DNA of 64,000 nt, from NCBI RefSeq assembly GCF_018320785.1, contig NC_054885.1, forward strand, positions 8,382,921 through 8,446,920, given 5' to 3'. Shown here piece after piece: positions 1 to 64,000 of the stretch; the first letter of the stretch is position 1, and the number at the start of each line of letters is the position of its first letter. Under the pieces are notes generated by a model. It was not told the origin of the DNA. It did no database searches and worked only from the letters and a program-made list of their open reading frames with translations. The DNA is from Cheilinus undulatus. Taxonomy: Eukaryota; Chordata; Actinopteri; Labriformes; Labridae. A program made the position numbers and the translations under genes.

Positions 1-234
1 CTCCTAGCCCACTTAGGCCACCTCCAATCATTTTTTGCAACTATTTAATAATTTTCCCTTTTCTCTTTATACTCTGGAATTCTTACATTTGCATATCTCG
101 GCTTAGAGAAGACAAAAAAGAACTGGAAATCGCACCCATATTTCATGAAAAGTATCATGGGGGCTAGGAATAAGGTGGATAAATCTAACAATTTGCTGAT
201 ATATCTTAGCAGTGGCAAAAAATAAAAGGAAAAG

Positions 235-435
235 ACAGGGCCGTCACTAGGATTGAAGGACGGGGGGCTTAGCCCTAAGGGTTGCAGGTAATGCTTGGCA
301 TATAGCGCATACCATTTCTTTTTCTCCACGCCTTAAAATGCTTGATTGATTAATTTATTATTCATTGTAGAGCATTTATCAGATCTGGCTCACTCTCTTT
401 TCCTTAGAAGACTGTCCTTTCCTGAGCCTTGCTTC
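235..435 (+). repeat. Dispersed repeat, copy 1
   Basis: This segment matches, in inverted orientation, the block at about 53508-53710. Shared landmarks are the start CCGTCACTAGGA, the stretch GGGTTGCAGGTAATGCTTG and the end AGAAGACTGTCCTTTC. Two copies 53 kb apart in opposite orientation indicate an interspersed element. I cannot name its family; a non-autonomous DNA transposon is likely. Confidence 0.6.
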
Positions 436-1283
436 CTTTTTTCTAATAACAGCCTAAGTGAGTTTATGAGTTGGTATTCAAAGGTCTGTATGCTGGAGTG
501 AATTCATGGGAAAGATGTAAAATATATAGTTTCAAAACTCTCTCTTTCTTCTTTCAGGATGTTCATGCTTTCCAAAACAAACTAAAGTTTATTTTTGCCT
601 GCCACTGACATTTCTCTGTTTCTGAAAACGGTCTATACCAGGGGTCCTCAACCTTATTCTACCAAAGAGCCATGTTATGTTAAAATACTTTAGCAAGAGC
701 CAAATTCCAAATCAGGGGATGTAAGAAAATCCATAGTTCAGCTGATCCATAGTTGAAATAAAATGAAACAGTGAATTGTTGGATTATTGTGTAATTAAAT
801 GGGATACAATAGCCCACATAAAAATATTTATTGTGTTCGAGGAAAGTTACTAATAATAAGCATATATATATGTTATTTATGCAAGTTCCACCTGGTCTAA
901 TGACGTGTTAAAATACTAGTTTGAGCTCTGAGATGCTTTTTAAAGCTGATGAACGATGGTTGGCTATTTGGGTATTTATCTCTACATTTACTGTAGTTAG
1001 TTAGTGTGGTGCATTCCTTACTTAATCTCAATTATTGTTATGGGGACTGAGAAACATTGAAGTGTGGCTTCAGCCCCCCAAAAACGGCTTAACAATGTCC
1101 CTGCTCGTAAATCTGATAACTTTCCGAGTATTGTTCAATTTTTCTTAAATTTATAAGTAAATTTTTAGATTATAGTTTTGTTTCAAATGCGTGTAAAAAA
1201 TAACGTCGGTAGATGGCACTGTCTCCTCAGTAGCTACTCAACACAGTTACAATAACGTTTTTTTTTTTACCAACCGTATCGTA
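436..1283. other. Upstream spacer of the ZWINT-like gene with a possible hAT fragment
   Basis: No gene is visible here. From about 639 the sequence opens with CAGGGGTCCTCAACC, a hAT-type terminal motif, and a possible far end ends near 1095 (reverse complement CAGGGACATTGTTAAG). I found no 8-bp target duplication, so the hAT call is tentative. The rest is AT-rich and unrecognised. Confidence 0.35.
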
Positions 1284-1354
1284 ATTGGCTTGTCGCGTTT
1301 TGCGTCATCGTCAAGCAGCCAATCAGATTGCTTGTTCAACCGCGGATATTTGAA
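1284..1354 (+). promoter_or_regulatory. CCAAT/CDE-CHR type cell-cycle promoter
   Basis: An inverted CCAAT box (ATTGG, 1284-1288) and a direct CCAAT box (1319-1323) lie 35 bp apart. They are followed by CCGCG-GATA-TTTGAA at 1340-1354. TTTGAA is the canonical CHR, and the preceding GC motif with a 4-base spacer resembles the CDE of cyclin A and CDC25C promoters. Paired CCAAT boxes plus a CHR are the known signature of genes repressed in G1 and expressed in G2/M, which fits a kinetochore gene. The CHR ends only 7 bp before the proposed ATG, so the 5'UTR must be very short or the start lies further on. Confidence 0.55.
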
Positions 1355-1361
1355 AATAGAA

Positions 1362-4300
1362 ATGGCTGACGTTCGAGCGTAAGTCTCTAACGTTTAACAT
1401 ATTTGAGTAAAATATAGATGTTTTAACTCATTTATCGCACACAGAAAGTGTTATACGCTTCGACGAGTGTTTCTAGTCACTATCGTTGGAGAGTTTTCAT
1501 TAGACGACGAAATAAAGAGAATTTTCGTCAGTTACTGTTGTTAGTAAGCTAGCCGAAGCTCTAGGATGTGGCTAACAGCTGTTGTTGTTGATGTCTGTTG
1601 TTAATTTGTGTGTTATAAATCGTTTATTCCTATTCCTGCTTATGTCTTCAGGGTACTGCAGCGGTGTGACCCTGCTCTCCTGGATGAATGCGATGATCCG
1701 GATCAGCTGGACTGCGTTGAAGCAGCCAGGATGGATCTCTACCTCACGGTCTGTCTGCCTCCCTCTCTCTCTCATCCTGCAGGGACCAAAATGATGGAAT
1801 TCAAAATCAATATGAATACATGAAATAGCATAAAGAGAAGGTTACTTGTTATCTGTCTATGGTATTCATGAATGAATTAAGAGTTAAAACTAAACATCTG
1901 AAAAGAGTCTAGATGGTTTACTCTATGATGGAAAACGTGTCTTTGTATTTGCAGGAAAGCCGACGTGTCCAGAAAGTTGTGTGGCGCCAGCTTTTTGTTC
2001 TGGACTCAATGGTGGCTCTTTTGGAGGGTCAGGAGTCTGCACAGCAACTGATGACACTGCCGTGCCCCCCACCCCCAGGTACACACAGTTACACATAAAG
2101 TATTTACATCACACCTAAGCAAACACCGTAGCACCCTCCTGAGAAGTTTTGCCTTTGTGTTGACAGTACTTTTTTAATATCATCATTTTTTTTAAGATTA
2201 TTGTTGAATTTTTCTGGTATATATACATGAAAAAATATATTCTGTAAACTGGAAAATACATAATAAACTCCTGCAGCATACCATGCTACAGCAGCAGTTA
2301 CTTCTATCTGTTTATGTTTGAATATGTGTCAGATGGCAGCGCTCGGGCCAGGTGGAAGGCTCTGAAGGCGGAGAGCAGGGCTGGAGTGGAGGAGACGGAG
2401 GGTCTGTTCAAATCTCTGGAGAGAATCGAACAGATACACGAGAGACGGCAAACACTCACACAGCTGGTTCAACGTCTGCACAACAAGGCAAGCAGCTTTA
2501 TTAGTGACAAACGTTAGTGAAGATGTCTGACAGTATTTTTACAGACCCCTAGACTTGAATTTTGGCCACAAACAAGTGTCTCCACTTTACAGCAAAACCA
2601 GATTTAAAAATGTGTTATATTGCTTGAAAGTTTATGTTTTTCACAAATTTTTTCTGGCCTTGACTAACATTAGTTTGATAAGCAATGCACACTGTTGCTG
2701 CTTGTAATGTTAGGATCTGCCTGAAACCAGCTGATTTTATGAGCAAACATTTCCTGAAACCACTTATTAGGCCTTTTTGATTCTCCTCTTCTGGTGTCCT
2801 CCTTTGTTTCCTCTCCTTCTGTCTGTATCTCCCCTTTCCTCTTGCCTGCGTCTTTCTTCTCTGTGTTTGTTCAGCCTTTCTCTTCTCCTCTCCCTTCTGT
2901 TTGTCTTCTCTCTTTAATTCCTCTCCTATTCATTAGTGTCCTCTCCTCGTCTCCCATTCCTCTATTCTTATAAATTCATGGACGAAAGTAGTGGCACCTC
3001 TGGAATTTTTCCAGAAAATACACAATTTTTTGAGTTTTGTGTAAAATTATGCCTTTTTCTTCTGCTTTTTTGTGTTGTTCCAATGCACATAAATGAAATA
3101 AACATGAGTATAGAAAAAACATTTGTAATCGCCATAATTTGAGAAATGGTGTATTTTCTGGAAAAATTCCAGGAGTGCCAATACTTTTGTCAATGACTGT
3201 AGTTTACTCTCCTTCTTACGTTTTCTGTCTTCTTCTTTCCTTCTCTTGTCTCTTTTCCTTACCACCACTCCTCTGTATTCTCCATGCCTATTTTTACTGT
3301 CCTCACCTGGTTTCCTCTCTCATCTCCTACTCTTCCCATTTTTCCTCACTTGTCTCCTTCTCTTCTCCAGAAGCAGCAGACCAAACAGCTGGTGGAGGCT
3401 CTTAAGAAGGCCAAGAATGCATTGCAGTCCTGTGAACACCAGCTGATCCAGCTGATGGCCGAGGCAGAGGCGGGGCTCGGTCGGCTGATAGACTGGCAGC
3501 AGCTCAGAGACGAGTGAGTGTCATCAGGTTGCATGACCCCTGTTCTCTTGTTCTGATTGGTCACTTACTCAGCTTCCTCCTCACCTGTCAGGCTGCAGGC
3601 GTACATGTCTGCCGTACAAGACGTCATGCAGATCAACCTGCTGTCTTTTAACCAATCAGAGCTGTGTGTGGAGCTCAGGCCACGCCCAACCTCCAGGATG
3701 TCGTCCAATGAGCTTGAGCCGCTGAGGCTGTCAATCACCTGGAGCCATGACGACCGCTTCAGACTGCAGGTAATCAACAAGTTAAGAAGCCTGGGATAGT
3801 TTGATTCTCCCCGCTCCTCATACACCTCATTCATCATGCATAAGAGCTGTTAGCTGATTGGTAAACTCGTCTTAAAGTGACAGTCTCTTGTTGTGCAGGT
3901 AAACGAGGGGACGGCTGGTCTGGAGGAGGACTCCATTGTGGGCAGACGCTCTGAGCTGAGCGCCGCCCTGCTGGAGGTGATGCAGTGTTACGAGGGTCAG
4001 TTTGAGCTGCTGTCTGAGATCCAGGGACTGAGATCCAGGTGAATCCTCTCCCCTGTTGGTTTGATTACAGAATAACATGGGTAGATGTTGTGTGAGTTTT
4101 AAAATTAACTCTGATTTTATGTGATACACAGAATTAGAAGGGATGTGTTTTTCCCCCTTTACAGCTCTGCAACATTGATAGTGAGGGAGAAACATCACAG
4201 GGTTGTAAATAAATACCTCAGCTTTAAACGGTTCTGTGAATCAAACTGTTGTTTCCCCTTAAAGACCCCCTGCGCCATAAGAAAACATCATTTACTCATT

Positions 4301-4978
4301 AATTAGCCACACAATTGTTTTCAGTCTTGCATTATTTAACAAAAAACATTTCAGAATAAAAATCCAGAGCTGTGGTATCTGGAAGTTAACTCCTCCATCT
4401 TCTCTGTCTAAGTTTTGCCATCGACTGGCGCCCCACGCAGCGTCTGCTGATCTACTTGAAGTCTGCGTTGTTAGTGTGTCATCTGGAGGTGGAGGAGGGA
4501 TACCCGAGCAGCGGACGAGCCCGGCTGCTGTCGGTACGAAGAGACGGACAACCTGTGGACACGTCTGAACTGAAGGTAACAAACACATGACAATATTGAA
4601 GCAAAAACTTACTTTATTTTGTAAACGTGGTCAGGCACCAGGCTTTAACATGTTTAATCTGAAACCTCCTGCTTTGGAAATCTGTTTTTTTTTTTTTTTG
4701 GCCAGCAAAGATCAGTTAATCCACGTGTATAAATGTAAAATGAGTGGAGTGAAAGTGTGTGACCTGTGGCGTTAAAGCTCTCTGAGTATTGGTCATATAT
4801 ATACATTTTTTTAATTTTTTTATTTTTCTGTAATTCTATCTTTGTTACTTAATTATTAAAACTGACTAATGCTGTTCTTCTCTCTCTGTCTCTGTCTGTT
4901 TTTGTCCGTCAGCCTTATAAAAGTGATCTCAGTCTGACTGACTGGCTGGTTTTTCTCTGCAGCAGTCCTCTCATCTGA
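1362..4978 (+). CDS. zwint: ZWINT-like kinetochore coiled-coil protein (nine exons, 360 aa)
   Basis: Coding exons are 1362-1378, 1652-1748, 1955-2078, 2333-2487, 3371-3513, 3592-3769, 3899-4038, 4413-4575 and 4913-4978. They total 1083 bases, with phases that agree at every junction. All introns are GT-AG except intron 4, whose donor is GC (AACAAG|GCAAGC). The assignment rests on residues about 80-200: RARWKALKAESRAGVEE followed by RRQTLTQLVQRLHNK and KQQTK. These match in order and spacing the human ZWINT coiled coil (EQWKELKATYREHVEA, KRTQLREAFEQLQAKKQ), and RDELQAYMSAVQD matches RDKLQRYQTFLQL. ZWINT is an outer-kinetochore protein that binds KNL1 and helps recruit ROD-ZW10-Zwilch to the spindle checkpoint. 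The N-terminal 80 residues are acidic. Residues about 205-360 form a mixed alpha/beta tail that has no counterpart in the shorter mammalian protein (277 aa) and could be RWD-like. Start: ATGGCTGAC in exon 1, by phase and the promoter just upstream. Another kinetochore subunit is possible. Confidence 0.6.
2976..3196. mobile_element. Palindromic MITE with Tc1-type ends in intron 4
   Basis: Inverted repeats of about 45 bp lie at 2976-3022 and 3149-3196. Both arms share GGAATTTTTCCAGAAAATAC, and the outer part resembles the Tc1/mariner-type end CATTGACAAAAGTATTGGCA. Only about 125 bp separates the arms, so this is a non-coding miniature element that could fold into a hairpin in the pre-mRNA. Confidence 0.7.
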
Positions 4979-5158
4979 ACAAATATCTCCTCCACCTTCC
5001 TCATACTTTTATCTCTTTGTCTTTCTGTTTTTACTCTTCCTCTTTGCTTCCTCCTCACATGTTTTGGCGGTGTTGTCTACCTGTTAAAAATTACCTTTAT
5101 ATGTGTGTATTAATATTTTTGTCCATGTAAAAGTCAGTGCCTAATACATCAAACTGTA

Positions 5159-5164
5159 AATAAA
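5159..5164 (+). terminator. Poly(A) signal of the ZWINT-like gene
   Basis: A canonical AATAAA lies 181 bp after the stop codon of the ZWINT-like gene, followed by a T-rich stretch. It is the first AATAAA downstream of the stop. Confidence 0.6.
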
Positions 5165-5712
5165 CATTTTGTACAAAGAAAACCAGCTTATTTGTTCATT
5201 ATTCATTTTATACATTTTTTGATTTGAGATTCAAGATTAACAATTAAAATGAAAGACCCTTTCTTTTTAAATAAATGATGAAATATTAAAGGAATTTTAA
5301 ATAAAGAATGTGTAACAGTCTGTGTTCTTTCAGGCAGTTCATGTCCTGCTTGAAATGAGCCACAAAAATCTGAAGAAAAAGTCTTTCCTTTTGTTTGTTT
5401 TTGAAAAGATAACTAAAAGGACGAATTAGGAAAAAAAATCTGATTTCCATTTTTTTCATTTCACAACAACAAAACAAAACAAAAAAATACAAAATGTAAA
5501 AACATGGGTTAAATTTCTTTGTTTTTTTTCTGTTTTCTTGTTTTAAAAAAGACTTGAAGTCCAGGAAAACATGTGACCCAACAGGAAAGTTAAATATTTC
5601 AAATTAAAAGCCTCCATGTCAAAATAAAAGCAAACATAGCCACCCACTATGTTATACAGCATAATAATAGGCCTTTTTCCTCAGTATTTTATAAAATTTG
5701 TCTGGAAAGACA
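5165..5712. other. AT-rich intergenic spacer
   Basis: This is AT-rich sequence with short A and T runs. I see no coding signal, transposon end or repeat structure in it. Confidence 0.5.
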
Positions 5713-6000
5713 TTATCAATGCTGAAAAGTAGATAGAGGTTTTAGAGTAACATATGCTCCCACCAGACAATGTCTGGGAAGGCCTTGACTATTTCATCAA
5801 GACGATGCTAAACCACATCCATCACAACAGCATGGCTTCACAATAGAAGAGTCCGGGTGCTGAACTGGCCTGCCTGCAGTCCAGACCTTTCACCAGTAAA
5901 AAATGACATAGAAAACTCAGGATTGTTTAGCAGCTGGAATCATACATCAGACAAGAATGGGCAACATTCTTCCAGTGTCCCAACTTTTTTGAAACTAAGC
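5713..6000 (+). mobile_element. Tc1/mariner transposase remnant (C-terminal part)
   Basis: Reading the + strand with frame changes gives transposase-like pieces such as DDAKPHPSQQHGF and LNWPACSPDLSPV, the region around the last catalytic acid of Tc1-type transposases. It ends near a TCCCAACTTTTTTG end motif. Related fragments lie at 22504-24054, 44699-44888, 47175-47460 and 52105-52640. It is decayed and non-coding. Confidence 0.7.
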
Positions 6001-6371
6001 TTGTATGAGCAGAGAGCAGTTTTTTGCTATTATCTTTATATTAAAAGCATCCTTTGACTCACTGTGGGACTATTGCAGTACTCCGGTTGGTCACTAGGAG
6101 TCAGTATTTCCACCCCTTCTTTCCTCCCTGTCGACTTTCTCCCTGTGTGGGCCTCCCACCATGCTTTGCTGCACTTCCTTCTGTACACTGTGACATAACC
6201 AGCCACACATACATAAACCCACCCATACATGTGATCAGATAAGATGTCAGTAAACAGACTGTGTCTCCCACGGTCATGGAGGTTAACGGTGTGACGTGAG
6301 AAATATTTGTTTGTACAGAATGTACAGTGGTGTGATAAAACAGGTCACGTTTGATACACACACAACAGAGC
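6001..6371. other. Unremarkable spacer
   Basis: I see no gene or recognisable repeat here. The segment ends at the 8-bp target duplication of the next element. Confidence 0.4.
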
Positions 6372-6379
6372 CTCTAGAT

Positions 6380-7368
6380 TAGTGTTTCTCAGCCTTTTCA
6401 GCCAGTGACCCCCAAAATAAAGGGGCCAGAGACCGGGGACCCCTGCTGTACCTGAAGGTGGTTGAACACAGCCAAGAACATTCAGGAGCAGTCATGTGCA
6501 GACAAGGCCGCTCCCATAGGTGGAAAAATGGGAGAGCTTCTGGGGCCCAGCCAAACTGGGGGCCAGCAAAATCATGGTTCATTGTAAAGTTAATCTGTGG
6601 TATTTTATATTTAACCTGAATAAAAACCACTCGTATCAAAGAAACAAATATTGTTTTAATTTACTTGTGTAGTAAGTAGTCCTCTTAAAAATGTAATTCT
6701 TTTGTGTAAAACAGAATTGAAACACATTAAAAATAGCTAAAATGGGTTATTAGTGGCAAAAAATGGATGGAAAGGTGGGGAAATTGGATTTCAAAAGTGG
6801 CAGAAATGGGTTAGAAGTGCCGAAAACTAGATAAAAGTTGCATAAAATAAACAAAAAACTGCAAAAATGGGTTAAAGTGGCAAAAGGGGCATAAAGGGGG
6901 ATTAAAAAGTGGCTGAAATGGTGTTCAAGTGGTAAAAATAGGTCAATATTTGTGAAATGGGATGAGAAATTGATATAAATTGGCAAAAAAAAAGGGTTAG
7001 CTGAGGCAGAAATTGGTGAAACTGGCAAAAACAGGCATATCAAATTGTGAAATGGGGCTTAAAAAGTGGCAATGAAGGGCAATAATGGGTCAACAGAGCC
7101 AACAATAGTGGGGCAAGATTTGGTTTAGAAGTGGCAAAAACAGGCAGAAAAAAATGATGGAAAGGGTTTAAATGGACAAAAATGGGCTTTAAGTGGCAAA
7201 AATGTTAAAATCGGCAACATTGGTGGGGAAAAAGTGATGAAAACAGTTTGAAATTTGGCAGAATTGGTGTAAAGTTGCAACAGTGTAATTTTAAAATAAT
7301 CTTAGTTTTCTTAAGGCCTCTGGAGGCCCCCTCTCAGTGTCTCAGGACCCCAACATTGACAACCCCTG
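6380..7368. mobile_element. Non-autonomous hAT element with exact target duplication
   Basis: The element is flanked by an exact 8-bp direct repeat CTCTAGAT (6372-6379 and 7369-7376), the hallmark of hAT insertion. Its ends read TAGTGTTTCTCAGCC and, reverse complemented, CAGGGGTTGTCAATG, both hAT-like. It has no transposase. Most of the interior (about 6700-7290) is a degenerate minisatellite built on AAAAATGGGTTAAAAGTGGC. Confidence 0.75.
6700..7290. repeat. Degenerate ~20-bp minisatellite inside the hAT element
   Basis: About 590 bp are built from variants of TGGCAAAAATGGGTTAAAAG. Units vary in length and sequence. The same motif recurs at 14985-15315, 40180-40375, 44385-44485 and 60775-61665, so it is a dispersed repeat family and not a single-locus array. 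Confidence 0.75.
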
Positions 7369-7376
7369 CTCTAGAT

Positions 7377-7739
7377 AGTTTTATATGCTCATATGTCTAT
7401 TGTGCAAAGTATTCAGAGTAGTGGTGTTCGTTATTTCATCATTAAAGCATTTCTAAATTTAACCTGAGTGAAGTTTTACTGAAGGACAGTGAGAGAAAGA
7501 TGCTGTGATGTAGATCAAGGTGAGTCAATCTTCATCTGTATGGTGCCATTTCATAACCAATGTTGTGACTCTTTACAAAGAGGGAAGGACCAGACTACAT
7601 GCTTTAATTTATTATAGCTGAAGAGCCCACATTAACCCAGCATGAGCTCGGCACTTAGAAACACTAGCAAAGACACGATGGCAAGGAAAACCCTTCGTTT
7701 ACAGAAAAGAGGAGAGAAATGCAGAAATAAAGGCAGTGA
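7377..7739. other. Spacer between repeats
   Basis: No coding or repeat signal is visible until the purine-rich minisatellite begins. Confidence 0.4.
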
Positions 7740-9240
7740 GTACACAAAAAGAAACAAGGAGAAGAAGATGCAAAGAGAAAAGAGATGCAGAAAAGAAAGG
7801 AGGATGCAGAAAGAGGAGAAAAAGATGCAGAAAATATGGAACAGGGAAATAGAGGAGAGAGCAGCAGGAAAAAGGAGGGATTCAAAGTGATAAGAGGGAG
7901 ATGCAGAGAGGGAAGTTGCAGAAAAAAAGGGGGGAAGGATGCAGAAAGAGATAAAAGGAAGATGCAGAAAAAATGATGCATACAGATAAAAAGAGGGAGA
8001 CAAAAAGAGTAGGAGGATGCAGAAAAAGAAGATGAAAATGCAGAAAAGAGGGGAACACAGGAGACAGTTGAAGGAAAAATAGGTGGAGACAGAATGAGAG
8101 ATGCGGAAAATGCAGAAAAAAGAAGAGGTAGATAAAAAACAGGTAGATGCAGAAAGAGAAGAGTAAAATGAAAAAAAAGAAGAGAGATGCAGAAAAATTA
8201 GGGGAAGGATGCAGAAATAGAGAAAAGGGGGATGCAGCAAACATGATGCATAAAAAGACAGGAGGAAGATTCAGTAAGATAGAAGAGGGAGATGCAGAGA
8301 GACACAAGAGGAGGTTTTAAAAAGAAATGAGGGAGATGCAGAAAGATTATGCAGAAAAAGAAAGAGAAGGGAGATGCAGAAAGAGAAAGTGAGGAGGATG
8401 CAGGAAAGAAGAAGACGAGGCAGAAAGAGAGAAGGGAGATGCAGAGAGAAGAGGAGGGAAATGTGGAAAGAGAAAAAAGAGATTCTGAGAGATAGAAGGG
8501 AGATGCAGAGAGAAGAGGAAATGCAGAAAATGAGGGGAAGGATGCAGAAAGAGAGCAGAGGAAGATGCAGAAAATGAAAGGACAGTAAAATGTGGAAAGG
8601 CGAAGAGAGAATAACAAGATGGAGATGCAGAAAATAACGGAAGATGAGAGAAAGAGAGAAACAGGAGATGCAGAAAACATGATGCATAAAAAAGAGAGGG
8701 ATGCAGAGAATTGGAGAGAAGAGGAAATTGCAGAAAAAGAATGAAATATAGGAGAAAATCGCAGAAAAAAGATGGAGACAGAATGGAAGAAGAGGAAGAT
8801 GCTTAAAAAGAAGGAAGAGGAGATAAAAAATAAGAGGTAGGTGCAGAAAGAGAAGAGGTAGATGAGGAAAAAGAAAGAAGAGGGAGATGCGGAATAATGA
8901 AGAGATTCAGAAAAAAGGGGAGATGCAGAAAAATGATGCATTACAAAATAAGAAGAGGAGGATGTAGAAAGAGAAGAGGAAGATGCAGAAAGAAAAGGAG
9001 AATGCCAAAAGAGAAGTGCTAGACACAGAAGGGGAAGAGGATGAAGAAAGAAAAGGACGAGGCGGAATGAGAAGAGGAAGATGCAGAAAAAGAAAAGATT
9101 CAGAGAGTTAAGAGGGTGATGCAGAGGGAAAAGAGCGAGGGACGAGGATGCAGAAAGAAGAGGAAGAGGCAGAAGGAGAAGAGGGAGACGCAGAAATAGG
9201 CAATAGAAATTCAGGGATTTAAGAGGGAGATGCAGAGACA
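7740..9240. repeat. 1.5-kb purine-rich minisatellite (GATGCAGAAA family)
   Basis: The + strand is an irregular tandem array of units like GGGAGATGCAGAAAGAGAAG, about 18-30 bp each, and is almost free of pyrimidines outside the TGC of each unit. Reading frames on both strands stay open for long stretches (up to 348 codons on the minus strand) because units lack stops; the predicted proteins are low-complexity Phe/Leu/Ser/Cys or Lys/Glu/Arg repeats and are not genes. Confidence 0.85.
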
Positions 9241-10284
9241 GCACAACTTTGAAAAAAAAATGTATTTATGGCTGTCTCTGCCATAAATCTGTCTTAAACA
9301 CACAAGGGACTACAATTGAAAGATGGGAAATCAACAAAAAAAGCCACTTGACATCACTACCCAGAGTGCATTGCACAAAGGCAGCCTAAATGTGAGGGTT
9401 TTTAAAAACATTTCTTTAAAGGTAAAAATCCTTGTATGTTTAATTAAAATACAGTACATATGAAGATACTTGTGCTAATGTGGTCTAGTCCAGGGTTCTA
9501 GTTAAAAAAATGTCCCTCTTTGAGTTAATGTTTTATCATCCTCCATCCAAACACTTTATTTAGTAATTTACTTTCTTTTGTGTCTATTTCACTCTGAATT
9601 TTTTCATTCGTCATTTCTCCATTAGAACAGGATTCCTTCGCTCTGATTACTTCAAACTGTTTTAAACTGAAGAGTGAGATGCTCAACTTGACTCTACCAA
9701 AAACCAAACTGTGCTGTTGTTATATAAGTTATTTTATAAGAAATCAGCACACTTTACAGTGCAGCTCAAACAGGAGAGGATGTTTGAGACAGTGTGATCT
9801 TTAAAACTGGGACACAGCTCACGGCTCCGCCTGCTGACTCCTCATTGGCCAGTGGTGATGCTTGGGTTAAGAGGAGGCTGGCCAATCAGAGAGGAGAGAG
9901 TGGTTGGTTATGAGGCTGCAGTTTGACCCACTTCCCATCTCTCTGACTCCTCTGAGTGTGAGAAGAAGTCTTTGATATCACAAGAGAGAATAAAATATTA
10001 ATCTAAAGACTATGTAATTAGTATTATCATTATTTAATCTATTTAGTAAAGGCAGTTTCACTTTAGAGCTCCTGGTCATTCTCATTTATAATCGCACCTT
10101 GCAAAGGTTTAAAAAGAATAAAGAGGGAGTTCGGAGCATTATGAATTTGATTATTCATCTACAGAGCAGAATAGAATACCTTTATATCATTGCACATATG
10201 TAATATGCAAGGTGTATCTGCCTCAGAGATGTCCAATCTACGTAATATTAACCAAATATGGCCCCTGTTAATTACAGAGTTCGT
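9241..10284. other. Spacer with two CCAAT-type motifs
   Basis: No coding region is visible. Around 9840-9895 there are ATTGGCC and GGCCAATCAGAG motifs in GC-richer sequence, which could be a decayed promoter, but no transcript start or exon can be supported. Confidence 0.35.
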
Positions 10285-10910
10285 GTTTTAGTCAGACCTT
10301 TTGCCACAGGCTAGCACCTATCCATGCAGTCTCCATTTGCAAATATTTGTTGTTCAAAATGTGATGTTCTGAAGAGCTGTGACTCCAAACCACCTTTGCA
10401 ATAACACCGTTTGTGAAATTTCAATCCTGCAGGATATTCCAGTCAACTGTGAGTGACATTATCAGAAAGTGGAAGCATTTAGGAGCAACAGCAGTTCAGC
10501 CACAAAGCAGAAGAACATGTAAAATCACAGATTTAAAACTGTTAAGGCGCATGGTGCATAAAGTTGCTTACACTCTGCTAATTCCATAGCCGAATAGTCC
10601 TGAACTTCCACTGGCATCAATGTTAGCACAAATCCTGAGCAGCAGGAGCTACATGGAATGAATTTCCCTGGCTAAACACCTGCATGCAAGCCTCACATCA
10701 CTAAGTCCAATGCCAAGTGTTGGATGAAGTGGTGTAAAGCAAAGAGACAGTGGACTGTGGAGCAGTAGATTCTGGGAGCGCGTTTCCTGCCTGACTGCAT
10801 TGTGCCAGTTGTGAAGTTTGGAGGAAGAGGGATCACGGTATGAGGCTGTTATTTTTACCCTTGTCTCCAGTGAAGGCCAATCTTAATGCTTAAGCATACC
10901 AAGATATTGT
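10285..10910 (+). mobile_element. Tc1-like transposon remnant
   Basis: The opening CATGCAGTCTCCATTTGCAA and the following segment (GTGATGTTCTGAAGAGCTGTGA) are closely matched at 25055-25310. Downstream pieces include TGGATGAAGTGGTGTAAAGC and a GTGAAGTTTGGAGGAAGAGG motif typical of Tc1-like transposase genes. There are many indels and no open frame. Confidence 0.65.
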
Positions 10911-11027
10911 GGACAATGCTACACTTCCAACTTTTGGCAGCAGAAGATTTTATTATCTCAAAGATTATTTCTATATTCTCAGTGATTCTTGTAATCATTG
11001 AAATTTGGTCTTGTGGTTGATAATATG

Positions 11028-11215
11028 AGTTGCACGGCAATGCAGGGGTTAGCGCTGTTACCTCACAGCAAGGAGGTTCCTGATTCGCTTCCTGGTCAGG
11101 ACCTTTCTGTGCAGAGTTTGCATGTTCTCCCCTCTCTTCCAGTGACAGCTGGGATAGGCTTCCCATGACCCCCAATGGGATAAGCCGTATAGGAAATGGA
11201 CGGATGGATAATAGT
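11028..11215 (+). mobile_element. Fish non-LTR retrotransposon (L2/SINE-type) 3' fragment
   Basis: The order GTTAGCGCTGTTACCTCACA, GTTTGCATGTTCTCCC, GCTGGGATAGGCTTCC, AAATGGACGGATGGAT is the familiar 3' region of fish L2-type LINEs and the SINEs that share their tail. It is truncated at the 5' side and ends in a GGAT-type tail, so the inserted copy is on the + strand. Confidence 0.7.
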
Positions 11216-13539
11216 ATTCAGTATATTGACATACAGTTAAAAAAAGTCAAATTATTGTGTTAAGACAACTAAAACCAGAATTAGAGACACATCTGAGACC
11301 TTTAGTGTCCCATGAATACAACCCAAAAGTGTGTCTCAAAGCCATTTTCAGTGGGTCACAGATGTTGGCCCAGGAAAAAACATGATTAAAAGTTTATATT
11401 ATTGTTTTATTTTGAAGGAAATGTCTCAATCTTTTGATCTGTTGCACTTTAATTCAATCTTATGTCCAAGCTTGAGTATTTTTCCTGAGAACATTTGGTT
11501 ATGATTGAACATTTCCAGAAATTTGAGGTTGTGATGTATCAGTGGTCCGTCCTTATATCAAACTAGTTCAGAACATCTGGTCCAAATCAACAGTGCCATT
11601 AAAAATGTCCTTAAAACCTACTTTTGTGCTTCAAACTCCTCCTACCTCCCTGTGCTTGGAACTGCTCTGTTTGTCTGCTTTCTCTCAATAATTTGACTTT
11701 AAAATAAAGCCATAATAAGGACTCCATGAGGCTAGACTGGACTGGACTGGACTGGAGCCTGTGTGCCAGGCTTTGACCAGGAAATTAAACAGCATAAATG
11801 CTAAACATGGCAGAAGTCGTGTTGTTCTGCCTCTGGATCACTGCCAGACTTGTAGAAAGAGCAGCACTTTTTCTCAGAAAAGACAAAGATTGATAATAAA
11901 AGCTATAATATTACCATAAATATAACAAACACGTAACAGACCCTCTGTAATTAGAGACAAAAAAAAAAAAAAAACAAGTGGTTCAGGCCTCAGATTTGGA
12001 TATATATATTTATATATACAGTATATAATGTTTACAACATGAAACACAGATTAAAATACCAACATCAGATACCTCATGTCCATTAGTTGCATTCCAAACA
12101 TTGCAGGTAGAGTCTGTGCCCTTCACTCTTACAGTCATAATAAATGCACAGGCATGTATTCAAATTAACCAAAAATATAGATGTATCATATTTCTTTGTG
12201 TTTCAAACACAATTTCAAGCATAATTGGATATTTACAGTTTTTATACAGAAGATCTGCTGCATAATGTTCTTTTAGACGCTCACAGCAGTATGCTGTACT
12301 GTCTGACTTTCGTCTCATTGGTCAGTAGAGCTGTCCGTCACTACTGTTCCGTCGTTTGATTGGCTGGTGTTCAGTGAAGCACCAGCGCCAGTCTGTGGTA
12401 CCTGGAAGTTCTGGATGTTTTCTCCTGATGGGGTTTTGAACCGGAAGAGTCCGACTATCCTTGTTATCCAAGTCAGTTTGGATCAGTTTCTCTTTTCGTC
12501 GGGCAAAAAACAAAAGACTGGTCTGATATGTTTTAGCTTAGCTTAGCTTAGCACTGAGACAGAAAGCAGGGAGAACCGATTAGCCAAGCTCCAACATAAG
12601 GATGAAAATCAAACTGATTAACGTTATGTTTCCTGTTATTAAACAGGCTACCTAAGCTGTGCTTCCGATTTGGCTTGGTTCATGATTATTTGTTAGAAAT
12701 AGCTAATCCATACTAGCCTCCCCCTGTTAGGGTACCTTCCCAACCCTAAAGCGTGGAGCTAGACTCACTTCAGTCCATTGGTTAGTCAAAAGAATCTTCA
12801 TTTCCTGTTTAACAGCGGTAATAATGAACAAACACAAAATCTGCCTTATTTTGCACTGAGTTACATAACTTTTGTCACCTTTTTAGCCGCTTTTCTCCCT
12901 TATTTTGACATTTGATTACATTGGCGTTAACTGTAAATGGATGAAAGAAGAAGCAGAAAAAAATGGTACGCAAATATATACTTGGGTGTCTGTAAATATA
13001 ACTGGGTGGCCCATCAAAGCATCATCTATGAGTGGGAAACACTAGAAGTATTGTCAAAGTTGAAAATGAAAAACTTAAAACAGAAAGTCTGGTTTAAAAT
13101 GAAAAGAAAATATCCATTATCCTTTAGGATGCAAATCAGGACTGACACTCTCTGTTTCCATGGTTCAGTTTGAGAGCATTGACCAAAAGCTCCATAATAA
13201 AACAAAAAGAGATTAAAAAAGAGAGTTGAATCACTCCGGTTTCACATGGGAAAGGCTATCAGTTCCCTTCTGTTTCCAGTGCTTATGCTAAGCTATGCTA
13301 AAAAAAAAAAAAAATGAAACCACTGATCATTGTCTGTAGGTAAGATGACAAACAAGCGTTCTTGGACTGGTCCTTTAACCTGCCCGACATCATCACTTTA
13401 CTCTTTACAATGAGATGAAAACATCACGATCTGATGCCATGACGATGGAGAGCACCATATGAAAAAGTATGTCTGACCATCACAGACCACAGTAAGTTAG
13501 TCTTATCTGAGAGGCACCTGTGACATCACTGTGAGGTCA
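11216..13539 (-). other. 3' flank and probable 3'UTR of nr1d1
   Basis: No coding region is visible. The part nearest the nr1d1 stop codon is presumably its 3'UTR, but I could not choose a poly(A) site. Short simple repeats occur: (ACTGG)n near 11735, an A-run near 11960, TA-rich sequence at 12000-12030 and (AGCTT)n near 12535. No thyroid hormone receptor exon is seen on the + strand, although THRA lies tail-to-tail with NR1D1 in mammals. Confidence 0.4.
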
Positions 13540-16331
13540 TCAGGTGTCGATGCGGAAGGACAGCAGCTTCTCAGAGTGCATGTTGTTGAGCGTCCGCAGG
13601 TCGGGCAGCTTCAGGAGGAGTTTGGTGAAGCGGGACGAGTCCACATTGTGGTTGTTGTGATCGTCGTCGACTGCTGACTTCATGATCAGCGAACGCAGCG
13701 CTCTGATTAGGTTCTCCTGCAGCTGCTCCACTGATGCCACGTCCTCGATACCAGACCGGTCTGAAGAGAAGAAAATGAGAAACTCACGTCTTAGTTATGG
13801 AGAAAAGTCAATGCCAAAAATGGATACAAGTTAATTGATTTATGATTACAGTGCCTATAAAAAGTATTCATCCCCTTTTAATGATTTCATAAATCATGGT
13901 CAGTCATGGTTATCCTCCACCTTTACAAGCTTTCCTGGGTCAGCTGCCAAGAAGCATCCCCACAGAATGATGCTGCCTTCACTGTGCTTCTGCTTTATAG
14001 GTAATGTATTTGTTTTACACATGCTTGCAACAGTGTCTAAGAGATGCAGGGGTTCAGATAATAAAGAAGCAGGACTCCGCCTCTCCCATCCTCCTCACCT
14101 GCAGACACCAGCACCACGGCGGTGAACAGTCCCAGCTCCTGGGCGTTCAGCTCCAGTGCTGCCAGTTTGTGGCTGAAGTCAAACATGGCTCCCAGCAGCT
14201 CGTTCATCCCCATCGCCTGCAGCTCTGCCAGGCTGTAAGTGGCACCGGAGATGAATGTCACTGTCTGCTCTTTGACATTGAACAGGGAGGCAAAGCGCAC
14301 CATCAGCACCTGGGAAAGAAGAAGAAAGAATTAGCTGCAGTTTTTTCTTTTCTATGAGTATAGATCTGACATATTCACTTTGTATTTAATTAGCTTAAAT
14401 GGGGTGTCATGTCTATTCTGAAGCTAGGGTACTGAGGTACAGATTCATGTTAGCCATACAGGCATTAAAGTGGAAACAATCTACACATCTAAATATGCTG
14501 TGTCCTCTAAAAGAAGTAAAACTGCAGCTGTCATACCTCAAAGGTGCCTGCCTTGAGCAGGGTGACCTGGTCGTTCTGGGACAGACAACTGAATCCTGGG
14601 ATATGTTTGGCGAACTCCACCACCTCCCTGACAGCAGGGGTGAAGGACATTGAGAAGTCCTCCCAGATCTTCTGGGGGGTTTTACCAGGGGGTGCGTAGG
14701 GCTGCATGTTCATCGGACAGGCCTGCAGAGAGAAGAGGGGTCCATCAGTTCACCTGAACATCAACCGTCTGATCACAGACTGTGACTGGGAATATCACCA
14801 ACATCTTACAGTCAGATTCTGGTTCAAAACTCTCCCTTCTGGTGATGGCATCCAGTGGAATATTAAAAAAAGGCACAACTGTTATTTTGTCCCTTCTTAC
14901 AATTCCCTCATTTTGGAGCTGAAAATTGTATCATACTATTATTGGGTTCTAATGTTGATAATATAGATTTACACCACTTTTAACCCCCGCCCCTACAATT
15001 TTGCCACTATTACTTGCCACATTTAATCAAATTTGCACCCATTTTCACCTCTTTTTCCTGATTTTGCCACTTCATACCAATTTGCCACATTTCAACCCAT
15101 TTTCATCACTTTTTCCCACCATTTCTTGCCACTTTAGACACCTTATTTCTGCCTGTTTTTGCTACTTCTAAACCAGTTCTTGCCACTTTCCACCCATTGT
15201 TACTTCTGTTGAACCATTAATGCCACTTTCAGCCCCTTTTCCCCACTTTCTATGCCCATTGTTGCCCATTTAAACAAATTTTCACCAGTTGATATGCCAA
15301 TTGAACCCATTAAGAGCGATGTATACTACGGCACAAATTAATAAAAAAATGTTTTACTTTGATTAGAGTAATTATCATTCAGGTAAAAATGTAGTCAAGT
15401 TTCATCATTAAGGGCATAGCATTGTAGCTAATGTAGCAAAAGCCCCCAAAGCTCATGGAAATCCATACTAACACAACAATGAAGCTAACTTTAGCTATAT
15501 AAGCTACGCTATCTACATGGCTAACATAACTCTAGCGCTTTAGCTGCATGTGCTAAAGCTAACTTAGCTAACATTAGCTACATAGCTAGCATAGCTATGT
15601 TAGCTTTACGTCAGCTACATAGCTAGCATAGCTATGTTAGCTTAAGCTAAAGGTATGTTAGCTTTAAATAAAATTTGCTTATTCTGTAATGTTTCCAGTT
15701 CTTTCACATGGTGTTATCCTAACCTATCTTAAGTATTTGGAGACTAATTCCTGATTTAGCTTTGCAGAGACTTTAACCAGAACAGGTTGGTTATGTTCAC
15801 TAATTCCAGTGGCAGGAACGGTGCTAATAAACAAAAGGATAGGGGTGAGCATTAGAAGAGGAAGAGGTTGTGAAAAGTTTAGATATAATTTCAGACTTGT
15901 TCTTACCAACACTATCCCTGTGCGGTTCTTCATTGGACAGTTCTGCCCCTGGTCATCAGGCCCCTCTCCACCAATCAGATTACTGTTATGAAGGCCTCTC
16001 TTCCCGTTGACATGGTGATGATGTGTGATGTTTCTGCTGTTGTCCTGCTGCAGGTAGCGCCCTGTCCCCAGGTTATTGTTATGGTGGTAGATAGTATTGA
16101 GGCCGTTGGCGTGGTAACCGTTGGGGCACCTGTTGGATCCCCAGTGCTCCGCCTCTTTGTTGCTGTAGTGGGCGTGGTTATTCTGCTGCTGAGTCGGTGC
16201 ATGTGGATTGGCCAGCTTGTCGTGAGCGTAAAGGAAGGTCTCACGGTGAGCACGGGCGATGGCGCTGATGGTGGAGTCCAACCCAGGGCTGGGAGGAGGT
16301 GAGGAGGAGGGAGAGGGGCTCTGACAGGGGA

Positions 16332-16362
<31 letters not shown>

Positions 16363-19300
16363 GGGTGAGGAGGAGGTGGCAGGAGCAGGAGGAGAGGGGG
16401 AGGATGGAGCCATAGGCAGGGCTGAGGGTGGAGGCTGGGGAACGATGGTGACACCCGGGCATGGAGAGGAAGAGGAGGAGGAGGATGAGGAGGAGGAGAT
16501 GCTGGCGAGCTGGAAGTCGTTCTGCAGCTGGTTGTTCACCATGTTGTTCATGGCGCTCTGCATCTCAGCCAGCATCCTCTGCTTCTCACGTTTAGGAATC
16601 CGACCGAAACGAACCGCTGTGGATGGAGAAGAGGAAGAGATGTCATGAATGATCAAAGGAGGGGGCATTAAATGGAGCAAATATCTATCTTTGTTTATCT
16701 CCCTCCCAAAACAGATTTTATTCTACCTTTCCTCACGCATCTTTACATTCTTGGGTTTGTATTTTAGCTTGGTCAGGAGGTTAGCAGTAGTCCTGTGTTG
16801 GTCTGTTTTCTTTAGGTTACTTCTTTTTGTTTGGCAGTCAAATATTATGTCATGTCAAATCATATCATGTCATATGTCATATCATAACAAGTCATATATC
16901 CTATGTCATGTCATGTATCATATGTCATGGCATATGTCATATTTCATCTTGTTATGTCATGTCATACCATATACAATGTGTCTGATCATGTCATTTCATG
17001 TCATGTAATATCATCTTGATTTTCTTTTCTTACACTGATAGATTTTTTTTAAAGCGTTCTAGTTATAGAATGACAGGAAAGTGGACAGGCAGAAAAGGTT
17101 TTAAAGACAGACAGATGGGAGATCAGACAGAAAGGTAGAGAGGAAGGTATACAGACAAGTTTGCTTTTAGATGTATAGATGTGCACATATGAACGTGAGT
17201 GCTCACCATCCCGGCTCATGCCCACTGACAGGCACTTCTTAAAGCGACACTGCTGACAGCGGTTTCTGTTGATCCTCATGATGGTGCAGCTCTCGTTCTT
17301 CAGACACTTTTTATACTGAATGTTCTGCTGGATGCTGCGACGGAAGAAACCCTGCAGACAGACAAACAAAGGGATGTAGACAGTCAAAGGTCAGGTTTTC
17401 TCAACATATGCAGCGTGATGCCTGTAATGTTTGTTACTGTTTCATTAGTTCCAATTAAAGCGATAGCTTCTGATATTACTGATACAGAAAGTTACAAACT
17501 AAACTCATTCAATTAGAGTTACTGCATGGTTATTTTCATTTTCATGTTGTTAAGATCATGCTCACTACCAGTGTAAATGTACAGTGAATGCATGATAAAT
17601 ATCTCACCTTGCAGCCTTCACATGCATGAACTCCGTAATGGAAACCTGAGGCCACATCTCCACACACCTTACACAGCAAGACCATGCCATTCAGCTCTGA
17701 AACACAAACACACATCAGGATGATTAGTTAAAGCAGTGGCTGGAGTATTTATTAGAAGAAAATCCAAATTAGGGGGCTCCACGTTTAAATACTTAGATAC
17801 TTTCAGATCCCATGTGTTTAGCACAATACTATCTGTTGTTTTGTCGAACATTAGTAAGAAAAAGTAGAGACAAATAAATACATACGAATTACATGTGAAA
17901 TCCATGCAAAGATACAGCACATGAACTTAGTTTCAGGTCATCTGTGTATTTCTGAGATTTAACAGTTATAAAGTACTGATAATCAGTGTGCAGGTAGTTT
18001 CTTACTGGTCAGACTGGCCACAGACTTGCTTGGAGATGCCCTCAGAGATCCTCCGTCATCCCGCCCGCGAGGTGAGCCTCCTGCTGAAGAGGAGGCCGAG
18101 GAGGAGCCATCGTCTCCCGCAGAGCCCGAACTGGAGCCGCTGCTGAGGAAGGAGGGAGTCAGCGAGGATGAGGAGGTGAAGCTGGGCTGGGAGTTTGAGT
18201 TCTCGCTGTACATGGAGACCGGACTGGTTCGGGGTGGGGAGCCTCCACAGGAGCCCACGTAGGAGATCACACCTCCTGAAAGGACATACTGAGTTGAGTG
18301 CTAATGATCCACAACTGATGATATGATATCTTAGCATAAAATGTAAAAATTAATTGATCTTGGCTTATAAACATTTTCAGTACTGACACACCCAAGGGTA
18401 AATTTTTGATGCTGCACGTAGGCACAGTTTCACAGTACCTTGAAATAACCATTATGTGACATGGCTGAAATATTAGTCCAAAAATGTATTTGTATTATAC
18501 AGACATGTTGACCTTACGGGAAATTATGCCCATGCATGCACTTAATACTTGGTTGGGGCTCCTTTTGCACAAATTACTACATCTATGTGACGTGGCATGG
18601 AGGCCATCAGCCCGTGGCACTGCTGGGATGGTATGGTAACAGCCTTCAGCTCGTTAGTATTTTTGAGTCTGGTGTCTCTTATCATCCTCTTGACTTTTCC
18701 CTGGAGATTCTCTATGGGGTTCAGGAACTTTTAGACAAAGAACATATTAAAATGGAGGCCTAAAACACCATAAATGTTACCTTAAACTGCTGCAAATGTT
18801 TCTAAATATGCAGAGGCAAAATCCACTCCTTTGCTTTACTATAAAGTTCAAAGAGGAAGACAACAGAAGTTCAGCAGCTGTTCTAAAACCAGCTCATTGA
18901 CCTCACACTGCCATGCATGAGGAGCCCCGCGTGTGGGCTGGGCAAAGGGGGAAAAAGGGGGGGGAGGAGATTTATGCAGTGGATGTCCGACTGTTTTCCT
19001 GTAACCATGGTGTCAAGTGGGCAGAGAGGGGAGGTGGTTCAGTAGTAAGAGTTCAACAACAAAACAGCTTTCTAGGAATTTTGGGAACAGAAGGAGGAGG
19101 GACAAGCCTGTCAGAGCGAGGAGAATCCTCTTCCCTCTTGAAAGCACAAGGCAGTTCAACAAAAGTGAAAGATCATTCATAAGGATTGCAATCCCTCTGT
19201 AGATAGTAAAATCAGAGCTTATCTTAATAATTTATATACTGCTGACTACATGAATTTGTAATAATACATCTTCATTTATCTGTTCATCTTCTTAATAAGC

Positions 19301-22300
19301 TTTCTGGGAAATTCTCTGTGCCACAAATAAAAAGTAGCAGGGAATCCAATCACCCTGGAGAAGTCAATCTGGGTGCATTTTGCACCAAGAATTTGAATGA
19401 AACGTAGCTTCATGTTTTTAAATGATGCTTAATGAGAAGAAGAGCAGACACGGTGATGACTGAAAGATTCCAGCAGATGGTAAAATTCAACTCCCCTTAA
19501 AGATGCGATGACATACAGCAAAAACAGACTGATCAACAGTTGGAAACCACACCCACACAGATGAGTGATCCTCCCCTCTGTGACATAAAAATCTGTTGCT
19601 AGGTATTATTTACAGTGCTTATAAAAGTATTCACCCCCTTTATGTTTTCCCATTTTGTTGATTTTATAAATCAATCATGGTCAATATAATTTGGCTTTTT
19701 CAACAAAAAACAAAACAAAACAAAAAAATCATCTTTAATGTCAAAGTGAAAACAGATTTCTACAAAGCAATGCCGATTAAACAAAAATATGCAAAGTGAA
19801 ATAAGTGACTGCACAAATATTCAAAGTGACTGACCTAATTTAACTGATTTCCAGCCAACTGGTGCTAGTAGTCTCAAGGTTAGTCAACCTGAGAGCAGTG
19901 AATGCATCTCAACTGACTATAGTATAAAGACACCTGTGTCTTGAAGGTCAAGTCACTGGTTCATCAGTATTCATGGCGACCATTACACCATGAAGACAAA
20001 AAAAACACCCCAAGCATCTAAGAGAAAAGGTTGTTGAAAAGTACAGGTCAGGGGATGGATACAAAAAAGTTACAAGGCACTGAACATTCCCCAGAGTTCA
20101 GTTATAAAGAAATAGAAGGACTGTGACACATGCGTAAAGAGAAAGCCAGATTAAATCTAGAATAGAGTTCCGCAAAAGGCATGTGGGAGACTTCATCATC
20201 ATGTGGAAGAGAGTTCATCAGTCTGAGGAGACCAAAAGGGTGCTTTTTTGCCATGAGACATGACGGTATGTTAGGCACATCACCACAAACACACCATCCA
20301 CACTGTGAAGCACAGTGGTGGCAGCATCATGCTGTAGGGATGCTTCTCAGCAGCTGGCCCTGGAAGGCTTGTAAAAGTAGAGGATAAAATGAATCCAAGA
20401 GGACAATCTTATCCATCCATCCATCCATCCATCCATCCATCCATCTTCTGCTTATCTGGGGTCGGGTCACGGTGGTAGCAGGCGACACAATTCAACCCAG
20501 ACGTCCCTGTCTTTCCAGTTCCTCCTGAGGATTCCAAGGTGCTCCCAGGCCAGATGGGATATATAATCCCTCCAAGTTCTGGGTCTGCCTCAACATCTCC
20601 TCCCAGTAGGATGTGTGCAGAAGACCTCCATAGGAAGGCACCCAGGAGGCATCCTGATCAGAGACCTGAACCACCTCAACTGGCTCCTTTCGACAATCTA
20701 ACTATGGCTTGGGAGAAGATTTCTTTTCTGGTGAGACAATGACCCATGAAAACTGTAATTAAAATGGTTTAAAGACAAGGTCAAAACCCAGACCTGAATT
20801 CAATAGAGAATTTGTGGCTAGACTTGAGAGGGGTTGGTCACATGGTTTGGGGTAGTTAAAAGGTACTTCTAGCAATATAAATAAGAGATGACTGTGGTCT
20901 ACAAATGAAAAGACTGCAAGCCAACTGCAACATGGACACCAAAAGACTTCTTGTACTTCTCCTGGTTTTCTACATACTAACATTACACAAGGTGTTGCTC
21001 CATTTGATCTCGTAAGTGGCTAAAACCTATAGTTTCTGGGTTCCACCTTTTCTTAAACTGTATCAAACATGGCACAACTCAGGAACTTGGAGCTTTCAGG
21101 GAATGAATGAAAATTAGCACAAACAGGCCAACAGAAGAAGCAACAAGATCATCTCTCTTACTTAAATGTCAATAAAACAGATCCTTTCTTAAGTAATTCT
21201 AATGTCAGCTTAGGCTTAGGCATGCTACACATGCGTCCCTGCTCAAACATTGGTGCTCTGTTAATTGAATGAATGTAGTTGCAAAGGGAGCTCATTTACA
21301 GCACAGACAGACATGAGGACTCTGTAAGTGGATTTAATACAGACTGTGATGGATACTTATTTGTATAGTGTGAATGTACAGTATGGCCACACAGGTACAG
21401 CAGGTGACACTCCACCTGCTGCATGAGTCTCAACTGAAGTCTGCTCTCTCCTGCTGCAGCAGCAGTCCCTCTCTCTGTGTTTCCCACGTGTCTCTGTTGC
21501 ACGTGAATCCTGATTTCTGTCTGCACGCCTGTCTGAGAGGTGATAAAATGCACACGCACACCCACAACACAGACGTTTGCTTCCATCCAGACGAATGCTG
21601 CTGCTGCAGTGAGAGCACACTCATAAACACAATAAACACAGCCGATGAGTCAGACTGACATCGACACGTGCAACTGGAGATGATTCAGTTTTATCATGCT
21701 GATGGTTTTGGTTTTTATTCTTGTCATGATGCGTGATGTTATAAAGCAGCTTCAATTATGAGGCTTTTAGAAGAAGCACATTATTAACCCTCACGTGTCT
21801 CAGATGCTTACAGGAAATTAGATTTTGTTGTCTCTCTTGCAATAACATATTCTTAAAGGTTTGCAAGTACTGTATTATGAGACAAATACTAAGAGAACTC
21901 TGTATAAATTGCACAAATACATTAGCAGTGTTTGAGTACTGATATGTTCACAATGTATTGTGCTATGTAGAGAGTTTCCCTGCAATTTTTTGGTATATAA
22001 ACCTACGAATTACACAATAATGGCTGTCTAGGGCTTGTATTTTTGTTGATGTAGTCCTGAAAAATGGTTGACATGATGTCAGAATTTTAGAAATAGATAT
22101 ACACTAGTAAAATCAAACCGTTTTAAAAGTGCAATTGCAACAAAATAGTAGTAACTGGCACCCAATCCCAGATGTTTATGCTTGCCTATGGCAACAATGG
22201 CATTTCTAATGCAATTAAAGCAGTGAGTTGGAGTTTGCCTGCAGTGTCTGATGGATTTATTCCTCTCTTATGCAGATGTCTTCTGAACAGGTTTACATTT

Positions 22301-25300
22301 TTAAAGCATTTGTATTTGCAACACTAATAATCCTTTAAATTGTTGGTTTTTTTGTTGTTGTTTTTAAAACCAGGTATCAAATGTTTTGACAACCTCAATT
22401 TACTCTGATTGATGTCAGCATCAATTCATTTTTACTACAGTCAGATAAAAATTTAGTGTTCTTCTACTGTAACAATCCTATAATAAAAAAGATGCTCATC
22501 AAGAAAACCCAATATCCAAAAAAGTTGGTACACTTTAATGAAAATAGAAACAGAATGCAATTGTTTGCAAGTCTCATAAACTCAGATTTTATTCACAATA
22601 GCATTGATGGTGCTGTCATGATAGCACCATCCTAGATCTGAAAGCTGCCAGGGCCATAAGCCAGTGATCATCAACTGGCGGCCCAGGGGCCACATCAGGC
22701 CCCCCACGCCTTTCCATCCAGCCTTAAGAACCACTATCAAATTCAGAACATGAGCAGAGGAAAAAATATGTTGTGGGATTTCAGGTATCCTTTTTATTAT
22801 AACTCTCTACAGCTAGCCTATATAAGAAATAGTTTAATCAGGAATGACTTTATGTTTCATCTATTTGTCAGAAATCCACCTGTCAGCTGTTAGCAGCATT
22901 TAAACCTCATGGTAAATAAGCAATTGTCAGTCCATTCTTGGTAAAAACTGACATTTTTTCGGGAAACGTTTGGCTTCAGTTGTTTTGGGAGTGCAATTTT
23001 CCTGCTTGTGTTTTTCACTAATCACTACACAGCATATTAGCGTCAAACCCAAAAACAGCCAACCACAGAAAAATTTGGCTAAAATATCTCAGTCGCCCCC
23101 TTGTGGCTGGCTGTAATATAGGGACTGATCTCACTGTTAGAGCCTAAAAATCACATATATTTGAAAGAAAATATCTTTAAAATATGTTAGACAATTTTGG
23201 ATATTTCTTTGGTTAATTTGAAAGTTCAGCCTTTAGAGTAATCGTTTACAGAAAAACTGACCCTTGTAAAAATGTAGCTGATGACCCCTGCCTTAGGCCC
23301 TAATACAACCCTGCACCATCGGAGATGCAGTATCTTGGAGCGTGCTCTGATAACAAGCTGGATGCTCTCACTCCTCCTCATTTAAAAAGAATTTCAAATT
23401 TTTGATTTATCTTACCACAGAACAGTTTTCCATTTTACCTCAGTCCATTTCAAATGAGCTTTAGCCTCGAGAAAATGGCAGCATTTCTGGATTAGTACAC
23501 ATGTGGCTTCTTCTTTACATGATAACCTGCATTTTTGGATGGTATGGCATTTCTGGAAGTGTTCCTGAGACCGTGCGGTGATTTCCAGTTCAGAATCATG
23601 CTTGTTTTTTAATGGAGTGCAGCCTTATCCCTTGCACATGTAGATTTCTACAGATTCTCTGAAGATTTTACTGAGATTATTCCACAATTTTAGATGCAAT
23701 TTTTCCACAGATTGGTGAACCTTTGCCTGTCTTCACTTCTGAGAGACTCTCTCTAAAATATTCCTTTCATAGCCAATTATGTTACTGACCTGTTGCAAAT
23801 CAGCCAAATTACTTGCAAAATGCTCTTCCAGCTGTTTTGCACTTACTTTTCTAGCCTTTTGTTGTCCCCGTCCCTACTTTTTTGACATGTGTTGCTGCCA
23901 TCAAATATAAATTGAGCTAATATTTTCATGAAATGTCTCAGTTTCAACATCTGATATGTTGTTTTTGTATGGGTTTATGGGTTTTGACTATCATTGCATT
24001 CAGTTTTTGTTCACATTTTACACAGCGCCCCAGCTTTTTTGGAATTTGGGGTGTATATCACGCAGTACAAGAAGAATTAAGTAACAGTATCACACAGTAC
24101 AATACAAGAATAATATGCAGTCGTGCTCTGCTGCTTCATGGCGGTAATAAAACATGTGCTACTGTAAAAGTATAAATAAGTTTCTGTATGAGAAGAACAG
24201 ATTTGTGTCAGTAATATTTCTCTCCCTCCCTTCTGCAGACTCTGGGGATGTGTGTCTGAGTGTGTGTTTGTGTGCGTGATTCTCTCTGTGTCACGCCCCT
24301 GGAACACGTGAGCCGTCCACACAGCAGACTCTGCAACGGGACTGGCTCGAGTCCGGCCCGCCCACTCACACACACCTCCCCCTCCCACTGCAGCACTCTC
24401 ACGTTTCCTCCATTCATCACAACACACATATGGAGGCTGGACTGATACACTTGTGAGGACTGTCAGTGGTCCCTGTTCTATGATTAACCCTCAAACAGCC
24501 CTATAAGGCAGTCAGGAGTGGACCTACTGTACTCATTCTGACAGTGTGGACTCTACAGCACATACAGATCCAGATAAAGGGCGTGTGGAGGGATCGAGGA
24601 TGTTCAGGGAGGGGAAGTACATGTGACTGAATGTCCCACACTGTACTCAAAGCATCAATGAATCACAGAGAGGTTTTACTGCCTCGTTCGAAGACTCTGA
24701 ACCCTCAAGAACCCTCAAAAACCCTGCAAAAATCATCTATTAATACCTTTAAAACACTATTTAGTCATTGTTTATCTTTGATAATAGAATTAAAATGATC
24801 TTTATTTGATTACATGACTTAATTGATGATTTTTTTAAGAATACATCAACATTTTTTTGGTGTAATTTTCTAAATTTATTCATGAATCACAAAAAATCAA
24901 CAACAAATTTGAGACACTAGTCAGGTCTTACTTGTTTAAATGAAAAAAAATAACAGGAAATACACAATATGGACAAAAAAAGTATTTGGCCACCCCAGTT
25001 AATTATTGAATTCAGGTGTTTCAATCAGACTACAGGTGTATAAGATCAAGTACCTAGCCATGCAGTCTCCATTTGCAAACATTTGTGATGCAAAATGGGT
25101 CGTTCTGAAGAGCTCAGTGACCTTAGGCGTGGCACTGTGATGGATGCCACCTTTGCAATACGACTGTTTGTGAGTTTTATCCCTGCTGGATACTCCACGG
25201 TCAACTGTAGTGGTATTATTAGAAAATGGAAGAGTTTAGGAACAACAGCAGCTCAGACCATGAAAAATCCCAAAGCGGAAATCTTGTGAAAAGCCTTACA

Positions 25301-28300
25301 GGAAGAGTGGAGGCTGTTATAGCTGCATAAGTTTGCAATAATCTCCAAATTCTTCTGTTGATAAAAGCCTTTTATTTGTACTCCTGTGGTTGGACATTAC
25401 ATGGCGTCTGACTGTAGAGTGTCTCAGTGGTGTAGAGGTAAAATGGTAAGTAGTGATAAATACTCAACATGTGGTTAACGCTTTAAATAAAGGAGTCAGT
25501 TTATCAAAAATAAATATACAACAAACAGTAAGACTTTAAAATCAATCACATCAATCCACTCTGCATTTATGCTTTATTTTCTCTCTGATTCTTTAAATAA
25601 CCACACCTTCAGCTGCTTCATTCAGACTCCATCATCACTCGCTCATTCATTCACAGCTGCCTGCCTACCATGTGACCAGTTATCATCCAATCAGGTTCAT
25701 GCAGGTTTGCAAGCAATCCTACACTAAACGGCTAAATCTTAAGACTCTAAATGAAAACATCTTGAGATTAAACACGTCTTTCTCACTCTCTCGACGCGTC
25801 CGCTCCAGGCTAATGGCTGTCCACCAGTGAGTCTCCTCCAGGTTCCAGTCTGCAGGTTTTTCTAGCTTGTGATGAAATAATGTTGGGTTGTGTCCTGCTT
25901 TACCTCCAGCTGTGATTTAGTGCAATAAAAATAACAGATCATTTGATCTGATCATGAAAACCAAATTACTGGTAGCTCTTTCTGCTTTGAGAAACCAGAG
26001 GAGAGGGAGGGGGTTTCTGCTGCTCCACTTTCTCACACAAGCGTGAGGGAGGGCAGGATACCAAACATAGCTGCACATGTGGAAGAAGAGGTGATGGAAG
26101 TATCTGCCCTCTATTTGAAGAAATGACCCAAAGACATCCTGCGCAACCTCAAAAGGCATGCCAAGTGTGAATAGACATTTAGAGATAAATGCTTTCAGTG
26201 GCTTAATGCAATGGAGGCAGGGAACATTGTAATAAACTTTTATTTTGCAATGTATTTAAAGAGAAATTCCTTGCATTGTTTGCAAAGTAAAGGACTCATA
26301 CACTAGCTACAAATCGGTATAGAGATCTTGCTTATGCATGGGTTTAAGCAAGCAACTGCAAAATGTGCAAATTTTGCCTCCAAAGAGGGCCCCATTTGAC
26401 AGCAATTACTCTTTATTTTTCCCTTTCAAAATAATTAATCCAGTCATTTAATCATCCAACCATCCATTATCTATATCAGGGGTGTCAAACTCAATCACAG
26501 CAGGAACCAGATTCTGAATTTAGGTCTTACCTGAGAGCCTAACAGGGTCAACATTTAACCATAAACTGTCAACCTCATGATTTTGAGATTAAGCCGAGAT
26601 TTTTTATGACTTGAAAATGATATTTTAAATCATCAAGGTTTAGTTTACACAGGAAATCTGCAGACCTCATATTGGTGAGCCAGTTATAATAAAATTATGA
26701 TACGGCAAGGTTTAACTTTACCTCGGGCAGGATTTGGCCCCTGGGCCTTGAGTCTGACACCCCCGATCTTTATTGTTGGATGTCCTTGGACCAGAAGCAG
26801 GGTACACCCTGAATATGATATGAAACAATACTTATAAACTAAACAAACTACTTCCTGTTTCATGGTGATGCACTGCTCACCAGGAAAAAGTTAGTTTAAA
26901 TGTTTAATACACTTATACTGTAATGGAATTTGGTAAACGTGAACCCAGGGGAGGAATTATAAGTTTTATGTTGGTTCAGTTTATGGGTGTGGCTAAATAG
27001 CCCCGTGGCGCCCCTGACAATATTTCCAAAATTCAGCCCCTGCGGAGCGTTCAGCCTAGGATTATGAAATTTTGCTGGCAGACAGACAGTCCAGAAACGT
27101 ACAAAAAAGCCTCGTGGACCAATATTGCCCAATCAACAGGGAGGTCCTCATTTTGATAAACATCACTGGTTAGCATTGGGCCTTATTCTGGCATTAACCA
27201 GTCCTACAGAATGAATCCAAACCAATGAAAAAATTTGTGTAAAGCTAGAAAAGTTATCTTACTCATTTATGAAGATTAACGGGTGTGTCTATGGTGGTTT
27301 ATGACAGTTTGATGTATCACCATGTAGCAGGAAGTTACTCATGCAAAGCTTTTATAACGGGTGGAAACTACCTCAAACGGTACTCGTTTAACTACAGACC
27401 ACTTCTTTACATTAAACATCTTTTATCGTCAGAATCCATTAAGACCTGCATGATGTGAGTCAGCAGGTTGCTCTAACATTTACAATGTTCATAGCTGTTT
27501 CACCTCTCTGTGTATGATAATCATCTCTGCAGCAGCCAATACCGCGGCCGTGCCATGACCCTGATATGCACCAGATGCCGACGGGCCTGTTCAGTGCTCG
27601 TTGCATCGGCTCCTTGCAGCTTTGATTGTTATTTATGTATTTTATCTGATGTGACTTATCTTGCTGCACTTCACTGACCTCTGTTTGTTGATCTGTCAGT
27701 GTTGACGTGCAGCTGTTGCATGTTGGTTGTATGATGTGGGCAAAGAAGAGCTGCAAATAGATCACCCTCTTGGGATCAAGAATAGGAATCTGGATGGCCT
27801 CCTGTGAATTTTTGCCCAATTCTATAATCACCATTGAACAGATAGTAAATAGGCTAGTTTCAAAAACAGCTGCCATCCAAAAGCATCAAAATATGGAAAA
27901 TTGGTACTACTGTGGTGTTCTGTGTGTGCCTTACATGCGAAAATGCTTGTCCTAAAGTGATTTGAATATCATGAATTCAGATGTACACGTACAGAAACAC
28001 TCAACAGACTGAGAGAAAGAGGTGAGGAGGAGAATTACGCAATGAGCCGAGGCTGAACAGCAGCCAATCACGGCGCTGGGCTCAGTGAAAACAAAGCGCA
28101 CATGGCCCGGTTTGCCGGTCCATGTGAACCGCCGGCAACGGCTGCTGTAGTGGAGGGAGGGAGGGAGCACACGCACACATTCACGTACAAACACATCCTC
28201 CTAGTCCACCTGACACCGAGCGACCCAGCGACCGAAGCCTGTCATCGTGACCCAGTTCCTCGAAACACAAACGGAATCACGGTGACGGTCCCCGTGATGG

Positions 28301-29100
28301 TCTGCCGCAGATACACAGACATGTGTCTGAGCCAGAGCGAGTCTTTAACCATATGGAGGCTCCTATAAATAATAATAAATAACTGAATTAAAATGACAAT
28401 GTTTTATTTTATGTCTTTCCCACTTTCACCTGTTACAGATGACACAGTGAGTTCTCATGTACGACGCAGCAGCAGCGCCTAAGGAGCTTAATTTACGCTT
28501 TGTTTCCGTTTTTAGACAACCTTCTTTTACGCACCGTCTGCGCAGAGCGGTAAGCGCAGAGGAAGGCTTCATTCAAGAGTATGATGTTAAAAGCTACCCT
28601 GTTAAACTGCCCTGAAGTTAAATGTGGCACCAAACGCAGGTGTAAATAAGCTTTAAGCTAACTCTGGTACAATGCATCAAATGGAAACATTTATGTTTTT
28701 TTTATGTTACATGGTCCCTTTACAAATAAATAAATAATAAAACAAATCAAACGAAGACGCATTTTGACGCGCGTTCCTCCGCTCACACCTGCAGCCTGGC
28801 GCTCTTAATGCAAAATCCCGCATCAAAAGTGGCACATTTTATAAAAAGAGAGGCAGGCGTGCATAAAACTGAAATGGACAGGTGCCAATTTGACCCTGCT
28901 ACATCTTCACATCTGGAAGGACAGTTCGGCTCTTCCCGAGCCCCAGTTACACACTGACACAACGCGCACGAACCACTTTTGGCATCACTTCATCACTTTT
29001 GGGGGTTAAGGGGTGAGGAGAATACACGAGGAGGGGGACAGGGGTGCTGTTTACCTGTGTTGTTGTTGTTGTTGTTTGTGTCCATGGCAGTCGTCGTCAT
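13540..29100 (-). CDS. nr1d1: Rev-erb nuclear receptor, best match Rev-erb alpha (eight coding exons, 625 aa)
   Basis: Coding exons, 5' to 3' on the minus strand, are 29100-29055, 18275-18006, 17696-17608, 17351-17207, 16616-15907, 14722-14537, 14309-14099 and 13760-13540. They total 1878 bases, all introns are GT-AG and all phases agree. Rev-erbs are haem-binding repressors of ROR-element genes in the circadian clock; they recruit NCoR/HDAC3. The N-terminus (MTTTAMDTN, then [12 protein letters not shown] and SPPRTSP) matches NR1D1 rather than NR1D2. The C4 zinc-finger DNA-binding domain spans residues about 114-180 ([45 protein letters not shown]), followed by the [15 protein letters not shown] extension. 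Residues about 200-300 are Ser/Pro-rich hinge. The ligand-binding domain runs from about 421 to the end, with haem ligands Cys422 (ACPMNM) and His614 (NNMHSEK), and lacks helix 12 as in all Rev-erbs. Intron 1 is 10.8 kb. A lineage-specific paralogue (nr1d4 type) is the main alternative. Confidence 0.85.
13849..14045 (-). mobile_element. Tc1-like fragment in nr1d1 intron 7
   Basis: It opens with the Tc1-type end CAGTGCCTATAAAAAGTATT, preceded by TA, and contains AAGCATCCCCACAGAATGAT, the complement of the GGCAGCATCATGCTG motif of the same family's transposase. It is a short, rearranged remnant. Confidence 0.65.
14985..15315. repeat. Degenerate TTTTGCCACTTTTAACCCAT minisatellite in nr1d1 intron 5
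   Basis: Units such as CCATTTTCACC, TTTTGCCACTT and TTTCAACCCAT repeat irregularly. This is the reverse complement of the AAAAATGGGTTAAAAGTGGC family seen inside the hAT element at 6700-7290. Confidence 0.7.
15410..15670. repeat. AGCT-dense repeat in nr1d1 intron 5
   Basis: A stretch of about 260 bp is made of TAGCTA, AGCTAA and TTAGCT motifs, for example ACATAGCTAGCATAGCTATG repeated twice near 15580-15640. The same kind of sequence fills 37336-38310, 47880-49050 and 56290-57470 in the gene array. Confidence 0.75.
16848..17018. repeat. ATGTCAT minisatellite in nr1d1 intron 4
   Basis: About 170 bp of irregular tandem units built on TCATGTCATATC/ATATGTCAT. The remainder of this intron shows nothing recognisable. 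Confidence 0.75.
18524..18728 (-). mobile_element. Tc1-like transposase C-terminal fragment in nr1d1 intron 1
   Basis: On the minus strand the sequence encodes PIENLQG-type and [18 protein letters not shown]-type peptides, the well-known end of fish Tc1 transposases (consensus NPIENLWG ... GAPTKY). Only about 200 bp remain, with indels. Confidence 0.75.
18729..19612. other. Intron 1 segment of nr1d1, nothing recognised
   Basis: A G-rich stretch at about 18940-19110 stays open on the + strand for up to 89 codons, but the predicted peptide is low-complexity and unrecognised. No splice-flanked exon or transposon end is seen. Confidence 0.35.
19613..20850 (+). mobile_element. Tc1-like transposon remnant with nested LINE
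   Basis: The left end CAGTGCTTATAAAAGTATTC is preceded by TA. The transposase region can be followed from the ATGAAGACAAAAAAAACACC start through GTGGTGGCAGCATCATGCTG to GACCTGAATTCAATAGAG. It shares this plan with the copy at 50315-51372. Many substitutions and indels destroy the frame. A non-LTR fragment at 20412-20691 interrupts it. No right end was found. Confidence 0.75.
20412..20691 (-). mobile_element. 5'-truncated LINE inserted in the Tc1 element
   Basis: The insert begins on the + strand with (ATCC)n and CTTCTGCTTATCTGGGGTCG, the complement of a common fish LINE 3' tail, so it lies on the minus strand. It is flanked by near-identical 10-bp target copies GACAATCTTA (20402-20411) and GACAATCTAA (20692-20701). 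The CR1/L2/Rex-type clade is inferred from the tail only. Confidence 0.75.
20851..21299. other. Intron 1 segment of nr1d1, nothing recognised
   Basis: I see no exon, transposon end or tandem repeat in this stretch. Confidence 0.35.
21400..21800 (-). promoter_or_regulatory. Intronic E-box cluster of nr1d1 (candidate clock enhancer)
   Basis: Four canonical CACGTG E-boxes lie at 21485-21490, 21500-21505, 21665-21670 and 21792-21797, with an AP-1 site TGAGTCA at 21646-21652 and E-box variants CAGGTG and CACCTG near 21400-21420. About 0.1 CACGTG would be expected by chance in 310 bp. CLOCK/BMAL1 drives Rev-erb alpha through E-boxes in the promoter and first intron in mammals, so an equivalent enhancer is plausible. 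The segment is richer in CG dinucleotides than its surroundings. Confidence 0.5.
21801..22503. other. Intron 1 segment of nr1d1, AT-rich
   Basis: AT-rich sequence with no visible exon or repeat. Confidence 0.35.
22504..24054 (-). mobile_element. Tc1/mariner-type element with ACCCCAATTCCAAAAAAG ends, interrupted by hAT
   Basis: The left end AACCCAATATCCAAAAAAGT and the right end (reverse complement ACACCCCAAATTCCAAAAAA) form imperfect inverted repeats. The interior on the minus strand carries the same transposase remnant as 52105-52640 (complement of GAAAACTGTTCTGTGGT). A separate hAT copy lies inside at 22662-23290. The element is decayed. Confidence 0.7.
22662..23290. mobile_element. Non-autonomous hAT nested in the Tc1-type element
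   Basis: Ends read CAGTGATCATCAACT and, reverse complemented, CAGGGGTCATCAGCT. Flanking octamers CCATAAGC and CCTTAGGC agree at 6 of 8 positions, consistent with an aged hAT target duplication. No transposase is visible. Confidence 0.7.
24241..24620. promoter_or_regulatory. GC-rich intronic segment with E-box
   Basis: This stretch of nr1d1 intron 1 is GC-rich, has a CACGTG at 24305-24310 and CCCGCCC/CACACC-type GC boxes around 24355-24395. An alternative promoter or enhancer is possible, but no exon with a donor could be chosen. Confidence 0.3.
24962..25315 (+). mobile_element. Tc1-like transposon fragment (N-terminal half)
   Basis: It opens with ACACAATATGGACAAAAAAA and contains a short open piece that begins [15 protein letters not shown], a helix-turn-helix type start of a Tc1-like transposase. 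The match at 10285-10560 confirms that it is repetitive. No right end is present. Confidence 0.7.
25316..26476. other. Intron 1 segment of nr1d1, nothing recognised
   Basis: No gene, transposon end or tandem repeat is visible. Short open stretches around 25917-26159 (-) have no recognisable product. Confidence 0.35.
26477..26765. mobile_element. Short hAT MITE with 8-bp target duplication
   Basis: Terminal inverted repeats are CAGGGGTGTCAAACTCAA and, at the right, CGGGGGTGTCAGACTCAA. The flanks are ATCTATAT and ATCTTTAT (7 of 8 identical). It is 289 bp long and non-coding, with TTTGGCCCCTGGGCC near the right end, as in many fish hAT MITEs. Confidence 0.85.
26766..28000. other. Intron 1 segment of nr1d1, unrecognised
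   Basis: Two minus-strand open stretches (26896-27132 and 27460-27876) were inspected. They contain no recognisable domain and no convincing splice context. The first may belong to an unrecognised repeat. No function can be given. Confidence 0.35.
28001..29054 (-). promoter_or_regulatory. CpG-rich 5' part of nr1d1 intron 1
   Basis: CG dinucleotides are frequent from about 28050 to 29500, spanning nr1d1 exon 1, as in a CpG-island promoter. A CCAATCA box lies at about 28063-28069. A palindromic ATTACGCAAT at 28034-28043 resembles C/EBP or PAR-bZIP (D-box) sites. Open stretches here have no recognisable product. Confidence 0.35.
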
Positions 29101-29441
29101 CTTCAGCTCCAATAGAGTCATGCACGAGAGCGTTTTTAAACAGTCCTGGACGTTTTCCGCTCCGCTGTCTGCATCTTAAACTGGAAATTTCACCAGGAAT
29201 AGAAAAAAAACGTAGAAGAAGAAAACGAAGAAAAGTCTAACTCATTATTTTGTCTCTTTCCCTTCTTTAACTCAAATGATGTCTTCCAGCCGCACGAGGA
29301 GCTTGCCATTTACTGCACGCGCTTCCTTCTCTCTCTCTGTCTGTATTTTTTTCAAACGGGGCGCGCGCGCAGCAAGCAAGCTGCTGGATGATGACGACGT
29401 GAATGTGCGGGGGCCGTGGTGCCCGCACGCGGCAGAAAACG

Positions 29442-29546
29442 GGACCATGTGACCGCGGGGAGAGCCTCGTGCCCCAGTGACACACTTTTCGCCCCTCCTC
29501 TCAAACCTCCGTGGAGTAGATGCTTGTTTAAATCCCCGAGCACGTG
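29442..29546 (-). promoter_or_regulatory. nr1d1 upstream E-box and DR2-like receptor site
   Basis: A CACGTG E-box lies at 29541-29546, about 440 bp upstream of the nr1d1 ATG. On the minus strand 29455-29442 reads CGGTCA-CA-TGGTCC, an imperfect DR2 arrangement like the Rev-erb response element (AGGTCA NN RGGTCA) through which mammalian Rev-erb alpha represses its own gene. The E-box is exact; the DR2 has three mismatches. Confidence 0.45.
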
Positions 29547-29599
29547 GAGTGGCCCGTTGCTCTGGAGCAGAGGAGGATTATGGGAGATGTAGGCGAGGA

Positions 29600-31574
29600 A
29601 AGACACTTGAATGATAGCTCAAGGAGAAGAGTAGTTCTGTTTTATTCATGTCTACGCAAATTTTTATCGATAGATAAGCTATTTATTTTTAACCTAAATT
29701 ATCCTCGATCGTATTATATCAACAAAAACATAATTTTATTTATTAATGCCCTAGTAATTGCCATTTTCAAATGTAAACCCCCTTTCTTAAAACAACCTTT
29801 TTTTTGGTAGTGTTTAAAGTGCCATGGGCACATTAACTAAAACACTTGGAAAGTAATGTTAGCCTTCTTATCCAAAAGGGAGAAGACAATAGTTACCAAA
29901 AATGGGTTAAAAGTGGTGAAAACTGGTTAAACAGTAGTCTCATATGTATTGATACCTTTTATTTTACCCTGTTTAACTGTAAAATTTAAAAGTTTGATCA
30001 GTATTTCAACTAATTTATCTCCCCTTCTTACAATAAATGACTACTTGTCCCATGATAATGAAGTAATTTCACAAGTTCTCTGGAAAACTGGCAAAAATGG
30101 ACAGATAATGATGGGAAAGAGAGTATTTTTCTTCTTCATAACAGGTGTTTTAGTTAAATCATGCTCCCAGCTGCAGCATATTCAATCATATTCAATCAGC
30201 ATATTCCCAGATGTTTACAGACTATTGTTAAAACACCATGGAAAACATACACTTTACAAAGGGACCCATCTTTTTTAGAATTTTGTGTAGTATTTACCCA
30301 GTAAAACATTTCAAATGTTGTCAAATGTTACAGAAATAACAATGCAGCAATGCAATGAATTGAATGTATGTTTATTGTTGTGAAGGCTCACTTGTTAATA
30401 GCTTGGACAAGGAAGCTTGAACCCATTTCAAACAAAATCATGAAAGCTATTTTACTCTCTTTGAAGCCTTTTGTTCTTCTGGATAGTCAGAGATCCAAAG
30501 AGGTATGAAATTGCAGGATATTTTGTACATAGGTAAAATCTTAAAACTGCCATTACAGTGATGTAGTTTGCATTTGCTTAATCATTTCCGTATTACATTC
30601 ATGAGTTAAAGTTTAGTGGTCTGGGTTTGGAACAGCTACCTGCTATAGAAAGTACTTAAAACATGAAAATATTTATAAATTTTCCTGCTGAATTTGTTGA
30701 AAAGGGAGACATAAAAAAGACTTGACTATTTTTTTATTGGAGTTATCTCATTGTGACAAACAAGGCATTAATGAAATAATGAACAGTCTGACAAATGCAT
30801 TATTTCCTTCAAGTTGCAACATTAATAAAATTAAATAATATAAATTAATACACACTTATGTACACACAAAGACATACATATATTCACATATATACGTAGA
30901 TCTATACATGCATCTCCATAACATATAAAGGCGTATACATACAAACGTAGGAACATGAGTGTAACAGACATACATTCAGCAAAGGTTAGGATGATACAGA
31001 TAGTGTAATTTGATAAATGTGTGGGATTCTGTCCTTAATATATTGATTCATTCTTGGTTTACTTACATTTTTTCATTCTATAGCAATTGCCCTTTTAGCT
31101 TGTAAGAGACATAACTCTATTAATGCGCGCTGGGCCTCAACAGGAGAAAAGCCTATTGGGTAAATACCAAGAATGCACAACTTTGGCAAACAAGGGATCT
31201 TTAGATGTGTTATTTTAATAATGAAAAACTTGATTTATATCAGGAAACAAAAATATACTACTGACCTAGAAGTTATTTGAAATGATTCTTAATTGATTCT
31301 AATTCAACTCACTTCTCTCTTATTGTCACCCAACGAACAAAGTCTTTCATTCTGCAAAAACTGAAATGTTTAAATTCACTGTAACACTGCTTTGACTTCA
31401 GAACATTAGTGAACAAAATATAGCCTTAAGTGCTGTCCTAGTCAGGCAAGCATGATTTAGGACTGTTATATCTGTTTTGCACAGCTAACAAATCTGAGCA
31501 AATTTTGTAAGAAGACTTCCTGGTAAATATGGGCTGATAATAAATCTACTAACAGCAGCACCTAAATACCAATC
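29600..31574. other. Spacer between nr1d1 and the gene array, with DNA transposon fragment
   Basis: No gene is visible. The block 30045-30190 matches 44120-44275 (shared GAAGTAATTTCACAAGTTCT and AACAGGTGTTTTAGT), so it is part of a DNA transposon family seen more fully at 43900-44290. The remainder is AT-rich, with a TACACA/TATACA-rich stretch at 30845-30945. Confidence 0.45.
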
Positions 31575-32546
31575 CTATTTTGGCATCTCTTCAGATTCAT
31601 CTGTCTCCCCCTCCCTCAAATCTAGAGATCCTGATTGACGAATCAGCTCCGGGAGGTTCTTTTCCACATCACTGAAATGTTTCTTAATCTCACGTTTCTG
31701 CTTGTAGTACTTCTCATCATAATACACTTCAAAACATCTGTCAGAGCACCCACATACAATCACGTACTTTTCACCCTCATCATCCACCAGCATTTGATAG
31801 TTTTGCGGTTTTGGTTGAATACGACAAGTATAAAACTTCTCTTTTATCATTTCTTTGTGCTTTTCAAACACTGCGTCCACGTCTTCACTGTAATCCTTGA
31901 TGAGACTCTTTATGGAGTCGCAGTTTTGAGTCTCTTCGAGTCTCACCAGGTGAATCAGTACCTGGATGTGGAAGGCTGCCCCGTTCACCCAGACCTTCAG
32001 GACTTGATGGGACACATGTCCATCTCTCACTATGGAGTTCTTCAGATTGGTGAGAGCCTGGCTCAGCTGGCCCTCGATACGTCTGATGTCCCTAACCAGC
32101 TCTTTTTTGTCATTGATGTGCATCCTGTATCTTTTCAGACACTCGTCGATCAGATTCCAGACCTCAGAGGCCTTCTCCTCAGCAAACACAGAACGCAGAG
32201 CCTCTTTGACGCTCTCCTCAGGTGAACTGGATGAAATGATGTCGATGAGGACAGCGACAGACAGAGCTCCAAGCCCTGCCAGTTCAGGAGCTGATGTGAA
32301 GGCAGCGAGCTTTTCAGCCAGGCTCTTAATCCAGTCCGCAGCACAATCTCCGGCCTCCATTCGCCTCTTTTCATAGTGTTGTTTCAGACTTTCTGTAGAA
32401 GTCAGACTGCTGAACATCACAATACTCTTGTTAACTTTAAGATTTGGACCTTCTTTGACACTTTTCCTAAACATCTCATAATCCTGCTTAGGAGGACTTA
32501 GAATTCCGAGTAAAATATCAGGTGGGAGTGGCATGGTATTACCCAT
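31575..32546 (-). CDS. Array gene A: helical protein of unrecognised teleost family (323 aa)
   Basis: The reading frame is intact from ATG (32544-32546) to the stop. All coding sequence is in one exon, which begins at 32590 after a good acceptor (CTTTTTTTCAG on the minus strand). The protein is predicted mostly helical and has two more hydrophobic stretches: one around residues 85-105 (ELAGLGALSVAVLI) and one around 180-198 (VWVNGAAFHIQVLIHL). I do not recognise the family. Four more intact copies follow at 38499, 49271, 54669 and 57900. A is the most divergent. Its N-terminus MGNTMPLPP differs from the MGNDNSSS or MGNSESST of the others and does not fit the N-myristoylation pattern well (Pro at position 6). 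Its segment near residues 233-275 differs almost completely. Likely leader exon: 36344 and up, with an interferon-type element, but the pseudogene remnant lies between. Confidence 0.85.
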   Translation of the reverse strand: MGNTMPLPPDILLGILSPPKQDYEMFRKSVKEGPNLKVNKSIVMFSSLTSTESLKQHYEKRRMEAGDCAADWIKSLAEKLAAFTSAPELAGLGALSVAVLIDIISSSSPEESVKEALRSVFAEEKASEVWNLIDECLKRYRMHINDKKELVRDIRRIEGQLSQALTNLKNSIVRDGHVSHQVLKVWVNGAAFHIQVLIHLVRLEETQNCDSIKSLIKDYSEDVDAVFEKHKEMIKEKFYTCRIQPKPQNYQMLVDDEGEKYVIVCGCSDRCFEVYYDEKYYKQKREIKKHFSDVEKNLPELIRQSGSLDLREGETDESEEMPK

Positions 32547-32590
32547 GGTCTCACTTTCAGGGTTTTAACAAAATTGGAAGCTGTCTGTTT

Positions 32591-33820
32591 CTGAAAAAAA
32601 GATGCAACAAATGTTTTCATTAGGGACTTTTTTCAGGCACACAAATTAAAGCAGGAAAGCAACATTTGGAGCAAGCACAAAAATGTATTTACCAGTTGGT
32701 CTGCTGAATGTGCCAAAACCGCCAGCTCAGGAAAGAGATGCCCTCTTACTGTAAAAAAAGAGAGAAATTTACATTTAAAAAATACATATATATTTTTTTG
32801 CATTCATAGAGGAAACATTTGCAGAATGAAGGCATAGCTCGCTAGGAAGCCTGCAGAGTTTATTGTAGATATTGGTAATGACAGATATGAGCTTATAAAG
32901 TGAACTATTTGCATCACCAGGTATCAAAATTTCCAAGTAACATCTTGGCCTTACAAATCTGGCTCTATCGGCTGTAAGTGTTGACTCTATGAACAATAAA
33001 GTTTTTAGAGTTTTAGGCTGGACTAACAAACCTAGGTCAGCTAAAGTCATTGTCTTTATTTATCCTCATTCCTTAAACTTAAAAATGCTTTAAAGACTGA
33101 AATGTGTTCATCTATTTTTCCTCAAACTTGTGTGTTTTAGGGACTGAAGTATAAGATCTGACCCACATCCAAGTATCAGTATCAATATCAGTATGGCAAG
33201 GATTTAAATGATCAAGAAAGCCACAGTTAAAAAATACATAACATTAGCCTAAGAACAATTGCATATTAAATCGCAATATTTGCATGGACTTTTTAAAACT
33301 AGAAGCTGGGGATAACTGTGTGGTAGATTGGCTTAATGAAGATTTCCAAAAATGCCTGCAAATAGATCTTTGAGTTTACAATAGTGCCATCATTGCACTT
33401 TGTATGAGTACCTTTATTAAATGTATTTTCAAAGGAAAAATAATATTTTTGGGAAAATATTAGGATATTTTTAAAGCAGTTCTGTAAAAAATGTGTGTTT
33501 TGTATATATAAATATATATATATATATATATGTATATTTTTTTACGCTACTTGTATTTGAATTTTTTCAGTTAAGGAACTAACATGTCTAATCTATCAGT
33601 ATTTGCTACATTTTCCTTGATAACCAAGCAAGTACACTCATGATACAATTTATAGATTATATCGTAAAAGCAATCACAATATTGTCCAGTATAATTACAT
33701 TTGCACATTATAACCAAATTGTGCCACACTGGTAAATATCATATTCACATCTGTATACGAGAAAGCTGCAACTCATTATTTCTTCTAAGTTCTAGCACAA
33801 GTTATAAGTTTTAGTATATA
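32591..33820. other. Spacer upstream of gene A
   Basis: No exon can be supported. A 55-bp piece at 33228-33282 is the inverse of 35263-35315, inside the hAT element at 35215-35931, so it is a stray fragment of that family. A (TA)n run lies at 33505-33532. Confidence 0.45.
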
Positions 33821-34090
33821 CGGTGCCTTTAAAAGTATTTACCTCCTTGGAAGTTTTGCTCCTTTAAATGACTTATTAAATCAATCATGGTCAATATAAT
33901 TTTGCTTTCTGACAACCCCTTCCCTGTTTAATGTCAGAGGGAAAACAGATTTCTATAAATATGTGCCAATTAAATCAAAATATGTAAGGTAAAATAAGCA
34001 GCTGCATAAAAATTCACCCCTTTCAAGTCAGTACTTAGTAGGAACACCTTTGGCTCCATCTTAGGGGGTAAATACTTTCCATAAGCTCTG
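33821..34090. mobile_element. 270-bp internally deleted Tc1-like MITE
   Basis: Ends CGGTGCCTTTAAAAGTATTT and, reverse complemented, CAGAGCTTATGGAAAGTATT are flanked by TA on both sides, the Tc1/mariner target. The interior keeps AAATCAATCATGGTCAATAT, also seen at 19670 and 51300, but no transposase. Confidence 0.8.
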
Positions 34091-34578
34091 TATCTGTATC
34101 GGCTACTTAAATTTCATGTTCAAAAAAAAAAAAAAATTCTTAAATTTGTAAACTGTTAAGTCATTTATGGATATTGCTTGTAAATTGTTTTCATGTTCTG
34201 GTCGTGTCTGAGGTGTGGCTTATTTTGGCATACCAGTCCCCCTCCTGTTTCTCTCCCAGCCCTTTAACATTACACAGGACCCCCGTCCTGTAAAGTTAGC
34301 TCAGTTTGAACCTGTTAGCCTGAGATTCAAAACATGGTGATGGACTGATAAGGAGAGTTGTATCATGTAGTATTTTAAGTTTACGTCGAGAAGCTAAGGA
34401 TGCTAAAACTAATGCTAAAGAAGATGCTAAAGAAGCTAAAGTTTCTGCTTGCTATACCTCTCACCATAGTGCAACTCAAGGCAGTGTTTGTAGGGTTAGA
34501 ATGCTATCCAGTGCAAAGTGGACTCCTCATCAATCATCATTGTAACGCCAAACATAGTAAAATAAAGCTATAACCAGA

Positions 34579-34820
34579 CTTTCCTTTCAACATTTCTCTG
34601 TGCTTTTTGAACACTGCATCCAAGTCTACCATGTAATTCTTGATAAGACTCTTTATGGGGTCGCAGTTTTGAGTCTCTCCGGGTGAATCAGCATCTGGAT
34701 GTGGAAGGCTGCCCTGTTTACCCAGATCTTCACGGCCTGATGGGACACATCAACCACAATGGAGTTCCTCAGATTGGTGAGAGCCTGGCTCAGCTGGATG
34801 CATCTGATGTCACTCCTATT
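34579..34820 (-). pseudogene. Remnant of a sixth array gene
   Basis: About 240 bp match the middle of the array genes (roughly residues 155-234 of gene B, including the motif around WVNGAAFHIQMLIHLE). The first half, the variable segment and the C-terminus are missing. A short deletion falls in the ETQNC region. It is on the same strand as the intact copies, so it was part of the tandem series. It is too short to encode a protein of the family. Confidence 0.85.
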
Positions 34821-35214
34821 CAGATAATCTCAAGTTTCCTGGTGTGCTTGTGAGGCGGCCTTGCCTCTGGCAATATGGCGGACACACTGACGTATCGCGG
34901 CAGCGGACAAACACAGCCAATGAGGCGTCTTTGTATATTATGTCTGTGATTTAGACCCAGGTGGTTTAACTTTTTGTGAAATAACTGTATGTCTATCTGT
35001 AAAGTTAAATAATTAAAGTAACCAAAATAAAACTAGGATATTTGGAAAAGCTGTATTTATATCCCTTGCTCTGTTTTACTTTAAAAAAAAAAAAAAACTC
35101 TTGAGGAGGAAAAAATGTCCTCATCTGAATTTGATCTACTTCCGCTCCATCGTCGGAACTTAAGTTCTGAACTACTGTAGAGACCCCAGGACTACGGTAC
35201 CTATTCCTAAACAT
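34821..35214. other. CpG-rich, promoter-like segment then AT-rich spacer
   Basis: At 34850-34920 the sequence is CG-rich, with CAATATGGCGGACA (YY1-like), a TGACGTAT CRE-like site and AGCCAATGAG (CCAAT box). No exon follows that I can support. It could be a displaced promoter or part of an unrecognised repeat. Confidence 0.3.
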
Positions 35215-35931
35215 AAGGGCTGAATGATTTTCAAAAATAATCTAATTGTGATTTTTTCCCCCCAAATATTGCGATTTAATATGCAATTGTTCTTAGGCTA
35301 ATGTTATGTATTTTTTGACAAATTCAAACAATAAATACTTTCATAAATAAGACCATGTGTATTGAAAACAATGACATTATTTCCAAAGCAATTAATCCAC
35401 AGCAGCATAGATCTGAATATGAAGGTGCAACAAGCTTTAAGCAATAAAGGAGGCGGCTGGGGTGGAGGAGGTGGGGCAGGCTACCAGCTGATCACAGCTG
35501 GGGTATGACTTTCATGAGGTATCTAAGCTTCATCAGTTTTAGACAGACTGAGCTATTTATGCTCATATTGTTTGAAGGTGCTATCATTTTTATGTTACTC
35601 GTTGATTAATAAAAACCTATGATGATTAAGAAAAACATGTTTTTGTAAAGAGTCCTTGGGTTTCTTGAAAAGCAGTATATAAATCCAAGATATTATTATG
35701 ATTATTATACATAAAACACAAAATGGAGGATTTTTGTAAACCATTATAAAAAAGTGAAACTTGAATGTTTGCATAATGTACGTAAACTCTCTGCTGCTGC
35801 AAAAAATTGATGTATTAAACTGGTATTTTGACACATTTCATGTCAAAGAAATATTGCTACTTCTGCGATTTGAAAATTGCAGCAGGCCATATTGCGATTT
35901 AATCTAATTTGCAACTAATTGCCCAGCCATA
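35215..35931. mobile_element. hAT element with exact target duplication
   Basis: The exact octamer CTAAACAT flanks it (35207-35214 and 35932-35939). Ends read AAGGGCTGAATGATT and, reverse complemented, TATGGCTGGGCAATTAG, a common fish hAT terminus. It is 717 bp long and without a transposase frame. Confidence 0.8.
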
Positions 35932-36269
35932 CTAAACATTTTGTAACCTTTATAGTCACTTTAGAATATTTTGAGTCTTGAGATTATTTTGGCTAACCTT
36001 TCTCCCTCCTGATATTCTCCCATTTTATTTACACAGGGCCCACGCCCTGTATAGTTATCTAAGTTTACACCAGTTAGCTTTAGCCTGCTATTGTAACATA
36101 TAGAAGAGCTAACATACACTGCATTATACCAACAAGCCTGTAGCATTAAGATATCATTTAAGCAGCTGAGGATAAGAATAGCTGTGTTTAGTTACATTAA
36201 AATAACACCGAAACCTTAAGCAGGCCAGTGTTAGCTATGAATCAACACCCAACATATAATGGTAACATT

Positions 36270-37325
36270 ATGGAAAACCAGTAAACTCACAAAACGCTTT
36301 CCTGTGAGTACATTCTGATAAACTATTCATTAAAAAGCGTTACCTCTGCTCACAGAGACGCCCAGACGTGATCTCAGGTCCAGCCTCAGTCTGATGACTC
36401 AACAACTTTAAACCGATCCTTGAAAATGAAACTGAAACCAAATCAGTACTAAAACTTTAGGACTCTGCTAAAATCAGTTCTTCTTACATAAGTGAGGCTG
36501 CTGATAGAGGCAGGTGTTAGATTTATGTTAGAGCAAGCTACCCTCTCATTTATACTTTTGGTATAAAGATAAAACTGCACTAAAAGAGTACTGCAGGCCC
36601 CTCTCTAACACAGTCTGGTGGCGCCCCCTGCTGCACAGCTGTGCTATAAGGCACGGTTGATCTCAATAGTAAAAATGCAGACAATTAAATGTGTATTCAG
36701 TTAAGAAAACGTCTTAAAATAATCTTTGAGTTAAAGAAGTCTGCTCCTGGGTCTGCAGATAAGACTTGAGAAAGAAAAAGAACAGGATTTACATCATGAG
36801 GAGAGATGCAGGTCTGAATCAGACTTTGGCTGATCGATTTATTTGTAACACATCTTTACAATAACTGCATTTACAGAAGTGTCTAGGAAGATTTCTTTCA
36901 ATTCAAACAGGCTTCTTCAATAGCTGAGAAATTCTAGAAACGTCTGAGTGCAGTTAGGGAAATATAAGAGGTTGATGCTCTGTATTTTTCTTCCAGCTAT
37001 ACATGATGATATTTAAATTGCGAGTGAAAGGAGGCCATTTTGTTGTGTATTTTTAATTAAATTCACGTTCACATTCAGCCAACTTTATTCATCCTAAAGG
37101 GGCAATTCAGTTTTTGCTGTCTATCCAGACCATACATGCATTCACAAAATGTCATAAACAATAATAAATAGTAGACAGAGATGCTCACTGACACGTTGAC
37201 CCCCCTCATGTGGCCCCTTTATTAGTGACACATGCAGGGTCTGGCGGATTATGATGCACATTTAAAAACAGCATCAATGAAAAGAAAATGTAAATAAAAT
37301 ACATAAAGGTGCATTCCAGCCAGAG
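36270..37325. repeat. Duplicated block SD1, copy 1
   Basis: This block matches 45952-47020 at roughly 95 percent or more by eye, including the promoter, the GGTGGCGCCCCCTGCTGCAC motif and the CATGTGGCCCC segment. It marks a recent duplication of an array unit. Confidence 0.8.
36344..36439 (-). promoter_or_regulatory. Array promoter P1: ISRE, leader exon and donor
   Basis: On the minus strand an exact ISRE (AGTTTCATTTTC within 36439-36422; + strand GAAAATGAAACTGAAACC) is followed by TTTAAA (about 36411-36406), an AP-1 site TGAGTCA (36401-36395), then a leader exon that ends in GAGCAGAG|GTAACG with the exon edge at 36344. ISREs bind IRF and ISGF3 factors. The arrangement is near-identical to P3 at 46019-46113. 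It can serve genes A and the pseudogene remnant downstream. Confidence 0.65.
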
Positions 37326-37335
37326 TACCAAAGTA

Positions 37336-38310
37336 GCAGTGATTTTAAGCTACACATCTACGTTGTCAACATAGCTAAGTTAGCTGTAGATATAGTGGCT
37401 ACGGATAATGTTGCTAAAACTCATGTTGCTAAAACTCACACTGATAAAGAACATGTTCGTAAAACCAAATCAGCCACTTGGCTAACAGAACAGCGTAGCT
37501 AACATAGCCTAAGCTAGGCTTACAATGCAGAAATGTAAGACACACATAGCTAAGCTACTTTCTCTAAAGCTCACGTTGCTAAAGTCAACTCAGCTATGTA
37601 AATAAGAGAACAACATAGCTCACAAATATAATTTTACTTTAAACACATACCTAAAGAGTTGTATGTCACAGCAGTGGCTACAGTTGCTTAAGCTCATATT
37701 TTTAAAGATAATTTCGCTAAATTGACAAATTGTGATATAACAACAAATACATAAATAGCTTTGGTATGCTAGCTTTAGCTACATTTGCTAAAGCTCAGGT
37801 TGCTAAAGCTATGTAAATAACAGAATGATTTTGCTAACGCTACATAGCTAACAGCTCACAAAGCTAAAGCAAAGCTTACAAAGCAGAAATAAAAGCTACA
37901 TCTCTACATTATCTACATAGCTAAGTTAGCCTTGGCTAAGTTGGCTAACTCTCAAGTTGCTTAAGCTACGTAGATAACAGAATTACATAGCTAACATAGC
38001 TCACAAAGCTAAAGTTAAGCTCACAAAGCAGCAATGTTAGCTACCTATGTTATCTAAATAGCTTAAGTTCATTTTAGCTTCATTGGCTAAAGATCGTGTT
38101 GCTAAAGCTACATTGCTAAAGAACATGTACCTAAAGCCAACTCAGCCACGTAAATAACAGAACAACGTATCCAAAGTTGCCAAAGATATGCTTACAAAGC
38201 AGCAATGTAAGCTACATATCTACGTAACTTAATCAAGTTAAGCTCCATTGCTAAAACCAACTCAGATATGTAGATAACAGAACGGCATAGCTAATAAATC
38301 TCATTTTAGT
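37336..38310. repeat. AGCT-dense repeat downstream of gene B
   Basis: Nearly 1 kb of degenerate units such as ACATAGCTAAGTTAGC, GCTAAAGCTCATGTTGCTAA and ATGTAGATAACAGAA. It lies just 3' of gene B; a similar tract lies 3' of gene C and another between D and E, so the tract travels with the gene unit. Confidence 0.8.
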
Positions 38311-38464
38311 TTAAAATCATATGAAGAGTTTTAATTCACACTGTCAAGTCCAATCCTAAAACCATAGTTTGGTTGAAACTATCAAATATTTTTGTTTCTC
38401 ATTAGATTTATCTGTCTCTTCATCTCCTTACATCTTTAGCTCCTCTTTGACAAACCAACTCAAC

Positions 38465-38470
38465 TTTATT
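38465..38470 (-). terminator. Poly(A) signal of gene B
   Basis: AATAAA on the minus strand lies about 30 bases after the gene B stop codon. In gene C the same context is present but the hexamer is changed (CAACATTTTTTGTTG). Confidence 0.5.
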
Positions 38471-38498
38471 TGTTGCTAAAATGTTGATTTATCTTGCG

Positions 38499-39482
38499 CT
38501 AATCCCTTGATCTTCTCTGCACTTTCCCACGGTCTCTCCTGATATCTAGAGAGCCTCTTTGATGAATCAGCTCTAGCAGATTTACTTCTACCTCACTGAA
38601 GTGTTTCTTAATCTCACTCTTCTGCTTCCCATACCTCTCATCATAATAGGCCTGAATGTATTGGTCAGAGCTTCCGCACCCAATCAAATAGCCACAAGAC
38701 TCTTCGTCAAGTAGATATGTATCCCAAAATTGTGGCGGTGCATAGAAACCGCACTTTGACAGATCATTAAGGAAGTCGCACTTTCCTTTTATCATTTCTT
38801 CATGCTTTTTGAACACTGCATCCAAGTCTTCCTTGTATTCCTTGATGAGATTCTTTATGGGGTCGCAGTTTTGAGTCCCTCCAAGTCTCTCCAGGTGAAT
38901 CAGCATCTGGATGTGGAAGGCTGCCCCGTTCACCCAGATCTTCACGGCTTGATGGGACACATGACCGTTCACGACAATGGAGTCTTTCAGATCGGTGAGA
39001 GCCTGGCTCAGCTGTTTTTCAATGCCCTTGATTTCCTTCCACAGGTTTTCTCTGTCAGCGATGTACATGTTGTATCTTTTCAGACACTCGTTTATCAGAT
39101 TCCAGACCTTAGAGGCCTTCTCCTCAGCAAACACAGAACGCAGAGCCTCTTTGACGCTCTCCTTAGGTGAACTGGATGAAATGATTTCGATGAGGACAGC
39201 CACAGCCAGAGCTCCAAGCCCTGCCAGTTCAGGGTCTAACATGAAGGCAGCGAGCTTTTCAGCCAGGTTCTTAATGCAGTCTTCAGTGCAGTCTCTGGCC
39301 TCCTTTTGCAGCTTTTCATAGTGTTGTTTCAGACTTTCTGTAGAAGTCAGACTGCTGAACATCACAACGCTCTTGTTGACTTTAAGATCTGGACCTTTAT
39401 CAATTTTTTTTTTAAACTCTTCAATATCTTTCTTAGCCCTTTCGCTGAGGTTGCTTCTAGAGCTGCTGTTGTCATTCCCCAT
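38499..39482 (-). CDS. Array gene B: MGN-type helical protein (327 aa)
   Basis: The frame is intact from ATG (39480-39482). The coding exon begins at 39530 after the acceptor CTTTTTTTCAG. The N-terminus MGNDNSSS fits an N-myristoylation signal (Gly2, Ser6), so the protein may be anchored to a membrane. Hydrophobic stretches lie at residues 85-103 (ELAGLGALAVAVLIEIISS) and 181-199 (KIWVNGAAFHIQMLIHLER), separated by charged helices. Residues 235-279 are highly variable between copies, followed by the conserved YGKQKSEIKKHF and a C-terminal helix. I do not recognise the family, and no enzyme motif is visible. The best leader is P2 at 42710-42800. Its 5' flank resembles that of gene D (39531-39965 and 55668-56118). 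Confidence 0.87.
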   Translation of the reverse strand: MGNDNSSSRSNLSERAKKDIEEFKKKIDKGPDLKVNKSVVMFSSLTSTESLKQHYEKLQKEARDCTEDCIKNLAEKLAAFMLDPELAGLGALAVAVLIEIISSSSPKESVKEALRSVFAEEKASKVWNLINECLKRYNMYIADRENLWKEIKGIEKQLSQALTDLKDSIVVNGHVSHQAVKIWVNGAAFHIQMLIHLERLGGTQNCDPIKNLIKEYKEDLDAVFKKHEEMIKGKCDFLNDLSKCGFYAPPQFWDTYLLDEESCGYLIGCGSSDQYIQAYYDERYGKQKSEIKKHFSEVEVNLLELIHQRGSLDIRRDRGKVQRRSRD

Positions 39483-39530
39483 TATCTTCTTTTAAGGGTT
39501 GGATCAGAGGTGGAAGCTGTCTCTGTAACA

Positions 39531-40639
39531 CTGAAAAAAAGTAGAACATCTTGGTTATTAGTGCATTTTTTCTGATAAAACAAAAATTAAAGTAGACTGT
39601 GGTCAGAGCAGGAAAACAGAAAGCAACATTTGCATCCAGATAAGAGACATGAGCATAAAAAACAGCCTGAGTCTGAGACACTGGAACAGAGACAGAATTT
39701 AGTGTGAACAACATAATTCTACCAGAGCAACAAATAAAGTACGGTGCTTAAAAAAGTCGTCCTCCCATCAGATCACAATGTGATTTAAACCAAGTCATGA
39801 TAAGATGCTTTTGAAGACATCCATTCTTGAATAATGACTAAACCATGATCAGATTTATGAAACTCTAAACTTAAGAAACCTGCTGCTAAAGCCTTGGGCG
39901 CAGCGCTCCAACATTTTTGGAATTGGGGTTGTACATATTGAATTTACTTTACATTCAACTTTGAACTTAATTGTTTTAGCACACTTTAGGCCAGGGGTCA
40001 TCAAGTACATTTGCACAAGGGCCAGATTTATTCTGAACAGAAACCCTGGGGGCCAGACTTTCAAATACACAAAAATTAAAGAAATATTTGGTCTGATTGA
40101 AATATTATTTTAGTAGTATTTGTATTTTCTTTCAAAACGCAGGACATTTTACCAGTCATTACCAGTGAGATCTATCTCTATCCATCCCCCATTTTTGAAA
40201 CTTTTAACCCCTTTTCGATACTTTTTGCCAATTTTTTTCTTCTTTTACCATTTTTTGCAAGATTTTAACCCCTCTTAACTCCTTTTCCGGCATGTTTTAC
40301 CCACTCTTTTATCCATTTTTTGACACTTTAAACCCCTTTTCACTACATTTTTTTAAACTTTATTAATCCTCTTTTCCTTTTTTTCCTCTATGTTACCATG
40401 GAAACATGTAAAAATCCAAAATGACGGCATCCATTGAGGGGACCCTCCCTATGTATGAATTAAAGGTTTATTCTGAGTTTTTTTCCAAAATAGCTATTTT
40501 TGAATTTAAATGACTAAACACTTATTTAGATAGACCATGTTAGAAATGTTTTGCTTTATTTTACCAAGTTTGTTCAGCTAAATGCTACTAGGCTAAATAT
40601 TACACACTGCACCTTTAATAGAATTGTTTATTATTCTGT
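39531..40639. other. Intron of gene B with transposon ends and minisatellite
   Basis: 39531-39965 matches 55668-56118 and includes AACATTTTTGGAATTGGGGT, an end of the Tc1-type family at 22504-24054. At 39992 a hAT-type end CAGGGGTCATCAAGTAC interrupts the similarity with the D flank. 40180-40375 is the TTTTTGCC/TTTTAACCCC minisatellite. No right end of the hAT insertion was found. Confidence 0.5.
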
Positions 40640-40856
40640 GAGTTGCCTTCATGCCCATGGGCAAAGTGCTTCGATGTGTTTAGTTGTGTATGGATGTTGC
40701 CTGATGTTCAGTGATTCCTGCTGAGGTTCTTTTGCTCATACTTCTGGTAGTTTGTTGTTTTTCTTTTATCTTAGAGGCATTCTTTTATCACTCCATGAGT
40801 GAAGTGAAGTTATCCACTGAGTTAGAGTTTCCGCCCTTGACTTTAAGAGCTCTTAA

Positions 40857-41357
40857 AGTGGGGGTATTATGCCTTTTTTCAAAGCTTTACACATCTCTCT
40901 GATACCCACGTAGTAGCTTTACATGGTTTACAGCTCAAAAAACTCCTCATGTTTCTCACACTGGCATCCTGAAAAACCCTTATTTTAACCTATTTAAACC
41001 AGCAGCAGCGAAGGACAGAGTGGGATGTATCTGTTTGGTAAGTGTTGAATTACTGTGTTACTAAATGGCTTTGACAATGCTGGACTAATCCCTCACCTCA
41101 TTTAGCGGTGTATTTATTCATCTCTGTTCATCTTGTGTGTGTGTGTGTGTGTGTGTGTGGGGGGGGGGGGGGGGTCTGTTCGGCCTTGCTGGCAGCATCA
41201 GTTCGCTCCTTCGAAATCTCGTCTCGGGAAGATCTTGCAGTGATTCCCACATACGTTCATCTTGCGGTTTGAAAATTTACATACGTGAAGTATGGACACC
41301 CAACATTGTGACTTTATATTTATGTTTTAAAAATCAGAAAAGTATAATACCCCCTCT
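40857..41357. mobile_element. piggyBac-type MITE with TTAA target duplication
   Basis: The insert lies between two TTAA tetramers (40853-40856 and 41358-41361). Its ends are AGTGGGGGTATTATGCC and, reverse complemented, AGAGGGGGTATTATACT. The paralogous block has a single TTAA at 59333-59336 with no insert, which is a direct empty-site control. It is 501 bp, non-coding, and contains a (GT)n/(G)n run at 41133-41174. Confidence 0.85.
41133..41174. repeat. (GT)n followed by a 16-base G run
   Basis: Thirteen GT repeats pass directly into an uninterrupted G run inside the piggyBac-type MITE. The run length may be unstable or misassembled. Confidence 0.8.
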
Positions 41358-41878
41358 TTAAAGGACACATGGTGTTTATCCTTATCAGAATGTGTCACCT
41401 TGCTATGAGGTTGACTCTCTGCTTTGTTCTTGCCAGAGACCACAGATTTACGGAGTTATGGCAGCTCTGACACTTTCAAAAGTGCAATCTAAGGGTTAAA
41501 TTTAACTCTCTATATGAGTTAAACTAACAATGTCCATTTTGCTGTGCAATTTATTTCATTCTATTTGTGGCACTTTAACTGTTCGGAGACCGATTCTCTT
41601 GTTGATATTGCTCGATGATATGTTGATCTTTGTCGCTGTGAAGTGAAGGATTTCTCATTTGCTAAGTTGTGCATCCTCCCTCTTCCTCCCTTTCTTGCAT
41701 TTCTCTTTCAATTCCCTGCTGAGTGGAGCTAAAATGTGAGGAAACAACATAATTCATAAATCCATAAACACATGTGCATTGCTTATGTTTTTTTTTTAAA
41801 TGAGTTGGCTTTCCTTTAAACTTAACTTCATAAGGTTTATGTACAGTACAATAAACTACAGTTTATTTTTCTTAGAAG

Positions 41879-42141
41879 GTGCTGCTGATGTATTGGGTTC
41901 CCAGAATGCTTTGCATGCGTCCCCCGTCTGCTGGAAGCACAACCTGGAATACAGACAAAGTGTGAAAGAGATGATGGTTGCTGAATACCACTCTTGTGAC
42001 CTTAGTGATGAAGAAATTGAATATTTTGGTTCAATATATCTGCAGTCGTCACAGGTTGTCCAGTCAGAACAGGAATATGAGGAAATGACTCCAGTCACAC
42101 ACACTCTCTTTGAGTTTCCGCTCACTAATTCACTCAGATAA
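41879..42141 (+). CDS. Possible orphan terminal exon, unrecognised
   Basis: An open frame on the + strand follows an acceptor-like TTTTTCTTAG and runs for about 87 codons to a stop. The peptide has ordinary, non-repetitive composition (for example SVKEMMVAEYHSCDLSDEE), unlike the low-complexity frames around it. I recognise no family, and no upstream exon is identifiable. It could be a terminal exon, a retrocopy fragment or part of an unknown element. It lies on the opposite strand to the array genes. Confidence 0.3.
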
Positions 42142-42547
42142 AGCCGGAGGATTGTGTTTATGGATGATGTGGGTGTGTGGTTTCTGGAAATAAAAGAATA
42201 AAAAACCGGATTAAATAAAGTTTGTGCATGAATGATAAATATGATCATGTTTCTCACATATTAAGTCATTGAGCAACAAATCAACAACATTATGAGGAGT
42301 ACATATAGAAAGGAGCCTCTAAACTTTAAGGGAGTGTCATCATTTTACTAAGTCTATGCAGTATGCAAGAGGCTTTGTTCTGCTGTGGTCGAGCAGTATG
42401 TAATGCCGCACAGAAAGGCCTAGCCCTGTGGCATTTAAGGAAAAATGCGCCAACATTTATGACATTGTCAAAGACATCTAATTCAGTTCTGTCACTTTCA
42501 GCCAGATAGAGTCAGAGTGAAGTGTGTCAGTTATAATTTCAACTCAC

Positions 42548-42607
42548 CAAAGTGGTTTGGGGTCTTTCTGTTACCAGCCAGGGCTGAAATCCACCTGCTT
42601 ATGGCGA
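42548..42607 (-). other. Candidate second non-coding leader exon, copy 1
   Basis: On the minus strand a CTTTTTCAG acceptor and a TTTG|GTGAGTTG donor bound exactly 60 bp. The duplicate at 62177-62236 keeps both splice sites and the same length. It contains no open start in frame with the family protein. Confidence 0.35.
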
Positions 42608-42709
42608 CTGAAAAAGTCAGGCCCTTGTTTTCTAAATGAAATACAAGCTTAGAATGAGAACTGTCTGATTAGTAACAAAAGTTGCATCAAAAGTTTAGTC
42701 TTTGCTCAC

Positions 42710-42800
42710 CGATATGTGTCCAGATGTGATCTCCCTTTGTCTCTGCTGAGGGTTTAATGTCTGCTTTATAAAATGGATCGGTCAAAATGAAAGTGACACC
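42710..42800 (-). promoter_or_regulatory. Array promoter P2: TATA, degenerate ISRE, leader exon
   Basis: On the minus strand a TATAAA (42770-42765) lies about 50 bp before a donor (exon edge 42710, ATATCG|GTGAGC). The upstream motif GGTGTCACTTTC (42800-42789) is an ISRE with changes in the first half; the duplicate P5 has the exact form. This is the nearest leader for gene B. Confidence 0.55.
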
Positions 42801-42935
42801 AGATCTGCACAAGTAAACAAGTCTATTAATGGAAAGTTAAATAACAGTCTATTTATAGAAACGTAGAAAGATGGCCCATTTATGGAAGCCCATTCATGCC
42901 ACTTAAAAAAAAATAAAAATGAAAGTTAGGCAATT

Positions 42936-42969
<34 letters not shown>

Positions 42970-43899
42970 GAGTAATTGAGAGAGAAAAGTCATGATTATG
43001 AGAAAAGTAGAAATAATAAGATAAAAAGTCACAATTGTGAGATAAGACATCGATATAATGAGGAAAAAAGGTTGAAATTGTGGGATAAAAAGTCAAAATT
43101 ATGAGATGAAAGTCAAAATCATATTTTCAGCTTTTTAATCTCATAACTTTGACTTCTGACTCTTGGGAAGATGCTGGTGAATGAGGCCCATTTTTAAAAA
43201 GCTGCAATCACTTCTACACATACAGATAGAATGATGAACACTTTCAATGTTAAACGTTAAGCTTAATAGCAATTTACTACAGAAATGCAGAGATGGTTAT
43301 CAAAAATGATAGTTATTTGACAGCCGAATTAAAAAAAAAAGAAAAACCTGCAAAAAGCCACACTGGCAAGTTAATTTAAAGTCTTAGATGTTATACCTAG
43401 TCCAGCACAGATGAGCTAAAAGATAGGGCCATAAGACAAGATAAGATCAGATAAGATAAAATGAGATAAGATAAGATAAAGGGGCATAAGACAGATAAAA
43501 TGCAATCTGATAAGCTAAGAAAAGATAGGCTTAAATAATATATGATAAAACAAGATTAAATAAAATTAAAAATAACAACAAATTTCCCAAATTCTAATGA
43601 AAACGCCTGGACATTTTCAAACAAATTTTCCAAATTCCCATAAAAAAAAGAAATGCAAAGAAATTCAAAGCAAATTTCCTCCAGAACTTCCACTGAAACT
43701 CTCCTAAATATAAAACATTCTCCCCAAATTTCCTTACTTGAAATTTCCAAGCAAATTCTCTAAAATATCTGAATTCCCTCAAATTTTTTTAAGATTTATG
43801 AGCAAATTCTCTCAACTTTTCAAGAAAATTACTAAAACTACACTAGACATTCATTTTAATGATCAAAAAAATCTACTAGCAGGAATAATCACTATGTTG

Positions 43900-44290
43900 T
43901 ACACGGCGTTCCACATTATTATGCAAATGACATTTTCTCTTATTTTCCTAAATATTAATGCAAATGACAGAATATTTTTCAAGCCAGCCGTTGGAGCATA
44001 ATTCAAATGTTTTTGAACTAATTTCATAATGATAGCCATTATTTAAAAAAATAAAATTAAAAACCCCAAAATGCACTGTTCCACATTATTAAGCACAACA
44101 GAGTTTTAAAACATTTTCCCATGATATTGAAGTAATTTCACAAGTTCTCTGGAAAATGGGCAAAAATTTACACATAATGATGGGGAAAGAGAGTATAAAA
44201 TCTGCCGGTTTTGTCCCTTTTCTTCTGTATAACAGGTGTTTTAGTCAAATCATGCTCTCAACTGCAGCATATTCAATTAACTAAACATGG
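43900..44290. mobile_element. DNA transposon fragment (GTTCCACATTATTATGCAAA type)
   Basis: The segment starts exactly where the duplicated block ends and has internal repeats of GTTCCACATTATTA/TGCAAATGACA. Its right part matches 30045-30190. It is a common fish DNA-transposon type that I cannot assign to a superfamily with confidence. Confidence 0.55.
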
Positions 44291-44384
44291 ATTCTTGAAT
44301 TTTTTTTGGAAACTTGGGTCACGATCTGTAGTAAGACAGACTGGTGGGTCCTGAGGCTGGACCAGTTTAGATCCACTGGTCTAT

Positions 44385-44485
44385 AGGGACAAAAAAAGTT
44401 GCAAAGATTGGTTAAAAGCCGCAAAAAGATGCAAAAGTAATACAAATTGGGCAAAAAGTGGTGAAAGGGGGTTAAAAAGTGGCAT
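44385..44485. repeat. Short AAAAGTGG-type minisatellite
   Basis: A few units like GCAAAAAGTGGTGAAAGGGG belong to the dispersed 20-bp minisatellite family. Confidence 0.5.
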
Positions 44486-44698
44486 GAATATGTAATTTCA
44501 ACAGAACCAAGTAATAGTTTGACACAAGTTGTGCCCCAAATGAAGTGTTAGCCATTATGCTAGCACCAATGCCTCTGATCCAACACACACTGATATCATC
44601 AATAGATCAAAAGTGGAGAGGGCCCCTATTCTGGGTTTTTCAGGGACCCAGCCAATTTTGTGGACAGACCAGACCAGACCAGACCAGACAGCTCATTT

Positions 44699-44888
44699 AG
44701 AATGGACTGAAGCAAATGGAAAACTGTTCTGTGGTAAGATGAATCAAAATGTTAAAATGGACTAAAGATCCAGCTTGTTTTCAGCGCACAGTTCAAAAGC
44801 CTGTATCTCTGATGGTTGCCTATAATGTGGGCAGCTTAGACATCTATAGAGGCACTGTCAATGCTGAAAAGCATATAGAGGTTTAAGA
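44699..44888 (+). mobile_element. Tc1/mariner transposase fragment
   Basis: GGAAAACTGTTCTGTGGTAA and the following TCTCTGATGGTTGCCTATAA match the transposase remnant at 52205-52400. It ends at the inverted-repeat element that follows. Confidence 0.65.
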
Positions 44889-45404
44889 CAGTGTCAATTT
44901 TGTCAGCTATTTCAAGATTTACTCTTAGTTTTAGTCTTTAAATTAAATTCATTTTAGTTTTAGTCACTTTTTAGTCATTTCTGTTCATTTAGTTTTAGTC
45001 TTGTTTTAGTCCATAAAAAGTCCTCACATTTTAGTCTTTACTTTTAGTCCAAGCATTTATTTTCTTGCCTAAATCTGGTACCAAATCATGGTAGTGTGTT
45101 CTCTGCACCCTGCCAAACCTGGGGTCCCTGCTTTCTACAGCTGAGAGACAGAATAGCTACAGATGCATTGTTTTTTGACAGATTTACCCACAGTGGAGAA
45201 TTATCACTTATTTTGAATGTCAGACGACGACAAAATTACATTTTAGTCTAGTTTTAGTCATTTTGACAAAAACTAAACTTCGTTTTTGTCAGTTTTAGTC
45301 ATCCCAGATCTTTTTTTGTTAGTTTTAGTCTAGTTTTTGTCATGAAAAAAAGGCTGTCAATGAATATTTTTAGTCATAGTTTTATTTCAATGAAATTAAC
45401 ACTG
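44889..45404. mobile_element. 516-bp element rich in TTTTAGTC with CAGTGTYAATTT ends
   Basis: Ends read CAGTGTCAATTTTGTC and, reverse complemented, CAGTGTTAATTTCATT. The interior is full of TTTTAGTC motifs. It is a non-autonomous DNA transposon of a type common in fish; no target duplication was found. Confidence 0.65.
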
Positions 45405-45951
45405 GTAATATTATGAAATGCATATTATGGAATACCTGTTATAGGTGTATTCTCAAAAAACATCTTCTAAAAACAAAACACCTTGAAGCCAGAGTAACGA
45501 TGAGTCTTGAACGCGAACGACAGGACAACAACTTGTAGTTTACAACTTTAATAACAGAAAGTTGTACATAAGAGTCAGGTCGCACGGTCAAAAACTGTCT
45601 CACTTCTATGCTGAGCTGGCTTCATCTCTCCGCCCACACCAGCTTACGCTGCGTAGCAAACTAAGTAGGTCACCTGACCAGACTGGAGCAGTTCTAAATA
45701 AAACGTTTTTATCACACATTGTCTGTCTGTGTCTCATTAACCTTTTGAACTAATGAATTCTAAATATATGTAAATAAGAAATAACCATGAAAGTCCCTTT
45801 TTAACTAAATTATTATCCATGAAATATATCCAATATGAAATATATTGAATGTACATACACTGTAAATATGTCAACATTTAAATAACCTTACATATGAACT
45901 ATTGATAAGGCAGGTCCTAAATGAATAAGCCAATTCTCATTTGGTCCCTAC
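45405..45951. other. Spacer, unrecognised
   Basis: A GC-richer block at 45480-45730 contains AATAAAACG and TCTGTCTGTGTCTCATT, but no paired ends or coding sequence. Nothing can be assigned. Confidence 0.35.
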
Positions 45952-47020
45952 ACCTGTAAACTCACAAAATGCTATCCTGTGAGTACATTCTGATAAACTA
46001 TTCATTAAGAAGCGTTACCTCTGCTCACAAAGACACCCAGACGTGATCTCGGGTCCAGCCTCAGTCTGATGACTCAACAACTTTAAACTGATCTTTGAAA
46101 ATGAAACTGAAACAAATCAGTACTAACACAATATGTCCTTTAGGACTCTGCTAAAATCAGTTCTTCTTACATAAGTGAGGCTGCTGATAGAGGCAGGTGT
46201 TAGATTTATGTTAGAGCAAGCTACCCTCTCATTTATACTTTTGGTATAAAGATAAAACTGCACTAAAAGAGTACTGCAGGCCCCTCTCCAACACAGTCTG
46301 GTGGCGCCCCCTGCTGCACAGCTGTGCTATAAGGCACAGTTGATCTCAATAGTAAAAATGCAGGCAATTAAATGTATATTCAGTTAAGAAAACGTCTTAA
46401 AATAATCCTTGACTTAAAGAAGTCTGCTCCTGGGTCTGCAGATAAGACTTGAGAAGGAAAAAGAACAGGATTTACATGATGAGGACAGATGCAGGTCTGG
46501 ATCAGACTTTGGCTGATCGATTTATTTGTGTTACAATGATAACTGCATTTACAGAAGTGTCTAGGAAGATTTCTTTAAACTCAAGCAGGCGCCTTCATTA
46601 CCTGAGAAATTCTAGAAATGTCTGACTGCAGTTAGGGAAATATAAGAGGTTGATGCTCTGTATTTTTTATGATGATATTTACATTGCGTGTGAAAGGAGG
46701 GCATTTTGTTGTGTATTGTCAATCAAATTCAGGTTCACATTCAGCCACTTTTATTCATCACAAAGGGGCAATTCAATTTTTGCTGTCTATCCAGACCATA
46801 AATGCATTCACAAACAGCAAACAGGAAGTGTCATAAACAATAATAAATAGTCAGTACATAGACAGAGATGCTGACTGACACGTTGACCCCCTCATGTGGC
46901 CCCTTTATTAGTGACACATGCAGGGTCTGGTGGATTATAATGCACATTTAAAAACAGCATCAATGAAAAGAAAATGTAAATAAGATACATAAAGGTGCAT
47001 TCCAGTCAGAGTACCAAAGT
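45952..47020. repeat. Duplicated block SD1, copy 2
   Basis: Counterpart of 36270-37325. Differences are scattered substitutions and a few small indels. It contains promoter P3. Confidence 0.8.
46019..46113 (-). promoter_or_regulatory. Array promoter P3: ISRE, leader exon and donor
   Basis: The same order as P1: exact ISRE (AGTTTCATTTTC on the minus strand, within 46113-46097), TTTAAA, AP-1 site, then a leader exon with donor |GTAACG (exon edge 46019). It lies between genes B and C and could serve gene B or the genes beyond. Confidence 0.6.
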
Positions 47021-47174
47021 ATAATCTTTTTTGAAAGGGCATTTGACTGAACTTAAGAAAACAGCCAGCTTCACTTGGCTTTGGTTTTTGGCCAGAACGG
47101 TAAAACTAATAAACCCATTTTTCCTTTTTTGAATTAAAATGGTAAAATGAAGAAACAAACTCTGAAAAGAAAAT

Positions 47175-47460
47175 GGCTGAATTTCTTTTTATGTCTTTTG
47201 CTTTTCTGTTTTCCGGACAGCATCTCTTTCTGGGAAGGCTTTGCAGATTTCATCAAGACAATGCTAAACCACATCCATCACAACAGCATGGCTTCACAGA
47301 AGAGTGGGCGCTGAACTGGCCTCCCTGCAGTTACCTTTCACCAGAAGAAAACATATGGAGGATTATAAAAAAAAATAAAAATCTGGCAAGGAGACCTAGG
47401 TCTGTTGAACAGTCATTAACAACTTTATTTTGTTAAATTTAAACATTACACACAGTTTAC
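47175..47460 (+). mobile_element. Tc1/mariner transposase C-terminal fragment
   Basis: The frame reads FHQDNAKPHPSQQHGF, LNWPPCSYLSPEENIW and a short helix: the last catalytic block of a Tc1-type transposase. It is the best preserved of the five fragments of this family, but lacks the N-terminal two thirds. Confidence 0.75.
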
Positions 47461-47879
47461 AACTTTCAGTTTCTGTTTATCAACATTTCTTACCTTTCCG
47501 TTATGCTAATGATTAACAGTCGTAGCTAAATGTAGCGAAGCACATGCAGATGGCATAATTACATTTTAGAACAAAGCACTAACACCACTTCTGCATCATT
47601 CTTGGAAAGGCTGTGAGGACGTGTGAACAAGCAACTCCAAATTCAGAGCCAGCCTGCCTGGAATGTTCTAGAAATTTCCAGGAGTGCATGTGTTCAAACA
47701 GTGAACACTGCTCATTGTTGAGAAATCTCTGAGTCATTTAAGCTGTTGTATAAATCTGTCCCATCTCAAACATGGTGTCTGACTTTTACACAAATTTTGT
47801 AAAGATTTCGTTCTTTCTCTGAGGTAACAAATCTCATTTTAGTTTGAAACATATCTAAATGAAGAGGATAGTGTCATAG

Positions 47880-48315
47880 CTTTAGCTACATTGGCTAAAG
47901 CCCATGTTTTTAAGATAAGTTTGCGAAATTGACTTGTGATGTAACATCAAATACATAGATAGCTTAGGTATGTAAACTTTCGCTATATTAACTAAAGCTC
48001 AAGTTGCTAAAGCTATGTAGATAACAGAATGACTTTGCTAAAGCCATGTAGCTAACAACTCACAAAGCTAAAGCAATGCTCACAAAGCAGAAATAAAAGC
48101 TACATCGCTACATTATCTACATAGCTAAGTTAGTCTTGGCTACATTGGCTGAAGCTCATTTTGCAAAAGCTCATGTTACTTAAGCTCACATTGCTAAAGA
48201 ACACGTCCCTAAGGCCACCTCATCATCTATGTAGAAAATAGAACTACCTTGCTAACATAGCTATGTAGCTTACATAGCTCACAAAGCTAAAGCTAAGCTC
48301 AAAGCAGCTATGTAA

Positions 48316-48347
<32 letters not shown>

Positions 48348-49050
48348 ATCTACATAGCTAAGTAAGCTTTAGCTACATGAGCTTTATCTACATAATTACG
48401 TAAGCTTAAGCTATATTCCCTAAAGCTCATATTGCCAAAGCCAACTTAGCTATGTAAATAACAGAAGAATGTAGCTAAGAATTCTCATTTTAGTTTAAAA
48501 ACACATCTAAATGAAGAGTTTTATTTCACACTGTCAATCAATCAAATATTTTTGTTTCTCATTAGATTTATCTTTTGTCATGTTTTTACAGCATTAGCTA
48601 CATTTGCTAAAGCTCATGTTTTTAAAGATAACTTAGCTAAATTGACTTGATTGATAACATCAAATATATAGCAAGCTTATCTATGTTAGCTTTGACTACA
48701 TATAGTAAAGCTTGAAGTGCTAAAGCTATGTAGATAACAGAATGGCATTGCAAACATAGCTATGTAGCTAACAGCTCAAAAAGCTAAAGCAAAGCTCTCA
48801 AAGCAGCTATGTAAGCTACATGTCTACATTACATCTTCACTGGCTAAAGCTCATGTTGCTAAAGCTCACATTGCTAAAGAACATGTACCTAAAGCCAACT
48901 CAGCCACGTACAAAACAGAGCAGCATAGCTAATGTAGTCAATGCTATGCTTACAAAGCAGCAATGTAAGCTACATATCTACATAGCTAAGTAAGCTTAAG
49001 CTACATTCGCTAAAGCTCATGTTGCTAAAACCAACTCAGATATGTAGATA
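47880..49050. repeat. AGCT-dense repeat downstream of gene C
   Basis: Degenerate TAGCTA/AGCTAAAGCT units over about 1.2 kb, with an (AT)n run at 48321-48345. It resembles the tract beside gene B and shares its position relative to the gene. Confidence 0.8.
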
Positions 49051-49270
49051 ACAGAACAGCATAGCTAAGAAATCTCATTTTAGTCAAAATCATATGAAGA
49101 GTTTTATTTCACATTGTCAGTCAATCATAGTTTGGTTGAAATAATCAGATACTGTTTCTCAATTTTTTCTGTCTATTCATCTTCTTACATCTTTAGCTCC
49201 TCTTTAACAAACCAACTCAACATTTTTTGTTGCTAAAATGTTGATTTATCTTGCGCTAATCCCTTGATCT

Positions 49271-50251
49271 TCAGCATAGGACACACTGCACTTTCCCAAG
49301 GTCTCTCCTGATATCTAGAGAGCCTCTTTGATGAATCAGCTCTAGCAGATTTACTTCTACATCACCGAAGTGTTTCTTAATCTCACTCTTCTGCTTCCCA
49401 TACCTCTCATCATAATAGGCCTGAAGGTATTGGTCAGAGGATGCGTCCCCTATCAAATGACACACAGACTCTTCGTTAACCAGATATGTATCCCAATGAT
49501 ATGTCATTCCCGAGAAAGCGGAAGTTTCCTCATAATAAGACCAGCTGCACTTTCCTTTTATCATTTCTTCATGCTTTTTGAACACTGCATCCAAGTCTGT
49601 CTTGTAAACCTTGATGAGACTCTTTATGGGGTCACAATTTTGAGTCCCTCCAAGTCTCTCCAGGTGAATCAGCATCTGGATGTGGAAGGCTGCCCCGTTC
49701 ACCCAGATCTTCACGGCTTGATTGGTCACGTGTCCATCCCTCACTATGGAGTTCTTCAGCTTGGTAAGAGCCACACTCAGCTGTTCTTCGACGCGCTTGA
49801 TGTCACTCCTCAGCTCTTTTTTGTGATTGATGTGCATGTTGTATCTTTTCAGACACTCGTCGATCAGATCCCAGACCTCAGAGGCCTTCTCCTCAGCAAA
49901 CACAGACCGCAGAGCCTCTTTGATGCTCTCCTCAGTTGGACTGGATGAAAGGATGTCGATGAGGACAGCGACAGCCAGCGCTCCAAGCCCTGCCAGTTCA
50001 GGCTCTGATGTGAAAGCACCGAGCTTTTCAGCCAGGCTCTTGATCCAGTCTGCAGCGCAGTCTCCGGTCTCCATTCGCCGCTTTTCATAGTGTAGTTTCA
50101 GACTTTCTGTAGAAGTCAGACTGCTGAACATCACAATGCTCTTGTTGACTTTAAGATCTGGACCTTTATCAATACTTTTCTTAAACTCTTCAATTTCTTT
50201 CTCTGTCTCTTCATCCCTCTCACGTGTAGAACTACTGTTGTCATTGCCCAT
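49271..50251 (-). CDS. Array gene C: MGN-type helical protein (326 aa)
   Basis: Intact frame from ATG (50249-50251); the exon begins at 50287 after CTTTTTCAG. N-terminus MGNDNSSS fits an N-myristoylation signal. The two hydrophobic stretches (GLGALAVAVLIDILSS and WVNGAAFHIQMLIHLER) and the C-terminal KQKSEIKKHF block are kept. The segment corresponding to residues 235-279 of B has its own sequence (starting CSWSYYEETS). The last residues after SLDIRRDLGKV differ from B. Its leader is probably P4 (51768-51837). A Tc1 remnant begins only about 25 bp upstream of the acceptor and occupies the intron. The poly(A) hexamer seen in B is changed here. Confidence 0.87.
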   Translation of the reverse strand: MGNDNSSSTRERDEETEKEIEEFKKSIDKGPDLKVNKSIVMFSSLTSTESLKLHYEKRRMETGDCAADWIKSLAEKLGAFTSEPELAGLGALAVAVLIDILSSSPTEESIKEALRSVFAEEKASEVWDLIDECLKRYNMHINHKKELRSDIKRVEEQLSVALTKLKNSIVRDGHVTNQAVKIWVNGAAFHIQMLIHLERLGGTQNCDPIKSLIKVYKTDLDAVFKKHEEMIKGKCSWSYYEETSAFSGMTYHWDTYLVNEESVCHLIGDASSDQYLQAYYDERYGKQKSEIKKHFGDVEVNLLELIHQRGSLDIRRDLGKVQCVLC

Positions 50252-50314
50252 GGTCTTCGTTTAGAGGTGGAGGCTGTCTCTGTAAAACTGAAAAAGAACA
50301 TCTTGGTTATTAGT

Positions 50315-51372
50315 AGCAGTGAATGTGTCCCAAGTGACTGTAGCATAAAGACACCTGTGTCTGGAAGGTCCAGTCACTGGTTTATCATTATTCCTTGCTA
50401 CCATTACACCATGAAGACAAAAGAACACTCCAGGCACCTTGGACAAAATGTTACTGAAAAGTATCAGTCAGGGAATGGATTCAAACAAATGTCCAAAGTG
50501 CTGACCATCCCCCAGAGTTCAGTTAAATCCATCATCAAGAAATGGAATGAATATGGCACATGTGTAGATCTGCCTAGATCAGGCCATCCTCACAAACTGA
50601 GTGAGCGTGCAAGAAGGAGACTAGTGAGAGAGGCCACCAAGACACCTATGACTACTCTAAAGGAGATACAAGCTTCAGCAGCTGAGATGGGAGAGACTCT
50701 GCAGACAACATCTGTTGTCCGGGGTTCCTCACCAGTCAAAGCTTTATGGTAGAAAGCCGCTGCTGAAGAAAATTCATTAAATGTGGACTAAAGTTCAGCA
50801 GCAGGCATGTGGGAGACTCCATGATCAAGAGGGAGAATGTGCTTTGGTCTGATGAGACCAAAATGGAGCTTTTTGTGAAGTACAGAGGTGGCAGCATCAT
50901 GCTGTGGGGATGCTTCTCAGCAGCCAGCCCTGGAAGACTTGTAAAGGTTGAGGGTAAAATGATTTCAGGAAGACAATCTTATTTGGTCTGCAAGAGAGCT
51001 ACAGCTTGGGAGAATTATTTTCCAGCAAGACAGTGACTCGAAGCATACATCGACAGATCTTGAGCAGTTTTGCTAAAAAGAATGGAGTCAAATTCCAGAG
51101 TCCAGATGTACAAGCCTGATTGAGCCCTATTCACACAGATTCAGTGCTGTGATTGCAGCCAAAGGTGATCGACTAAATACTGACTGGAACGGGGTGAATA
51201 TTTAAGCAGTGACTTATTTTACATACATATTTTTACTTTGTAGAAATCTGTTTTCACTTTGACGTTAAAGAGGTTTTTTGTAAAACAGCCAAAATATATT
51301 GACCATGATTGATTTATAAAATCATTAAAAGGGTAAAACAACCAAGGGGAATAATTCTTTCTATAGGCACTG
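50315..51372 (+). mobile_element. 5'-truncated Tc1-like transposon in the gene C intron
   Basis: The right end (reverse complement CAGTGCCTATAGAAAGAATT, flanked by TA) is complete; the left end is missing. The first transposase part stays open: from MKTKEHSRHLGQ it shows a helix-turn-helix (SSVKSIIKKWNEYGT) and the GRPR-like hinge region, then the frame is lost. Later pieces GGSIMLWGCFSA mark the catalytic core. The left border coincides with the loss of similarity to the gene D flank. Confidence 0.85.
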
Positions 51373-51767
51373 TACGTTCAGTCATTTCAGTGACCTTTAA
51401 TCCCCATTCTGATTGTGGTTTACATATCTACATGCACAAACACACAGCTGACTGACATGTGATTGACTGATTAAAAATTTGTGTTAAAGAGCAGATGAAC
51501 AGGCGTACCTAATAAAGTGGTCAGTGAGTGAACATGCCAATAAGAAGAAAAGACAGACAGATCCTTGTCTCTAAAGTTAACAGGAACCTGTTAAAGTGAA
51601 TCTGAGTCTTCTCTGATAACATCATGGATAGACTAGAGTTCATTTTGCCAACAGTTTTTCAATTATAAAAATACAAATTCCATTATACAACATCCATTCT
51701 AATCTCTAGTATAAGTTTAGAACAAGTACAGTCTAATAATTACCATAAATTTCATCAAAAATTTTAC
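51373..51767. other. Intron sequence upstream of gene C
   Basis: No exon, repeat or transposon end was recognised. Confidence 0.35.
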
Positions 51768-51837
51768 CTTTGTTCTCAGAGATTTGTCCAGATGTGATCT
51801 CTCTTCTCTCCGCTGAATGTTGATCGTCTGCTTTATA
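51768..51837 (-). promoter_or_regulatory. Array promoter P4: TATA and leader exon, no ISRE seen
   Basis: On the minus strand TATAAA (51837-51832) is followed by a leader that shares AGATCACATCTGGACA with P2, and a donor ACAAAG|GTAAAA (exon edge 51768). Upstream sequence lacks the AGTTTCNNTTTC motif found at P1, P3 and P5. Confidence 0.5.
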
Positions 51838-52104
51838 ATGGCTGTGATTTGTTTTTGTAAATATGCCAGTTTAAAGAGCCGGCCCTAGTATGTGAACAAT
51901 CTGTTCTAGACTGAGAGAAAAAGGACAGTCTTTCTTCCACACCCCTGTGCCATGAACTAAGGAGGCATGCTTGCTGGTGGAACATTAACGCTTTATAGCA
52001 GGGGTGTGATAAGGAGCAAGTTCATGTGACGTTCAAGGCGAATCAGGGAGATGGATTATTTAAAAAAAAAACATTATATTTGATTTTCATTTAATTAAAA
52101 TATT

Positions 52105-52640
52105 TAAAATGTGCTCAGGAACACTTCCAGAAACCATTTCCTGTCAGCACAGGTCACCGTGCTATCAACACATACAAGGGTAGCATGCAAAGAAGAAGCC
52201 ATGTTTGAACAAGATCCAGAAAGTGAGGCAAAATGGAAAACTGTTCTGTGGTCAGATAAACCAAAATTTGAAATTCTGTTTGGAAACTACAGACGTCGTC
52301 TCCTGTTGACAAAGAGGATGAGTGCACAGCTGAAAAGCTTGCACCTTTGATGGTGTGGGGTTACATTAGTGCCTATGGCGTGGGCAGCCTACACATCTGG
52401 AAAAGATGATCAACGCTGAATATTAGATAGAGGTTTTAGAGCAACATGTGCTCCCGTCAAGACAACATCTCTTTCAGGGAAGGCCTTGCATGCACCACAC
52501 CCATCACAACAGCATGGCTTGGGTGCTGAACTGGCCTCCCTGCAGTCAAGAACTTTCACCAAAAGAAAACATTCGGAGTATTATTCAAAAAAATCTTGAA
52601 GAGAAGACTCAGTCCTGTTAAACAGTAATGAACAGCTTTA
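52105..52640 (+). mobile_element. Tc1/mariner transposase remnant (central and C-terminal)
   Basis: Pieces in different frames read AKWKTVLWSDKPKFEILFG (second catalytic block), a later HPSQQHG block and an NIRSIIQK-like end. Several indels separate them. The 3' flank at 52680-52930 resembles 47480-47700, so a larger segment was duplicated together with it. Confidence 0.75.
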
Positions 52641-52932
52641 TTTTGTAAAATTTTAAACAACTTTCAAATTCTGTTCATCAGCATTTCTTATCTTGTCCAC
52701 ATTGTTTATCCCTCTCACAATATTGTAGGTGTTATACTAATGATAAAAGGTTGTAGCTTAATATTAATCAGCACATACAGATGACATAAATACATTTAAG
52801 CACAAAGAACAAACATCGTGGCCACTTCTGCATCATTCTCAGAAAGGCTGTAAGAACATGTGTGAACAACAAGTCCAAATTCAGAGCCAGCCTGCCTGGA
52901 ATTTTCTAGAAATTTCCAGTGGTGAATTTGTC

Positions 52933-54490
52933 AGCCTAATAGCATAATTGCATAAGTCATATTTGAACGTTTTCGGAAAACGAGAAAAAAACACTTTTTT
53001 TTTACTAAGTGCATTGGTATTTTCAACTGATATTTAAATTGTGATTTCAACCAGATGTGTGAACAAGTTTTCAAAAAGAAAAAGATACAACATTGATTTC
53101 ATAACAAAGAAAAGTGACTTAGGCAGAATATGCCACTGACTTAGGCAATTTTTCTCTTACATATAAATACAAACATAACATAACCAAAGTTGTTTTACTT
53201 TCCTAAACATATCCCCATGGCTCTCCAGTCACATGTGGCTTAGTGCCAAGTCTACATGACACCTTAATTTCCTTTTAATCTGTGTATCATTATTGTTCGG
53301 TGCATGCGACGAAGGAATATGCGTAAGAGAGGAGAGGAAGTCTGCTGGTGGCGCGTGTCTTCAGTAAGCTCAGTCATAGAGGTGTGCTGTCTTGTGTTCA
53401 AACTGAAGCTTTAATGCCCTCATTTCAACATGTTTTTTTCAGTTGCTTCCTGCCCATGCTCTCCCATATATGCTCTCCCAAGTATCGCAACTGATCATTG
53501 CTAAAGGCTGAAAGGACAGTCTTCTAAGGAAAAGACAGTGAGCTGGATCATTGGTTCTGATAAATGATCTACAACTAATAATTAATTAATTAATTAAGCA
53601 TTTTAAGTTGTGGAGAAAAAAATTTGGTACGCGCTATATGACAAGCATTACCTGCAACCCTTGGGGCTAAGCCACTGAAGGGTGGTCCTAGTGACAGCCC
53701 CGGTCATTTTTCTTCTTTCTCAGGTCTACTGTCATCTAAATCCTTCTCTAAGTCCTTCTCTAAATTGGTATCAAGTTCATTTCCTGACCCTGAAGCACAA
53801 GAAAACAACGTTCTGCTGAGTGTTTTAACACAGTAACAAAATGTTAAATGAACAGGTGTACTGCAAAAATTCAGAATCTTACCAAGAATACTTTTCTCAT
53901 TTCTAGTCAAAACAAATCTCTTTACCCTTAAAATAAAAAGCAAATATTCACTGACAATTTGCTTGAAACTAGTAAAAAATGTCCAAAAAAGTTACTTTTT
54001 TTAGGTGATATGTCTTATTTTAAGTGTAAAGAGATTTGTTTTGACCAGAAATGACACAAATATTCCTAGTAAGATTTTGCTAGCGATAGCTAGCTCCTAC
54101 ACTACTTTATCATACCTAGTTGCAGAAATGTGATTAAAATTTAAACACACAGTTCCTAACCCCAATGACTGACTGAAAGTACATTTACTGTCTAGAATGT
54201 TGAAGAAATAAACTAGTTTACCAGATGAATCAAAGAGAAGAGATAATGCCTCACTTGTGGTCAGCAGAGCCCTCTTTCTCATGCGATCTGCCATCTTTGA
54301 ATGTTGCGTCAAAAATGCCTAAGTCTGAGAGATGACTTAGGCAGCTTGTGATTTTGGACTGTAACAAGCGTTCTGATAGGCTGAGGACAAAGGCAATAAG
54401 ACAGGATGATGGAGCAGTGTTAGGAGAGTAAAGTTAGGCAGAAATCACAGTTTGGCCAAAAAATGACTTAGGCAATTACGCTATTAGGCT
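52933..54490 (-). mobile_element. 1.56-kb DNA transposon with AGCCTAATAGCRTAATTGC ends
   Basis: Ends read AGCCTAATAGCATAATTGCA and, reverse complemented, AGCCTAATAGCGTAATTGCC, continuing into TAAGTCAT. The duplicated flank near 47690-47720 lacks the insert. On the minus strand two small open pieces can be seen: one starts MADRMRKRALLTTSEALSLL (within 54312-54220) and ends at a GT donor; the other, near 53793-53704, is acidic (NLEKDLEKDLDDSRPEKEE) and follows a TTGTGCTTCAG acceptor. Neither is recognised. The dispersed repeat at 53508-53710 is nested inside. Confidence 0.65.
53508..53710 (-). repeat. Dispersed repeat, copy 2
   Basis: Inverted counterpart of 235-435, sharing CATTACCTGCAACCCTT and GAAAGGACAGTCTTCTAAGG. 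It sits inside the element at 52933-54490. Confidence 0.6.
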
Positions 54491-54668
54491 AACGATGTGT
54501 GAAAACAGTGGTAGAGACAAAGACAGAACACTGCTCATATGTTGAGAAGTCTCTGGGTCATTTAAGATGTTGAACAAACATGGTGTCTGGCTTGTCCTAA
54601 AGTCACATTTTGGTTGAAACTATCAAATATTTCTGCTTTTCTGTTTCTTTCTAGGTTTGTCTGCCCCT

Positions 54669-55619
54669 CTATCTCCTGACATCTAGAGCACCTCTTTGAC
54701 AAATCAGCTCTGGCAGGTTTTGTTCTACCTCACTGAAATGTTTCTTAATCTCACTCTTCTGCTTGCCGTACCTCTCATCATAGTAGGCCTCAAGGTATCT
54801 GTCATAACCTCCCTCCCCAATCAAATAGCAAACAGACTCTTCGTTAATAAGATAGAAATCATAGCCAATGACAGCATCAGAGAACCCAGAAGATTCCTCA
54901 TATCTATCCCATCGACACTTCCCTTTTATCATTTCTTCGTGCTTTTTGAACACTGCGTCCAAGTCTTCCTTATAATCCGTGATGAGATTCTTTATGGGGT
55001 CGCAGTTTTGAGTCCCTCCAAGTCTCTCCAGGTGAATCAGCATCTGGATGTGGAAGGCTGCCCCGTTCACCCAGATTTTCATGGCTTGATTGGTCACGTG
55101 TCCATCCCTCACTATGGAGTTCTTCAGCTTGGTAAGAGCCACACTCAGCTGTTCTTCGACGCGCTTGATGTCACTCCTCAGCTCTTTTTTGTGATTGATG
55201 TGCATCCTGTATCGTTTCAGACACTCGTCGATCAGATCCCAGACCTCAGACGCCTTCTCCTCAGCAAACACGGACCGCAGAGCCTCTTTGATGCTCTCCT
55301 CAGGTGGACTGAATGAAATGATGTCGATGAGGACAGCGACAGCCAGAGCTCCAAGCCCTGCCAGTTCAGGCTCTGACGTGAAGGCAGCGAGCTTTTCCGC
55401 CAGGTTCTTAATCCAGTCTTCAGCACAGTCTCCGGCCTCCATTCGCCGCTTTTCATAGTGTTGTTTCAGACTATCTGTAGAAGTCAGACTGCTGAACATT
55501 ACAATGCTCTGGTTGACTTTAAGATCTGGACCTTTATCAATATATTTCTTAAACTCTGCAATTTCTCTCTCAGCCCTTTCGTTGATGTTGCATCTAGAGC
55601 TGCTGTTATCATTCCCCAT
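54669..55619 (-). CDS. Array gene D: MGN-type helical protein (316 aa)
   Basis: Intact frame from ATG (55617-55619); exon begins at 55667 after CTTTTTTCAG. N-terminus MGNDNSSS fits an N-myristoylation signal. Over residues 100-230 it is almost identical to gene C (for example INHKKELRSDIKRVEEQLSV), which suggests a recent common origin or gene conversion, whereas its 5' flank matches gene B. The variable segment (CRWDRYEESSGFSD on) again has its own sequence. No promoter of the P1-P5 kind lies between D and E, so D may be spliced from the P5 leader beyond gene E or use an unseen start. Function unknown. Confidence 0.87.
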   Translation of the reverse strand: MGNDNSSSRCNINERAEREIAEFKKYIDKGPDLKVNQSIVMFSSLTSTDSLKQHYEKRRMEAGDCAEDWIKNLAEKLAAFTSEPELAGLGALAVAVLIDIISFSPPEESIKEALRSVFAEEKASEVWDLIDECLKRYRMHINHKKELRSDIKRVEEQLSVALTKLKNSIVRDGHVTNQAMKIWVNGAAFHIQMLIHLERLGGTQNCDPIKNLITDYKEDLDAVFKKHEEMIKGKCRWDRYEESSGFSDAVIGYDFYLINEESVCYLIGEGGYDRYLEAYYDERYGKQKSEIKKHFSEVEQNLPELICQRGALDVRR

Positions 55620-55667
55620 GGTCTTCTTTTAAGGGTTGAATCAGAGGTGGAGGCTGTCTCTGTAACA

Positions 55668-56289
55668 CTGAAAAAAGAAGAACATCTTGGTCATTAGTGT
55701 ATATTTTCTGATAAAACAAAAATAAAGCAAAGTAGGCTGTGGTCGGAGCAAGAAAACAGAAAGCAACATTTGCATCCAGATAAGAGACATGAGCATAAAT
55801 AACAGCCTGAGTCTGAGACATTGGAACAGAGACAGAATTTAGTGTGAACAACATAATTCTACCAGAGCAACAAATAAAGTACAGTCTTTTAAAAAAGTCG
55901 TCATCCCCTTGGATCACAAACAATGTGATTAAAACCAAGACATGATAAGATGCTTTTGAAGACATCCATTCTTGAATAATGACTAAACCATGATCAGATT
56001 TACAAAACTCGAAACTTAAGAATCCTGCTGCTAAAGCCTTGGGTGCAGCACTCCAACATTTTTGGAATTGGGGTTGTACATATTGAATTAACTTTACATT
56101 CAACTTTGAACTTGTTTTAGCACAGTTTAGGCCTTCTCATATTCCTGTTTTAAATCACCTTTTCTAGTTGCCTCAGCTTCTTAGAAAACCTCCAGATTGT
56201 TGATTTCAATGTCTCTCTGCGCTCTGCCTCTTTTAGAAGTTTTCTGAATCAAGATAAAAACTTTTCTTTAATGGAAATACCTATACAGC
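55668..56289. other. 5' flank of gene D
   Basis: 55668-56118 matches 39531-39965, including a Tc1-type end TTTTTGGAATTGGGGTTGTA near 56057. After GTTTAGG the D copy continues as single-copy sequence where the B copy has a hAT insertion. No leader exon was found. Confidence 0.5.
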
Positions 56290-57470
56290 AAACATAGCTT
56301 ACATTGATCTTTTTGCTTCACAGCCTACATTGATAGCGGACCTACATAACTAATGTATCTACGAAACAAAGTTAGCTCCATTAGCTACAAAGCTAATGTA
56401 GGTAACATAGCGACCACAGCTAGAACAGAGCTTACAAAGCAGTTACTTCATTAAACTAGTTATGTAGGAAGCTTAGATGCGTGGCAGCTTTGTGAACTTA
56501 GCTTTAGCTACATTAGCTACAATTGCTATGTAGTTAAGTTAGCTATATAGCTTAATCAGCTTTAGCAGTGTGAGCTTTAGCAAATGTCACTAAAAGTAAC
56601 TTACCTACATTGATATCATAACTACATAGTAGATTCATAGCTAACAGCCACCACAGCTCAAGCTGAGTTCTGGAAGCAGCCACAAGAGCTACGTATCGAC
56701 ATAAACTGTCACGTCGCTAAATTGCCATGTGCAACTGGAGTGTCAACAAGTAGCCAAAGCAAACTTTACTAAGTGAAAAACATACCTATGTAGCTCATGT
56801 AGCTAAAAGATAACATGGCTAAAGCTAAGTTCGTGAAGCAGCTACATAAGTCACCTAGCTACACTATCTGCATAGTTAAACAGGCTTTACCAAGGTTTGC
56901 GTCACATTGCTAAAGCTAACTTAGCTATGTAGATAATGGACTTATTGTATCTGTTGGTGATAAGTGGTCCCATTATCTACCGTACTACGTTAGCTTTAGC
57001 TTAATTTGCCAAAGCTTACATTTCTAAAGCTAGATAACAGAACTAAGTAGCTAACGTAGGTATAGCAGACATAGCCAAAGTTAAGCTCAATTAGTTGCTG
57101 CATAAGCTAGTATTGATGCTATCTACATAGCTGAGGAAGCTTTAGCTATGTTTGTTAAAGCTATGTAGATAACAAAATATGTAGCTAAAGCAGTGATCCG
57201 AAAACAGCTACTTATCTACTTTATCTGTTAGCTTTAGCTGTTTGCCGAAACTGATGTTGCAAAAGCTATGTAGATAACAAACTATGTAGCTAACATAGCC
57301 AAAGCAAAGCTCACAAAACAGCTACGCATCTATGCTATCTACATTAGCTATAGCTATGATTTCTAAAGCTCATGTTGCTAAAGCTAACTTAGCTACATGT
57401 GCTTGTGTGGTAACATCGATTAGATAGATATCGTAGCTTTGTATTTTTAGCTAAAGTTAACATAACTAAA
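56290..57470. repeat. AGCT-dense repeat between genes D and E
   Basis: About 1.2 kb of TAGCTA, AGCTTTAGCT and ATGTAGATAAC-type units, more degenerate than the tracts next to genes B and C. Confidence 0.75.
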
Positions 57471-57899
57471 GTGAGCCAGTTTGTATAACTACTTCTACAA
57501 GTAGTCTATAGCGTATTAAATGCTGGATTAGGCCTCTGATCTTCTTGTTTTATTTATGAAATGTTGCTGGGGTGGTAATGTTTGCAGTAAAGCATCAACC
57601 ACCAAGGTCATGCCAATTACAGCTTTATTTTGTTACATTTTAAACATTACACACAGTCTAATACTTCTAATTTCCACTTTTCAGTATTTCTTATCTTTCA
57701 CACATTGCATGCAATTCTCACAATATTTCAGGTGTTATACTAATGATAAACAGTTGCTAAATACTGATAAGCACATGCAGATAACACAATTCCTTTCTGG
57801 TAACATCACATCCCAAACATGGTGACTGACTTGTCCTAAAGTTAAAGTTTAGTTGACACTATAGAATATATCTGTTTCTTTCTAGGTTTGTCTGCCCCT

Positions 57900-58799
57900 C
57901 TATCTCCTGACTTCTAGAGAGCCTCTTTGACGAATCAGCTCTGGCACGTTTTTTTCTACCTCACTGAAATGTTTCTCAATCTCACACTTCTGCTTGCCAA
58001 ACCTCTTATTGTAATAGTCCTCAAGGTCTTCTTCAGAGCCTCTATCCCCAACCCAATAGGACTTAGAGTCCTCTGTAACCAGACATACATCATAACTAAT
58101 CGAGGCACCATTAGTGTCTGCATAGCTAACAAAGTGGCACTTTCCTTTAATCATTTCTTCATGCTTTTCAAACACTGTGTCCAAGTCTTCCTTGTACTCC
58201 TTGATGAGACTCTTTATGGGGTCATAGTTTTGAGTCCCTCCAAGCCTCTCCAGGTGAATCAGCATCTGGATGTGGAAGGCTGCCCCGTTCACCCAGATCT
58301 TCACGTCTTGATTGGTCACATGTCCTCCCCTCACCATGGAGTTCTTCAGCCTAGTAAGAGCCTTGCTCAGCTGTTCTTCAATGCGCTTGATTTCCTTCTT
58401 CAGGGTTTCTCTGTCATTGATGTACATCCTGTATCTTTTCAGAAACTCGTCGATCAGATCCCAGACTTTAGAGGCCTTCTCCTCAGCAAACACCGACTGC
58501 AGAACATCTTTGATGCTGTTTGGATTGGATGAAAGGATGTCGATGAGGACAGCGACAGCCAGCGCTCCAAGCCCTGCCAGTTCAGGAGCTGACGAAAAGG
58601 CACCGACTTTTTCAGCCAGGCTCTTAATCCAGCCTGCAGCGCAGTCTCCGGCCTCCATTCGCCGCTTTTCATAGTGTTGTTTCAGACTATCTGTAGAAGT
58701 CAGACTGCTGAACATAACAATGTTCTTGTTGACTTTAAGATCTGGACCCTCTTTGAAACCATCACTGGATTGCGTGGTACTGCTCTCAGAATTACCCAT
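57900..58799 (-). CDS. Array gene E: MGN-type helical protein (299 aa)
   Basis: Intact frame from ATG (58797-58799); the exon begins at 58847 after the acceptor CTTTTAATCAG. It is the shortest copy: MGNSESSTTQSSDG fits an N-myristoylation signal but the charged N-terminal helix (about 15 residues) of B-D is missing, and the SSSPEESVKEAL region is shorter by three residues. Hydrophobic stretches GLGALAVAVLIDILSS and WVNGAAFHIQMLIHLER are conserved. The variable segment begins CHFVSYADTNGAS. Its leader is P5 (62339-62419), which has an exact ISRE. It is the copy nearest med15. Function unknown. Confidence 0.87.
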   Translation of the reverse strand: MGNSESSTTQSSDGFKEGPDLKVNKNIVMFSSLTSTDSLKQHYEKRRMEAGDCAAGWIKSLAEKVGAFSSAPELAGLGALAVAVLIDILSSNPNSIKDVLQSVFAEEKASKVWDLIDEFLKRYRMYINDRETLKKEIKRIEEQLSKALTRLKNSMVRGGHVTNQDVKIWVNGAAFHIQMLIHLERLGGTQNYDPIKSLIKEYKEDLDTVFEKHEEMIKGKCHFVSYADTNGASISYDVCLVTEDSKSYWVGDRGSEEDLEDYYNKRFGKQKCEIEKHFSEVEKNVPELIRQRGSLEVRR

Positions 58800-58847
58800 G
58801 TTCTTGCTTTCAGGATTTGATCAAAGCTGAACTCTGTCTGAGTTACA

Positions 58848-59142
58848 CTGATTAAAAGAGAAGAAGAATATGAACATCTTTCATTAATGGATGTTTACTG
58901 GTACAAAAAAATCTAAACAAATGTCAGCTGTGGTCTAAGCAGTAAAGCAGAAAGCAACATTTGCAAATAAGAGAGACACGAGCAAAAACAACAGAACTGT
59001 TGCACAAGTGTTTTCTGCTTTTTGGGTACTTGTGCTTTTTTTGAGCATATTTTAAAATCAGTACCGCAACGTCTACTTAAGTTTTAACCAGAGCAACTTC
59101 AGTGACAGTGTTGCTCCACCAGTGTCAGCTCAGTGTGAGGGC
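58848..59142. other. Intron sequence upstream of gene E
   Basis: 58850-58990 weakly resembles the flanks of B and D (GCAGAAAGCAACATTTGCA). Nothing else is seen. Confidence 0.4.
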
Positions 59143-60320
59143 AGAGTTGCCATCATGCCCGCATGCTTAGATGGGTTTAGCTGTGTGTGGATGTTGCCTG
59201 TTGTGATTCCCGCTGGGGTTCTTTTGCTCATACTTCTGGTAGATTGTTGTTTTTCTTTTATCTGAGAGGCATTTGCACCATGAGTGAGGTTATCCACTGA
59301 GTTAGAGTTGCCACCTTTGACTTTAAGAGCTCTTAAAGGACACATAAGCTACTTTCACACGGCCTCTCTTTTCCGTGTCTGTTACGCCTTTGTTCCGCAA
59401 CGCCGTTCTGTATGAAAGCGACCGTCCACAATGGGGGGTCGATCTCGCCCCACCTCTGATCCAGATTGAGAGGTAGTATCAGAGCTGTAAGAGACTTTTC
59501 CCCAACGAGTCTGAAAGGACGTCACGGCATTCCGCAATGGCGAGTGTGCGCTGCTGTCTCCATAAATTTACATTAATCGAGCGGTATTTCATCAGAGAAA
59601 ACAACAGCGAGATAAAACAAAGATTAATGTGGATTAAGTGGAGAGACTGCGAGGTTAGAGAGCTGATCACACTGTACAGGAGAGGAGAGAGCAGACACAT
59701 CTCTGCTCACAGCAGCGTCTGAAAAGTTGCATGATGTGTTCAAGTGAGCTCGGTACTCTGAAGTTTCCGACCTCCGACGTAAACAGTGCACTTTGACAAT
59801 TCTTAAAGTCGGACCTACAACTCAGAAACATGGAGGAAAAAAAAAATATCGGATCTAATCGATCAAAATTAATTTTCATGTTATTTTCCCCGTATTTCAT
59901 TTAGAAAATACAAAGTTTTGAACCGAGAAATCCAGAGTTTCAAGTTTCATTGAAAGCAGTAGTGCTGCCATCTGATTACGTGTGTAATCTTGTGCGTGCA
60001 CGGCTCTATTACACCTTTGTGTGAATTGCTCGTTGCGGAACAGAGACGGGGATTCCTTTTCACCTTTAAACGGCTATAGTGTTTATCCTTATCAGAATGT
60101 ATTACCTTGCTATGAGGTTGACCTTCTGCTTTGTTCTTGCCAGAGGAGACCCTCCTTTCCACAGATTTTGAAGAGTTATGGCAGCTCTGACACTTTCAAA
60201 AGTGCAATTTAAGGGTTAAATTTAATTCTCTATACCAGTTAAACTAACAATGCCAATTTTGCTGTGCAATTTATTTCATTCTATTTGTGGCACTTAAACT
60301 GTTTGGAGACCTATTCTCTT
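59143..60320. repeat. Duplicated block SD2, copy 2
   Basis: Counterpart of 40640-41580. It keeps the empty TTAA site (59333-59336) of the piggyBac-type MITE and is interrupted by a different insert at 59346-60074. Confidence 0.75.
59346..60074. mobile_element. Unclassified ~730-bp insertion defined by its paralogous empty site
   Basis: The block at 41362 reads GGACACATGGTGTTTATCC without a gap; here the insert separates GGACACAT from GTGTTTATCC. Near its ends, CTTTGTTCCGCAACGCCG and, reverse complemented, TCTGTTCCGCAACGAGC form internal inverted similarity. No transposase is recognised. Confidence 0.5.
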
Positions 60321-60774
60321 GTTGCTTTTGCCCAAAAAGGAAAGGTTGAATATATCATATCGAGTGTTGTTACATGTATATGAATTGGCACGTCAAATTT
60401 AGCCAAACTGGTACCTGACCGTAGAGCTGTTTGGGGGCTGGAAGAGCTGACCCTTTTAGCTGAGCCGAGCCAAATGAGCCGGATCACCGAAAAGAGCCAC
60501 GATTCCCATCACTACAGAATAGATGATGAACAACAAACACTACTGAGAATAAGGGGAAACTTCCAGCTGCCTGCTCTGCTCTGATACTTTACACTGAGGA
60601 TGCTTGACTGATGGGCGGCCTGGAAACACATGTCTGAGGTCAGTGATAGGTCCAGAAGGGGCGTAATGATTAGCATGGGCTGTTCACGAGCACAAGGAGT
60701 GATGACTGACTAACTAAGGCACAAACGTCAGGGTGCCAGAAACCAAAGAAGGAACTGAGACAACTTTAACGGAA
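60321..60774. other. Spacer with possible DNA-transposon end
   Basis: Around 60425-60515 lies a sequence ending AGAGCCACGATTCCCATCAC, which resembles ends of a common fish DNA-transposon type. No partner end was found. Confidence 0.3.
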
Positions 60775-61665
60775 AATATCTAAATAATAGTGGCAAAAAA
60801 GCAACAAAAATGGATTTAAGGCAAAAAGTGCATAAAGTAGGACAAATGGGTTAAAAGTGGGAGAAAAGATCAAAAGGGTTGAGAGGTGGCTACAATAATG
60901 GTAAAAAAAAAAACAGTGGAAATCAGTACAAATGGGATTAAGTTGTAAAAAAGTGGCAAAAATGGGGGAGAATGGGCAAAAAACCCCCACCAAAAATCAA
61001 TAAACGGGGAAAAAGTAACAAAAATTGGATAAAAGTATTTCTAAAAAATAGTGAAAAGCAGCACAAATTATGTGCACAAATGTCAGGATGCCAGAAAATA
61101 AAGCAGAAGGGAAAAAGGGCCTTAAGTCACAAAATGGGTAATAAAAAAAAAAAAAAAAGGCAAAGAAGTAAGAGAAAAAGGCTGAACAAAATGGATAAAA
61201 GTGGTTAAAAAAGGTTGAAAAGCTGCAATAGTGGGATAAAGTAGCAAAAATGAGTGAGAACTTGCAAAAATGGATAAAAAGTGGTAAAAATAGTAAAAAA
61301 GATCAAAAATGGATTTAAAGTACTAAAAAGAGGTGAAACAGCACAAGCTATGTCCACAAATATCAGGATTCCAGGAAAAAGGGAGAAGAAAGTGAGAAAA
61401 CTTCAATGCAAAATAATTAAATCATGTTCACAAAAGGCAACAAAAATGGATCTTAAGTGGCAAAAGGTGACAAAAAAATTAATCTAATGTGGCAAAAATT
61501 GGCAGTAAGTGGCAAAAAGTCACAAAAATGGCTAAAATGTGGAAAAAAATAAGTGAAAAATTTGCAAAAAGCATCAAAACTGTTTCTCAGAGGTAAAGAA
61601 ACGACTGAAAATCAATATGAATGGGATAACGTTGCGAAAAGGGGAAAAATCTGCAAATAAATAGC
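60775..61665. repeat. AAAAATGGATAAAAGTGGC-type minisatellite
   Basis: About 890 bp of degenerate units. Within it a larger period repeats ACAAACGTCAGGGTGCCAGA, ACAAATGTCAGGATGCCAGA and ACAAATATCAGGATTCCAGG (about 60721, 61077, 61357), so it has higher-order structure of roughly 280-360 bp. Lysine-rich open frames here are artefacts. Confidence 0.75.
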
Positions 61666-62001
61666 ACTAAATAAAAATAAAAAATCCGCCATGTTTCCAC
61701 TCCGGTAAATGTCACAGTGAAGATACACAAAGTATTTCCGGTTCGTTCTTTCCAAAGTAAAACCCCCGGTTAGCATTTCTTCGGAGAATCTCCCTTCGCT
61801 TTTACAGGGTGCTTTTATTTTCTTCCCGGCACGGTTCCGCTATACAACAATATTTTCCCCCATTGTTTACTATACAACGAATTCACTCAGTCGAAGTGGG
61901 TTTGTTGCGGTAAAACTTTAGACTACTGCGCGGCCATGGGAAAAACACGCTTTCGGTTAATGGTCGTTAAATACAAAGACATGATTTACGCATATCATCG
62001 A
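61666..62001. other. CG-rich spacer next to the duplicated block
   Basis: Moderately CG-rich sequence (CGCGGCCATGGG near 61929) with no exon or repeat recognised. It ends where block SD3 begins. Confidence 0.3.
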
Positions 62002-62176
62002 TGTGGTCGAGCAGTATGTAATGGCGCCCGCACAGAAAGGCCTAGCCCGGTTGTAGGCATTTAAGGAAAAATGCGCCAACATTTACGAGGTTGTAAAACA
62101 CATTTACTTCAGAAACACTGGCGCTTTCAGCCAAATAGAGTCAGAGTGAAGCCTGTCAGTCACAAATTCAACTCAC

Positions 62177-62236
62177 CGAAGCTGTTTGGGGTCTTTCTGT
62201 TAACAGCCACGGCTGAAATCCCCCCGCTTTTGGCCA
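62177..62236 (-). other. Candidate second non-coding leader exon, copy 2
   Basis: Bounded on the minus strand by a CATTTTCAG acceptor and a CTTCG|GTGAGTTG donor. Same length and both sites kept in the duplicate at 42548-42607. Confidence 0.35.
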
Positions 62237-62329
62237 CTGAAAATGTCAGGCCCTAAAGAAATACAAGCTTAGAATGAGAACTGTCTGATTAGTAACAAAA
62301 GTTGCATCAGAAGTTTTACCTTTTCTCAC

Positions 62330-62419
62330 CGAGATGTGTCCAGATGTGCCCTCCCTTTGTCTCTGCTGAGCTGAGGGTTTCCTGTCTGCTTTATAATCCG
62401 TCAAAATGAAAGTGAAACT
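62330..62419 (-). promoter_or_regulatory. Array promoter P5: exact ISRE, TATA, leader exon
   Basis: On the minus strand an exact ISRE AGTTTCACTTTC (62419-62408), TATAAA (62395-62390) and a leader with donor ATCTCG|GTGAGA near 62331. The spacing ISRE-TATA-leader is that of interferon-stimulated genes. It is the nearest leader for gene E and possibly for D. Confidence 0.65.
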
Positions 62420-63283
62420 AGATCAGCACAAGTAAACAAGTCTATTAATGGAAAGTTAAATAACAAATAATTCATCACTTATTTATCTATGGAAACTTAA
62501 AAAGTTGGGCCATGTATGGAAGCCCATTTCCGCCACTTAAAAAAATAAAAATATGAAAGTTAGGCAATTCTAACGACAGTAGTAATAACAATAACAAGAA
62601 GAAGATGAGGAATTGAGAGAGAAAAGTCATGATTATGAAAAAAGTCGAAATTATGAGATAAAAAGTCACAATTATGAGATAAGACGTCGACATAGCCTAC
62701 TGAAAAAAGTTGAAATTATGGGATAAGACGTCAAAATTATGAGATAAAAAGTCAAAATCATATTTTCAACTTTTTAATCTCATAATTTTGACTTTTGCCC
62801 CTTGGGAAGATGCTGGTGAATGAGGCCCATTTAAAAAAAAAAAAAAAAGCTGCAATCACTTATACACATCCAAACAGAAAGACGGACGTTAAGCTTTATA
62901 GCAGTTTACTTTTAATGCAGAGATGGTTATTAAAAATGATAATTATTTGACTGCCATATGAAAAAAATAGAAAATTCTGCAAAAAGCCACACTAGTTAAT
63001 TTAAAGTCTTAGATGTTGTACTTAGTCCAGCACAGATGTGCCAAAAGATAGGGACATAAGAAAAGACAAGATAAAATAAGATAACATAAGATAAAGGGAC
63101 ATAAAGATCAGATAAGATAAGATAAGATAAAGGGACATAGATAAAATACAGTCTGATAAGTTAAGATAAGCTAATAAAAAATAGGCTTACATAAGAGATG
63201 ATAAAACAAGATTAAATACAATAAAAAATACACATATTTCCGAACTTCTAATGAAAAAAAGAAATCCATGAAAAAATGAAATG

Positions 63284-63316
<33 letters not shown>

Positions 63317-63644
63317 AAAAGAAAATTTCCTCCAGACTAACACTGAAACTTTCCTAAATATAAAACATTCTCCCCAAATTTCCCTGAAAGTACTTGAAAA
63401 TTTCCAAGCAAATTCTCTAAAATATCAAAATCACCTCGAATTTCCCTGAAGATTTATGAGCAGATTTTCCCAAATTTTCAAGCTAATTACTCAAAGTACA
63501 GTGGACATTCCTTTTAATTATCTAAAAAAAATCTACTGGCAGGAATTATCACTCTGTTGCAGGGAAGTTTAAGTGTAATGTCTCCGGATCTTCCTCCGCA
63601 GTGTCCAGCAGGCGGCGGTAGCGTTCATCGAGACACACGCAGCT

Positions 63645-63655
63645 GTCGCCATTTT
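63645..63655 (+). promoter_or_regulatory. YY1-type site in the med15 5' region
   Basis: GTCGCCATTTT is the complement of AAAATGGCGAC, a full match to the YY1 consensus found just downstream of start sites in many housekeeping genes. It lies about 85 bp before the med15 ATG. Confidence 0.45.
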
Positions 63656-63737
63656 CCTCAGAGCGGAAGAAGGAAGAACAGAGGGAAAACACTAAACTGT
63701 TCAAAAGAAAACTCCCGAAAAATAGATAGTATCTGCG

Positions 63738-63805
63738 ATGGAAGTCCCCGGGCCGGACAGCGACTGGAGGAGCCCTCAGTTCCGACAAAAAGTCGTCGCT
63801 CAGAT
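63738..63805 (+). CDS. med15: med15 first coding exon (partial gene)
   Basis: ATG at 63738 begins MEVPGPDSDWRSPQFRQKVV followed by AQ and a split codon (AT|gtaaga), 22 complete codons. This matches the start of Mediator subunit 15 (human MDVSGQETDWRSTAFRQKLV), including the exon 1 donor within the Ile codon. MED15 is a tail-module subunit of Mediator; these residues open its N-terminal KIX-like domain, which binds transcriptional activators such as SREBP. The rest of the gene lies beyond the window's right edge. The ATG has a purine at -3 (GCGATGG). The promoter region must be short, because duplicated sequence of the gene array ends at about 63560. Confidence 0.85.
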
Positions 63806-64000
63806 GTAAGATATTTGGGGTTTTGGTGCTGTTTTAAGCTGAATCCTTGTTTCTGTCTCTGCTGCGTGGATCCCATTAGCTAAGCTAACGTTAGCAATAG
63901 CGTCATGTCAAATCATCGTATAAAACCGGCAAATAAAGACCAAATCGTACCTAGAGTAGTTTTAGAAGATTTACTGGGTTTTTAAGACCGCATTTAAATC

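Follow-up and report, generated by a model that had tools for sequence, protein, structure and literature searches.

Does the tandem array of MGN-type genes in a 64-kb stretch of the Cheilinus undulatus genome (hereafter the window, meaning the whole stretch of DNA analysed) encode an interferon-controlled antiviral system, as a preliminary description had proposed? Five intact genes lie in the window, all on the minus strand and given here from stop codon to ATG: gene A (31575..32546; 323 aa, a single coding exon with an MGNTMP start that lacks Ser6), and genes B (38499..39482; 327 aa), C (49271..50251; 326 aa), D (54669..55619; 316 aa), and E (57900..58799; 299 aa), each with an MGN start. 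Copies within the window were compared by piecewise self-BLAST; A, B, D, and E are 66 to 83% identical to gene C. A sixth copy survives as a minus-strand remnant at approximately 34578..34817, frame-shifted and with stops inside, and the surrounding region (34400-34900) has stops in all three minus-strand frames. The five same-strand paralogues and one remnant described previously were thus confirmed, as was the placement of each single coding exon behind an acceptor: a pyrimidine tract and AG lie within tens of bases 5' of every ATG in genes A to E. The one neighbour of these genes that was identified is a nuclear-receptor gene.

The case for interferon control depends on five minus-strand leader segments, three of which, as had been reported, carry an exact ISRE. 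Leader P1, upstream of E (62262..62419), has an exact ISRE at 62408-62419, reading AGTTTCACTTTC on the gene strand, a TATA-like site (TTATAAAG), and a leader exon that ends at a GT donor near 62320. Leader P5, upstream of the remnant and A (36277..36455), has an exact ISRE at 36422-36433 within GTTTCAGTTTCATTTTC, and its copy P3 (45952..46116), which lies 3' of C and 5' of P4 and B, has one at 46097-46108. The ISRE of P4, upstream of B (42642..42805), is decayed (GGTGTCACTTTC, 42789-42800); the GT donor common to the other leaders is altered there, and a GTGAGC close by remains. Leader P2, upstream of C (51710..51839), keeps the TATA-like site and leader exon and lacks the ISRE. The interval between D and E yielded no leader resembling the others. 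Judging from the splice signals, a short untranslated leader exon could join the single coding exon, and a second leader exon is possible.

The strict ISRE core, GAAANNGAAACT, occurs three times in the 64 kb (36422, 46097, and 62408), each time in a leader; 60 sequences simulated under a first-order Markov model contained a mean of 0.47 and a maximum of 2 such cores per 64 kb. The three are not independent, because P3 and P5 arose from a single duplication. P1 and P5 align over 34 bp at 82% identity (E from 7e-4 to 1e-3), and nowhere are these two diverged leader classes more alike than in the ISRE region. All five leaders align as homologues, which makes an ISRE in their common ancestor probable, with decay in one leader and loss in another, and puts the claim of ISRE promoters on firmer ground than before. 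A genome search with the P5 segment, which skips common words, matched only P5 and P3; there is therefore no sign of a dispersed repeat, and that origin of the two leaders is unsupported. The strict core was absent from 14 fetched paralogue loci (L009-L022; ~138 kb, including ~4 kb of overlap), those of the C3/C12 clade among them, and gene F (C21:8140k) has no similar leader within ~16 kb upstream. Together with the state of P2 and P4, this means that interferon control extends at most to part of the family.

That family reaches well outside the window: the genome contains 14 intact members in clustered copies on three contigs (C21, C3, and C12), in agreement with the tandem expansion previously noted. 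They fall into two clades that are ~30% identical to each other. Several broken copies are also present; these were excluded from alignments, tree, and rates. N-myristoylation signals follow the rule of a Met-Gly start with Ser or Thr at position 6. Met-Gly was found in 14/14 intact members, the second clade included, and Ser6 in 13/14, gene A being the exception, so the myristoylation-type start stands; the pair of features suggests that the proteins are myristoylated and anchored to membrane. The two hydrophobic stretches previously described fared unequally: each of the 14 proteins has one strong stretch (best 19-residue Kyte-Doolittle mean, 1.84-2.19), which is conserved and carries GLGAL, and the second is only weak (0.81-1.32).

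Rapid divergence, also claimed previously, was found to be concentrated in one segment of ~40 residues, which is hypervariable in both clades and flanked by more similar sequence; the N-terminus beyond Met-Gly is likewise variable (identity, 0.43 and 0.42). In gene C the segment comprises residues 235-274 (49430..49549, minus strand) and is predicted to form a sheet of three strands flanked by two long helices. The AF2 models of C and of E agree in placing a small sheet here, with a long conserved helix on either side, at low confidence (pLDDT, 65 and 63) and from the same five sequences. Mean dN in the window clade (6 genes) was 0.66 in the variable segment versus 0.10 in the core, and the corresponding values for five C3 genes were 0.65 and 0.12. 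Being nearly identical to C12b, C12a was omitted from segment-identity and codon alignments; the five-gene C3 runs also omit C12c and C12b, and codon columns with entries in fewer than n-1 rows do not count towards the segment and core rates. In the variable segment dS was raised too (0.79 versus 0.20). Omega there came to 0.83 for the window clade, 0.65 for the five C3 genes, and 0.86 for seven C3/C12 genes. With none of these groups above 1, positive selection on the segment is unsupported; weak constraint together with gene conversion of the core explains the rates no worse than an arms race would. Residues 83-108 showed a mean dN (0.090) slightly above mean dS (0.080), and whole-gene ratios reached 1.03 for C12c-C12b and 0.97 for B-C; these values were given no weight, since they reflect few changes or single pairs.

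These rates bear on the alternative that best survives, namely, that this is an ordinary lineage-specific family, drifting or with some other role unrelated to infection, and that its ISRE matches are coincidental. The core omega of 0.66 suggests weak constraint, and broken copies as well as the loss or decay of the ISRE in P2 and P4 point the same way. However, all 14 members retain full-length open frames with motifs kept across clades despite ~30% identity, and the strict ISRE cores occur in both leader classes and nowhere outside leaders. We therefore regard coincidence as unlikely, if the least so of the alternatives.

The family had gone unrecognised in the preliminary description, and a match to a well-known housekeeping domain was looked for; no known domain reached its cut-off, all Pfam matches of the five window proteins and the 14 members falling below gathering scores (best E, 2.4e-4). 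Sequence searches of the PDB gave two weak chains for gene C (best E, 0.16) and none for the 14-member profile. Among the 14 members, the best PADLOC match was to a type I methyltransferase model (7.2e-5; 6/14 members) and the best NCBIfam match to an ABC-transporter model (2.1e-4; 6/14, with C reaching 12.6 bits where the cut-off is 800); these scattered matches are taken as chance. No relatives were found in viral contigs or prokaryote genomes, each scanned with two short peptide patterns that can miss distant relatives, or in phage records, searched with gene C only; viral predicted structures gave nothing at E <0.001. Three family peptide strings do not occur in the literature searched, and papers on rapunzel, myristoylation, fish ISGs, and gig1, mostly at the level of title and abstract, contain no description recognisable as this family. 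The accessible parts of PMC4764851, PMC9317989, and PMC3296712 hold nothing on it, and those of an ISG review (PMC13030082) do not mention gig1, gig2, rapunzel, or apol. By these comparisons the window family appears to be uncharacterised, with no credible match in the Pfam, PDB, prokaryotic, phage, and viral collections.

The reading we prefer, with a probability of roughly 0.4, is that these genes form an interferon-responsive multigene family of bony fish, of the ISG type, whose lipid-anchored helical products carry a variable segment for recognition. After infection, IRF/STAT factors would act on the ISRE and activate A and E (and, via P3, B); the regulation of gene C, behind the ISRE-less P2, would have changed. 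The products would be N-myristoylated and held on a membrane, where the variable segment would contact a partner that changes, probably some component of a pathogen, and the common work of blocking, remodelling, or permeabilising would fall to the conserved helical body. Since several genes lie behind interferon-type switches, a role in virus defence is plausible but unproven; we arrive at induction, anchoring to the membrane, and antiviral action by inference.

Next in order, and likewise unlikely, is that the genes encode interferon-induced feedback regulators, membrane-anchored helical adaptors that would bind signalling proteins and assist in their removal. The precedent is fish RPZ5, described in the accessible part of PMC8113963 as degrading phosphorylated IRF7, blocking interferon induction, and having no orthologue in mammals or birds. 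The window family has no enzymatic domain at cut-off, as such adaptors would allow; a hypervariable segment is, however, not obviously needed against conserved host proteins, and there is no detectable relation to a gene cluster on contig C8 of this genome, which we take to be of the rapunzel type. When the window family was aligned to five proteins of that type with hhalign, the probability was 0.2%, both profiles being shallow, and on rerunning, the score lay within the range of one reversed and 12 shuffled controls; split-family positive controls gave 100% and 99.9%. With hmmsearch, one open reading frame, L028, matched at an E of 7e-4 in a very small target set, corresponding to 0.26 at 20,000 targets; its best-matching stretch (residues 95-120) precedes its rapunzel-like part, and in the follow-up a score was returned for 32 to 40 of the 40 shuffles run on each protein. 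Membership in the rapunzel family is thus unsupported. Both are fish multigene families and neither reaches a Pfam cut-off (three rapunzel-type proteins scanned), but the six rapunzel-type members read lack the Met-Gly start.

Somewhat more doubtful is that the window family branches from within the gig1-like ISGs published for fish (PANTHER PTHR38706), and hence is already known under a database name; the two were compared by published description. The accessible part of PMC12247413 describes the Atlantic salmon genes (Ssa03 cluster) as fish-specific, interferon-stimulated, and present in three tandem copies, each with a small exon 1 ahead of a large exon that contains the entire open reading frame, a layout resembling that of the window genes as read from splice signals alone. 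A further likeness is that part of the salmon proteins, the C-terminal one, has diverged. Those proteins are 222-240 aa long versus 299-327 aa here, and their neighbours differ (nlrp3-like, abcc6b.1, and sspd there, the nuclear-receptor gene here). In salmon, higher gig1-like expression accompanied lower resistance (PMC12247413), so induction of a family does not guarantee protection. If the window genes do prove to be gig1, the models would provide a structural hypothesis for that family. Weakest of all, and very improbable, is that these form a class, so far without a name, of interferon-driven, myristoylated pore- or lesion-forming fish proteins, in which a helical bundle resembling Cry domain I, parked on membranes by its lipid, would bear a hypervariable beta tongue, different in each tandem copy, that senses pathogen material and releases the hydrophobic helix into the membrane.

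An interferon-responsive, lipid-anchored family with a variable recognition segment thus remains our preferred reading. The locus offers a natural series of related promoters with intact, decayed, and lost ISREs beside similar coding exons, so that how the switch relates to function can be tested directly there; the variable segment points to where a partner should be sought. Fish possess immune genes without mammalian counterparts; if antiviral, this family would add a lipid-anchored effector type to their repertoire. Among known systems, finTRIM is, in the accessible part of PMC13030082, a multigene family that has expanded in fish, is linked to interferon, and diversifies in one domain. It resembles the window family in its expansion in fish and its single diversifying part, and differs in that no Pfam match to RING, B-box, or B30.2 was listed for the five window proteins. 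No Pfam match to APOL was listed for them either at E up to 10, a range in which HMMER filters discard most matches above 0.1, and the Met-Gly start belongs to the window family. APOL proteins are under interferon control and have a helical fold. As far as the partial source goes, APOL1-6 of mammals are nevertheless alike in being a multigene family of membrane-acting innate-immunity proteins, the membrane action being predicted for the fish family. With no relatedness implied, the window family would work like these APOL proteins, and domain I of three-domain Cry toxins and related helical pore-forming bundles are also among the closest known systems.

Five intact open reading frames, each beginning with MGN, lie on the minus strand of the window (contig 21, 8,382,921-8,446,920): gene A (31575-32546, 323 residues), B (38499-39482, 327 residues), C (49271-50251, 326 residues), D (54669-55619, 316 residues) and E (57900-58799, 299 residues), with coordinates including the stop codon. 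A, B, D and E are 66-83% identical to C. Segmental comparison placed a broken sixth copy at about 34578-34817 on the same strand, and all three minus-strand frames across 34400-34900 contain stops. A pyrimidine tract and AG acceptor precede the ATG in A-E, and the acceptor-to-ATG stretch can be aligned across all five genes; the preliminary description, which had mapped five such genes, one broken copy and an acceptor before each ATG, was right. Elsewhere in the window, minus-strand exons at 13543-18300, with Pfam matches to zf-C4 (17052-17390) and hormone receptor (14534-14749 and 13543-13794), belong to a nuclear-receptor gene that we take to be Rev-erb (NR1D). The stretch 7632-9265 (about 1.6 kb) consists of degenerate internal repeats and has long open frames whose composition is skewed, and self-complementary palindromic stretches of 116-221 bp at 2976-3196, 48346-48461 and 53872-54079 are possibly small transposable elements.

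The whole genome (1.17 Gb, 46 contigs) was searched with C and with one member of a second clade, and at least 14 intact family genes were found, none with internal stops: six on contig 21 (the five in the window and one on the opposite strand at 8.14 Mb), five on contig 3 and three on contig 12, all copy counts being lower bounds. Contigs 3, 5 and 21 also carry broken or partial copies, and contig 6 has a fragment with two stops whose family membership is doubtful (E 6.8e-4). The tree resolves two fully supported clades, the window type and the contig 3/contig 12 type, the latter 28-32% identical to C. Invariants common to the family include GLGAL, F.EEKAS.V and WVNGA.FH.Q..IH..RL, and there is one conserved hydrophobic stretch. 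Met-Gly begins all 14 intact members and Ser6 is present in 13, a combination that fits the N-myristoylation rule; that this start persists while the remaining N-terminus varies suggests that selection maintains it. Two contig 12 genes hardly differ (99.7% identity over 724 bp, mostly upstream) and stem from a very recent duplication.

The leader/promoter segments upstream of the window genes (P1-P5) can be aligned with one another when read on the gene strand. A leader exon and TTATAAAGCAGAC are common to P1, P4 and P2 (P1-P4 85%, P1-P2 74%), the GT donor being lost in P4. A second class consists of P3 and P5, whose identity is 94% across 179 columns or 90% across 203, according to which served as query; this class matches P1 over a 34-bp ISRE/TATA region (82%, E 7e-4 to 1e-3) and, in the alignment, in parts of the exon up to the GT donor. 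The P5 segment has only two sites in the genome, P5 and P3, which speaks against a dispersed repeat. Segmental comparison traces the growth of the array: block 36277-37335 has a second copy, 90.5% identical, at 45952-47021, and the sequence 5' of B matches that 5' of E as far as P4 and P1. From order and splice signals, we infer that P1 serves E and perhaps also D, where the search for a leader found none, that P2 serves C, that P3 and P4 are the leaders 5' of B, and that P5 is the one 5' of the broken copy and A; additional leader exons are possible. A Sleeping Beauty-type transposase HTH piece (about 50411-50563, plus strand) between C and P2 presumably sits in the C leader intron.

The earlier count of five leaders, three with an exact ISRE, was borne out: P1, P3 and P5 keep the strict core unchanged, P4 has it with two altered positions (GGTGTCACTTTC), and P2 no longer has it. 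These three are the only strict cores in the 64 kb, all inside leaders, against a mean of 0.47 and a maximum of 2 in 60 runs of simulated sequence; a separate set of 14 paralogue loci (L009-L022, about 138 kb) contains none. A looser core, GAAANNGAAA, has 18 sites in the 64 kb against 6.8 expected; six of them fall within a low-complexity tract around 8.4-9.1 kb and another five within leaders. As the ISRE is present in both leader classes, the simplest reading is that it was ancestral and then lost by two copies. About 3 kb upstream of one contig 3 gene, an ISRE-like GTTTCAGTTTCAT (L012:5895-5912) is followed about 100 bp further on by TATAAAA, a pair that may serve the second clade as an interferon-type promoter.

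One segment, about residues 235-274 of C, is hypervariable in both clades, with mean pairwise identity of 0.30 among the six window-type genes and 0.22 among seven contig 3/12 genes; helical body windows before it reach 0.66-0.89 and 0.59-0.84, respectively. Mean dN in the window clade is 0.66 (bootstrap 0.45-0.98) in the segment versus 0.10 (0.09-0.12) in the core, and 0.65 versus 0.12 in the five contig 3 genes; dS is raised too (0.79 versus 0.20 and 1.10 versus 0.31), and window-clade tree length is 7.4 versus 1.2. Under the GY codon model, omega for the window clade, the seven contig 3/12 genes and the five contig 3 genes was 0.83, 0.86 and 0.65 in the segment and 0.66, 0.50 and 0.47 in the core; at 0.65-0.86, classical positive selection on the segment is not supported in either clade. 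The raised dS would be explained if gene conversion homogenised the core and left the segment untouched. In the AlphaFold models made for C (pLDDT 65) and for E (pLDDT 63), which draw on the same five sequences and are not independent of each other, the segment forms three strands between two long helices. In three contig 3 proteins (L011, L012 and L013) the segment is cysteine-rich, unlike in the window clade.

The family is real and coherent, with good ISG-type promoters. We give a probability of roughly 0.4 to the reading that these are helical effectors, anchored by lipid and switched on by interferon, in which the variable segment serves recognition. It builds on what was seen directly: the promoter sequences, the layout of the genes, the family itself, its conserved start and the variable segment. 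Interferon would induce the genes, the leader would be spliced to the coding exon, the protein would carry myristate and locate to membranes, the variable segment would engage a pathogen component, and the protein would exert its effect. The main rivals, a non-immune role and negative regulation of interferon signalling, are both unlikely. The report on RPZ5, a rapunzel family member, describes repression of fish interferon induction (PMC8113963), and the rapunzel family was tested for this reason. With controls run, a profile of five rapunzel-type proteins showed no detectable relation to the family studied here (probability 0.2%). A rapunzel consensus had located six loci that we take to be rapunzel-type genes, five on contig 8 (clustered at 41.69-41.75 Mb) and one on contig 16, and a doubtful piece on contig 20; at least three of the six have a longer C-terminal part past the rapunzel-like part. 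With very few targets searched, one of their ORFs (L028) matched the family at E 7e-4, equivalent to 0.26 at 20,000 targets; its best-scoring stretch falls outside the rapunzel-like part.

The preliminary description had not recognised the family, and the profile search it proposed found no Pfam family at its cut-off; PDB sequences gave no match to the family profile, and searches of viral, prokaryotic and phage collections yielded no relatives. The family is probably new or unnamed among fish-expanded ISG families. The closest published layout in the literature examined is that of the gig1-like fish ISGs (PMC12247413), which are arranged in tandem, each copy having a small exon and another that holds the entire ORF. 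The family may be a branch of this group, whose described proteins are shorter, at 222-240 aa versus 299-327 in the window.
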